Positions 1 to 64,000 of a stretch of 64,000 nucleotides of DNA are shown here, piece by piece. The position numbers and the translations under genes are program-made. Each line of letters starts with the position of its first letter. Positions within the stretch are counted from its first letter, which is position 1. Origin of the DNA: Haliclystus octoradiatus (taxonomy: Eukaryota; Cnidaria; Staurozoa; Stauromedusae; Haliclystidae); contig OU744454.1 of the NCBI GenBank assembly GCA_916610825.1, positions 1,141,001-1,205,000 on the forward strand. Reading direction: 5' to 3'. Under the pieces are notes generated by a model. It searched no databases, was not told the DNA's origin, and saw only the letters and a program-made list of their open reading frames with translations.

Positions 1-135
1 AAGCGACCAATCAAATCATGCCTTTGGTGATGAAAAACGACAGATTTCCTGTGGAATGACCCACCTAAAATATTGCGTTATGATGATGATTTAAAATGAG
101 GAAATCACAAATTGTGCTTTGTTTTTGTCATCTAG

Positions 136-2953
136 CTGAAAGGGATGAAATCAAAAGATTTATGTTGACAGATCATATGACCTGTAATCAATTAGCGCAG
201 CTTGCTATTTGGCTTTCTTCTGCAATAAAAAAGCAAGATGTTTTGGCCCAGGTATATTTTGAACTAATATGTTTTTTTAGATTCTAGAAATTAAGAGACA
301 TATTCTATTCTAAAAACTGTGGATTTTTATTTTGTTTTCAGTGCCTCGAACTGTATCAAAAGATTTCTTATGGCACAAAGACGAAATTCAAATTAGGGTG
401 CCCACAGGAGTTTGTTACATTACTGCTGGCTAACTTGTAAGTAACAGGGCCTGAAGCTGTTGAAATACTTTCTTTAACTTTTATTATACATGTTTGGCTG
501 TTTGCGCATTTTTGGGCTACGATCTAGGTTTGTTGTAAGTTTCTTTTAAATGAGGATTTCTTATGAAATTATCAATTACAAATAAATGATTAATTGTGAT
601 GTAAAATAGCTAGCCTAAACAGCTTGATTGGTCAAAGTTTGAAACTGATCTGATAAGAAATGACAGAGATCTTGATGCTTTAATATGTTCATTCTGCCGC
701 ATGTTCATTCAATCAATTTTTTAATTATTTTTATCTCCGTTTTTTTTATAATTGAGGTATTTGATTTTATAAATGCAATATTTAACTTAATAATAATTGT
801 TTTATAACATTCTATTTACACTGACGTTGCTGTGACGTTAGTTAAGCAAAAAGCTGCTAATCACTCACCACGTGGTGGGCTCATGTCTGCGGAGTCCAAC
901 AAAGGGGGGATAAGGGCAAATTCAGAAGAAAATTGATACTTTTCTGTGACTCTCTTTGCGCCGCTCATGTTAATAGAACGCTAGCCTATATCACAGCCCT
1001 CTCTCAAAACTCACCTGTTGTAATCACGTCGCGTAATTGATTATCTACAGGGTTAGTTCAGTTAATGGAATTGGTCATTATAGACAGGTGACTGTATAGC
1101 AGATTTTTGTCTTGTGTACGTCTTTTATACATCGTTAATCTCAATCTGACACCTAGCCGTTATTACAAAATTTATAAACACACATGGGGTCTTCCATTGC
1201 TAAATTATTGAGACTGCAATGTGATTGCATTGATTGCCTTCTTTTATGATTCAGGAACCCTAAGGGAGAAGGTAAATTAGTGTTACCAAGCCTTGGCGTG
1301 CTTACAAATGTATGCAGGAATGATGAGAAGATTCAACAATCAATCAAGTCACAAGTAAGGGTGGTTGTTAAATGATCAGAATAAATCATTGTAACATCGT
1401 TAACCATTCATTTTTCAATCCATCTGATCTGTTACGCCATGTATCAACACACAAAACAATTGATCTCTTGCAATCCGTACTTGACATTACAAATAAGAAT
1501 CTTCAAATTGGTCAGGAATCAGGCTGTCACAAAGTGCGGGATCCTGGGATCCTGGTTCCCGGAAGGCCAGCACAAATTAGAAGGTTTTGAATTATTTTCT
1601 TTTGTGTTTTTTTAATTAAAATTATAATTTTTGAATTTTATGTCACATGCTTCAAAGTAAGTCAATATTTATTAACATTTCTTTATATTTACAAAACATT
1701 TTAAATTTTATCTAGAATGTTTTCAATTTCACAACATGGTTCCTGGAAGATTTAAACTTTTGTGACACCCTGTCAGGAATTTTTAGAAACATTCAAAGTA
1801 TATATCCTGGATATTGGATGATTACATCAAGAAAAATGTTCTATTCGCTCATGTTGTAAATATTTCTGTTATATTAATATTTTCTTCTAGGCAAATATCA
1901 AACGTATCTACAGGACGCTTATCTCGTTGTTATCAAATAATAGTAATCTAACAGTCATGTTGTCTTTGGCGATTCTTTCAAGTCTCACGCTTCATGATAT
2001 TCTTGGTGAAAAGGTAGGTCTGATAACTGATTTAATATTATTGGGGACATTATAAGAACATATTAACAAAATTACTCAGATGGCAGAGTAGTCATACTTT
2101 ATATCTCTGCAATTCTGCAAACTGTCGATCTACTGTAGCATCACATTTATTAAGTTGTTGACATAGTGACCACAAATACTACTCACGTCATTGATTTGTA
2201 TAACTCTCTTTCATTGTTGATCAACCATAAAATGTAAAATCCCTCCTAAAAAGGCATGCGTCCATCACACAACAAAAAAAACACAGAGGAACTTGTAACA
2301 ATTGATTTAGATAGGTAAATGTTCTTGTTGTCTAAATTATCAAAGTTGCATTCTGTAATACCTCTGGGCAAGTCGACCTCTTTTGCTAAAATGCGTATAA
2401 GTTGAGCTTTAAGCGACATAAGTTATGATATTTACTACCCTAGTCTAATGTAACAGTCCTATCAGGTTCTATAGGTGAATTTGCCCTGTACATGTTTGTT
2501 GCATGCATAATTTATCCCTTTCATTTTTTTAATGTTTGAAGAACGACATGTAATAATATAATATTACATTTACAGCCATTCATGACTGAAAGTCACCTCT
2601 TAGGACAAGTGCCTGTTTATTGGGGGACATTAACACATTTACATACAAATTATGCTACAAACAATTAACAATTAACATGTGTGCACTGACGAGGAATCGA
2701 ACCCCGGCCTCCTGCACATAGTGCGGACACTCTGCCACTGTGCTACATATGATTGGTCTGTTTGTGTAATTTATTGTTTTATTTCATGTTGTAGCTTTTT
2801 AATGGAAAGAACATTCACCAAACCTTCCAATTAATTTTCAATGTGATTCTAAATGAGGCTGAGATTCAAAGCACGAAACATGCGGTTGATCTTTTTATTG
2901 ACATTCTGAAAAGTGAAAAGATCAGAACATTTCTTACCAAGTAAGCATATCTG

Positions 2954-2990
<37 letters not shown>

Positions 2991-5900
2991 ATTCTGTTGC
3001 ACTAAAAAAGTGTATGCAACAGCAAGGTGTGCAGGGTGTATAACAAGTAGGTTATTATATATTGTAATTTCAGCGTCTCGGAAGTGGTAATCTTGGAATC
3101 CTGGACTCCGAAAGGCTAGATCAAATTCAGAAGAGAATTGATATTTCAAATATGATTTATAGGTCGATTTGAATTTGACATTCTTCTGCAATCGACCTTC
3201 TTCTAATTAATACATTGACACATATTTGCAATTGGCATCCTTGCAATCTACTTGACAATTTCTGAAAATCTTCTATTGAATCAACACTGTAGATAAAGAC
3301 CACCTGTAGATAAAGACCACCTGTAAATAAAGACCACATTGTTCACCTTCACTGTATTTTCTATTTGTAGCTATTCAGAATCAACAGCCTACGCAGATGC
3401 ATTATTTTCGCAAGTGTTCAAAAGTCAGTGTGCGGCACAATGCAAGGTTTGTTTCAACATTCATACATACCGAAATGTATTTATCAGGTGCGGCCTTGGT
3501 GTAGTGGCTAGGGTGTTGGACCACGGCCCGCAGGTTCTCGGGTTCAATCCCTGTCTGAAGCACTATAGATTGGCGTCAGGAAGGGCATCCGGCTATTAAA
3601 CGCACACAAGCTTCAAAATAGTAACAAATTAACCAACCACCCTGGTTAAAAAAAGCTGTAAGCTTACCCAGTTTGTGGAAAAATGATAAATCCCCAAAAA
3701 AAAAAAAAAAAAAAGTATGCTAACAATTGTGCTAAATTTGCAGTAGGTCTAAACAGAAAATTGAGATAAAAAGGTTTTGGATATGTTTTGTAAAGAATCA
3801 AGTACAATCAGCGATGAAGTAGGCCTACAAATATGTTATCAATTCAACTGAACCTGACTTAAATGCATGAATAAAATGTGATACTAAAAATAAATAATAA
3901 TGGCCTATCTATTCAAAAATCATTCCAAATGTCGTTTTTAGGAAAATTGGACTGTAGGCACTTCTTAAAACGTGACATTTTCAGTCAATCGTGTATCTGA
4001 TTGAGGCTGTTTATATAAAATGGATAACATTAAATGAAACATAACAAAATACGGACACATCACCCCAAATTTACAGTACTTCATATTTTGGAAGTGGCCT
4101 ACAAAAGTGGCCTGCATATATTACATGAAGAAGTACTCCACCAGAGATGACCAGGAATGAACTTTACAGCGTTTTTTATTATTTATTTCTCTCTGATGCA
4201 GTGCATAATGAGATTTCTGCTGATCGACTTACAGAAATGATCAATAAAGAGCTGTTTCGTATCGGCCATATTGAATTGGTGTTCCTTAACAATTCATTTT
4301 AGGGTTGTGGTCTTTTCAAAATACAGTACCAGGGTTATCAATCTTTTCTTCAAATAAATCTTGAGGGAGTCATTGGACAATTTTGAAAAGGCTCTATGTA
4401 GATATTGCAGTATATTTTTAATATTAGGAAGGAATATCAGATGCAATCAACAGACGACTTTCAAAGCATGAGCCTCTACCCTCTGGGCATACTTGAAACA
4501 GCGACCTTGGCCAATTTTATGGTTTAAGTTTCAAGTTATATGTCCGCATTTGAAGAAGTAACAATTTATGATAACTCCAACTACCGTATAACAATAATTA
4601 AACTTAGGTTGCTATGTAACACTCAATAGGCTCAAGAAAATCTCGCTGCGGCGGCTCGTGATTTTCATAGGCCTTCCTTGTGCCTCATGACGCATATATT
4701 TGATGCAACACTTGTGTCTATATAACCCATATTGCACGGAAAGTGTTTAATATTTGTATAATATGACACTGTTCTGTTTTATTCTCAAAATAGATCCTTG
4801 AACTCATCACCCATTTCTGCTCACTGCCGCAACTTAGACAAAGTATATCGTTGAATTCTAAATCTATTGGACCGTCCCAATCACCAACTGTTTTGTGTCA
4901 ATTGTGTACATTTATCTGTTTGAATGAAGTTAATACAAATGAAACAATCCAAGTAGCTATTTATGCCATTGATTGTCTTAATCAAATATTCAAGGTATGA
5001 AACTATTGTATGGTCTGTATTTCAATTTGATTCAATTAGAAGGAAAGGTTAATTAGAGATTGCTTGAAATACATAATCTAGTAATGCATACAGAGTATTC
5101 AAATCTGCTGAGTGGGTCACTCTATTGAATTAAATCTGTAGGCCTATTGAAATGTCACTTACAAGTTATAGACTCTGATACGATATTGAACAGGTTAGAG
5201 AGCTATCTAGCATTCTACCATCTAAGAGAGCGGTACATAGTGAGGGACAAGAACAGTGTTAAAAAATCAGAAGGCTAGTGTTTTTCAATTGTGACTCACA
5301 GCACGTTGAGTGTTAATAGAATGTGATACATCCCCTATTACTAAGCTCTCCATATTACAGATATGAAATTACATACCCTCAATTATCTAAACAATCTAAT
5401 TTAAATTGAATTATTTCTGATTTGGATGTGTTTGAATCTGTGTTCGATATAAATTCGACTCACAGCGTTACAACAGGACCTAACCGCTAGTCCGCTATGG
5501 CCCAAACTTATTAAGTTTAGCTTTATCCAAAAGGGCTCTTAACCAATCGCAGTTTAGGAAAACATTTGACAGTTTTATAATAACCAATATCTTTTATCAA
5601 AATTATAGAAACTATTTTGTAATCAATTCTTTATGAAACGTAATTTTCGAATTCAAAGAAAAGATTAATGCAAATTTAAATTGGCAATTTTGACTTTCAC
5701 TTGAAGCGTTGTCCATATAGTCAATATTATATTGTCTATTTCCAGGAGCTTATTTTGAATCATGTTGACATCTATACCGAGAATGGTACACGTCAGATCA
5801 TCCAACATGCTGCGAAGGCATGTTTCGCATTTACGCAATCCAATTTAGATTTCTTTGACCGAAATCAGCTGATGCTTAGCAAACAGTTACTTAAATTGTT

Positions 5901-8900
5901 ATTGGATATCCTTTTCTAGCTCTTTCCAGAAGTTTTGAGATCTTATATATGCTGCATGATTTTCTTTGATGAAGATAGGCTACGTTGCTGGACTGTATAA
6001 CAGTATGTATAATAATTTGAGTTACCAGCCGCAAGAGAACTGCTTTAAATTGAATTCTTCGTATTGTACCTTGCCTCTATTCTACGAAATACTGTCTTAA
6101 CCTTATAAAAGGTCAGCTAACAAAAGGGTAGAACATTTCAACATTTTCTTATGATTTCTCTTGGTGAAGTCTTGCCCATAAATCATAAAAATGTCAATGT
6201 TCTAGCCTTCCGGAATGTAAAGTGTCCCTGATCCTGGCTATATGCCTAGGCCTAATGCATTTATTCAACTATGGGCTATTATCCAGGGCCTGTTTGTAAA
6301 GGATAGGAGAATTCAGAAGCAAACGGAAAGATGCTGGATAGTGGATATGTAGCAAAAATCAATAGAAAAATAACATTTCAAAGTTACATTTTTATGTCAT
6401 TAAAATTACTCAAACATGTATCTACAAAGTTGAGGATTGTGGAAAGTAAAACATTTTGTCTTACCATGACTCTAGTATAGGTTTATCATGATTAAAGTAT
6501 CTTCTCAGATGATACTATTTTACATTTTCGTTTGGATAGCTTATAGTTTAAATACCTTAATATTTATTTACATTTATCAAAAGATGGTCATTGCCTTCAA
6601 GCAATCAACAAAGCCATCAATGTAGATCAGTTCTTAAATCATTTGATGTCCGTTTATCAACAATTTACTTTTAATACAAACATGGTCATGACAGAAACAA
6701 CATCAACAAAGTAAGTCACCCATCTACTCCCTTTTGAAAAACTCTTCAGAAGTTCAAGAACAGTTCATAAAGGAGTCAATGAAAATTGGATGTTTAGCAT
6801 TCATGAACTCGGGGGCTGTCACTTGAATTTAGTTCATGAACATAAAATATTTTATCTTACGTTTTCATGAACCTTTTACGAACAAATACTAAAAAAATAA
6901 TAATAATAATAATAATGAACAATTCCATGTTGATGATAGTAGGCCTATATCCCCTTGGCTAGTAATCTCAATAGTCCGGCCATAAAACAAAGGATAAGCA
7001 GTGGAAATTTACGTTTGGGTCAGATAAGCGTGAAATATACAGTTAACTACCCGTAAAGTAATCTATCTGAAAATGAATTGTTAATTTCTGAAATTCATAT
7101 GGAAAAGATGCAGTTCAATTCATGACAAGAGCGCTATTGTCTTGGATGCAGTAACGGCATGATCTGGTCATAGGATGCACACCTTTCAAATGCTGACAGC
7201 CAGCCAACGTCATGCTGTAGATTTCTACAATAAGATATTCTGATTTAAAACATGTTGGTTTATTTTAATAGTGACCGTCAAGTTGAACTGGCATCTATAT
7301 CGCTGTTGGCCATAAAATTGTTGACTCTACAGATTGAAGAGAATTCAATGATCGAGGTAATTTATCATAACTTTTGTATAGTCCACGAAGATCAAATGTG
7401 ATGGACTCTGTTTTAAATTAATTGATTATTGGAGAGGTATTAGTTTTTACTAAGGAAAAATGATAAGAATAAGCACATCATAGATAAGGTAGTTTTCTAC
7501 ATATAAGGCATTTCAGAAATGGCTGATGTAATAACGTAATAAAAAAGTATTTGTATGTCCAAAACATCAATTTGAGTGCTCAATGCCGAAATCAGAGCAA
7601 TTTTAATAGTGAATCAAAAATCACGAGTTTACTCTGAGACACTCTCTAGACAGTTTATTGAATAAAAAACCTATTAAAAAAATATATATAATTATTAAAT
7701 ATAACATAGGCCCGACACGATCACGATTGCGTGAAGTTGGTTCGATTATTTCCAGAATTTTATAATAGTAAATAATGTTTGTAAAATATCTTCCAATTTC
7801 ACATCCTTGTTGTTTCACTGTTTCTTTTTTGATTTCCCTTGAAGGATAAACTGACTGAACTTTTCAAAGACAATCGTTTCAATACAATCTTATCAATCAT
7901 GTTACTAAGTCAAGAGTCTTATCTTGTCAACTATGCAATTGATTTGACGGTGAACTGCGTTGGCAATGGTATCATACTATCACACAGGTATGATACAGTC
8001 AAACCTGTTATAATTGTCACCTCTATATAGCGGCCACCTGTCTATAGTGGTCAGTCTTGATATATCTAAAATAGTATTTTCTATTGAATCAACCCTGTAT
8101 ATAAAGGCCACCTGTGTATAATGGTCAATTTATCTACCTCTTGTAGTTGGCTGCTATATACAGGTTTCACTGTAATAATATATCAGCATTACATAACAGA
8201 TAAACCCTGTGAAAATAACTGGCTAGATGTGCTTAAGCATGAACTGCCAAATGGTGTAATCTCATGACGTTAAACTCTGGAGTACAAAGATAGTTGTCCA
8301 ATTCCCTGCTTGATCCAAATTATTTTTATTCCTTTTCCACAACCATTATGGGTTATTAATAGTTACTTGGCTATAGACTGAGAAACAATTGTTTGATGTT
8401 ATTGTTCTCGTAGCAGTATGTTGCTGGAGGTTTGGCCAACATATTAGAATCATGTTTTAATATGATTGTGGGTTGAACGAGGGCCACGATCATCGTTTTA
8501 TGTTGTGAATTATATTTTCTACCAGTTTCTTTATCAGACCTTTATTTATGGTGTTCTTTGTGTAGTGAAAGAGGGACGTCACATTCTTAAAATGTGATTA
8601 CTACTATGACCATTGTTTGATAACAACCACCTTTAAGATTTACAGTATGAGATCAATTCATCACTTTATGTGTCCTTTACATGCTACAGGGCTGGCTCAA
8701 TAGAATAATGATTTTCATATATTACTGAAGTTGCCAAGATGACCATTAAATCAGATGTAACTGTGATTGAATATTCTAGAAAGTATACCGTGGATGATTA
8801 ACTAGGCCCTACACTTTTTGGGTTGCTCTTTTTTGTCACAAACTGGATAAGCCTTTTCATTGGTTGGTTAGTAACTTTTGAAGCGTGTGCGTGTGTGAGT

Positions 8901-11900
8901 TTAATAGCTTGTGCCTTTCCTGGCGCCAACCAATAATGGTTCTGCCATTGATTGACCCTGCGGGCCTAGGTTCAGCGTCCTAACCACTAAACTAAGGTCC
9001 TACTCTATTCTGTCTGTGTTATAGTTTGGCTGAGGCTGTTGTGGACATCAATTCCAAAAGACAAGAAGACATCGAGCGAATGACTGATCAAAATTCATCA
9101 TCTCCTCTTTTGAAAAGTGTTGATTTCCCTATGGCACTTGCATCATCATCGCGTATTTTATCAAGTTCAACAATAATGAATAAAGAAAACCAAACTGTCT
9201 CAAGTCTAACAGATAAATTCAAAAGTGGCCTAGAGGTAATACAGTCAAACCTGTTATAACGGTCACCTGTATACAATGGCCACCATTGCAATGTGTAAAA
9301 TAGTATTTTTTATTTAATCGTCGTAAAAATCAACCCAGGTAGATTTTGCATGGTGCTCAAAATCACACTTGTAATTTTTTTATCTGTGATTCAAGCTTTT
9401 AATATCGAGGCCTATCTGCCATGAAATATGTTGAAGTTTATATTCAGGGTCACAGCTGTGATCAATAAGGAAAACTTAACATCATTGCTCTAGGCGAAAA
9501 GAGCCACTCTCTAGAAATAGAGGAACGGTACATGTGCCTTTAGTAGGGCAATACCGTCTCAATAACTAACCCTGATGGAACAAGTTAACTGAATACTTGT
9601 TTACTGTATAATTGTAGCCTTTATTTGACTTTTGAAGGCTGTATGTAAACGATATTTCATATAGCGTGAAGTGTCCTTTATTTAGGCTACCAGTCAAAAT
9701 AACAAAATGTCTCACATCACAAATACAGTCTACCTGTATATAACGGTCATTTCTCTACATCTCATAGCTGGCTGTTATATACAGGGTTCATTGTTTCACT
9801 GTAATCATCCGCTGCAAGACCAGAATGATAATTTTTGTGCCTTAACTTTAGCCTCATTGTTATTTGTTCTAGTTGAAAGATTCAAAATTATCAGATGTCA
9901 TCATGATCTACGAACAGCGGTTAGACTCGTTACAGGTAAGACTCCAAATAAATTGTGAGCTTAATTTGAGCTTATGATTACTGTTGCCACGTAAAATCAT
10001 CTGTGATGAAATATTGTGATTTCAAAAGTATAAATCAATTATTGACTATACAATATAAGTGAATTTGTTGAGTTTCATAAATGTAATTATTTTCATTTTT
10101 TCGTGTGCTAGATTTTTATTTTCATTATTACATCATCCTTCATATAGTTATTTTTTTCTGAAATTATATTTGCAAATTATATAGAGTCAACCGTTTGACA
10201 AACAAGAAAAGTTGTTCACTGGTTGATTGATCTGGGCCATAATTAAATATAAGATTTGTATCTATTTTTATGATTCAATCCACTCTATCGGTGTCCAAAC
10301 TTTGCTAGAATCATGCTGAGCTGAGCCTGTAACCAGTACACATGTTTGTACCTGGTAGGCTATAAAGGGTTCACAACTTCACATAATCGCAAAAGTAATC
10401 TAATTTCACTTGATTAATCCTCTAAGGAACGCCTGTCTGTCTATATACCGTATGTTATCTGGACTTAAACTCCAGTCTTCAAAGGGTCTTTCCTATCTTG
10501 ACGGTATTCTGATATGTCTTGTTAGTTGTAGTTAAGCATGATAATCATAGATTTGTTGATAATAAATTGATGATTTGAGGATATCAATTATGATAAGATG
10601 GTGGAAACTAACAGACGCCTATAGTGCGCCTACCTGTCATTTTTCGATTCCAAATAAAATTAACAAACAAAGAAATTTTACGCATGAATTCTAGATACTG
10701 CATTTATTATCAAGATAATATAATTGGAACTAAAATAATGCAACTCGAAACTGCGAAAGGTCAAAAATGTATCTTACCTTTACGAAAATGGACTAAATAT
10801 ATTCAACTTCGCCAGGTAGTAAAAAACATTATTGTAGAAATAATTATTTGACAAACCCAATATAAAGCATTTAACATTCATGTTTTTTAACCAAATATTT
10901 CCTATAAATCGTCAATTAAATTGCTATAGGTTGGGGTTCAAGAAACGATAAATGAGGGCTCGATTGTTACTATTTTTAACTTGGATTTTGAAGCTCTCCA
11001 AGCAGTCTCCAAGTTAAAAATAGTAACAATCAATTATATTATCTTAGTACTATCATGACATGTCTCTAATTCAGTATATACGTTTATATTTTAATATTAT
11101 TTTTTTGTTTTAGAAAGAGCATCGAACGTTGCTAGACAACAAAAATCAATCTCTTGCTCAGACTGAACGATTGAATGCTCAATATCGCTACAGGCAAACT
11201 CAATCTGATGCAGAGGTCAGTTTAAATTTTTTTTTATCCTGCATCTATATTAACGTTGTGGTTACGATTTGTTAAAGGGGTAACATTGACCGACAGTCGC
11301 TACGAGCTTAATTCAATGGTCAACGTCAGTCATGGCTTCGGCATGATTTCAGGCACACAGAAACAATACGAACGACAAACACACACGTGACTCTTTAAGC
11401 GCGTAGAGCCTACCGGTTATTGTCGCCCCTTTAACTGCTGTGACATCATAAGTGGCATTATTTTTTTCAGGTTGTGTTTAACTATTATGGCCTTAATTGA
11501 GACTGCGATACTCGCGCTGTCTTGTCTTAGGTGTGGACCTTGTAAAATAGTTGATGAAAGATTATATTCTATATCATAAAATTTCTGGAGAAAGTTTTGA
11601 ATCTAATGATTTCGGAAGAGAAAAACCTTTATCGGACCCTGATTGGAAGTAAGAATAAATAATTAAATATGCAATCGGTCTTTCAAATGATGAACAATCC
11701 AATCTACGAAGAAAATAATATAATGTGTTTTGATTTTCTTTGATTTCGACTGATTTTGACGAGAGGGTTGAGTCGATTTAATTTCTCTCCTTCGTTGCCC
11801 TCATCACTTGTGATCAGAGTCTGACAAAAGTTTAGCCTCCTTCTGGAATCCTAGAACGTTTCATCATTTTCTTCAGAATTTTTGTCGAGGTTTGACCAAC

Positions 11901-12835
11901 AAATCATTAAAAATATCCATTTTCTTCTGAATTTGCTCTAGCCTTCCGGTTCCGGGATATAGGATCCCAGGATCCCCATTTTTTTCGTACCCTGCTTGTG
12001 ATTATTGTCTGCTGAGATGAGGCATGGATGAGATGAGGATTGTTTCTTTTTCAGAGCCATAAATTACGTTCTCTTCTTTTGGATGCAGAAAAACAAAGTG
12101 AAAAACAAACGGAACACGTGAGTTTATCAGAGACACGTCAAATAATCATTTACATTTATAAGCATTTAACCGGTTGACTGATTACACAAAATCAATCCTG
12201 ATTAAAAATGCTTCTTTATTTAATTCAATACTATTCAACAAAGTTGATCCTTTAAGCTCGGCTAATATTTCACTCTTGGAAATATTACATTTTATTTTAT
12301 TTGCAAACCCGATGGTATACAATACACCAGATAAGTCACAATATATCCAGGTGTTATTACATGGTTTCCTATAGTATAAAATAAAATGTTTTCAGAAAAG
12401 TTAGATAAATCAAATTTATTCGTACGGATTTCTAAGAATGATAAACTTGAAAATGTAGAATGTAGTGTAATGATATGTGTTATACGATGCAATGTTTTAT
12501 ATAACTGTTATATATATACGGAAACCGACATGTGCATATACACAAGGGCTTTACTTCTATAAGGGACACCCCGTTTTCAGGGTTACGGTTTGTAAAATTG
12601 CACTGAAATTGTACTGAATTCCTGGGGGCATGCATGATCTGATTATATGTATGTATCTGGTTTTATTTAGATATCTGTTCTCGAAAGTAATTGTCGTAAT
12701 CACGAACTAGATTGTGAAGATTTGCGTAAAAAATTGAAAGATGCCCGCACAGAATTAGACAAACATTCACAAATCGCTGCAATGATTCATAATTTGAGTG
12801 CTGGAAATGTCCCTTCAAATTCATCATACAAGTAG
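136..12835 (+). CDS. CIP2A: CIP2A orthologue (cancerous inhibitor of PP2A), 5' end outside window
   Basis: Sixteen exons join in frame: 136-251, 342-436, 1255-1354, 1891-2013, 2795-2940, 3371-3446, 4794-4994, 5746-5905, 6572-6710, 7272-7356, 7845-7987, 9025-9235, 9873-9935, 11114-11215, 12055-12117, 12671-12835. They encode about 661 residues. Recognition rests on stretches matching vertebrate CIP2A by recall: LFNGKNIHQTFQLIFNVIL, the RTLISLL/LAILSSLTL region, and the end DKHSQIAAMIHNLSAG, which is the typical CIP2A C-terminus. The family has an N-terminal armadillo-like helical domain that dimerises and binds the PP2A B56 subunit, followed by a coiled coil. It restrains PP2A and, in vertebrates, works with TOPBP1 on broken mitotic chromosomes. 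The first exon here begins with two bases of a codon, so roughly the first 70-80 residues lie upstream. The estimated total is about 735 residues against about 905 in human; most of the deficit is in the coiled coil. Confidence 0.92.
2683..2760 (-). repeat. tRNA-like segment (SINE head or tRNA relic)
   Basis: On the minus strand: TGTAGCACAGTGGCAGAG...GGCCGGGGTTCGATTCC with a B box, but acceptor stems do not pair well. Probably a SINE-related tRNA relic. Confidence 0.5.
2957..2987. repeat. (TA)n microsatellite
   Basis: About 15 TA units directly after the exon ending at 2940. Confidence 0.95.
3487..3714 (+). mobile_element. tRNA-derived SINE with poly-A tail
   Basis: A box-like TGGTGTAGTGGCTAGGG and B box GGTTCAATCCC, then a body with GGCGTCAGGAAGGGCATCCGG and a run of A at about 3697-3714. 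Lies in the CIP2A intron 3447-4793. Confidence 0.85.
4618..4755 (+). repeat. MITE-like repeat, copy 1
   Basis: Contains AGGCCTTCCTTGTGCCTCAT, GACGCATATATTTGATGCAA and CACTTGTGTCTATATAACCC. The same blocks occur inverted at 30855-30975. Confidence 0.75.
5906..6571 (+). other. U12-type (AT-AC) intron of CIP2A
   Basis: Between exons 5746-5905 and 6572-6710 no GT-AG pair keeps the reading frame. An intron starting ATATCCTTTT at 5906 matches the minor-spliceosome 5' splice site consensus. It ends in AC at 6570-6571, and CCTTAA at 6555-6560 lies 11-12 bases upstream, as expected for the U12 branch site (consensus UCCUUAAC). Removing it gives TTA TTG G|AT TTA TCA AAA GAT, that is LLDLSKDGHCLQAINK, which aligns with the human LLTLCGDDTLKMHIAK region. 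Reading through instead meets a stop at 5917-5919. Whether human CIP2A has a U12 intron at this site was not checked. Confidence 0.85.
7998..8176. repeat. Palindromic MITE-like repeat ('acctgtatataa' family)
   Basis: Begins ACAGTCAAACCTGTTATAA and ends near TATATACAGGTTTCACTGTA, giving inverted ends. Related pieces occur at 3290-3335, 9236-9340, 9726-9800, 25688-25760, 40795-41175, 55380-55680, 59195-59345, 60085-60220, 61460-61610 and 62350-62490. Confidence 0.75.
8808..9003 (-). mobile_element. Second copy of the same SINE, minus strand
   Basis: The reverse complement shows ACCTTAGTTTAGTGGTTAGG, then GGCGCCAGGAAAGGCAC, CACACGCTTCAAAAGTTAC and AACCAACCAATG, in the same order as the 3487-3714 copy. 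Its head ends only about 20 bases before the exon at 9025. Confidence 0.75.
10962..11031. repeat. Perfect 24-bp inverted repeat (hairpin) in CIP2A intron
   Basis: Arms 10962-10985 and 11008-11031 are exact reverse complements; loop 10986-11007 (22 bases). Confidence 0.9.
11114..12835 (+). CDS. CIP2A: CIP2A C-terminal coiled-coil exons and stop codon
   Basis: Three phase-0 exons (11114-11215, 12055-12117, 12671-12835) encode about 109 residues rich in Gln, Glu, Lys and Leu with heptad-like spacing, such as LRSLLLDAEKQSEKQTEH and LRKKLKDARTELDKH. The reading frame ends with AAG TAG at 12833-12835. In vertebrates the equivalent coiled coil is about 250 residues. I found no further open phase-0 exon in the introns 9936-11113, 11216-12054 or 12118-12670. 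AATAAA-type sequences occur downstream near 13601 and 13755, so the 3' UTR end is not fixed. Confidence 0.8.
11273..11443. mobile_element. TTAA-flanked MITE, copy in CIP2A intron
   Basis: Starts TTAAAGGGGTAACATTGACC and ends with an inverted match (GACAATAACCGG...TAC reversed) up to CCCCTTTAA. TTAA at both ends resembles piggyBac-type targets. Confidence 0.7.
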
Positions 12836-14027
12836 GAATTAATGATTTATTTATTCAGTCATATCAACACCATGTGGAGGCAGTATATTGTATAACACAT
12901 ATTTCTACCAACTGCATTGGATATCATGTGTTTCTTATCAAAACCCTGCATGCACACTCATCAGCAGCAGATGTCAAATCATGTCCCCCCTATTGAAGCA
13001 TAATTTTACATATATTATAGGCTATCAATGATATTTAATATGTACATGACAATTAATAATAACTTAATTTTAAATTTATGATTAGCGACATCAAATATCT
13101 TTGTAAATATAATGATCAGATATTTACTTCTTAATAACAATTATGCTTGCTGCATTTCATTAAGCAATATATCCAACAAAAGTTAACTGTTTTGCCTTCA
13201 TTTTTATCTCATGTTTCACCCAAAAGAAAACATACTCTCACCTACCAAATTTTATGTTTTAAAATAACATATTTTTATTTTGTTGCGGGTCTGCAAAATT
13301 TATCACTTAAACGAATTTCATCATTTGTAAATATCGATTGAATTTGAAAATAATCGAATAGTGAGAAATTTAAAAGCTGTAGCATTAGCAAGTATGATTC
13401 ATATTCAATATCATCGTCTTCTACGTGTGACACGACGCAGCGTTTAAAATTCTATAGCCAGCATAGACAGCATGCTTCTGTGTAAAGACACACGTGAAAT
13501 TTCTATATTTCGTATTTCATTGATACGATTTCTCGTAAATCGTCTACATGTCGGTAATACAGTGTTTAAATATTAACCCAGTGTAATCTGGCTTATTTAA
13601 ATAAACACCTATGTTTTCATGTACATTTACCATGCCATACGCTGTCAATCCTGCAGGTCTATACATAATATCTTCTAATTCTTTTTCCATCGATGCATAT
13701 AATTTTTTGAATGCAGCTATATACATTTATTATAAATTTCTTTAAAGAATTTCAAATAAAAGTACACATGGGAATACAAATTAGATCTCGTGTTAGGATG
13801 CTGTATTGATAACTGGATCATTTTATTTTCGTCTTGGGCAGGTGTATATTATATACTTTATCGTGTACTTGATATAATCTTTTTTTAGATCGTTGCGGTT
13901 TCGTATGTTTTAGATATCTGTGCAGGATAGATGTTGTTGTTTAGGATTAAGTAGGCGTTCACAAAACAAAATCTGAGGTGCTGCAGTTTCATTAATTAAT
14001 ACGCTGCTGTCTATATACGCGACTACA
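12836..14027. other. 3' UTR of CIP2A plus intergenic spacer upstream of the GPCR
   Basis: AT-rich with many stops in all frames. It holds two AATAAA-like signals near 13601 and 13755 that could end the CIP2A transcript. I see no further gene, RNA or clear promoter element. Confidence 0.5.
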
Positions 14028-15071
14028 ATGTTTTCCACATCATTCGATTCGAATTCATCACTTGAAGGCTGCAAAGGTATAACCTCTAATACAGTTAATC
14101 GCAGTGAGGCAATTACATATTCGATTTTTTTATTCCTATTAGTAGTGATTGGATGTTTTGGTAATTTACTCATTTGCATGGCAATCATTCGCTTTCGTGA
14201 ATTGCAAACTGTAACAAATATGTTATTATGTTCATTAGCAGTGACTGATTTGCTTGTACCTCTTGCACGAATTTTATATATAGCTATTACAATGTTGATT
14301 GGTCGTTGGATATTTGGTTGTATATGGTGTCAACTATCTTCTACGATTGGTGTTTTCTTATGCTCTGTATCGATTCTACATTTGAGTGCTATCAGCCTAG
14401 AACGATACATTGTTATTAAATGGCCGTTAAGACATCGAACGTATATAACTAAACGAAGGATTGCAATGATTTTAGTGCTAATTTGGTTATTAGCGTTATT
14501 CTCATCACTTTTCCCATATCTTGGAATTTCTGATATAAGATTCAACATCAATATACTTCATTGTGAAGTCGATTACATCAATAAAAAACATGTGACAATT
14601 TCATCGATCATGTTCTATTACGTTTTTATTATCTGTACTATGGCATTTGCATATTCGAGAATATTCTCTGAAGTTAGACGTCAAACTAAGAATCTATCAC
14701 AACGGAGTATAGATCGTACAGCACCTAGTCGTTTTGCATTCATTTTACGCGAAGCAAGAGCAGCAAAGACGATCATGGTTGTAGTGGGTACATTCTGTGT
14801 ATGTTGGACACCTTATTTCGTGACAACATGCGTGAAAGCATATCGATCTAATGACCTAGATCCACGTCTCACACGTTTGGTTATTTATCTTGCGCATATG
14901 AATTCATGCTGTAATTGGATTATATATAGCGTCATGAATAGACATTTCAGAAAAGCTTTTAAAAAAATTGTTCATTTTCAAGGTCTCTTTTCGATTCATC
15001 GACTACAATCAACATCATCAAATGGATCGAATAATAAAAGCAAAGCTTCAACATGTACGACAGTGAATTGA
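14028..15071 (+). CDS. Intronless class A (rhodopsin-like) GPCR, orphan
   Basis: A 347-residue uninterrupted seven-helix protein. It has N-glycosylation sites in the N-tail (N9, N24), the TM1 motif GN (N46), LAVTD in TM2 (D74), and the conserved disulfide pair C101 at the start of TM3 and C179 in extracellular loop 2. TM3 ends in E125-R126-Y127 in place of DRY, TM6 has CWTP (259-262), and TM7 has N296-W-I-I-Y300 in place of NPxxY. The C-tail is basic, then Ser/Asn-rich. TM3 resembles amine receptors (SILHLSAISLERY), but the amine-binding Asp (3.32) is Gly108, so a biogenic-amine ligand is unlikely. It probably couples to G proteins at the plasma membrane; ligand unknown. The start is the first ATG before a complete N-tail. 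Lack of introns suggests retroposition or a single-exon receptor family, common among class A GPCRs. Confidence 0.9.
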   Translation: MFSTSFDSNSSLEGCKGITSNTVNRSEAITYSIFLFLLVVIGCFGNLLICMAIIRFRELQTVTNMLLCSLAVTDLLVPLARILYIAITMLIGRWIFGCIWCQLSSTIGVFLCSVSILHLSAISLERYIVIKWPLRHRTYITKRRIAMILVLIWLLALFSSLFPYLGISDIRFNINILHCEVDYINKKHVTISSIMFYYVFIICTMAFAYSRIFSEVRRQTKNLSQRSIDRTAPSRFAFILREARAAKTIMVVVGTFCVCWTPYFVTTCVKAYRSNDLDPRLTRLVIYLAHMNSCCNWIIYSVMNRHFRKAFKKIVHFQGLFSIHRLQSTSSNGSNNKSKASTCTTVN

Positions 15072-15392
15072 TCCATATTTTTATTGTAAGGAGAGCATCG
15101 AAGATTGGATACTCAGTGAATTTATTTTGACATGATCTCATTTGATTTTGACATGATCTCATGCATGTAAAGTCATAGTATTGTAGATCGGCAGACTCAT
15201 TATGTAACTATCATACTGTATGTATATATAATTTCCCTTATTTAATTCTGTAAATATACCACAATAGCGGCTATTTGACATATTTAATATATAAAGCATG
15301 TGTTCTGGAACAGCCGATGCTGAAAGCGCCCTCCTTTCAACAGCTTTTATTCATCTTAATTTTGTGTGGAACTGAAGAGTGTTTGCAGTATT

Positions 15393-15398
15393 AATAAA
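15393..15398 (+). promoter_or_regulatory. Polyadenylation signal AATAAA, probable for the GPCR
   Basis: Canonical AATAAA about 320 bases after the GPCR stop codon; this would give a short 3' UTR. Position-based inference. Confidence 0.4.
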
Positions 15399-18300
15399 TC
15401 AGTTGTCCTTTTCATCATGTTGATAAATTCATGAATAACTAACTATATTGTTTGTGAGAACGGGCAAGAACAAATTGTTTGGAGACGAAATTGATTTTTA
15501 CGACTTCTTGATTCGAATCAGGGTACTGCCTGTGCAACGGTTCATAACTTACCCCCTCTTTGTATGATGCGTTGTGTTACAGTCCTCTTTTATTATTTGC
15601 TCTATCGATCTGATCATGATCTGTTCAACCGATCTTCGTGGAATGAGGAACAACTAACAGATGCCGTACGTGGTGATTAACGTACTGCAAATTGTGGATT
15701 CTTACTTTTAACGTGCTGGCAGTACAAGGTGGCACATAATGTAGAGGTTGAGGTCCGGTTAAGGCTTTGGACTATTGTGTCTCCTGGGTAGGAGCACATG
15801 ATCGGTTGTTAGCGTCAAGTACATCCAATTGTACAGGGCATCGGGCCTGGAGGATAACATACACGTCTACACAAGATCAGACATACGATTTAGAATTCTC
15901 TCCTTGATGTTTGACCTATAGATCATAAAATATCAATTTTCTTCTATTCCTACTTTTGTTGGACCCTATATATGCAGCTAGATGCTTCAAATACTAACAA
16001 ACGAACCATTCCGATGACAGGTGCAGCTTGTACCCGCGGTTTGTATAATTAGGTGTCCAAAATAGAATATCATTGTGAGGCTACTTATCGTGGACTATCG
16101 TTTATTGCGTGATGCGTGGAATTGCCACTAGAAAACGACAATTTTACTCCGGCTGAAAGTCTGCAGATAAGGAGATAGTGTGTTGGTGCTGTAGTGTTGC
16201 TCTTTTGGCCGTAGTTCGATTGCATGACTTCTCGTAGAATGTGCTAACGCTTTAAAATCTGCTTTTAAATGCCATCTCAATATTCATGTAATCTGGCGTA
16301 GAAATAAATTGTCGCGGTCAATGTCGCCAATGTAGCTCTGTTGTTGTCTATGGTTGAATAAACGAACATGATTAGGTCCTAATTAAAATGCAGTATTCAT
16401 TCCAAACGGAATATAATTGTTATTGATTAAATCAGTGAATATGGAGGTTATCTGTGTTGTGACCGAATCATTATTGCTAATACGCGACCCCATTTGAACG
16501 AATCATTAGCAAATCATCAAACCGTAATCTATTTATGCGACCTCAGTTTAACAGCGTTCTAATATGAGGCCAATACTAACAATAGAGACCTGTCACGTGA
16601 TTATGGCCTCTGCACTCTTCAATTCAACTTTTGACAACTTTGTGACCTTTACTGATTATTACTTGCAAACTCTCTAGTTGAAAAATACAATTTCTGATCC
16701 ATTTAAAAATGTATAATCTTTGTATAATAAAATCATCTTTTCAAGTGTTTAACTTTGTGCCTTTGCTGATACTCGTTTTATCTAAACTGGTAACCAACCA
16801 CTATATTTATATTATATATATTTCAAGTGTATTTATAACCAATTCTTTATAGTGTTTTCAGATTTTTCCAGTACCTTTATAAACCATATTTAAACTTTCA
16901 ATATAAATATCCTTTAATTTCGTTATATAAATCTTACTTTTGAGCTTTTCTTTCTAATTTCGTTTTGTTTATATTACTACACAATGAGAAAAGTCAAGCG
17001 AATTATTAAATTATAGCAGTTGACCCGCCCTTTAACCTTTGATAATGTCGCGACTGTAATTCAGTTTTGTTAAGCGTAGGGCTAGACTTTCGTTAACTGT
17101 GTACAATTGACGTAACGAGGTCTAACCCACTTGAAATACTTTTTAAATGATATCATCGGAGAGCGTGTTCGATTGAGGGCAGCGATTAAGCCCATTCAAG
17201 CAAACAGCTATGTCTAAGCAACTCAGTGGGAAAGCAAAACGCTGTTTTACACAAAACCAAAAGAAATCAACAACAAATTACCCATGATCGATTTAAATAC
17301 TATGATTTGCAAAATACACAAGCCTCACATTTAAATACAACATCTATATATATATATATATTTATTATGGATATGGAGATAAAGATTGGTTATCAAAATT
17401 ACTATAATTGAATTTATTAGTCCATCAAACGGATTAATGTTTAACTCTAACACTAGTTAATTATTATCATGATAGTGTTTATAAAAAGAAAGATTTTTGG
17501 TTATACCACTTGGTATTGCAAATGGAGTATAATTATCCTAATAATATGGATGGAGTTTTGTGTATTCATTAGAGGTAAGATTAAAAAGTCATCTGATATT
17601 CTGTTGAAGATAATTTCATTTTTCTTTTGTCTGAGTTAGTTGGTTTTAAGCTTGATCTTTTGATCTGTTAATCTTTACGATGAAAAGATCGTGACTTACA
17701 AGGATATCAATAAATATATTAGCTACCTTTATAGTTATACAAAGCATCGTCGTTCAAAGCTTTAACTCGTGTATCCCTTTTCCCGCAAAACTGATAGCTA
17801 ATGAAACAAAGCGCCCTAAGACTATTCAAATTAGAAATTACAATACGAGGATAAATAACTTTCCAGTTTTCATTACATATATACAAGGGACCGGAAGTAG
17901 CTCTCCTAGATTTCATTCATATTCATCTACTAGCATTGTATAGTTATTTTATCATGTTGTAGTTTATACCAATTAAGCGCATCTAGAACTGATGCCTAGG
18001 TACTGCAGAAGAAAAATGGATGCAAAAGAATAAGATCTTTTTTATTCTTGACTTGCATTCTTGCATATGAATTTGCATGGAAATGTATCTGTTCTGAAAA
18101 TTCGCACTCGTCCTGGAGTTTGTTCTATAAATCATGATATATCTTGCAGTTTCAGCTCTCTCATTTCAAAATTCAACATGTCAACGACCGATTTTACCCA
18201 CTAGCTCATTAAATTACGAATTTGGTTTCCGTGTTCTATTTGTAAGAAAGATATTAAGACTTAATTTGAATCTTGGGAATTACATTTATTAATTTTAATC

Positions 18301-19083
18301 CTATTTTCTATCAATATTTCTATTCTTTTCTAATTTGAGGTTATATATCGTGCACATTTGTGCAACCTTGTTCATCGCTGCGTGTAATCTGCGTGATTTG
18401 ACAGCGCTATACATTAAAATGATTTATTCACACGCAAAAAGCGATTCATTGATCACAAATAAGCAGTGTTCGTTGAAGCATGTGATGTGTTACTATTTTC
18501 GAGGTCACATTAACATGCTATAATTCATTTAAAAAAAAGAAATTTGAATTGTTGATGATTAAATTATCCGCTTCATTGGTTATTGATCTTAATCAATTAA
18601 AATAATTATTAACATTTTATATAATTTTGGTGAAATAAATTTGTTGAAGCCAGCAGAAACAGTTTCATTTTCTCTTCACATTTTTGTGCCTAATTGAAAC
18701 TTACAATATTTACAGGGGTTAGAATCAATCAAAAGACATCGTTTTTCTCTACTATACGTGATACTGTAATTGAGCTGCAACTCCTGCATCTCTTTAAAGT
18801 ATTTATAGCTATATCAGATTACTAATATCTTAAGCATAGGTTCCGTCGTTCCGTAAACATTCTGCGTGTGTAAAGTGCTAGTTCATGCAAGAAATATCAT
18901 GCCCACTGTCCAATGAAAACGCCATGCATCATTTATTTCAAAAACACCCTCACCTTCAATATACATGTTTTTTATCCCTGAACAGAAATGCCTAGACGGT
19001 TCGACGGACCAGTACACATCTTATTCCTGCATCCTAATCTGCTTTCACATAATTTCAATATTTGTCTAATTCAATCTTTTCAG
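15399..19083. other. Non-coding spacer; possible hidden first exon of the MANEC receptor
   Basis: No open frame longer than about 60 codons looks coding. The exon at 19084 begins in phase 1 behind a ttttcag acceptor, so at least one upstream exon carrying the start and signal peptide must exist. I could not identify an ATG plus hydrophobic stretch plus phase-1 donor here; a TTG-initiated hydrophobic frame at 18335 lacks an ATG. The first exon may therefore be short, non-canonical, or upstream of the GPCR. Confidence 0.5.
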
Positions 19084-19392
19084 ATGTCAACAGTTCGAAA
19101 GTAAAATTATTACCTCGATGCTTAGGTGGTGGAAATATACGCCATAACTGGTTACCAAGCAACGGTTTAAATCACTCAACGGTTGTACGTCTAGGTAACG
19201 CAGCATCGATTCAACACTGTATACAACTATGTTGTAAGAGTGATCGTCAACCGAATGTAGCTTTATATGCTAAAAGACAATGTTACGGTGTTAAATGTAG
19301 TCCGTTACATAAAAAATCATGTGGCTTTATAAGGAAACCGCATTCGAACACGAAAGTTGTCGCTTTGAGGAGATCTTCATTATCAAATAGAG
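19084..19392 (+). CDS. MANEC domain 1 (seven of eight cysteines)
   Basis: One phase 1-1 exon of about 103 residues. Cysteines: RCLGG (C1), QHC (C2), LCC (C3, C4), QCYG (C6), KCSP (C7) and KSCG (C8). The fifth cysteine, normally a few residues after CC, is absent (CCKSDRQPNVALY). The core ASIQHCIQLCC...CYGVKC matches the later repeats, but it is the most divergent copy. It sits at the predicted N-terminus, as in other MANEC proteins. Confidence 0.75.
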
Positions 19393-22300
19393 GTTAGTGA
19401 TTTCCTTGATTCACTGAATAAAAGACCAATCATATGATGTGGTCGTTATATGGAGATAGGTGTTTGGATTTGTCTTGAAACTAGATATTTGTGAATTTTT
19501 CTGTAAAATTTGGTCAAACATATTAGACACGATAAGAACAACGTGTCAAGGATGAGACATTCTAGGTGACCTGACTAGATGACACTATTTTGAGTTGACA
19601 GTGTCACATCATAAGTTGGTCATCGAGCTGTTTACTTCCACTTCCAATACCTACATGCGTTTATGCGGCTGTGTATGTTGTTATGGTTCTCCCTTCCCAT
19701 CTCTTAAGACACGCTTTAGGTATTAATTTTCAAATCCATAGGACCGATGTTATGTATCATTGTTAATTAATCCGTTGATGATCATGCAACAGCCCACGCC
19801 AATGTTATCTAGGGCTTTAAATTCACATCTCATTCTTAGAACCCCCTTTCTTAGGAACAGTAGTGTTAGGGGGTAGCAATTATCTATTTGATATATTTAA
19901 TATTTGGTATCTAATTTATTTTGTTTATTTGAATCGTGACAGCATGGCGAAAATCAACAAGTAACAAAAACAATACATCGAAATGGTCTTCGAATAGTTT
20001 AGCTAGGCACAATGTAAATAATACTATAACATCAACTCAAAATAAAACATTAAATTCAAGCAAATATTCAAAGAGAAATAGAAATTCATTGACTATTAAA
20101 GTAGACCATACGTCCATCACAAATGCATCGAAACATCGAAAATATTTATCTCAAAGGACTATGGGTAATAATACCTCACATTCAAACCACACTAGAATGA
20201 GGTCAAAAATGAAAAGTAAACGTCAATCATTGCTAGATGATCCTAGATTTAAAAATATACCAAGGACTTATATACGACCTATTAATAGAATGAATGGCCG
20301 ATCATCGGTTTATAATCCACAATCTCTTTCAATGGCACCACGTCAACAACCAATGAGTTCTAATGTAAGACAGCCTCTATCAGATGCTTTGCTACCTCGT
20401 TCTCCTATGCAGCAGCGATATGCTCAAGCGATGGGTGTGGCTGTACCTCTTTCGTCATCCGCTCCTTTACCAATTCAGCAGTACCCTCCTGCCTTTATGC
20501 CAATCGAAGGCCAGCAACCTCCCTATCCCGCGATGCCTTACACTGGTATTCCGCAAGAAAGATCAGATATTCCTAGCTTTGTTCTAGAGCCCCGGTCAAG
20601 ATTGTTACAGTCCGATGAAATCAAAGACAGATACTCAGTAGATGATCAAGATTCGTTAACGTCCTATTCAGTTCTACCCCCGTCTAACTTCACAATGCCA
20701 CAACTGCGTGGTGATAATATTGATGTATCAAGAATGTATGACGCTGCCAATGCAGTTAACAATGAACGAGATGAACTTATTCCAGAACAATCACTTGTCA
20801 CCAAAGCAACCATCGTAGGCGACCCCGATGGCGAAGAAGATGATGACATCAATGAACCTGAGCAAAATGTTGTAGACGTCGCTGATTCTGGAAAGACGCT
20901 GATACATCACGTTGGAGATTTCAACAACACAGCGCTACACCATTCAAATAGGAGAGTTACAGTTATGGTTCCAACGCATAAGATGTTTGTTCCAACTCTT
21001 GATATAACAATACCAGATACATCTAAAATAAAGACATCCAAGAATGAGCACCATCTCACAGGTTTGTTTAGTTTGGGAGATGAAAATAAAATTCTTAACA
21101 GAAAAAGTAGATCTATCCATCATCATCATCATAAGAACGTAACGACAAAACATGTGACGCCACGTCATGCTTCTAACCACACAACGACTTACAACGACAA
21201 TGGACAACTACTTGTAGTATTAAATAAACAGCTAAAAACATTCTTTCATCCTACTGCTTCACATATAGCGGGCTTGGCATCTCTGAAATCGCCTGGAAGT
21301 TACGCCAACGTTAAACGACGGACGCAGAGAAAACATAGTGAACGTAAACGTTTCTCAAAAGGATACAATCACAAGGAGAAAGGTAAAACACGCACGCATG
21401 TAATATTCACTGGACATTTACTCAATGCATCATTACTAACATACCAAACGCAAGCTGAACAACAAGTGAATATACTAACACAGACTAACAACACACGTCA
21501 CACACACATACACGCAATATACATGCACAATTAGGTTTTAGCCCTTACGTAAAACTTTGGAGGTTGCACAAGAAAATATATTTACATTCTTGTAAGCATT
21601 TTGGAAGACTTGTTCCCGTAATAAGCTGGTTCCATTTTCATTTGGTCAATAAATATGCGACAATGGAGGTAAGAAAAGTTTCGGAAAAGAAATAATCTTC
21701 ATTTCTGTCTGTCGATGCAAACATCTGATAATTATTTCCAGACCTTTGGTATTTTTCCTTGACCGGAGATGCTACAACATCCCAAATCTGCTGGAGGACA
21801 TGAATAAAACATATTTAGAATCCAGAAAATGTTAAAAAACTTCAATAGCGTAATCTTTTTCATCAACTGATACATCGTCTTTAATCCCGATGGTACCAAT
21901 AAATTACCCTCATTCATACTTGTTAGGCACTCCACTACCTACGAGATATATCCCGACTCAGTCCCGATTGCATTGCATTGTGAAATTCCTATACAGTTCA
22001 TCGAATCATTGACATTCTACACAAGAGCAGGTGATCACGAATAGGCATATATTATTTTCAATGATTCCTGGTTAGAATTAAATAGAACGAGTCAGCCATA
22101 TATCAATTCTGCTTGGAGATAAGTTCCTATTATGACACTTTGATGTTTCAACTTATAGAATATGTTTGAAGATTAAATTCATTGTATAGTTCTAACTACT
22201 TCTTTGTTTGCTCTCTAGGATGCTGGCATCCTCTTGGATTGAGTACAAATCGATTTTCTGATAATCAATTCAGTGCCTCGTCTCAAACTCTACCTTATTC

Positions 22301-25300
22301 TGCATCGCAAGCAAGGATCAATGACAGAAGCAAAGGTTTGTAGATAAATATATGAAATAAAAACTACCCCCAATGTGTGGCTGTATTGTATAAACCTTGT
22401 CCTTCTATTAACTATCAGAACAATATTGTCCAGCGACAGCTACGAACTCAGGTTGAAAAATGCTTAGCGGTTTTCAAAATCTAGGCTCCAACTTTAAAGT
22501 TTCAGACACCGAAATAACATGAACGACAGCCGCAAAGTAGACCGTAGACTAACAGTTATTTGTTCGTATTCTAATGCTTGAACATTTAATGTTTACTAAC
22601 ATAACTTAACAGGGTTATACAAACTAATTGGAGTAAAAAATTATTTTAAAAGGTGAATGTGAGATAGTTCCAGCCTCTTTTCCTTGAAACTGAATTAGAA
22701 ATGAGGTAGTTCTGATGTATTAGATATTTTTTACTCTACTCTGTTCAGAATATCACAATGGGTAATTCTAGACTGTTTTTAATAACGATCTGATAGTATA
22801 CAAGTGTCCTTGTCATTACGTTGATTGCTTTTTCTACTAGATTATACTACTGCACTGCACAGTTTGTAGATTTACATTGCTAAACTCGGTGCAGTTTAAT
22901 CAAATAACAAATAGCATTTCTACTTCTCGATTGGATAATTTTGTTCTTGTTATTCTACAGGGTGGTGTTCTAACAAAAGATCTTCGGACTCTCCTCATTT
23001 GCAAATAGATTTAGGATCAACCATGTCATTCTGTAGAATATCAACAAAAGGTCAGATTCATGGTTTTACAAAAAGGTTTACGCTTGACCTTAGTCACGAT
23101 GGGAACAACTGGAGAGCATACAAAGAACGTGGACGGGAAAAGGTATGACGAGCGATAACAAAATAGAGACTGTAGCGTATAGGTGTGCTCAGTACTCTGT
23201 GACGTATTTACACGTGACGTATTTACAGTACATATTATAAAATGTAGGACGAGGATAAAGCTACGGAGGTTTCCTGAAACGTTTTAAGATTATTGATATT
23301 ACTATCTTGAGCCTGACTTGAAAATAGAACTACTGTAGTTTATTGTGGTGGACCCACAACGCAATGAACTTGAACCGAATCTTTAGCCATTAGCTACACG
23401 TCTGCCATCCACTTTGTACTTATCGTATCGAAAAGGTAATTTAAAAATATTTGATTTCAGTAAATTAATAGTTGAAGATTTATTGTAAAAACAAAATTAA
23501 AAGCTCAAATCTTGAATTGTCTTTACTTTGAATGCGAAGTCCGGAGTGAACACGAAAAACAGGGCCATAATTAATTATATAAACATTGATCATATTAGGG
23601 AGATTTATTACAGTTTATTGAATTATGAAGTGCATCAACTAAAATCCATGTTTGATTTTGTAAATCATGATTATATCTTCTTCAAATCAAATCAACTCTT
23701 GCCAGACCAAGAACCTTTGAATTGGGTCCACCTGTGCAGAGTGACCAAGTTTTTCTGCATTATCATTACCAATCACCAAATTACTTGAATAGAGTATCGA
23801 CATAAAATATAACCACAACAGATATTATTTGAAACAGGAAACAATACTAATGTAAATAAAATAACATAAAAAGTAGATCCTCCCGTGCGGGGAATCGAAC
23901 CCCGGCCACCTGGGTGAAAACCAGAGATCCTAACCACTAGACCACACGGGATTGTATGAGAGTTGACAACAGTGTGATCATATCAATAGCATCTGCTATC
24001 TATCGCCTATAATCTATTATCGCCATTATCTATCGTTATCTACTAGAACTAAGAGTTACATAACTTCTGTCACTGTTTTATATAATTTACATCCTATTAT
24101 TACCTCAGTTTTTTCACCTGTACTAATCTCGTTTTTTCCCAATAAGGAATTTACTGGAAATAATGGCGATGCCGACACGACCTCTATTGTACTGAAGCAT
24201 CCCGTCGTTACTAGATTTGTTCGTCTTCGTCCTACATCGTGGAAAGGAGTAACGCCGTGTCTCAAAGTGGAATTATATAATGATACATCAACCGGTTAGT
24301 ACTGAGATCATGTGATGTATTGATGGTCTCTTCAATTCATTGTGGGGCGGGTTTTCTAGATTGTAGCGTTCATGTATTATATCCTAGTCCTGGTTTGCAC
24401 ACGTACTTCCTATCAATCTGTAAATCACTCTCTTCATCTTCAACCATCACCGAGTAAGGTTGGTCTTGTCATAGAGGCTCTGTCATTATTGTTATACACG
24501 TATCAAAGTCATCCTATCCCTGACAGTTGCCAACTTCCACCAACATTAACTCTTATAAATAAATATATTATATTATCAATATCAGTTATGTAGTAACTCA
24601 TTGTATGTCACAGTACTGTATAGACTGTCATATTATAAGAATGTGCCGTCCCTCTTTCGCTACACAATTAAGAACGCCACAAATCACAGCCGACAAAGAA
24701 ACATCTATACCAATATAGCATAAATAATCCGACCCTGGTTTTAGAATTCAATCCGATCTGTAATCAAATGTAGGTGATTGATTCAATTTTTAATCAAATA
24801 ATTAACTCGGTCGATATTAACAAAAATTCGATTTTATCCGATCCAGAATTTATCCAGAATAAGGCCGATTCAAATCGATCCGACAGTTAAATCGCATTCT
24901 GAATTCTAATCATCAGATCGGATTCGCACACATTTACACCTTTTCAAGTCAATTTCAGAAATTTCAAATTCAGAAATGTCTGAGTCAATTTCAGAAAGTT
25001 CCAATTCAATATTAGAAATTTCCAAATCACTTGAATATTTCTGTACGATCTGATTTGTTTAACGATGATGTTCTGTTGATAGATATCATTGATTCTAAAT
25101 CCAGTCGATCAGCCATACCAGAAGTCCACCATGGTCTAATCGAAGATCTTGGTTTTGAAAAAATGGACGAAGATATTGTCTTAGACCAATCACCGATGAG
25201 TAGTAATGCGTTCTTAGATCACGGTGCCGGTTTATATGACACCCACAGCTCATGCCGACATGCTGCTGTATTACAAAACGGTGGTGATATGTTACTTGAT

Positions 25301-28300
25301 AGTAAAAACATGCGCGTGAAACCCAAAGAGGCTATCACTATCTCGCTTTGGGTGAGCCTTGATGACGTCATGGGAACACATTCTATCTTTGATACGATTG
25401 GTGGGCATTCAATGCATCAACAAGGACAATTTCACTTCGAGGTTGTAAATGGTATGGTTCGATGGTTTCATAGAAATGAGACTGGAAATACTATTTTCAA
25501 TGTAACCACAGGTCAGTAAAGAAGACATCAGACTATCTAATAAGATCCAATGAGTCATTAACCTTATTGAATCAGATTCTCCCTCTGCCTCTCGGATGCT
25601 ATCAACTGATACTGTGTGATGTTAGTATGTTATAAGCATTAAGCATGATATATTCGATGCTGTCGAAGTAGGCTACGACAGAGTACAGTGAAACCTGTAT
25701 ATAGCAGCCACCTAGAAGATCTGCAGAAAATGACCGTTGTGACAGGTTACCATTGTATACAGTGCTAATTCAATACGATAATGATTTTGTATAATACTTG
25801 AGTGATCAATATAGACAAGTTACTCAGAAATAGCAGGTCTGACTGTATATGCTAAAACTTTCTTTAATCCAGTTTTGAATCGGACAGCATCAGAAATCGC
25901 GGTGATTTTCCATCCAAAGAAAGTTACGTGATTCAGCAAACTATAGTACTTATAAATTGTACCTCTAGTGTCATTAAGAAATACCGGAGATGCACGCAGC
26001 CTGAAGGAAATAAGGAAATTAGACTCCGCATTTTTGTTCTATCCCCAAGCAAAAAATGCCAAACTTTCTTTTCCTATTACTGTCATAGTCTTAAAAAAAA
26101 TAAATAAAAAAAGTCTTATTTAAACTGACTGATTAATGACCCCCAAGTCACAATGATTTTGTTTCTTCCTCCGTTGCAGATCGAGGAGCTATAATTGCTA
26201 AGAACTGGCATAATCTTGTTGCCACTTATGATGCTGCATTTCAATTGGCTAAAATATACGTCAACGGTTCATTGCGTGGTCTTGGAAATGGCCACGGATT
26301 AATCTCGCAAGATTGGGACCAAAAAGTTGGTGTCGGTCGACATAAAGATGGTCGTTATCTCAATGGTTATGTTGACGAATTTAAAATTTACGATGAAGCA
26401 TTATCAGAAGATAGAGTTGTAGATTTGGCTGCAAGATGTGACTTTAAAACATATTGTAAGCTACGACACTAGTATATAATTTAGTACTGTTTGATATAGG
26501 AAATTTGAAAAGAAATGATTATATTTTAAGGTCAAGAAAGGTACTCGATACGATGGTTTTATTCGGGTTTGGATACAATTTAATATCAAATTTGCTGCTA
26601 TCAGGGATGGGCAACCTCTATCCTTCCTCCCTTTAAATCGCTAAATGCTTTCATTTTGTATCAATATTGGACATGATGTATAGATAAATCCGTATTAAGC
26701 TCCGCTGACACCAGTGGCATTAAGTAAGGAATCTAGATATTTAGATGGTGACCCTAATTATATAGCGTTTCCGTTAAAGTCTGATTCTACAGCAACACAT
26801 TTGCCTGTGCTACTCCCGCAATGCCATCGGATATCTGCTTGATGTCTTGGAAAGTCTGCCTCTCCGATCTGTACAATCTTGGATGAATTATAATTGAATA
26901 TATGTTATTATTTCCTATTTATTTCGCAGACTGCGGTGCAACTCTCAATGCCGAAAAGGGCTTATTGGTCACTCCTAATTACCCGTCAACGCATCAAGGA
27001 CCAATGTTATGTGTTTGGGAAATTGAAGGCAAACCTGGTGAAATCATCACATTAGATGTAAAAGAATTCGATCTCGGCGGAGATGGAGATTGTTCCCAGT
27101 CTACTCTTGAAGTAAGAGACACTGAACACGAGGCACTGATTGGTAGTTATTGTGGAGCAGAGAAACCGAGAATCATCGAATCACATGGTCATCGAATGTG
27201 GATCAAATATTCATCACCAGGCAACAAGCAGAGCGAGAAATTCAAACTTTTATATAAACGAGGTTTGTCGTTTTTATCATTATCAGTAGGACGTAATATC
27301 TATAATTGATTATTATTATAGATATTTATTTATTTACAGCTCTGGACATTATTTATTGACATTGCGCAATTTTTTTTTGTTTTTTGTTATTCCATATTCT
27401 CTTGTTTCCTTTCTACATATTTCTCAAAAACTAAATTGAGCAGTTATATCAACAATGCTGTACTTCAGTAATACTTATAATTATTTAGAGGCTGTGTTTA
27501 TATTTTCGATTGTAATTTTCTTTCTTCCACAGAGAACAAATTAAGTTCGAAGAAAACTCTTGAGAATGAACAATGTCATTTGAGTCGTACTTTGGTAAAT
27601 GTTACCTTATACGGAGGTGCGAAGGCAGGAAATTTTACAGACATTGGGAAAGTCCAAGATATCAATGAATGCGCTGATAAGTAAGGAACAATAATAGCCA
27701 TACAGGACAACTGAACAATATCAAAACGAGTAGCTTCTGTATGATTTTGAGGCTGACTTCAAAATTTCATCAATATATTATATATATATATATATTTTAA
27801 TGTTTGAAAGGTAAATGTAAATGTAATACAGACTATTGGACAGAGAGCATTTTACAGAGAACAAGTTTCAGCATTTTACTATAATCTCCTAAATAAATAT
27901 TTTTTTTAAGTCTAACATATTAAATTATTTAATTACCTGTTTTATAAGTTTACACATTTCGAGTAATTTACATTTGGTTGATTATCTTGTGATTATGAGG
28001 TTGATCTTCACATGAGCTGTAAGATCTGTCTTTATAATTTCTAATGTGATTTCTGTTACAGATGCTGTGCACGTGATGACTGTGATATGGGCTTTATGAT
28101 TGAAGGGTATTGTTATAGTGTGGCATGTTACAATGATGAGCTTTGTAAAACAAGAAAAGCGAAATCATCTGGTCTATTCCCCACTGTTGCCTTGGTGACA
28201 AGAAACGGAAAATGTACGTATTTGTTTTGCTCATTTGTATCCAATACTCATAACTTACAATCTATTGCAATCATATTGGTATTGATATGAAAAGCTATCA

Positions 28301-31300
28301 GTTGGTAAGAAGTGTGATTGTGTCTTTGGAATCGAACATGTTAAATACTCCCACTTCTGGTCCAGATGAAAAGTGGGGGCAATAAAAAGCGGAGTTGGGC
28401 ATTTAGTGACGTAGAATATAACAGCCTGTAATGTTCATTAGAAATTAGCTATATGTGGGAACGTTAACCAAGGTGGGAGCATGGGACATTTAGAGAGGCA
28501 GAGCATTCGTCTCGACTTGATTTAACAAATCAAATTAGTACCATCTTCTGATGGCGAATGAAAATGTCCAATAGGAATGTATTATGAAGAGCTGCGACGT
28601 ATTGCTGCGCCTTGAAAATTGAGGCATATATCTGTCATGAAATCTGATGAAATTTATCTGCAGTGTCGTGACTGAAATCATTAATAAACAATCATTCCTT
28701 TACAAGAAGAGCGGCTCCTAAAATCAAAAGACTGGTACAGATGTATTTGATAAAGGCGACACCGTCGTCTGTATAACTCAGATTTAACTATAGGAACCGT
28801 ACTCATCATCATCATCATCATTTATTGAGATAAACCTTTCAGCCTAGACAGGCTTTTTTCAAAGGGCTCATTATAAAAAAATGCTGTATAATGTTTTTTA
28901 AAAATACCAAAATTAAATAATAATGAATTTACAATAACATAATTTTGCACATTTTGCTATACTTGCTATACTGAAACTTCGAAATATATAAGTCGAAATA
29001 TATTCTTCCAAGAAAGAAGTGGATGAATGATGCATGAATGCCTTTGTGTATAAACCAGCTCTATAATATTTTCTACATGCTGCATATAATTATGTGTCAT
29101 TCCATTTGTGTTATTCAGTGCCTATCACCACATCACACAACGATGAAACATCAATTACGTCATCAGATCTAAACAACCAATCAAAATGTGATCATTCGAA
29201 GACTTTTCATAATGTTACTTTGGTTGGTGGGATTAAAGCAGGCAATTTTACATCGAAAGGACCAATTCTAGATTTTAACAAATGTTTATCTGAGTGTTGT
29301 AATGATAAACAATGTGATGCTGCGTTCATGGTCAAAGGAACATGTTTTTCATTGAAGTGCTCGGATCCATCTCTTTGCGCTATGAAATCTGCTAAGCCAT
29401 CATCTTACAACCCAACAATCGCATATGTTCACAGAAATAATAATAATGGTTTACTCACACAAGAAGAAGGTGCGTAGAATCATCAAATAGATACTGTTTA
29501 AATGTATCATATTGTATAGCTCGCTAATAGACTGTATTGTCACACATGAAAACAATGGAAATTATAAATAGAATACTGTCCCTGGGGGGTACTTCCATAT
29601 AGGCGCTATACGCGGATGTTCCATTATTAAGGGTACCATACTGGCATGATGCTTGCAATTTTGGGATTAAATTTGCAATATTGACTACCTGCTGCAAAAT
29701 TTCCAATTTCCAGCAGTGAATCTGGCATATTTCAGATATTATTTATATGCATATTTCATGCTTTGAGGTGCCCAATTGGCATGTAAACTATTCAAAAGTT
29801 CAATCAAGTTTTGTTATATTTTCAGCAATACGTGCAATTTTTTTTGGATGCTAGCAAGATTCTCAAAATGGCATATGTCTACTCATCCCTCTCAGGATAC
29901 TGACGTCAATGGATCTTGAAAATACTACAGTACAATATCAAACTGGATTTAAGAACTCTAACTTCGTGACACCCAGAGGGATTTATTTCGTTGTTTTCAT
30001 TTCCCAATTACCAGCATGTAAAATACTTTGTACACATCCTCTTTCTATACCAACTCCTCATTTCCACGCATACAGAATTTCACATTAAGAAATATAGTTT
30101 GAATCTATTTGAGCTCTATTTATCTATATCAAAATGCAACGCACAACTTACGTGGTCGATCTAAACTATCTAATATTGGTTAATTTAGTTTGATTGATTC
30201 AACCTAGCCTGCTCTCAGGCTCACTGTCAAATTGTAAACTTGGTTTACCAAATTTACATTTTGACAGTGCGAGTCTGCGGGCAGGCTAGATTCAACCAAC
30301 TTGTAGCAAATAAATGATTACAAAATGAAAATGGATGCTTCGTTTTATTAAATATTTGTTGTTGTGAGACGTTATGTACTTGTGTTCTCCTTAGATCCAC
30401 CTGCCAGCTCAAAATCAATGGTTAATCCGAATTCACCGCCTAAATCATGTTCTAATCTACGTCCAAGTAAAACCTTCAATGACGTCACCTTGAAAGGAGG
30501 AATAAATGCGGGTGAATTTGTTGACAAGGGCAAAGTGTTCGATACAGCCAAATGCCTTGACTACTGTTGCCGTGATGATGGTTGTAATCTTGCTTTTGTG
30601 ATTCGTAAAACATGTTTTCTTGTGAAATGCAAAAGTTACGAGTCATGCGGATTAAAGCCTGCTGTGTCTCGTTTCTATACACCCACCGTAACATATGTAA
30701 ATTGGAATCCACCGAAAGAAAATGTTGGCGATGGTAAATACGAAACATTATCACTGACGTTGTTTAATATACATCTATAAGACCAAGCAACCTTATGGTC
30801 AAATACAGTAATATGGCAACCCGCATGTCATTATGATCTTATAAATCAAATATTAAACACTTTCTGTGAAGTATGGGTTATATAAACACAAGTGTTGCGT
30901 CATATATGCGTCATGAGGCACAAGGAAGGCCTAAGAAAATCAAGAGTCACCGCGGCAAACTTATGTTGCGAGCTTGAATGATGTAAATCATAATCCATCT
31001 TATCTATATATTATCTTTTCTCTTTTTAGAGTCAAACCGTTATGACTATCAAGGCTGTTGGCGTGATTTCGATATGTCTGCATTTGCGATGCCGTTACTT
31101 GAAGGAACTGACCCATTAATCAGTGGACCATACAAAAACAGAGAAGATCCAGTCAACGACTGCGCAACTGTAACCCAAAAGCTGGGATACAAAGGTATAA
31201 TTATCAACGTACTAGCTAAGAGTGTATAGGGTCAGTGTCGATAATAGTTTCAGATACGTACGTTGATTTTGAATGCTCTGCGCAGATGTGAATTCGCATT

Positions 31301-34300
31301 TAACAGAAATGAATTCAAACACCAGAATCTTGCATGACCCAATTTATGTATTTTTTGATGAATTATGCATGATGCAGATTCAATGCAGCCGACAATAGAT
31401 GGAGGACATGTTTTATATATACTGTTGAACTGAATGATTTTTTCCATTGAGGAGTCTAGCTACTACTCTATAGTGATTGGCACCTCACAAAATGTATTTA
31501 TTTTATGTATTTCAGTTTTTGCTATTCAAAATGGTGGAGCTTGTTTTAGTGGATCTGATGCAGCAACCTCGTATAAGCGTTATGGTGGTTCAACTTCATG
31601 CAAAGGAGGCCGTGGTGGAGCTTTTGCAAACAGTGTATATAAATTATTCGATGATGGTAATTTTGGAATAATCTCAATTGTTTGTATTGTATTGTTGAGG
31701 TAGATGTGACCTCACTTATCTATAATTCTACGCCGTCCTCGTTGTGTCGCAATCGTTACTCAATGATTTAGTAAACCTTCATATCCCGCTTCAGATATAT
31801 TAACAGTCTGAATGTCAAGTTTGGTACGAAACTATGCCCGAACTATGTAATTGCGTATAGTGATCAGCTGATGAAAACTTTCTATTCTATACTAAACTGT
31901 TCTATACGTTACAGTCATGTGGAAGATTTCCTCAGAGAAACTAAACTCCTTATTTCCCATTGGTTAGAAACAAAAATCCAGCTAAATTGACTTCACGTAA
32001 TGTCCGTTTTTACGTTCTGGAAGAATCATTTTACGGAATATTTCGTCTAGGAAATTTCCATCTCCAGGTAATATGTCCACGGTGGGAAAATCGTTCATAT
32101 AGGTCTATGACGGGGTCTATGAAAAGTACGCCAATTCTACATTTAAAATATTGATTTGGTTTGTATTTACAATTTCTAAAGCTTTTCCTCGTTATTGACT
32201 GAAATGAAATGAAACGTTGATTTTCATGCTGTTTGTAGGTTCTGTTATTAGCCTTGGCTGTTGGTCCGACCTTCAAGACAGAGCCTTCACTCGAATTGAA
32301 AAGACAGACCCTCTACTTCAAGATGACTTCCAAAAGAGGCAAGATCCCGTAGGACTATGTGCTAAAGTTGCGAGAAAACAAAATATGAAATATTTTGCAT
32401 TACAAAAAGGTGGTCAATGTTTTACCATAAAAAATCAACAAGAAGATTATAGAAAGTATGGCATGTCTAGAAAATGTAAATACGGTCTAGGTGGACAGAT
32501 GGCCAATGACGTATATTCATTGAAAGGTAGGTTGGATCAATGATGGACCTATGTAGACCAAGGCCCTGTTTATGAAATGCTTAGGCACGTCTCTCGAATC
32601 TCATTATTTAATCTTCTTTCGTTGTTTGAACGGGCCGAGTTGTACCTCTTCCTTTGCCCTCTTTAACGTATTTTATTCATGAACTGTTATTTATCGCATA
32701 GATATCACAATCACGCCAACACAAGCCAATTTAAATCAAAGTAAGCCATCGCTAAATACAACCACGCCTACCAATCACGTGACGTCAGCAATTAAACAAG
32801 ATGTTGCCACAACAACAAGTAAACCCACTGTAACAACGACTACAGCAACAACAAGAAAATCACCTGTTATAACGACCAGTGCCCCACCAATAAGTTGGAC
32901 GAAGGCAAAAGGCCCATTACCAACGCGGTTAAACGACACTTATACTAATAAAACAATTTACAAGAAAGAAGAGACGGATACAGAAATTAAAACATATACA
33001 TTTAGCATTGGTCAAATACAAGATAATGTTACTATGGCACGTGGTATTAATTCAGGCACATATGACGATAAGGGCACCGTTGATAGTTTGGATCAATGTG
33101 TTCACGCATGCGGAGTAGAACCATCTTGTAATTTGGCTTTTATGCTTGGTCCGCAATGCTTTTCAGTTGGATGTTACTCTGACGAATCGTGTTATACTAA
33201 ACCTGCCTTTTCATCGTTTTATAACCCACGGATTGTTTTTATCAAGCATGATGTTTCAACCAGACAACGTACACAAGGTAAATATTGTTGGGCATAACCT
33301 CTGTTGTTATTAAATCATTGTTTACTCATAATTATTATATGCATATTATTATATTATACAGTAGTGCTAAATACATGGTATGAGATCTGACCACGCACGT
33401 GAGGTATCCAGTCTGTCTGTCTTATTGATTACTAAGCAAGTTGTTTTGGCGTTTTAAATTTATGCTGCGCTTTATATCTAATACTTGAACATATAAACAT
33501 GAATATTATATTATTGGTAGGTTTATCCCTCGCAAGTTTTTGATATAAGTCTGGATAAAAATCTCATAGCATAATTTATAGAATGAGAGGCAAGAATATA
33601 GACATGATATATACTGTATAGTCCGAAAGGTACCCTCTAATATTTAAACTTCGCCGTATATCAAAAGTTTGAAAGTCCCATCTTTGATTTTTATATTGTT
33701 TAATCTATATATATATAATATGGTGTAAGTTGTCTTAGTGATTAAACATAGGGCTCAATGCTATACAGCAGAGCGTTAAATAATATATAAAGTATAAAGT
33801 CAGAAAATAGACAATAATGTTTATGGTACTCAAGGTTTCACGCCAAGGTGATCATCAGGCAGTCTTTTCAATCTATTGGTTGGTTACGATTGTCTGATTT
33901 CTGACTAAAATACATGTGTAAATGTTTCCTTTACGTCTATGTATCATTGTATAGGTTCAACTAAAACACTGAGCGATAAAGGATGTCCCCATATTCACAA
34001 GACAGAAAATTTAACATTAGTTGCTGGCATTCACGCTGGTAACTTCTCTGATCTTGGAATTGTCTCAAGTATAGATGAATGTGTTGAACGATGTTGTAAT
34101 GTTAGTTCATGTGAGATTGCGTTCAAAATAGAAAGAGATTGTTATGGTATTACATGTAATAATAAAGAATCGTGCAAGACAAGACCAGCAAGAAATTCAG
34201 CCATCTTTACACCTGTCATTGCCTATGTCAGGCCTATTACTAATAAACGAGGTAAGAGATTTAAGGGGTTATTAATAAATACTATATACTAAATCAATCA

Positions 34301-37300
34301 ATGATAGCAAAAATTGATTATCGCAATTGTTGCTGTGTCCTGTTCATACACTGGGACATTTTAATTCTTGCAAGAATGTGCTGCTTCTTCCAAGTTTGTT
34401 TCCACTTGTTTGGAGCAAAAATGTCATATATATTGTACAGGTCTGGCTTTCAAGCGCCTTTGTCTTGCAAGTCCAAATCGCTTGAAATTGGACATCAACA
34501 ATAATTTGCGTTAATTTGTCTACTCCTGTAGTTAGTATACCCACCATGTACCGCGTGTTGGTTGGACTCTTTATTTCGATTAGTTTATCAATACGATCAA
34601 TGATGAAATATTGGTTAGTTTCAAAACTTTTTTATATGATATATATGATCAATGACTTACATACTGACAAAGTAAAAAGTGTGCAGATAATATCCGCATG
34701 ACATGCACAAATGGTGAGGGATACTGGGATCATGACATGACACAAATGGGGAGGGATACTGGGATCATTTTGATTCCAGAAGGCTAGAGCAAATTCAAAA
34801 TAAAGTTGGTATTTTTGTGATCCATTGGCCATCAACAAAGAATCCGGACGAAAAATTCTAGGTTTCCAGAAGGTCTTTTTGTAAATAGATATGTCTCTGT
34901 ACTCTACAAATGTTTCGTTGTGAAACAAATGGTTGTATCTATTCATTGTGATCGTCCTTTTTTTCTGATATTAATATATTTGTGTATCAATTTACTTATC
35001 TTTTAGTTTACGCCACATCGTCTGACGTAATTGTTTCTCCTCAAGTATCTCCAACTCTCAAACAAACAACTGAACAATCCCCATCAGTTGTTGCTTCCAA
35101 TTGTAGCAAGGACCAATGGGAAGGTGAGATCCGTGAAAACGAAACACTGATTGGTGGAATTAAAGCTGGTGATTTTAAAGATCATGGAGAACGTTCATCT
35201 ATTGGCGAATGTATGAATGAATGTTGTTCTGAAGCTACTTGCGACCTGGCATTTATGATTGATAAAGATTGTTATTCTGTCCGCTGCTATAACCCTGACA
35301 TGTGCAACACGAGAGCAGCGAAACCAACAAAATTCTATCCTGTCATTGCGTATAAGAAAAAAACGATTACAGGTAACATTTAAAATACAATACGGCAGAC
35401 AAAACATCCTCTCTATAGACAGACTGCTTTGCTGATATCATTGTTGACTAAAAGGAGGATAGTTACTGATACACCGGAACACCTTACAAACCAACTGAAT
35501 CCCCTACCCCCTATTTCTTATACAAGGACCAATCAATAATGATTGCATGTCATAGATATTGATGCCCCACGGCAATGCATCTCTGAGCTAATAATAAGTA
35601 ATCTTTGTCACTGAGCAAATAATATACATGGAACTGAATTGATCTCTTCATTGGCTTTTTTATTAGATGAGTGGATACAAACGGGCAATTGACACCACTC
35701 TATTGATATAATCCGATTGATGATATTTCAATCCAATGATTCAAACTAGATTAATTATATTAATCTATCATAATAATCTTAATTTAACAACCGATTAATT
35801 GAGTCAATCTAATTATTTGCATTGTTATACTGTTTAAATTGATCAAACCACAACAGCTGTGACTGATGACGCTTAGACTTGACTGCTACAAATCATGTTG
35901 AAATGGCTTCGTTTAAAGACCAAGACCTGATTCAAAGATGCCCTATTATTGTAAATACGTTGAAGTTGAAGCTGGTCTTACAACACACGTCTAAACAAAT
36001 GCAATGGACTAGAACATTACAACGCAAAAAGATTCCGTTAGAGACATAACTACGACACACACACACACTCACAAACCTAGAAGATTGAAATGAATGACTG
36101 TACAATACATACTTTATTCATCTGAAACGACGCCAGCTAGCGATAATCAGATCGACAGTGAATGTCACCGATCGTCACTGCCAATCCAGAAGATACATCC
36201 AGTTGACCGCACAACGGCTATCACTGACCACCGACTGCTACAATGACGACACCAGCTGTGGCTTGATTTAAGCTCCTCTTCCCACTGAATATGCATGTTT
36301 ATGTAATACTAATGATCATTGCTAACCTTTTGTTTACTGATCTAAACCAGCACATCGACGCCTGACTAAATTCTACTTAACGAGTTTACAGCATCAACCG
36401 AATTACGTACACGAGCATGCCGAACAGTCTGTTTCAAGGAGTAAAGGTACAGCTATATAGGAACTAACACACTGCAGCCCTGTTATGTAATATAAATAAT
36501 GTCTCTCTCTCTAAGCCCACTACTCACCCATATTGCCAACCATTGCTCGTTCATACCAAATCCATTGAGTTTAATTCAATATACTAATCATTAACAATCT
36601 TCAGGTTATAATGACATTTACAAATTCATCCATGATGTCTATAATGAACTTGACGAAAACTTGAATCCATTATCTACCATGCGACAACGACTACCACAGA
36701 GAGTTATTACTCTTCCAACATCAACGACATTACGACCGACCATTACCTACGGTGCCACAACGCAAACAGTCATTCCTCATCCGCAAGGTAATGTCTAGCC
36801 ACCGACGCTATAACTACCATCTATCATTGACACAAAAGAATACCAGGACAACAGCATGCATCTAGACCTCAAACGATCATTGTACAATCCACCCACCAAC
36901 GCAACAATTCTCATTACACTTACCATCTATCATTGACAATAAACACCTTACGACGCCCTACCCAGAGCTCAAACGATCATTCACTCGCTGTCCACCAGCG
37001 CAACATGCAATACCATCTAGAATCGCCAATAAACACTGTATATGGAGTCTCAATAACATCTAGTGCTGAAACTACCGCTTGCGTATGTAAACCCCACCCA
37101 TCGATGCAACAATAACCACAAACACGTAGCTTGTAGTACTCATACATATAACAATACAGTATTACACTTCCACATGTTTTTAACATTCGTAAAAACATCC
37201 CACAGGAGATAAATATGCATGTTGCTAACATCCCACAGGAGACAAATATGCATGTTGCTAACATCCCACAGGAGATAAATATGCATGTTGCTAACATCCC

Positions 37301-40300
37301 ACAGGAGACAAATATGCATGTTGCTAGCATTATAATTTACCCCCCCCCCCCCCCTAATTAAATAAATGCCTGAATCCCACTAACACGAACACGAAGAAAC
37401 GCTTTTCTCTCGCCTTATACACAAAACATAACAATACACAACAACAAGTCTTCTGATGTGGAAATCAAACGCTGATGCTATTATACACTCAATCACTACG
37501 CATTCATTCAACTAAGCATTCACATGGAGAAATCTGAAATCTACACATTTTCTACCTTGCAATATCGGTCGCATGTTGAAGTGGTCACAATAACAGGGTG
37601 TTCTCCAGTATACACAATTCAATATACAGAATCTCTTCAAACACAGTTATCATACAAAAGAAACCTAATAAACTCAGAAGTGACCCCTAATGTTGCCAAA
37701 TATAGCTGTAACTAAGCAACATCCTCTATCCCATGTTCTGCCTCTTAGAATTAAAAAAATAGTCCCTTGCGGTATACCTTTGAGAATATCTATTATTAAT
37801 GACTGGCGTAGGATATAACTATGTTCAAAATCTCCGTTTACTATTAATCTGATAATACAGTATATGTCAGATGGTCATACCACAACGGAACACACTAATT
37901 AGATATTGTTAGAAAAAGGGCTGGGAGAAGAATACGTGCGCTATATTCTATTATTTCTCTGATTGATATAGATTGATCGCCTATGATGATTTTATCTTTT
38001 CAAGGCCATTGAGTGTAAGCTACATGTCTTTGGACACATCCGAAACATGTATTCAGCTCAATGAAAAGGTTTCGGCACACCCTCCTCAATCGTATCCTAT
38101 CCGAAGGAGTAACACTTTCTCTATTTGCAAGACTGACTCGTTTTCATGTTTGACTGTTAGGTATATTAGCTAATCCGATGGCTGCTGGTTCGTTGTTAAG
38201 CACAGAAGTCCAAGCACCGACTGTTGCCCTGGCAACACAAGATGGGGATCACAAATCTGTTGCGGGTTAGTTGTCAATCATTGTCATCAACAGATGTATA
38301 TTTCTTATGATCGCGAATTCTACATTTGCAACAACTCATGTGCCCTATAGGAGCTGGATACAATTGAATAATGAATCACTTCGTGTTACCCGTGTATATG
38401 GCCACTGGATACGCCTAATTCTGAATTTTGACTTATATGGAGAACTATTTCAGGCATGAGAGAGCTCCTTCAGCAAGCGAATTTCCTCCTCTTTTAACAG
38501 CATGTTTCCAAAGGTTTTTCATTCTTTGATAAACTTTATTCTCGTGTGTGGATTTAGTTGAATTCAATTTGTTTCGTCGAACATTTTATCTATATATCTA
38601 TAATTTCAGGTGATACAAAACACTCGTGTGGTGCGACAAACCCAATTCATAATTCAACTCTGAAGATGGGAATGCACTCTGGTGTCTTCACTCGCCTAGG
38701 TCACGTGCGCAGTATGGATGAATGCATTGAGCGATGTTGTAAATCATCCAACATCGACGTTGCTTATATGCTTGGCTTAATGTGTTTCTCTGTTAAATGC
38801 TACAGTCCTGAATTGTGTAAAACATCTGAAGTGATGACGTCAAGTATTGCTAATCTTAATATGAACCCAACCATTTCTTTCTTGAATGGGAATGAAAACA
38901 AAAAGCCTGGGGCGAGTGATAATGGACCAATGGGTGAGTAGTTTCAACATTTCTAGAAGAATCGGACCGGTTTTACAGAAAGCGATTACCGTAATGTACT
39001 CTCATCAATGGAAAGCCCATTGCGCCAGCGTTAACTTGCTTTATTCTTACGTTCGTACTGTTTACGAAAATGCAATGCATAGCATAGATTGACGAAGACA
39101 GTTTACCTCTTTTGCAGATATCTTCTTCTCTCCATTTGATGCACAACTCGTAAAATAGAGCCTCTTCGAGAATATGTGTTACCTATTTGTCTAAACCTTG
39201 ATCTATCTATCTATCTATCTATCTATATACATCACACTACTGTCTAAGTGTCTATCCACTATTTACTATATTACTATCTATATACTATATTGACATCATT
39301 CTGTCTTACATTGATTTTCTTAAACTTCAAGACGATGACGATGCCAATCCGTTGATCGATTCAACCGACAAGCAAACGATTGACACTACTCGTGTTATCA
39401 ATCCACAACGGAAACAAACGAAAAAGACCGATCATACACCGACTAAAACCGATTACACTGCTGCTGAACCGACTGCATACCGAACTACTTCAGGTATAAA
39501 CGCAAATATACATGCATGCTTCTTCGTATCTATATATAGCAACTATTGTTGTCATGGTCCTTACCTAAATGCATGCAAACGGCTTATTTGATATAAAGAT
39601 ATATTTCTTCAAGTTTCTTTTTAGCCTCCTCGCAGACTCACTGTCAGAATGTAAACTTGATAAAACAATAGATTCGTGTCAATGTCTACTTTTTCATCTA
39701 TAACTCGTTTTGACAGTGAGTCTGTGGCGAGCAGGCTTGCTTCTTTTATAATTCACATATATATTATAGATATATATATATATATCACAAATCCTGTAAC
39801 AAATCGTACACTTTGGTAATTCGTGACACTATATACGTAATTCCTAAATGAACTGATATGTTTATAATCAATACACATGAGGTATTGATTAAATGACATC
39901 TGTGGTCTGACATAATTCACATCTTATATGCTGGCCACCTTCTTTATGTGGAGCTAGCTCAAATGTTAGAACAGAGACTTCTAGCAACATGGCTTGAAGT
40001 CTGAACAGTGAGTATATATATTCTAATATATAATCATTATCATTGATGGTATATGGCGTAATCGTATATGTGATCAAATTGCTTGAACGACCAGAAATGA
40101 ATATTTTACAATTTTATCACGAATGATCCATGTATTTCAATGCGTGTGATTGATTACCTGTCTATAACGACCTTACTAATGAACGACCGCTTAACTATTG
40201 CCATTTACCTTCTTTGACTCAGCTGGACTCTGTCATTTTTTATGGACTCGTTAGACTGGCAAAAGTTTGTTCTCGTTTGTAACTCTGTTAATTAATTGCT

Positions 40301-43300
40301 AAGAAATAAAATCTTCAAGAGTTAGATACATAGAAACAAGCAGCTCTATAATAACTATTAAAATCAAATATTTCTAACAAATATCAAACTATTTATTTTC
40401 TAAATAACGTTCATTATATAATCATATACATCTCTTTTAACTCTTCAAATTTACAATAAAAACTTAAATTACTGAATTAAAATGGTATATAGTTATCTAA
40501 AATATATTACTAGCCTATAAATCCTTCTTACATTACAATAAATTATTTAAACCGTCGTAACAGCGATTAAAATTGTTTCATTGTTTTAATTTGGCTGTTG
40601 TTGTTGTTGCTAGCTTCTGTGAATCCGTCTGATGGTGGTTATACTACGTACGACACATGTCAAGATAGTCCAGTAACATACAATGTAACATTACGAGGTG
40701 GTATTAATGCAGGTCAGTATCACAATCGGATTGTGTCATCATAATCGGATCGTTAATCAAAGCATCAAATCTGAAGTTTTACACAATTATAATACAGTAG
40801 AAACTGTTATAACGTCACCTTTTATAACGGATTATTGTTTATAGCGTACACATTTATTGTTTCCGGCATATTTTAGTAGGTTTCGTCTGATTAATTATCT
40901 GTTATAACGTCACTGTTTATAACGGATTATCTCCTAAAACGTCACCTATTTCTATTCCCGTGAACTAATAAAATCGTTTATAACGTCTCATTTACAAAAA
41001 TCTTTGGTTTTCATTATCAAATACAAACAATATAGTCATTTTTCAACAATAAGAAAGTATTTCGGACGATTGAACGTACAATATGTCACACTTTTCTGTG
41101 GACACGGCACATCGCCTATAACGTACTTTTTTCAGATTCCCCAGGGGTGCCGTTATAAACGGTTTTTACTGTAGTCATCATTTCTATCATAGTCGTAAAA
41201 TAAAAGATCGTTGATACAGAGGAATGACAGCAAAGTGAAGATATCCAGAGATTGTTTGCCTGCTACACCTTTACACCTTTTTCAAGTGAATTTCAGAAAT
41301 ATCCAAATTAATTTTAGATAGATACTTACTTTACAGGCAGCTGCCAATTTCTTGTGAATCTGTTAATCACAAAGTTAATGATAGCTATGATCGAAAGCGG
41401 ATAGAGGTACCATATTGAAATCAGTCGAGGTCCGAGGCCAGAGGATGGTGGGGATTGAAGGAGATTCGCGAGGCATTATTAAGTAATAGAATTTTTAACA
41501 TTGTAGCTCATAAGTAAACTTCGTGTATTAGAAATCGGTAGTTACCTGTAAAGTAATTATCTGTTTGAAATCATTTGAAATTTTTTGAAATCAAATTGGA
41601 AATTTCTGAAGTTCAACTGGAAAGGTGTAGCAGACTCTCTGTAAATTGGAAGTTAGTTTCCCAAATTGGCCAACTCAGATGACATAGTACACGACGGCTG
41701 TACTTTTTCATTTCATTTATTTTGTCAATTGACAATCAAAACAAAGGAGAGTCACATCACATTAGCTAACTTGCTAATATTCAGTATATATCTACAGGTA
41801 GTTTTCTATAATAAGTATATTAAATTATTTGTTATTAATTGTTATTTTTATAAATATGCACATCAGACCTCGTGGGCGTGGTCCCGTTGTGGTTCAGATC
41901 CTCCGGAGGTCAACTCCGAGGGTCAACTGAACCTTGTCATTATCTTGAACATCAAATCAATTCCATCTTTTTCTGATGGCAAATAGAATAGTCCAGAGGG
42001 AATTGAATTACATAAAAGGCTGCTACAGACCGCTGCTTCTTGACGATAATTGTCTGCCAATAAACTTATTGAAATTGACGCTCAGTGCCGCAGCTAAAAG
42101 CACCAGTCATTACGTTCATTGTTCTAAAAACATTGGGAGAAATACAGTCACTCCTCCAGATTTACAGTAGAAGAGTGTACGTCAATGCGTAAGAAGAATT
42201 TCTATCCGTGACCAGCATTCCATAAGCCTCGTTTTGGTTTTTAGAGTGAACATTTTTGATATTATGTTAACCTTCTTCTTAGACTGACGTTAGGAATTCC
42301 TTTTTTGAATGATCCTATATTTATCTGACTAGTTAATAATGGATTTGTCTTATTCTACAACAGGAAATTTCACAGAACAAGGTGAAGGATTAACCATGAG
42401 TGAATGCATTGGCAAATGCTGTGACGCTACAGTTTGTGATCTCGCTTTCATGTTTTCTGATAAATGCTATTCAGTGACATGCTTCCGTGAAGATCTTTGT
42501 CAGGCTGTCGTTGCAAAACCATCGTCGCTTGAACCAAAGATTGCCTATTTATCAAAGAACACAAAATTAAATTATATTGAAGATGGTATGTTCCTATATA
42601 CAATTACTTACGTAAAGAGTTGATTAGATTCAAATAAAGCCGAATATTAATATTCGATGTTTGGTTTTATTTGTTGGTTGGAAATGGTATTTTGCACACC
42701 GATATAATTGCATTGAACTTGATTCCAGTGGTAGGACTAAATTGTGATACAAAATTATTATCCTTATGTAGAATCAAATTATAAGAATACTTCAAAATCT
42801 CTCTTGAATTTGATATATTTATTCCATAATGCCATGAAAAAGACCAATGCCTGCATAACACCGTATCGTACATAACTGTCTATGACAGACAGGCAGGCTG
42901 CAGTAATAAAAAGTCAATTAATTAAGGAAATGTTCGAAACGGAGGTCTTTCATTATCAATAGGACTAATTCAATCGGATCTCTAGTTACTTAAATATAAT
43001 GCTACTAAATTTAGTATCTTCCTAGTTTACTATCTCAGACCTATTACAATACACCAACCGTATATTTGATGGTGCTAGTCTGACAAGGCACTCATCAGAG
43101 ACATCAGATAATATGCACAAATGTTCTGCACAAGTTGAGCAGTTATACAAACAGAGCAATATTTTATGATCTGTGTTTTGCGCTTTGTTTTAGCTGGTAC
43201 GTCATTCGAATTGAGTTCTGGTAATCAAGCACAATGCGATGCAACACATTTACGTCACGGTCCAATTCATACTAATAAAACTCTAGCAGGTGGAATGCAA

Positions 43301-46300
43301 GCCGGAAATTTCTCATTTCTAGGTCGTGTGAGGTACGTCATTTGACTACGCCTTTGATAACATCTTCGTTTTGAAACTATTGTAACAATTGTTGAAATAT
43401 CAGATATCACTGAAGACTATTGTACTGAAGATAATTCATGTTCAACTTTTTGTTGTTGTTGTTGTTGTTGTTGTTGGAGTTAGCCGGTCTGTATGATATC
43501 ATTGCAACTGGATAAAGTATTCCAGATGAAAAATGAAGCATTCGATGGTGACCATTCCAGTGCAGTGCATAATATAAAAACAACTTTAATAATTGACAAA
43601 CTATCAGTCAGTATATTGTTTTAAAAGAGAAAAATTTACAAAAATAGCAAATAGCTACCTGTTTAAAGATATTTTGTTAGAAGTTTGGCATGGTTTGGAA
43701 CTGTTTTGTTTAAATTTACGCGTTCTTGTTTTGCCATTAACAGATTTTAGTTACGTCACAGACAGTGATTGTAAAAATGACTTTGAAGTGTTTATGGACA
43801 AGGCTGCTAGAAAAGATAAAATGCCAGCATTTTGTTTGAGTAAGCATAACTCTTCAACTACATGATGAAATTTGACGAGATTCTAAATGGAATGATCAAT
43901 CCAGCCCAACCCACCTTTGTCGGTCGGACCCTACGCACAATCTTCCTGAGAGTTTGAATAGTGCGTTTCGTAAATAAAACGAGGTAAAATTTATGGCTTG
44001 TCATCCTTTGTAAGCAGCAACGCATGTTCAAAAAATACCAATCTTAGCTTTCTACCCTCTCTAACATTCATAATTTTTTAATTCATTTGACTGACTAATA
44101 CTTTTTATCTGTAGTGGTATTGGAGATTGCCTTCATAAATGCTGTGATAAAAAGAGTTGCGATGTGGCGTACGTCATCGATGGAATGTGTTTTGCTATTG
44201 ATTGTTTCTCGAAGAATCTTTGTGAAGTTACAACGAATTCTGAAGTAAAGAGTCACGTGGTCATTTCTGCTTTAGTCAAAGAGCAACGACCTCCAAGCAG
44301 GAAAGGTAATTCTCTATTTTGGATTCGTTGGACTGGGTGGGGTCCGGTAGTGCCAGCAGCCTTTTTCGTCTACTTTGATCTTGTACAAAGAAACTTATAT
44401 AGTGTCACAAAATATTGCTTGAATATAAGCTATCATCAAGATAAGATAATAATAATGATAATAATAACTACACCCTTTCCAAGTGAATTTCGGACAGATA
44501 ATTACGTTACAGGCAATTGCCGATTTCATGTGTTTCTGTCAATCATGAAGTTAATGATAAATATGATCGAATGCGAATAAAGGGACCAAATTATAGCGGA
44601 GTTAAAGGACCGAATAATAATGTAAATATTGTATAACAGAGTGTTTGAAGCTGAATATAGTCGTTGTATATATTTATATTGAAAATCCTTGTCAAGGTAA
44701 CATTTGATAGTAGATCTGTTTTGGACTACCATCGTTGTATAGGGAACGTCCTACTTGCGCGCACAATCATATATTGAAATGGTTGGCGATAGCTTGGATT
44801 CTGTTTAATTGTCATCAAGTAACTATTATTATAGCATTTATAATTCGTCTTCGTGATCTATACCAAACATTCACTTAGAAAATCTAACCTCTGGGAGATT
44901 GGGACTGATATGCAAGCTGTCAATCAGGCTGTCAATCAACCAAGTGAACTTTGAATTTAAACTTTCATGGAAGTATTCTCTAGCAAACAAGCATTGATTG
45001 CTTTTGCGATTAGCCTTAATGCCGTGTATACCATTTATCTCATGTATTCTAATTATAGCTTTAAAATAACTCAATTCTTATAGTATTTATAGTATTAAGT
45101 CTTTACATGATTAAATGGAGATATATCTATAGGTTCCTCTATCATCCTGTTTTTAGTTGATCCATTTATATCAAAGTAATGTTTTTCTATATTGGTTAGT
45201 GCAAGAACTTATACAAAAATAGTGTTACAAAGGCTGCTGCACATATAGAATTAGTTTTAAACTTTTAATACTAATTACCTGTATTTGCCTTTCTTTATTA
45301 TGTAATAATTATAGTAATATTGACAAATAAATCGAATCGAAATCAGATTAGAATTATGTGACATTAAGAAAGTATTGAGCAACTTTGAAAAGTATGTTCA
45401 ACGGAAGACCGACTTTCGATAGCTTTTCATTCGACTGAAATTAGATGAGATTTTCATTTAACCGACTTTTCATTTGTATGTGATTTTGTTTAGATCCGAA
45501 TGTTGGAATTTACATTTTAATTGGTGTTATTGTTGTTGCTGCTGGCTCTGGTGGTATTTTATGGGCGTTGTACATGTATTTAAAACGGTTTGTAAATCAC
45601 TCAGTGGATAGATATCCGACGGACAAGTTAATCGGATTGACATCTATTTATATAATTTTCTACGGATCTGGGTAGAGCTTAAGTCTTCTTATTCCTACAT
45701 TGCCACACAAATTCAAAGCGAAACAACGTCATCTGACAATCTGATAATTTTCGTATTCCCTTTTTTGAACTAAACCGAGAAGGAAAGATATAATACTACC
45801 ACATGATGAAATGCAAATCAAATCCAGCTTCTCTATAACATCAAAAAATTTCATTTCATTTTGTGCCAAGGTATCTGTGCGTATAGTATTCTAAGATGGG
45901 ACAAACCAAATTACTAATAAAAATACGCTTTTGCTACCTGGAATTTTCTCAGAAAGGGGGCAGATGCTTCACCACCTATCGAGGATACTTTGCAGTTTGC
46001 TCCGTCTGCTTATTAAATTTGCAACATCGCTGTCATTTGTTACAAAATTATTATTATTATTATTATTTAAATCATAATATCAAAATAAATCGAATAAAAA
46101 TTGCCTCCTGTTTGAATTATTCCCCTTACCGGGGCTATCGACAGCACTGTTTCTCGATTATTCAATCTTGTGAGTCCTTCATGTGCATTGGTACCGTATA
46201 CAGTGTTAACCACTGACCTAGAATATAAACTATATCAAAACCGGCACCGGCGCTAGACAGAAACAATAATATTAGCAGAGCAAGCTCAATGTAATTTATA

Positions 46301-46826
46301 GGTTTTATATGGCCTAGTTTGTTATAGAAGATGGCGTCTACGATAAATCAGCTCTGTCAAAAAACTAGGATTTAATGAGGATATCATGCTACAGAGGCTT
46401 TAATCACAAAACTAGATTATTCTATATTGATATATGAGTATCTACATACGGGTTTTCTATCGCTGACAGTTTGATTAATTCAAAACGGTTTTTCTGGGCT
46501 GTAAACACCTTTCTCAGTGATATATAAGTTGCTTAAATAATTCTACTGCATACCTATAGTATTGTCTTGATTGGTATTCCCGTACAAGTTACTATGTTAT
46601 CTTGAGCTGTAGCCATATGTGTCACCCTGGTTGTATCTTAATAAACTCATTCGGTAATATCAAGATATTATCTTTGAGTGTAACAATAAATTTTATAAAT
46701 TATTATTATTATTTTTTTTTTTGCCAGCATCTTGATATTCTTATTTTTTTTATCAGCAGTAAACGGATCAAATCGAGGCACAGCGATTCAGAATCATCCG
46801 ATGAAAGTCCAATGCCAGACAGGTGA
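19084..46826 (+). CDS. Giant type I membrane protein with ten MANEC domains plus discoidin, LamG, CUB and WSC-like domains
   Basis: About 28 exons join in frame: 19084-19392, 19943-21382, 22219-22335, 22961-23142, 24147-24294, 25083-25511, 26180-26455, 26930-27262, 27533-27680, 28062-28213, 29119-29469, 30395-30733, 31030-31194, 31516-31656, 32239-32526, 32702-33277, 33955-34251, 35007-35372, 36605-36787, 38170-38265, 38610-38933, 39332-39493, 40614-40712, 42364-42585, 43194-43332, 44115-44305, 45494-45587, 46757-46826. This gives about 2,550 residues; the signal-peptide exon was not found. Order: MANEC1, disordered 480-residue region, F5/8C, LamG, CUB, MANEC2-4, WSC-like x2, MANEC5-10 with linkers, TM, acidic tail. 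MANEC/MANSC domains otherwise occur near the N-terminus of KIAA0319, LRP11, HAI-1 and MANSC1. The ectodomain suggests adhesion or ligand capture at the cell surface. Inter-domain introns are almost all phase 1, so the region could also be spliced in alternative forms. No named orthologue is recognised. Confidence 0.83.
19943..21382 (+). CDS. 480-residue low-complexity exon with RGD
   Basis: A single 1,440-base phase 1-1 exon without cysteine. The first part is Asn/Ser/Thr/Lys-rich with many NxS/T sites. The middle is Pro/Gln-rich (LPIQQYPPAFMPIEG), followed by an acidic stretch (DPDGEEDDDINEPE). Near the end are HHHHH after RKSRSI (about 21108-21135) and basic clusters KRRTQRK and SERKRFSK. 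An RGD tripeptide is coded at 20707-20715 and could bind integrin. RKSR and RKR could be proprotein-convertase sites that would release the N-terminal MANEC1. Function is inferred only; the frame is open and flanked by good splice sites. Confidence 0.75.
22219..24294 (+). CDS. Discoidin (F5/8 type C) domain, three exons
   Basis: Exons 22219-22335, 22961-23142 and 24147-24294 read GCWHPLGLSTNRFSDNQFSA, then WCSNKRSSDSPHLQIDLGS, then FTGNNGD and VVTRFVRLRPTSWKG, ending VTPCLKVELY. This is the typical discoidin order: start Cys, W-C near the spike loops, LQIDLG strand, RFVRLRP strand and end Cys. Such domains bind lipids, glycans or collagen. Introns are phase 1, 0 and 1. The tRNA-Glu lies in the intron before the third exon. 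Confidence 0.88.
23881..23951 (-). tRNA. tRNA-Glu (anticodon TTC)
   Basis: On the minus strand a 71-base cloverleaf: acceptor TCCCGTG pairs with CACGGGA. The A box is TGGTCTAGTGGTTAGGAT, the anticodon stem TCTGG/CCAGG holds loop TTTTCAC (anticodon TTC), and the B box is GGTTCGATTCC with T stem CGGGG/CCCCG. No intron and intact stems suggest a functional gene rather than a SINE head. It lies antisense in an intron of the MANEC receptor. Confidence 0.93.
25083..26455 (+). CDS. Laminin-G-like / concanavalin jelly-roll domain, two exons
   Basis: Exons 25083-25511 and 26180-26455. The first has ITISLWVSLDD, a strand common in LamG_3 domains, and IFDTIGG; the second has NWHNLVATYD, AKIYVNGSLRG, GRYLNGYVDEFKIYDEALS and an end Cys. 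This is the standard LamG_3 pattern (W-H-LVATYD; YVNG; VDEF.IYD.AL). The first acceptor is uncertain: the frame is open back to 25016, but a phase-1 start fits best after AG at 25082. The stretch just upstream (24940-25015) is built of near-repeats of AATTTCAGAAA, giving several decoy acceptors. Confidence 0.82.
26930..27262 (+). CDS. CUB domain
   Basis: A single phase 1-1 exon, 111 residues, with the four CUB cysteines: CGATLNAEKGLLVTPNYPS, LCVWEI, DGDCSQS and GSYCGAEKPR. The NYP and C-W-x-I motifs and the SSPGNKQSEKFKLLY end strand are canonical. It probably mediates protein or glycan binding, perhaps with calcium (the D-x-D in FDLGGDGD). Confidence 0.92.
27533..28213 (+). CDS. MANEC domain 2, split exon
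   Basis: Exons 27533-27680 and 28062-28213 joined in phase 2 immediately before the Cys-Cys pair. All eight cysteines are present: EQCH, ECAD, KCC, DCDM, YCYS, ACYN, LCKT. Core YGGAKAGNFTDIGKVQDINE. Only three of the ten MANEC copies are interrupted by an intron. Confidence 0.88.
28470..28700 (+). repeat. Dispersed SINE-like repeat, copy A
   Basis: Shares ordered blocks with 41870-42110: CCATCTTCTGATGGCGAAT, GTCCAATAGGAAT, GAGCTGCGACGTATTGCTGC, CTGCAGTGTCGTGACT. In an intron of the MANEC receptor. Confidence 0.6.
29119..29469 (+). CDS. MANEC domain 3
   Basis: A single phase 1-1 exon: Ser/Thr-rich lead (SITSSDLNNQS) then eight cysteines (KCDH, KCLS, ECC, QCDA, TCFS, KCSD, LCAM) with VGGIKAGNFTSKG and the end strand YNPTIAYVHR. 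This is the cleanest consensus copy. Confidence 0.9.
30206..30292. mobile_element. Small inverted-repeat element, copy 1
   Basis: AGCCTGCTCTCAGGCTCACT... pairs with ...GCGAGTCTGCGGGCAGGCT; the inner arms CTGTCAAATTGTAAACTTGG and AAATTTACATTTTGACAG also pair. About 87 bases. Confidence 0.7.
30395..30733 (+). CDS. MANEC domain 4
   Basis: A single phase 1-1 exon: Pro/Ser lead (NPNSPPKS) then CSNL, KCLD, YCC, GCNL, TCFL, KCKS, SCGL; core KGGINAGEFVDKG and end strand TPTVTYVNW. All eight cysteines are kept. Confidence 0.9.
30855..30975 (-). repeat. MITE-like repeat, copy 2, opposite orientation
   Basis: Reads GGGTTATATAAACACAAGTG, TTGCGTCATATATGCGTCAT and GAGGCACAAGGAAGGCCT on the + strand, the reverse complement of 4618-4755. 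Confidence 0.75.
31030..31656 (+). CDS. WSC-like domain 1, two exons
   Basis: Exons 31030-31194 and 31516-31656. Motifs: GCWRDFDM, DCATVTQKLGYK, VFAIQNGGACFSG, TSCKGGRGGAFANSVYKL. The pattern GCW...CA..A...GY..FA.QNGG.CF...C....G...AN.VY is common in invertebrate extracellular proteins and resembles WSC carbohydrate-binding domains. The intron falls after GYK. Confidence 0.72.
32239..32526 (+). CDS. WSC-like domain 2
   Basis: A single exon: LGCWSDLQDRAFTRIEKTD, LCAKVARKQNMKYFALQ, KGGQCFTIKN, YGMSRKCKYGLGGQMANDVY. It is clearly homologous to the preceding domain but has no intron in the middle. Confidence 0.75.
32702..33277 (+). CDS. Thr-rich linker plus MANEC domain 5 (six cysteines)
   Basis: A phase 1-1 exon of 192 residues. 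The first half is Thr/Pro/Lys-rich (TTTSKPTVTTTTATTRKS), probably O-glycosylated. The second half is a MANEC domain: NVTMARGINSGTYDDKG, QCVHACGVEPSCNLAFM, QCFSVGC, SCYT. C1 is missing (SIGQIQDN) and C4 is Gly (ACG in place of CC), a paired loss. Confidence 0.85.
33955..34251 (+). CDS. MANEC domain 6
   Basis: A single phase 1-1 exon with eight cysteines: GCPH, ECVE, RCC, SCEI, DCYG, TCNN, SCKT; core LVAGIHAGNFSDLG; end strand FTPVIAYVRP. Confidence 0.9.
34741..34815 (+). repeat. Dispersed 'GGATCCTGGGATCC ... GGAAGGCTAGAGCAAATTC' repeat
   Basis: Reads ATACTGGGATCATTTTGATT, CCAGAAGGCTAGAGCAAATT. Relatives at 1540-1587 and 3086-3145 (+), and about 6200-6240 and 11885-11985 (inverted). Confidence 0.6.
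35007..35372 (+). CDS. MANEC domain 7
   Basis: A single phase 1-1 exon: Ser/Thr/Gln lead then NCSK, ECMN, ECC, TCDL, DCYS, RCYN, MCNT; core LIGGIKAGDFKDHG; end strand YPVIAYKKK. All eight cysteines are present. Confidence 0.9.
36605..36787 (+). CDS. Spacer exon (Thr/Pro-rich)
   Basis: A phase 1-1 open exon with good acceptor (atcttcag) and donor (GTAATG); 61 residues including MRQRLPQRVITLPTSTT. No domain. Supported by phase and position only; it may be alternatively spliced. The AT-rich DNA on either side (35373-36604 and 36788-38169) holds simple and tandem repeats. Confidence 0.6.
37195..37326 (+). repeat. 33-bp tandem repeat, four copies
   Basis: Unit begins ACATCCCACAGGAGA and ends ATGCATGTTGCTA. 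Copies 1 and 3 read GATAAAT, copies 2 and 4 GACAAAT, so the real unit is a 66-bp dimer present twice. Confidence 0.95.
37340..37354 (+). repeat. Poly-C run
   Basis: Fifteen consecutive C, just after the 33-bp repeats; a likely sequencing weak point. Confidence 0.9.
38170..38265 (+). CDS. Short spacer exon
   Basis: A phase 1-1 exon of 32 residues (ANPMAAGSLLSTEVQAPTVA...) between acceptor tatattag and donor GTTAGT. It fits the frame of the gene but has no domain, so it could be skipped without changing frame. Confidence 0.55.
38610..38933 (+). CDS. MANEC domain 8 (seven cysteines)
   Basis: A single phase 1-1 exon: SCGA, ECIE, RCC, MCFS, KCYS, LCKT. The fifth cysteine is replaced (CCKSSNIDVAYM), as in MANEC1. 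Core KMGMHSGVFTRLG; end strand MNPTISFLN. Confidence 0.87.
39201..39226. repeat. (ATCT)n microsatellite
   Basis: About six tetramer copies in an intron of the MANEC receptor. Confidence 0.95.
39332..39493 (+). CDS. Charged Thr/Lys spacer exon
   Basis: A phase 1-1 exon of 54 residues starting DDDDANPLIDSTDKQ and continuing KQTKKTDHTPTKTDYTAAEP. Acceptor acttcaag and donor GTATAA. Probably an extended stalk. Confidence 0.62.
39622..39742. mobile_element. Small inverted-repeat element, copy 2
   Basis: AGCCTCCTCGCAGACTCACT at one end and AGTGAGTCTGTGGCGAGCAG then GCT at the other; CTGTCAGAATGTAAACTTGA matches the 30206 copy. Same family, longer centre. Confidence 0.7.
40614..42585 (+). CDS. MANEC domain 9, split exon
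   Basis: Exons 40614-40712 and 42364-42585 joined in phase 1 after RGGINAG; the second starts NFTEQGEGLTMSECIG. Eight cysteines: TCQD, ECIG, KCC, VCDL, KCYS, TCFR, LCQA. The 1.65-kb intron contains a repeat of the 'tataacgtcacc' type (about 40795-41175), a MITE-like element (about 41253-41640) and a SINE-like repeat (about 41870-42110). Confidence 0.87.
41253..41640. mobile_element. MITE-like element with short inverted ends
   Basis: Starts TGCCTGCTACACCTTT and ends AAAGGTGTAGCAGAC. Internal blocks (CAAGTGAATTTCAGAAAT, TTACAGGCAGCTGCC, AAGTTAATGATAGCTATGAT) recur at 44451-44590. Confidence 0.6.
41870..42110 (+). repeat. Dispersed SINE-like repeat, copy B
   Basis: Blocks CCATCTTTTTCTGATGGCAA, AGTCCAGAGGGAAT, GGCTGCTACAGACCGCTGC and GCTCAGTGCCGCAGCT follow the same order as copy A. 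A GC-rich head precedes them (CGTGGGCGTGGTCCCGTTG). Confidence 0.6.
43194..44305 (+). CDS. MANEC domain 10, split exon
   Basis: Exons 43194-43332 and 44115-44305 joined in phase 2 after FLGRV. Cysteines: QCDA, DCLH, KCC, SCDV, MCFA, DCFS, LCEV, all eight. Core AGGMQAGNFS. It is the copy next to the membrane. The intron contains a cryptic WSC-like exon (43751-43839). Confidence 0.86.
43450..43475. repeat. (TGT)n microsatellite
   Basis: About eight trimer copies within the MANEC10 intron. Confidence 0.9.
45494..45587 (+). CDS. Transmembrane exon
   Basis: Encodes DPNVG followed by about 22 hydrophobic residues (IYILIGVIVVAAGSGGILWA) and LYMYLKR, a classic single-pass helix with a basic stop-transfer end. 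Acceptor tttgtttag; phase-2 donor GTTTGT. Confidence 0.85.
46757..46826 (+). CDS. Cytoplasmic tail exon and stop
   Basis: Joined in phase 2, giving RSKRIKSRHSDSESSDESPM, then PDR and TGA at 46824-46826. SDSESSDES is a strong casein-kinase-2-type acidic cluster. The alternative that CAG|GTGACA is a donor leading to a further exon cannot be excluded. Confidence 0.68.
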
Positions 46827-49161
46827 CATTAATTCACACAGGAGGTGAGATTATTTCTATTATATTTTTACATGTTGCATTGTGACACAAATGATGTGAA
46901 TACTGCAAGATCGATTTGAGTGGTCACCACTGACTGGTTGGATCTTGACCATCACAACTGGACGACACCCTCGTGAAAGTCAAAAAATCTGGGCAACAGC
47001 TGAGATATAATTGAGATACCATTGTAGTAATATCTCTATTAATTTCTTCGTGGTCAGTGCCTCTGTTATTCGTTCCCGTATTGAAATTTGCAGAATTATT
47101 CTTCAAACACCGTCAAGCCACTTTTTTCAAGGTCTTCCAACACCTATATCTTAGATCATTCTGAGTTTGAAAAATATGTGCGGCGGCAAATTGAAACATT
47201 TTTCATGATGAATATGAAATCTTGTGTCTTTTTATTTTTTAATTTTTCTCAAAATGATCAAATATGAAAATGGATCATTTTCATTTTTGAAGCATTTGTC
47301 CATTATTGCAATGAAATATGAAATATTCGGACGCTCCAAAAGGGGCCTAGCCATAGTTTATTACTGTAATAAATGCTTTTCCTATAAAGACGTTGACTCC
47401 ACACTTGACTATGTCTTACTTGTAGGAGCTACACGAAATAGAGATTCAACCTCCCTGGTTCGATATCTCAGATAAACTAGTGCCAGGACATTTTAAGCCA
47501 CGATGAACAAAAGCAATGACGAATAAATGGACACTATGGCAACGCTAACATCGTTTTCGGCTACAATAAAAAAATGTGTTTATTTTTTGTAAATAAACTT
47601 TGCACGTCATAATAGACCGAACGATAAGATGATTTTGCTGGTCAAAACATTCCAAATAACTTGCATAAATGAATTTAAAAAAAAATTAAAAATTGTAAAT
47701 ATAATGTAAAAAGTACAACTCAAATATTGTATTTAGTTGAATATAGAGTAAATAATAATAAATAGTCTTGAATGATAAAATTTAACATCTGTAGATTGTC
47801 AATAAATTTAATGTTAAATACTAACATATCGATAGAATTAATTCACCTCAGTAATTAAAACGAAGATTAAACAGTGAAATCCAATAAGTCGTTATTAATG
47901 GTCTCCTCGTGTAAATACTACAGTAAATCAAAAACCACTCAAATAAAGTCTACAATCTCAATCCATAACCTCAATCCGTTATCCCCAAATATCATATCTA
48001 AACTGAAATAACGATTAAACTTTACATCGGTGTCCTTATTTCAAATATGTTACATAATTATTTATAAAGACGTTAGTGTCTGATGCTATTATATGAATGT
48101 ATATACTATCTGTGTACGTGTCTGTGTGAAAAGTACCTCTCAGCATTTTTATTTCTGAATAAAGAAAAGATTTAAAAAGAAACGAAGGCATTTTGTGGCG
48201 AAACATTTTTGTTGAATAAAAAGTAAACGATCAATTTACCATCATCGATTCTAAAATACTCCGTCCTGCCTAATATTGTTTTCAAAATTCCAAGAGGTGA
48301 TTAAAATTTTGAAATAGCCATAAAATACTTGCTAATTAGTTTGCTGTGAAGGATAACGATTACTTAGATTTTGAGCTTACATTTATGAGGACATATGAAT
48401 TATATAGCTGCCAAGGTGAGGTCAATTATTATTAATAAAAAATTATTTGCGACAACATAATAATAATCTATCAACTTTGGAAATTTGAATCACGACTTGA
48501 AAACATTTTGTATGCAACTTTCGCCATGTGCAGTGTTTGATTGATTGTATGTACATTTCTGTCAAGTGACCAATAAAATGAGTCTATAATGAATTTGATT
48601 GACGTTTCCCGACATGCCACGTAGGGATTCACAAATGATTGAGGAATCTTTTTGCCCTCTGACTGCCCCCAAGAAGATAATTTGTTTTTAAAGTTTGGAT
48701 TGCAACTTTGATGCTACTACTATATTTGAGGCAAGAATATGGCTTTAATTTATGTTATTATAACTGTTTGTTTGGCGAGATAATTAAGCTGCTTGATAGT
48801 GACAGTATCCGTATTTATTTTAACGATATCGTGAGCTATCCGACAATCAGACAAAATAATGATCCCCTATACAGCGGAATGTAATTACAGACATATTTCA
48901 GGATATTTGTTCAACTTGGTATATTATGTACATACGGTATGGCATTTCTCAACCATCAATTGTATTGAACATTCGTTGAATCATTCTCTGACTTCATTTA
49001 ATGGCCTTTAATTTTAACTGAAAAACCATTTTCAATCGCAAATCCAGCTGTGGAGTACGTTATTGTGTTTTTTTGGTGGAGATTTTTTTTACAAATTTTT
49101 TTTTTCTTAATCAGATCAGATCACTTTGAAATATAATTTATTATGTTTGTATGATGGTATA

Positions 49162-49335
49162 TTTTAATCACCTCTTAGAGTTGAGAGAGTTGTATGTTCT
49201 GTGCGTGTAACTTTTAATGTTGAAGATCGGATTCATAGAAATGGCATCATTTTTATGTATCCGATCTTTTAAACATTAAAAATTACATGCACATAACAAA
49301 CAACTCTCGTCAACTCTAAGAGGTGATTAAAATTT
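49162..49335. mobile_element. Long inverted-repeat MITE
   Basis: Left arm TAATCACCTCTTAGAGTTGA... and right arm ...CAACTCTAAGAGGTGATTA are complementary over roughly 70 bases with few mismatches, around a short centre. The terminal motif AAGAGGTGATTAAAATTTTG also occurs alone at 48291-48312. Confidence 0.75.
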
Positions 49336-49429
49336 TGAAATAGAAAAGGAATGGGTAATCAAAACAACATTGCCCTTCCCTCCGCTTTTTACCACAGAGA
49401 AAGCGTTGGAAAAGGGCACTCCGAAGAAT

Positions 49430-49560
49430 GCTACTCAATTCACCTATCCGGAATCAGTAAGGATGAGTCACCCTTTGCCAGTTGCAGGATTCGAACCACT
49501 GACCCTTACAGATAACTTAATATCTCGCCTGCCGCCCTGCACCATGCAACTGGACGAAAG
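49430..49560 (-). repeat. tRNA-like segment
   Basis: On the minus strand: TGGTGCAGGGCGGCAGGCG ... GGTTCGAATCC. A and B boxes are present; no full cloverleaf was drawn. Likely a SINE head. Confidence 0.4.
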
Positions 49561-49855
49561 TGCAGTACAAATTTTGGGATTTATTTGGCATTTTTTATTG
49601 TCTCATTTAGAAGTAAACGCGGGCAAAGGAGACTCTGTCAAACAATGGGATTTCTGTATTGAATGTATAGGTCTACTATATATTGATTGACCATTCCTTA
49701 ACAATTAGCTCCATTGTTCTTGATTATGATTGTCATAGCAACTGATAGATGTACTTTTCATGGTCTTCTTCACGACAGTCCCGGGCTTTCTTTAGCGGCA
49801 AGCCGACCATGTGCCTCCTACTGTTATTTGGAATAAATATCTCTGGTAGCTGGTC

Positions 49856-50065
49856 TTTAAAGGAGCAAAAATGACCGGCAGGCGCTACGCACTTAGGATC
49901 ACGTGCATGTTTATTGTTTATAACACAATGTTCATTGTTGACATGAATTTATTACAAATTAGGCCTGCGTATAACAATAGTTTCAAAGCGAGACGGTTGA
50001 ATTACGCTAAGCATAAATTAAAATTGATCTCGCAGCGGTCGCCGGTCAATTTTGCCCCTTTAATA
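49856..50065. mobile_element. TTAA-flanked MITE, intergenic copy
   Basis: Starts TTAAAGGAGCAAAAATGACC and ends GGTCAATTTTGCCCCTTTAA, an inverted match, with the same termini as 11273-11443. A degenerate third copy is around 22425-22565. The internal open frame 49871-50071 is not coding. Confidence 0.75.
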
Positions 50066-53000
50066 GAATAGACTTTTATCTCTGGTAGCTACTTGACTTG
50101 AGTTGAGCTATATCCTTTTTAAATGGAGGACTATGAATAAATGAGCAACGAATTCATACTTATTTGATGGTAATTTATCATGGCAATTTATAGTGTAGTG
50201 ATCCGAGACTCTATGTAACTGAATTTCAAGTTTCATTGATTGAGCCAATGAAAAACGAACATCTTTCAGATTGTGTGTTAATTTATTTTGGGTCGATACT
50301 ATTAATCAACTTTCGGGATTTTGAACAGAAGTTTTTCTGAGATATCTTGTAGCCGGAGTTGGAGTCTATATGAGTACGCTTCCTGTAACATGGATTATTT
50401 ATAACATTAAAACATGATTATAAAGTCTTCACAGACATATATTCTAATGTATTCGTCTGTTCATTCAGTCATACGATAATGTAATAATGTCAGTCAATAA
50501 TGTCTGTTCAGTTAGTCATACGATCGAGTGATTATATAATATCATATTGATGTTGCTTAGCTATAATCAATCATATCGAATGGACTGCACTTTCTTATCA
50601 CATAATTTTGACGATTGAATGATTGAGTCATTGTGTTACCATGGAAGCGTCCACAATTGCACTACGGTACCCTACAGCCTGTTTGTTCTCCCAGCGCACA
50701 AAAGTTGGTGCATGGTAATCCTAATAACCCATCAACAATCAACATCTATTAACTATTACCCCTGATTTCTTCTAGTATATATGAATGGCTCTTCAACTAA
50801 GACCAATATTAATATTATTGATGGCAAATGCGCGTGATATACTGATCTCAAAAGCGATAAATGAAAAATTGATTTCGTCCCTCATTTCAATAAAAAGCAA
50901 ACATACACATTAATAATCCATGCTGCAACAGACTTTACGGTAAATTGGCGTATTTATAGACGCAGCGATACGTCACCTCAACTATATTCGTGTAACATAC
51001 GTACATATTAACATTTAGAATCGATGTGAGTAATTAGTAAATATATGGGTGATAAATTAACATGTATATGAAGGAAGTGTGACGATTTAATTCAAACAAA
51101 CAAATAAGAGAATTACGACATATTATTAGAATTACTCAATATGCACACATTAGTTTATAATGAACAGTATTTTATTTTTATCCAAAGAGGGTTTATATCA
51201 GTGTCCACAGACTATCAGTGTTGGTCCAGTCGTGGATTGAGGTTTGAAGCTGTGACAATCCTTTGATCCAAAACCAAATTTATTCAGTGTTTCGTGAACA
51301 TCATGTGTTTTGACATCATTATTACTGTATCTGTATTTGTAACCCCCTCCTCCGGCTACGTGTCTGATTTGACCGACACACGAATATCTCTCTCCGTTGG
51401 GTTGTTTCTCGTTTTGTTTAGATTTTGCACTTTTCCTTTCTCAAACGTCGGAACCCGCACTTCCGTCAGCATCATCCGTCCCCCGAACATAATTTATCAC
51501 GAAACGATTTGCTCTATTTTTACCTTTTAAAGTGGGCAAAATAGAAGGAAGAAATGCAGTTCATGTTACTTTCCTGATGCATTTTTTTAATATAGACATT
51601 TTTCAAGTCCATACAACAATGAAATTTCAAATATGTTAAGAACTTTTACAATGCTTTTATAGAACTTCATATTACCATAATCGTCGGAAACATGTAAATT
51701 GATTTGCACCTATAAAAGGCAGAAAGAAATAAGCCGGAAAAGTTTTCCTGTCCATGCATTCTTCTCCTTTTGTTCCGTAATCTTTGGGACGGCCCTAGCA
51801 ATCTGTGCCGCTGGGGTTCTGAATTACGTTTGATATCGCTTGATTGGACAGGAAATTTGAACCTCCATTCGAAATTGTCAAATAGGCGATGAATTAGTGT
51901 CGACTGTGTTAATCAAACTACCACCTAATTTGTCTAATGAATTCATTTTCAACAACACTCGAAAACGTCTGGAAATAAAAAAATATATTTTCGCGGGAAA
52001 AAATAAAATCGCATGTTGACATTAACTGTCTACAAATATCCCCAATAACATATACATTTTACTTCAAAATGAAGCCGTTTAAATGGCCTCTTTTTATTTC
52101 AATTGAAAATATATGTTTCGTAGTTGAAACAAATCAGTTTGTATCTTCACGGTATTAAACGAAAGGTTTTATTGTTAAATATTTGCTTGGATTTGTTTTG
52201 TAATAGGATGCGTTGGCCTTTGATCTGAGATGGTATACATTTGTTGAGTCTAACAAATACGATTGATATATCTTGGAATGTTTTCAAAGAGAGTAATAGA
52301 TCGTTTATTTTATCGTAAATTTCTATTTCAAAGCAACTGTTTCTAAAGAGCGACGTGTTATTTGTAGTTATTTAACCAGACATGTTTTATGATGGCCCAC
52401 ATACAGAGAACGGAATATTACCAACAGTTTTCACATCGAAAAACGACATAAAATATTGACAAATAGAATTAAAAACGTAACTATCCCGGCTAAATATATG
52501 TATTCAAGATTTACACTGGTTTTTGTTGAAGGATTTTAATCATATGAAAATTACATAAGATCAATCGATATTCGGTATGCTAAAGATACATATGTTTATA
52601 AATATGCATAAACAAACGAAGAGTGTGTTATTGTATAGAATGTGTTGGTCTCACAACAGTGGCACAGTCAACACTTCACATACCTCAAAGCAGACGATTC
52701 ATAATTTAGAAAGCGAACTGTCGCAAAGGAAGTAGGGTTTGATTAGCAGACCTGTGCTACATTCCAGGCGGTCAATTTATCACCGTCAAAACTTTTTCGT
52801 AATTTCTGTCTGTGTTTAATACACGGTTGTTGCATCGTTGTCAGATCAGCTTAAACCATATTTGTGTTAGGACGCAGTTTGATATTTATTGTAACTGCTC
52901 TTATAGATTTATTCTATCTGGGTGCAGCAGACTACCGTTGCCTTGGATTTGCAGCATTATAAAATCTGGTAATTGGATTATAACCTCGGTACTTATCATA

Positions 53001-53091
53001 TTGCATTCTGGAACATAATATTAACCTGTTAGCTTGATATCAATTTATCGAATGAGTGAAACTGAGTTACGTTGTTAAAGCTTCAAGAATC

Positions 53092-53185
53092 ATGGATTCC
53101 CGCAGGCGAATGGTAGATTATGTTGTTTTGAAGCTAGTTCTCTCAACGCTGTTTTTTTCGACTTTAATTTCAGCAAACATTGACG
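53092..53185 (+). CDS. Signal-peptide exon
   Basis: ATG at 53092 is the first Met after an in-frame TGA (about 53053). It reads MDSRRRMVDYVVLKLVLSTL then FFSTLISA, likely cleaved before NID. Basic n-region, hydrophobic core, small residues at -3 and -1. Phase-1 donor GTAAGC. Confidence 0.85.
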
Positions 53186-56100
53186 GTAAGCAAATATAGT
53201 ATTTTAATTAGTTAATTATGTTATGTCATTATGCTTCAAAATCATTTTTGATTCTTCGTGATTTCCTTGGATCTGTATGACGGTCTAGACCTTTTATGTC
53301 GCGATAAAAGAAATTTAAATATATTTCAAGTCTTGCTGCGCAAATTGTATAACGCTCACCCATTTGAGTATATCTTTAATTTCTCTGTTATTAAGTAGTT
53401 TTTTAATTATTTAAACGGGACATTTAGTAAATAACTTTTATTGACATTTAAAATTTGATTCTACAAAATCGAGAGGGAGTGTGGTGTCATCATTTGTGCG
53501 GTTAGTCATGTATTACAGGTGTCAATTGAACCGGAAGTTGTGCGGTATGTCGTTGTCAAGATGTCATCAGGTGTAATGAGATTTTATGTGCGCTGTCGCT
53601 AGATTATCTTGTCGAGTGGATTAATTTTGATCTCAAAATAATGATAAGATTTTAATCTTTTGTAAACGAGAATTTGTGATCGATTTATCAAATGACACAT
53701 TCATTATAATAATACTCTTATTTTGCGATTATTCATTGGATTTGATAGGATTCTTTTAATGCCAGAAATATTCAATACAATTTGAATGTACTAACATTGT
53801 TTGTTTTAAGATTAAAGCGCGGTACCCTAGTTATGTTGCGGTTGCTCGTTAAACTGATAAATCACTCAAATTTTAATTTTGAAGTTACATTATACTTTAC
53901 CTTTTCTATTTTCGCCACATTCGACTTCACAAGCCCGTAAATGTGCTTTCATGCTATAATCACTCGATTTTCACAAATTACTCATGCTGTATGAGCAGCA
54001 CTTCATTACATGGTTTTGCCTATGTAGTAACACAAATAATCGCGATGTATCATGAGATTGTTAAATCCTTGAGTTTGGACAGGAGACCGTATGCCACTTT
54101 AACAGCACCCTGATTATTTGTGTTTTATTTGAATATTTATTCTAATCAAAATGTGAGTTTGTCGGAAGCTCTTTAGATAAAGCTTCCAACAAAATATTTT
54201 TGCAAGCTACTCCAGACAGGTTGACCAGACAGGTAACATTGTCAGCACTTTACCCAGCACACGATGACCATCTGTTTAAAACAGCCATCTATTAGGTCTG
54301 TATTTGGCCACTATAGACAAGGACCTTTTGTTAGACCATGTTACAAGTTTGTTGAATTAAATTGGTTACATTGATTAAAAACAAACAGTCCATGGAAAAT
54401 AGAATGAATTAGCATTCATCTAATTCAACAATACAGTTATGAATAATCAAAAGCAAAAAATTAATCCACTTTGTAATTGCGCTTGAAAAGGGGTTGGCCA
54501 TCTCATTTACATTTTCACTTTCTGAGTAATTATCAGTTTCGAAATCAAGAAGTCCTTTCCATTTCATGTAATGGTACCAGAGTCTAGGTGTTTGGAACGT
54601 TCTGGGATCCAGACATTCGAGCTACAGTCATGTCTGATAGACCAGTAAGTTGTATATATAATTCACTAACTGGCTGGAATGAACAAGTTTCCCTATATTT
54701 AAAATACCATACAGCATACGTCTGCGTTCTAGACCAATTGTAATTGTTACATCTTTTATAATTAATTATTGAAACATTTCTTACACAGATGGACTCATCA
54801 ACGTCATTGTGTCACTTCCGTCAGGTGAATTAGTATCACCATCGTCATGTATCTTAGTCACTATAAATGATAATGTCAGATGTACAGGTGCCAATGCACA
54901 ATCAGAGGACGATACTCGCTGTAATCCAACTCTACTAAAGAAATTCTTTGAGAACGTTGAATTCGATAATGGTAGTGTCTTCCTACCTGTAGAAATAAAA
55001 TTAGAAAATTTGAACACAAAGGAATATGCATTTGACGTTGGTATTGTATTAAACAATGGATGGTGTCATAAGGATAATCCATCTGGGGATTGGATTCAAT
55101 CTGGAGATTATCTTAATAGCCATGCATCAGTAGCTGATATTGGAAATGGTATTAATGAAACATCTGTTGCGTTGTCTCTCGAAGTACTCAGAATTAAGAC
55201 CACGCTCATGCCAACCACAGCTACACCAAAAGGTGAGTAGGTCAAAAGGGGAGACATTAATCGGTGGCCCCTACAAGCTCAAGTTTGAAAGGCCTAGCAG
55301 ATTTCAACAATCATGGCTTTGAGTTATAATATCCCTTTATACACATATACAATATGAACAACAACCACAATGTAAACATTAACCTGTCTGTAATGGTCAC
55401 CCTGTTAACACTGTCCAAAGTAATAATATTTTATTGCGTCAAACCTGTATAGATCTTCCAGATTGTAAAATGTCTCCAAATCTCACATACAATAAACCTG
55501 TTTCACTCTATAAAGATAACCATATGTCTACGGTCACTTCAGAATGTTACAAATGGTAATTTCTATGGAGTGTAACTTGTATAGATAGGTCGCATCCCTT
55601 CAGTGATCAATATTCTCTAATCTCATAACTGCCCGTTATACTGCAACTGTTGCTGGTTATTATATACACAACTACACATTACACAGTCCCCCCTGTTGCG
55701 TTTATCTGCCTGCTAAATAATGCAATATAATGCCAATCGATATGCCAATCTATATTGTAGAAGCTGCACGACTCGTCCATCTAGATCAGTTTAATGACAA
55801 TATTATCTTTTGTATTATAACGAAAATGATTCGATCAATCTAATTGGTTTAGACGCCAAATCACTATAGCAAAACAAGGTTCAAAAATCCAATCGATCTT
55901 ACAATTCGAATTTATATCACAAATGTGAATTTTAATTTTGATCAGGAGTTTCAAAACCATTTTATGATGCAAGAAAGTCATGCAGATGCTTGTTAAAGTT
56001 GTACTAGTTATAATACAAAGCAATTGGCGAACAGTTTCCTATGAGCTGTTGATATTTGGCACACTCAAGTCACTCGCCAAGGCGGCTTGTAATTTTCTGA

Positions 56101-59100
56101 TGTGCCTTCTCGTTTTCTCCTTGCGTGCCTCTCGTGCGCCAAATATCAATAGCTCATAGGAAACTGTTCCAAATTGCTTAATATTTCCTAGCTTAATTGT
56201 TAATTGAATTTTATTTGTAGGTTGTCTTCTCGATGGTAAATTGTATGAACCTGGTCACACTCGTATGCAAGACTGCAACACTTGGTATGATTTGATACCA
56301 CATTGTTTTGTGCATATAATACTATTTATTCTAATCCCTGGCAGAGGGGGCATTTGTTACTTAGCCCCTTTGTTAAGGAGAATATGTTGATTATCAGTTA
56401 TCAGGAAAAATGTTAATACAGTAGGCCTGCGATGTGTAAATGTTTTTATAAAGAAATAGAGAAAATTTTCCTTGTGAGAAATCCGGACGCCACTTCTGCT
56501 CCTTGCTTCGCAACCATGATCAAATTTTGCTACTGTATATGAGAATTGTGATCTTCTGCATAACTGAGGCCATTGATAGGTCCCTTGTTTATTTGAGCCT
56601 CTAAATGTCAAAATATTTGATTGCATTTGGCTGAATTTTTTAAAATCAGTGACAATAAAACCCAATTATTTCACTCTGGCTATTATCAAAATTTTGACTG
56701 CACAAGGACAGAGATACATTTAAATTTAACGAGGTTACACTGTACTGATGCAGCCTCAAATTAATGTTTTGAATAAAATTAAATTTAACATCAAATGTGA
56801 TTTTAATCCAGCAGTACAGATTGCTCATGTGATAGTAGCCTATAATACATTAATACTTATATTATTTCCATGTTTTGTCTAATAATTTCATATCATTTTT
56901 CCTAGTTTCTGTAATAATGGCTTTTGGGGCTGTACTCTAATGGCCTGTGTTGATTCAATCACACCCTCTCCAGGAGCAGGTAACAATTCAATTCTCAATC
57001 TACCTGTTATTTCAATCACCTGTTGTATGCAGCCATTTTTCATCTGAAATGATGTATTAGTATTGATTTGTATAGATATGCAGGATGCAAGGGTGCATCT
57101 AGCGTAAAAGAATATCTCATTAAGATATCTGAATGTTTGTTTAGTAACTCCTCATTATCATCATTTATTCAGTTTGTCTGATAATTATTAATAAAAACTG
57201 TTTCACCTGAGATTGGGATTCACATAAACAATGTTTAACATAAACATAAATAACATGGTTCATATATTAAACTTATTAAATTAAATTATCATGGTTCATT
57301 TCCCTTTTTAAACCTGTCTCATTGTTAGCATCAGATCACTCCACTGCTATCTTGATTTTGCATGAGTATTTCACCAGGATGCAAGAATTTGTGATCTGTT
57401 GACATTGAAATTTTTAAAATAATCTTTATATTATAGTTTGCATCTATAATAACGAAGAATTTTCAGAAGGATCAACAAGAAAAATGGATTGCAACACATG
57501 GTAAATTATCAAAAATATCATCTAACTAAGGTTGCGTTTATATTGTACATAAAGCATTATAATTGCATTCTTCATGTTCCCGTAATTGACAGCGATGGAG
57601 ACAAACATGACTTATAACAAGCTTATTCAGCATGGAGCATTATAAGTTTATTCGGGGTCGGCATGGAGAAGACAGAAAAACACGCAAGTAACTTCAAAAT
57701 ATAAACACGTCTTTATTCGACGACGATCAACAAGCAAGAGAGCGAAACAACAGGCATTCAACCCACATAACAGTTCCTAATCACATGACAATACGAAGCA
57801 CCAATCACAACACATTACTAATTATCACATGGCATCACATGCACTCAAACAATACAATCACGTGAACAACATGCACAATACCTAAAATACTACAATACTC
57901 AAAACATCGTCACTACAACACTTCACACAGATATACAACTGAGACCAGGAAGGCGTGTTACCATAAACAATATCATAACTAAATCCTACACACCCCCTGA
58001 TCTCAAGATCACATATTACTACATATCAATATATCACACAATGAATAAGAAAAGTTCTATTTAAAAAGGCAATCTCCCAATACCTGGGATATACAGTTTA
58101 AGCACCTTAAAATATAGGTTAATCATAGGTCATACTAAACCCATTGAGCATATTTTGCGTATTACAATTGGTTCTTGATTCTTTTTAGTTCATGTGGCAA
58201 CGGTATGTGGGCTTGCACGGAGATGGCCTGTATGGGACCAGAAGGCACACCAGAGCCTGAAGTTGAACATTCACCAATGCCAGAAGGCACATCAGAGCCT
58301 GAAGCTGAACACTCTCCCATGCCAGAAGGCACACCAGAGCCTGAAGCTGAACACTCTCCAATGCCAGAAGGCACACCAGAGCCTGAAGCTGAACATTCAC
58401 CAATGCCAGAAGGCACATCAGAGCCTGAAGCTGAACACTCTCTCATGCCAGAAGGCACACCAGAGCCTGAAGCTGAACATTCACCAATGCCAGAAGGCAC
58501 ACCAGAGCCTGAAGCTGAACACTCTCCCATGCCAGAAGGCACACCAGAGCCTGAAGCTGAACATTCACCAATGCCAGAAGGCACACCAGAGCCTGAGGCT
58601 GAACATTCACCAATGCCAGAAGGCACGCCAGAGCCTGAAGCTGAACACTCTCCCATGCCAGAAGGCACACCAGAGCCTGAAGCTGAACACTCTCCCATGC
58701 CAGAAGGCACACCAGAGCCTGAAGCTGAACACTCTCCCATGCCAGAAGGCACGCCAGAGCCTGAAGCTGAACACTCTCCAATGCCAGAAGGCACACCAGA
58801 GCCTGAAGCTGAACATTCACCAATGCCAGAAGGCACGCCAGAGCCTGAAGCTGAACACTCTCCCATGCCAGAAGGCACACCAGAGCCTGAAGCTGAACAC
58901 TCTCCCATGCCAGAAGGCACACCAGAGCCTGAAGCTGAACACTCTCCCATGCCAGAAGGCACGCCAGAGCCTGAAGCTGAACACTCTCCAATGCCAGAAG
59001 GCACACCAGAGCCTGAAGCTGAACATTCACCAATGCCAGAAGGCACACCGGAACCTGAAGATTTAACAATGGCAAATCGAAGAGGTATAATCTAATCCAA

Positions 59101-62100
59101 AATGTTTTGATTAAATACTACGTAGTCATGATGTGTCCCAATTTATGGAATTACCATAATAATTTTGCATGTTGTAGTTTCATAGCAATACAGTGAAAGC
59201 TGTATACAACAGCCAGTTATTAGAGGTAGACAAATTGACCACTATAGACGGGTGGTCTTTATATACATGTTTGATTCAATAGAAAATACTATTTCAGACA
59301 CTGCAAGAGTGACCAGTATAGACAGGTGGTCGCTAGCATAGATATTTGCAACAGGTTAACACATCAAGTAGGGTAAGTTTTATGCCCCTCATATGTTCTG
59401 AATGAGCCTGAAAAAAATGTCATTGATTCATTTTGTTAAAAATCAACAGCAAAGGCTTGTACTATTGTTTATACAGTAATTCTTTATTCTCTTGTTATCT
59501 AAAGGTTGTGAACATAACGGTGTATTTTACAAACCAAAAGAAAATCGAAAGGCAGATGATGGATGCAATACTTGGTTAGTTTAATAGTTCTTGATCAGGA
59601 TAATGCAATTGATTTAATTTAGTTTTGATACCGTACAATTCAAATAATATGGTACTAATAGTAATGGTTCTCGCTTCAATTTCTATTTGTCACGGTTTTT
59701 GGTTTCTCTAACTTTCAACTACTATTTTTATTATAACCAATATATGCTACAGTACTGTATTAAATAATAAAAAATGTCAAAAACTTCTGAGCTTTGCAGA
59801 ATTGAGATCTGATTTAATTAAACAGATATGCTATCACATAGTGCATTTAGTGCACTGTACATTACCATTGTGTGGTTCCAAAGTGCTGTATTTTATCAAT
59901 TCCATCTTGTATCATAAATTATTTTCAAATGCTGGTAATTAGTTTTATGAATATTTTTTTATTTCAGCTTCTGCAGTGACACTGGGGTATGGGGATGTAC
60001 GTTGATGGCATGTCTGCCCAAATGTAAGAATATAGGATTAATATTCAAGTCAAACCTACTACAACTGGCAACATCTACCCCTATGTCTATGTCCAATGTT
60101 TACAGCCCAATGATAGTCATTTAATAAAAATAATATTTTCTTTTAAACAACCCTGTATATAAAGGTCACCTGCATATAGTGGGCACTCTAGCAATGTCTA
60201 AATAGTATTTCCTACTGAATCAACCCTGAAAGTTTTCACGGTCTTGAAGGTTGAAACAACGTCTGATTGAAAATCTTCAAAGTCACACTACTGCAATTTG
60301 ATGCACTCTTGAGTGTTGACTCTGTCGCTGCTCATGTCACCCTCAAACAGTGTCTGCAATTTCAGTAACGTGGTCCAAATGACATTACATAATATTGAGC
60401 ACTGAACAAATAATTGATTATTTGATATGTAAAGTTTATATCTTTTTCTTCATTTAATAGTATGCCTCCATAACAAAAAAATAATTAAAGAAGGAACATC
60501 AATAAAAGTGGATTGTAACACTTGGTAGGTTAAAAATGTGTCAACATCTTGAGTTGTTCATGGCTGTAACTATCTTCCCATGACTGGGGTTATTTCTAAT
60601 TTTTAACTGACAAAATAGCCATGGCAGATACATGGCCCCCAATGGGATGTCCAACACCCCCTGGATTTATGGCCGTGATCACATAATTACATTGTATTCA
60701 TTTCTAAATACAATTGAGATGATACCCTTTCATCACAATGTTGTTGGAACAGTGTTTAATTTGATCAGTATTGCCATGGTTCAGGTCATGATCACGACAG
60801 TCCAACTGCGAAGCATTGTTACATTGGCTAACTAACTATTGAGTAAAGGATTGGTTATCAAAGGACTTTTGCTTGCATGCATATGAGAATGAATGCCTAA
60901 AAGAGCACCTACTGTATAGACATTATCATTATAATAATCCTTATCATAATCATGTCATCATCAATTTTGCAGTCATTGCAGTGGTGGTGAATTGGCCTGT
61001 ACCAAAATGGCGTGTTTGGGACCTTCTGCGGAACCAGAGGCAACTCCCGAACCAGAATATACACCAATGCCAGAAGCAGAATATGCTACAACCAAATCTC
61101 AATCAGGTAATTTTAAATATTTGGCAGTGGGATGATACTCTGTAGACAACATCAGGATTCATCTCAAATGTATTAGACGTTGAATCATTCCCAATGGAGT
61201 ATCTTTATATTAATGTGTCATGGTTAGGTGTCAACTCGAAAGCTGAAAAACACTTGCCCTACGGGCTCTTGTTTTTCTGATGCTTTCTCGTGTCTCCCAA
61301 CATCCCGCGTGTTGGTATCAGAGAACCCAAACACGGCTGCCGTGCAGTAACCCTTTAATCCAAAACGTTTTTATTAAATACTACGTAGTCATGATGTGTC
61401 CCAATTTATGGAATTACCATAATAATTTTGCATGTTGTAGTTTCATAGCAATACAGTGAAAGCTGTATACAACAGCCAGTTATTAGAGGTAGACAAATTG
61501 ACCACTATAGACGGGTGGTCTTTATATACATGTTTGATTCAATAGAAAATACTATTTCAGACATTGCATGAGTGACCAGTATAGACAGGTGGTCGCTATC
61601 ATATATATTTGCAACAGGTTAACACATCAAGTAGGATAAGTTTTATGCCCCTCATATGTTCTGAATGAGCCTGAAAAAAAAATGTCATTGATTCATTTTG
61701 TTAAAAATCGACAGCAAAGGCTTGTACTATTGTTTATACAGTAATTCTTTATTCTCTTGTTATCTAAAGGTTGTGAACATGACGGTGTATTTTACAAACC
61801 AAAAGAAAATCGAAAGGCAGATGATGGATGCAATACTTGGTTAGTTTAATAGTTCTTGATCAGGATAATGCAATTGATTTAATTTAGTTTTGATACCGTA
61901 CAATTCAAATAATATGGTACTAATAGTAATGGTTCTCGCTTCAATTTCTATTTGTCACGGTTTTTGGTTTCTCTAACTTTCAACTACTATTTTTATTATA
62001 ACCAATATATGCTACAGTACTGTATTAAATAATAAAACATGTCAAAAACTTTTAGGCTTTGCAGAATTGAGATCTGATTTAATTAAACAGATATGCTATC

Positions 62101-63957
62101 ACATGGTGCATTTAGTGCACTGTACATTACCGTTATGTGGTTCCAAAGTGCTGTATTTTATCAATTCCATCTTGTATCATAAATTATTTTCAAATGCTGG
62201 TAATTAGTTTTATAAATATTTTTTTATTTCAGCTTCTGCAGTGACACTGGGGTATGGGGATGTACGTTGATGGCATGTCTGCCCAAATGTAAGAATATAG
62301 GATTAATATTCAAGTCAAACCTACTACAACTGGCAACATCTACCCCTATGTCTATGTCCAATGTTTACAGCCCAATGATAGTCATTTAATAAAAATAATA
62401 TTTTCTTTTAAACAACCCTGTATATAAAGGTCACCTGCATATAGTGGGCACTCTAGCAATGTCTAAATAGTATTTCCTACTGAATCAACCCTGAAAGTTT
62501 TCACGGTCTTGAAGGTTGAAACAACGTCTGATTGAAAATCTTCAAAGTCGCACTACTGCAATTTGATGCACCCTTGAGTGTTGACTCTGTCGCTGCTCAT
62601 GTCACCCTCAAACAGTGTCTGCAATTTCAGTAACGTGGTCCAAATGACATTACATAATATTGAGCACTGAACAAATAATTGATTATTTGATATGTAAAGT
62701 TTATATCTTTTTCTTCATTTAATAGTATGCCTCCATAACAAAAAAATAATTAAAGAAGGAACATCAATAAAAGTGGATTGTAACACTTGGTAGGTTAAAA
62801 ATGTGTCAACATCTTGAGTTGTTCATGGCCGTAACTATCTTCCGATGACTGGGGTTATTTCTAATTTTTACCTGACAAAATAGCCATGGCAGATACATGG
62901 CCCCCAATGGGATGTCTCACACCCCCTGGATTTATGGCCGTGATCACATAATTACATTGTATTCATTTCTAAATACAATTGAGATGATACCCTTTCATCA
63001 CAATGTTGTTGGAACAGTGTTTAATTTGATCAGTATTGCCATGGTTCAGGTCATGATCACGACAGTCCAACTGCGAAGCATTGTTACATTGGCTAACTGA
63101 CTATTGAGTAAAGGATTGGTTATCAAAGGACTTTTGCTTGCATGCAGATGAGAATGAATGCCTAAAAGAGCACCTACTGTATAGACATTATCATTATAAT
63201 AATCCTTATCATAATCATGTCATCATCAATTTTTGCAGTCATTGCAGTGGTGGTGAATTGGCCTGTACCAAAATGGCGTGTTTAGGACCTTCTGCGGAAC
63301 CAGAGGCAACTCCCGAACCAGAATATACACCAATGCCAGAAGCAGAATATGCTACAACCAAATCTCAATCAGGTAATTTTAAATATTTGGCAGTGGGATG
63401 ATGCTCTGTAGACAACATCAGGATTCATCTCAAATGTCTTAAAGTTTCCAATGGGGCAATTTTTTCGATTAATAATTCATTTTTGTGATTCCATTTCGTT
63501 AGGTTGTACTCACAATGATAATTTCTACAAACCAAAAGAAACGCGCATGGCAGATGATGGATGCAATCACTGGTAAGATCAATTATTTGTTACGTTGATT
63601 ATAATAACGTGCAAAACCTTGAAAATTTGATCATGCTGAATTTTTCCTGACTTCTGAAACAGGAACAAATTTTCACGAATATTACGCGTCCATTAAGCTC
63701 GCAAAACCACTCTCCCCATTACTTATTTCTTATACCTAACGATTTACCCAGAAAAAATGGTAGACACATATTTCTCAAAGGAAGTTATTTTATAAACTTC
63801 TATCATTTGTCGTAGGCTATTTATCAGGAAATCGACAATGTGTCAATCGAAATCATTTATTGTCTTAATTAATTGTTTGTGTGTGTCGTTTGTAGCTTTT
63901 GCGGTGAAACTGGTGTATGGGGATGTACAATAATGGCTTGTCTACCTAAAAAGCCAG
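53092..63957 (+). CDS. Secreted multi-pacifastin-domain protein, 3' end outside window
   Basis: Exons: 53092-53185, 54789-55232, 56221-56284, 56906-56979, 57437-57500, 58189-59084, 59505-59574, 59968-60023, 60461-60524, 60973-61106, 61770-61839, 62233-62288, 62726-62789, 63239-63372, 63503-63572, 63896-63957. The protein has a signal peptide, an unknown N-terminal domain and seven modules of the form C-x(14-18)-CNTCxC-x2-4-G-xW-xCTxxAC, which is the pacifastin light-chain inhibitor pattern with a longer C1-C2 loop. Pacifastins inhibit trypsin- or chymotrypsin-like serine proteases. The residue after CT is the usual P1 position; here it is L, E, L, K, L, K and I in order. Each module is two exons: phase 1 outside, phase 2 inside the third Cys codon. 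The last donor (63958) continues past the window. Confidence 0.88.
54789..55232 (+). CDS. N-terminal domain of unknown family
   Basis: A single phase 1-1 exon, about 148 residues, with Cys in SSCILVTI, VRCTGAN, TRCNPT and GWCHKDN. Alternating hydrophobic strands (INVIVSLPSGE, VFLPVEIKLENL, AFDVGIVLNNGW, VALSLEVLRIKTT) suggest a beta sandwich. It ends in a Thr/Pro hinge (TTLMPTTATPK). I do not recognise the family. Confidence 0.75.
56030..56175. mobile_element. Inverted-repeat MITE
   Basis: ACAGTTTCCTATGAGCTGTT, GATATTTGGC ... GCCAAATATCAATAGCTCAT, AGGAAACTGT: inverted ends of about 35 bases in an intron of the pacifastin gene. Confidence 0.75.
56221..56979 (+). CDS. Pacifastin module 1
   Basis: Exons 56221-56284 and 56906-56979. 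The spliced junction TG|T restores Cys, giving DCNTCFCNNGFWGCTLMAC after GCLLDGKLYEPGHTRMQ. Six cysteines. P1 Leu suggests a chymotrypsin-like target (inference). Confidence 0.9.
57437..59084 (+). CDS. Pacifastin module 2 with 42-bp coding minisatellite
   Basis: Exon 57437-57500 (VCIYNNEEFSEGSTRKMDCN...) joins 58189-59084, giving DCNTCSCGNGMWACTEMAC. P1 would be Glu, unusual for an inhibitor. The second exon continues with GPEGTPEPE and nineteen complete copies of a 14-residue unit (MPEGTPEPEAEHSP) from 58241 to 59038 plus a truncated one, an acidic Pro-rich rod. It ends TMANRRG at a phase-1 donor. Confidence 0.9.
57600..58010 (-). mobile_element. Possible solo-LTR-like element
   Basis: The minus strand begins near TGTGTAGGATTTAGTTATG and has a CGAATAAAGACGTG polyadenylation-like motif and CCCCGAATAAACTTATAA near the end. 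No target-site duplication could be confirmed, so the call is weak. It lies in the intron before the minisatellite exon. Confidence 0.3.
58241..59038 (+). repeat. 42-bp tandem minisatellite, 19 complete units plus one truncated
   Basis: The unit encodes EGTPEPEAEHSPMP. The unit length is a multiple of three, so frames stay open on both strands. Variants (CATTCACCA, CACTCTCCC, CACTCTCCA; GCACACC or GCACGCC) form a five-unit higher-order repeat: 58607-58816 appears the same as 58817-59026. Confidence 0.95.
59505..60023 (+). CDS. Pacifastin module 3
   Basis: Exons 59505-59574 and 59968-60023: CEHNGVFYKPKENRKADDG then CNTCFCSDTGVWGCTLMAC. P1 Leu. Inside the first copy of the large tandem duplication. 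Confidence 0.9.
60461..61106 (+). CDS. Pacifastin module 4 with acidic tail
   Basis: Exons 60461-60524 and 60973-61106: CLHNKKIIKEGTSIKVD then CNTCHCSGGELACTKMAC. P1 Lys, trypsin-like. It continues LGPSAEPEATPEPEYTPMPE, a short relative of the module-2 minisatellite unit. Confidence 0.9.
61770..62288 (+). CDS. Pacifastin module 5 (duplicate of module 3)
   Basis: Exons 61770-61839 and 62233-62288. Identical to module 3 except CEHNG becomes CEHDG. Offset 2,265 bases from module 3. Confidence 0.9.
62726..63372 (+). CDS. Pacifastin module 6 (duplicate of module 4)
   Basis: Exons 62726-62789 and 63239-63372. The protein is identical to module 4; one synonymous change (TTG to TTA Leu) was seen. 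One extra T lies in the polypyrimidine tract before the second exon. Confidence 0.9.
63503..63957 (+). CDS. Pacifastin module 7
   Basis: Exons 63503-63572 and 63896-63957: CTHNDNFYKPKETRMADDG then CNHCFCGETGVWGCTIMAC. P1 Ile. CNHC replaces CNTC. It is module-3-like but outside the near-identical duplication, so it is an older copy. The gene continues after the donor at 63958. Confidence 0.88.
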
Positions 63958-64000
63958 GTATGTGCTTTATGCTGTTAAAAAGAAAACGGCTTAGCTTATT

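Follow-up and report, generated by a model that had tools for sequence, protein, structure and literature searches.

Ten MANEC/KIAA0319_N modules are confirmed on the plus strand of the stretch of Haliclystus octoradiatus DNA analysed here (the window, 64,000 nucleotides; C11:1141001-1205000, on chromosome 9 of a 261.86-Mb genome in 33 contigs). On balance, we consider that they belong to one gene encoding a type I single-pass mosaic protein, a member of a family of MANEC arrays, with a part in multivalent binding or adhesion. As far as can be judged from its sequence the gene is real, and the family to which it appears to belong, apparently related to KIAA0319, occupies several loci in the genome.

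Structure of the gene

A model of 28 exons, with exon ends set by frame, splice sites and phase, could be assembled on the plus strand between positions 17469 and 46826 (Table 1). It encodes a protein of 2,547 aa, containing 96 cysteines and 39 sequons, with the sole stop codon at its end. The 5' part comprises a candidate signal peptide, module 1, a 480-codon linker and the discoidin (F5/8C), LamG and CUB domains; these are followed by modules 2-4, two WSC-like modules, a Thr-rich linker and modules 5-7, whilst the 3' part is made up of a linker, module 8, a second linker, modules 9-10, a transmembrane helix and a tail. Phase 1 was found for 23 of the 27 introns, including every inter-domain intron 5' of the membrane helix; the others interrupt the discoidin domain and modules 2 and 10, or follow the exon for the transmembrane helix. 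Modules 2, 9 and 10 are each divided by an intron. Uniform phase-1 inter-domain introns are a signature of exon shuffling, and with such introns whole modules could be skipped or duplicated with the reading frame kept.

The preliminary description of this region had the gene begin at position 19084. However, the exon starting there begins in phase 1 and is preceded by no in-frame ATG, hence the gene start must lie upstream. Between 15072 and 19083 the only combination of an ATG, a hydrophobic stretch and a phase-1 donor is at 17469-17574, which is the candidate signal exon; its codon score is poor (-10.4), and the same scan gave three matches in 19393-45400. Of the features of a type I protein, the signal exon is weak and the transmembrane helix, also proposed in the earlier account, is clear, with a 19-residue hydropathy peak of 2.32. 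Inspection by eye of the tail, around 22 residues long, found no signalling, enzyme or known docking motif. A search of the long introns for extra coding exons yielded only 38161-38265, which is linker-like and was left outside the model; the codon table behind it was trained on the same exons, and hence is no independent proof.

Table 1. Positions of exons and domains of the window gene, and of other MANEC arrays in the genome (positions without a contig prefix are those of the window)
Feature	Position	Strand	Basis
Exon 1 candidate, putative signal peptide, 35 codons, ends phase 1	17469..17574	+	weak
Exon 2, MANEC-like module 1	19084..19392	+	KIAA0319_N 8.7e-07; 7/8 cysteines
Exon 3, basic Ser/Thr- and Asn-rich linker, 480 codons, no cysteine	19943..21382	+	open frame, phase 1-1; no Pfam match
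Exons 4-6, F5/8 type C (discoidin)	22219-22335, 22961-23142, 24147-24294	+	F5_F8_type_C 7.7e-21, joined protein
Exons 7-8, LamG/ConA-like domain	25083-25511, 26180-26455	+	Laminin_G_3 1.2e-20
Exon 9, CUB domain	26930..27262	+	CUB 4.8e-21
Exons 10-11, MANEC-like module 2, phase-2 intron inside	27533-27680, 28062-28213	+	KIAA0319_N 2.6e-06 (second exon); eight cysteines
Exon 12, MANEC-like module 3 (module 29187-29447)	29119..29469	+	KIAA0319_N 1.9e-10; AlphaFold2 model
Exon 13, MANEC-like module 4	30395..30733	+	KIAA0319_N 1.4e-08, MANEC 3.3e-06
Exons 14-15, WSC-like module 1	31030-31194, 31516-31656	+	in sub-threshold WSC match; four cysteines
Exon 16, WSC-like module 2	32239..32526	+	WSC 2.1e-4, 21.9 bits, cut-off 27.8; four cysteines
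Exon 17, Thr-rich linker and MANEC-like module 5 (32995-33258)	32702..33277	+	KIAA0319_N 1.2e-07; six cysteines
Exon 18, MANEC-like module 6	33955..34251	+	KIAA0319_N 5.8e-07
Exon 19, MANEC-like module 7	35007..35372	+	KIAA0319_N 6.6e-10
Exon 20, linker	36605..36787	+	open, phase 1-1
Exon 21, MANEC-like module 8	38610..38933	+	KIAA0319_N 1.6e-10; no fifth cysteine
Exon 22, Ser/Thr- and charge-rich linker	39332..39493	+	open, phase 1-1
Exons 23-24, MANEC-like module 9, phase-1 intron inside	40614-40712, 42364-42585	+	KIAA0319_N 2.6e-09 (second exon)
Exons 25-26, MANEC-like module 10, phase-2 intron inside	43194-43332, 44115-44305	+	KIAA0319_N 1.2e-09 (second exon)
Exon 27, transmembrane helix	45494..45587	+	top 19-residue hydropathy of the protein
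Exon 28, short cytoplasmic tail (basic, then acidic/Ser-rich) and stop	46760..46826	+	frame, phase match transmembrane exon
20 modules, two LamG	C2:15546214-15583443		ten-copy profile
15 modules	C2:16452252-16474058	+
At least 5 modules (3.6 kb there unread)	C2:16439100-16448787	-
3 modules in one 498-aa frame	C1:25626033-25627334

It is unlikely that the model has joined two or more adjacent genes or short products, such as one gene for discoidin, LamG and CUB and another for the MANEC array, or a product formed by module 10 and the transmembrane helix. Uniform phase-1 modules would link in frame whether or not they belonged together, and start-like ATGs with a hydrophobic stretch and a phase-1 donor occur at 24372, 43166 and 43438; however, all exons lie on one strand across 29.4 kb with no stop before 46826, the only strong transmembrane stretch is at the 3' end, and the 20-module array on contig C2 likewise combines LamG and MANEC in a single open frame (35183-36238 of the assembled stretch). 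We infer that the one gene preferred here gives rise to a single transcript. The ATG at 43166, with its hydrophobic stretch, is in frame into the module-10 exon and may give a possible alternative short product.

Other features of the window include a tRNA-Glu (TTC) gene on the minus strand (23880-23951), within an intron of the discoidin part, and a rhodopsin-type GPCR in one open frame on the plus strand (13977-15068; 7tm_1 8.9e-52). A 42-base tandem repeat of 19.6 copies (58238-59060) encodes PEGTPEPEAEHSPM in an open frame, a direct 2.1-kb duplication (59093-61175 and 61356-63441) is 98.5% identical, and the sequence at 49161-49333 is self-complementary, being 86% identical to its own reverse complement, and is perhaps a small mobile element. 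Elsewhere in the assembly, the mitochondrial COX1 has, as in cnidarians, in-frame TGA and, at positions that we take to be arginine in other animals, AGR. Of tRNAs, the 6.6 kb examined of the mitochondrial contig yielded just trnW and trnM, and no MutS match was found on that contig, all 10 matches in the genome lying elsewhere, which speaks against an octocoral.

Identity of the repeated modules

Pfam searches with the joined 2,547-aa model matched KIAA0319_N (PF23597; 2.2e-82) in 10 stretches and MANEC (PF07502; 1e-20) in seven, in agreement with the ten modules originally proposed; the failure to match MANEC that had been named as the refuting outcome did not occur. The discoidin, LamG and CUB domains of the same proposal were upheld at 75.0, 74.7 and 75.6 bits, against respective cut-offs of 28.2, 27.6 and 21.4. 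A profile of 46 modules, being the genome set of 56 without the window's ten, matched all ten window modules at 39-90 bits, with one further row (-1.0 bits) in WSC-like module 2. When the protein was reversed, this profile still produced 10 rows at E values up to 1, four of them below 0.01 and the best at 8.2 bits (E 1.1e-4); these weak rows stem from the cysteine pattern. No row below 0.01 was obtained from 20 block shuffles. The cysteine-spacing pattern itself occurs in 11 places in the six frames of the window, ten of which are the modules whilst the eleventh, at 53485, holds a stop, as compared with an average of 0.075, and at most 1 per window, in 40 base-shuffled windows. The base and block shuffles thus reject chance cysteine runs as the source of the modules. 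A profile of the ten copies found no eleventh module in the window.

All eight cysteines are present in seven of the ten modules; modules 1 and 8 have seven, lacking the fifth, and module 5 has six, the absence of its first and fourth suggesting that these two may pair with each other. Across the genome set, leaving out short or split rows, all eight are found in 51 of 56 modules. The ten copies are only 20-47% identical to one another, hence the array is probably old. A sequon for N-glycosylation near the module start is found in eight of the ten window modules, the figure for the full set, the window ten included, being 21 of 56.

The predicted structure of module 3, the one MANEC module modelled, is of the PAN/apple fold (AlphaFold2, pLDDT 88.8). 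Its fold matches include the MANEC domain of HAI-1 (5h7v), and structures of apple-domain arrays top, or appear in, the fold list; the best PDB sequence match was also from HAI-1 (2msx).

The two WSC-like modules are less secure. A WSC match in two stretches was indeed present on the joined protein (6.2e-4), but at 20.4 bits it falls below the cut-off of 27.8, and each module has four cysteines, whereas the definition of a WSC domain given in the available text of PMC9024836 is of eight cysteines in four disulfides. Neither module had a PDB sequence match at E values up to 10, and a single-sequence fold model of WSC-like module 2 was too poor for use (pLDDT 51). The WSC-like label of the earlier assignment was supported.

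Other MANEC arrays in the genome

KIAA0319_N was detected in at least 58 places in the genome, at least 57 of them above the cut-off and eight of those in the window gene. The ten-copy profile gave 52 rows in the other loci examined. Four of these make up just two modules, each split into halves, and one (C1:23718629) belongs to a canonical MANEC, so that 49 modules remain. Adding the ten of the window and two above-cut-off KIAA0319_N places at C1:31.38 Mb, where a third place below the cut-off is excluded, brings the total to around 61. The canonical single MANEC (6.9e-19) lies behind a signal-like start, showing that the ordinary form is present too. A match to PF07502 at C11:3020494, just above the cut-off at 27.2 bits, was missed by the ten-copy profile at E 0.01 and left uncounted.

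The largest array, of 20 modules on C2, which is chromosome 2, includes two exons of 10.7 and 13.6 kb, and joining twelve phase-1 exons gives around 10,438 codons with no stop. The surrounding region (C2:15544800-15588900) has the appearance of a giant gene, with open frames of 3,571 and 4,593 codons and low-complexity linkers; an Ig and EGF frame lies further downstream of the array. One of its LamG domains is 47% identical to that of the window over 158 aa. A genome search with the window's first LamG exon gave 14 matches, amongst which a LamG at C2:33562815 scored 94.8 bits and that of the giant 93.6, hence LamG alone is no proof of a special tie between the two genes. Also on C2, within 16416001-16475000, the loci of 15 and at least five modules are divergent, arranged head to head 3.5 kb apart. 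In a tree of the 56 modules, those of the window and of other loci are intermixed on long branches, and no duplication order was drawn.

Hence a check suggested for the window gene, whether others with more than three MANEC domains exist, has a positive answer within this genome at the level of genomic arrays, and what this gene belongs to looks like an expanded family rather than a one-off. Any uniqueness of the gene is correspondingly weakened, as multi-MANEC loci are found elsewhere in the genome, one of them larger and one with PKD domains further along its strand. Several arrays in one genome, lectin-like partner domains and 20-47% identity among copies might suggest a recognition receptor, whether immune, self/non-self or symbiont-directed, diversifying its arrays by duplication. 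We find this very doubtful, however, given the strong conservation of the cysteines and the lack of a signalling motif in the tail on inspection by eye.

Apparent relationship to KIAA0319

The K319L-like PKD profile has six matches in the genome, all on the minus strand of C2 (16417849-16429834); five are above the cut-off, one of these having a stop inside. They lie downstream of the five minus-strand MANEC modules, with around 19 kb, containing one sub-threshold match, between them and the last of these modules. The profile alone is not specific to KIAA0319, as it also matches five of 14 prokaryote control genomes, two of them above the cut-off. In all four frames tested from the C2 stretch, nevertheless, K319L-like PKD ranked first among the Pfam families, ahead of the general PKD models, and no other family exceeded its cut-off. 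It is likely that the minus-strand MANEC modules and the PKD domains form one gene. If so, the animal's KIAA0319-like gene itself bears a MANEC array, and the 15-module locus is its divergent neighbour at a distance of 3.5 kb.

Comparison with known proteins

The window protein and KIAA0319/KIAA0319L (AAVR) have in common the KIAA0319_N/MANEC module and one transmembrane helix, but the KIAA0319 proteins have one MANEC, whereas the window protein has ten, in addition to its discoidin, LamG, CUB and WSC-like domains and tail of around 22 residues. The family has a MANEC followed by five PKD domains, with a C6 motif preceding the transmembrane helix, and PKD was not among the nine Pfam families listed for the joined protein at E values up to 1. 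HAI-1 (SPINT1) shares the MANEC fold; of Kunitz, PKD and LDLa, none is on the same list. LRP11 combines LDLa and PKD-type domains with one MANEC, and neither was listed, ten KIAA0319_N stretches being found instead. Kremen1 is described in part of PMC5014086 as a type I receptor with CUB and WSC domains; it has one WSC domain, as against two WSC-like and ten MANEC modules here, and no Kringle was listed at E values up to 1, as the Kringle-WSC-CUB order of the Kremens would entail. Factor XI, plasma kallikrein and Toxoplasma MIC4 share with the window protein the possession of tandem PAN/apple modules, but of a different sequence family. To our knowledge, these apple-domain arrays are not transmembrane mosaics of the present kind.

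Among cnidarians, the available text of PMC6134521 reports many MANEC genes and describes the nematocyst protein NSP5, probably a membrane protein, with one MANEC in mid-protein as the sole conserved domain in its table. The non-cnidarian sequences from the BLAST search in that paper are much longer and have additional domains, hence multi-domain MANEC proteins as such are not new; MANEC is likewise among the extracellular domains of adhesion GPCRs in a table of PMC12716839. No array of ten or more MANEC domains was found in print among the open-licence papers searched. The architecture in the window is a variation on known MANEC proteins, and the family around the gene is the more interesting part.

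Proposed function

The ectodomain would present ten modules of the MANEC type, which forms a subclass within the PAN/apple fold. Among them are set two WSC-like modules, of a class that has the same fold elsewhere, and they are accompanied by the discoidin, LamG and CUB domains and by spacers rich in Ser and Thr. From these families, namely many weakly related PAN-type modules, two lectin-like folds, CUB and Ser/Thr-rich linkers, we infer a multivalent receptor or adhesin of the cell surface; PAN domains are said in the available part of PMC9024836 to make contacts with proteins and carbohydrates. Carried on flexible stalks, numerous modules that each bind protein or glycan weakly would retain matrix, adjacent cells or soluble ligands on the cell by avidity, instead of through one tight site, and the tail would do little beyond anchoring or sorting the protein. 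Adhesion, or the capture of glycans or other ligands, as first suggested for this gene, is still its most likely role, presumably exercised at the surface.

A structural role in the nematocyst or mesoglea, with arrays building or cross-linking an extracellular polymer, would be in keeping with the single MANEC of the cnidarian-restricted nematocyst protein NSP5 in the text of PMC6134521, and the relative of around 10,438 codons, with its giant low-complexity linkers, looks like matrix. Nonetheless, the C-terminal end of the window protein consists of a transmembrane helix and short tail, and NSP5 is described in that text with MANEC alone and may itself be a membrane protein; hence we regard this as unlikely.

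A broader scenario, which we think possible but would not expect, is that in stalked jellyfish, and perhaps throughout the cnidarians, a KIAA0319-like gene gave rise to the MANEC arrays as an expanded adhesion or recognition family, reaching proteins of more than 10,000 residues in which long, flexible strings bear 20 modules. The arrays might then act as a multivalent glycan or matrix velcro for attachment or in the mesoglea, and the single MANEC of vertebrate KIAA0319/AAVR might be the remnant or the seed of an array. We know of no settled ligand for the MANEC domain of KIAA0319 or KIAA0319L, and a module repeated ten to twenty times per locus provides a natural test of its ligand. Together with their apparent KIAA0319-type relative, the arrays also offer a test of the growth of PAN-type arrays by phase-1 exon duplication, and they bear on the ancestral role of KIAA0319, a dyslexia candidate, and KIAA0319L, the AAV receptor.
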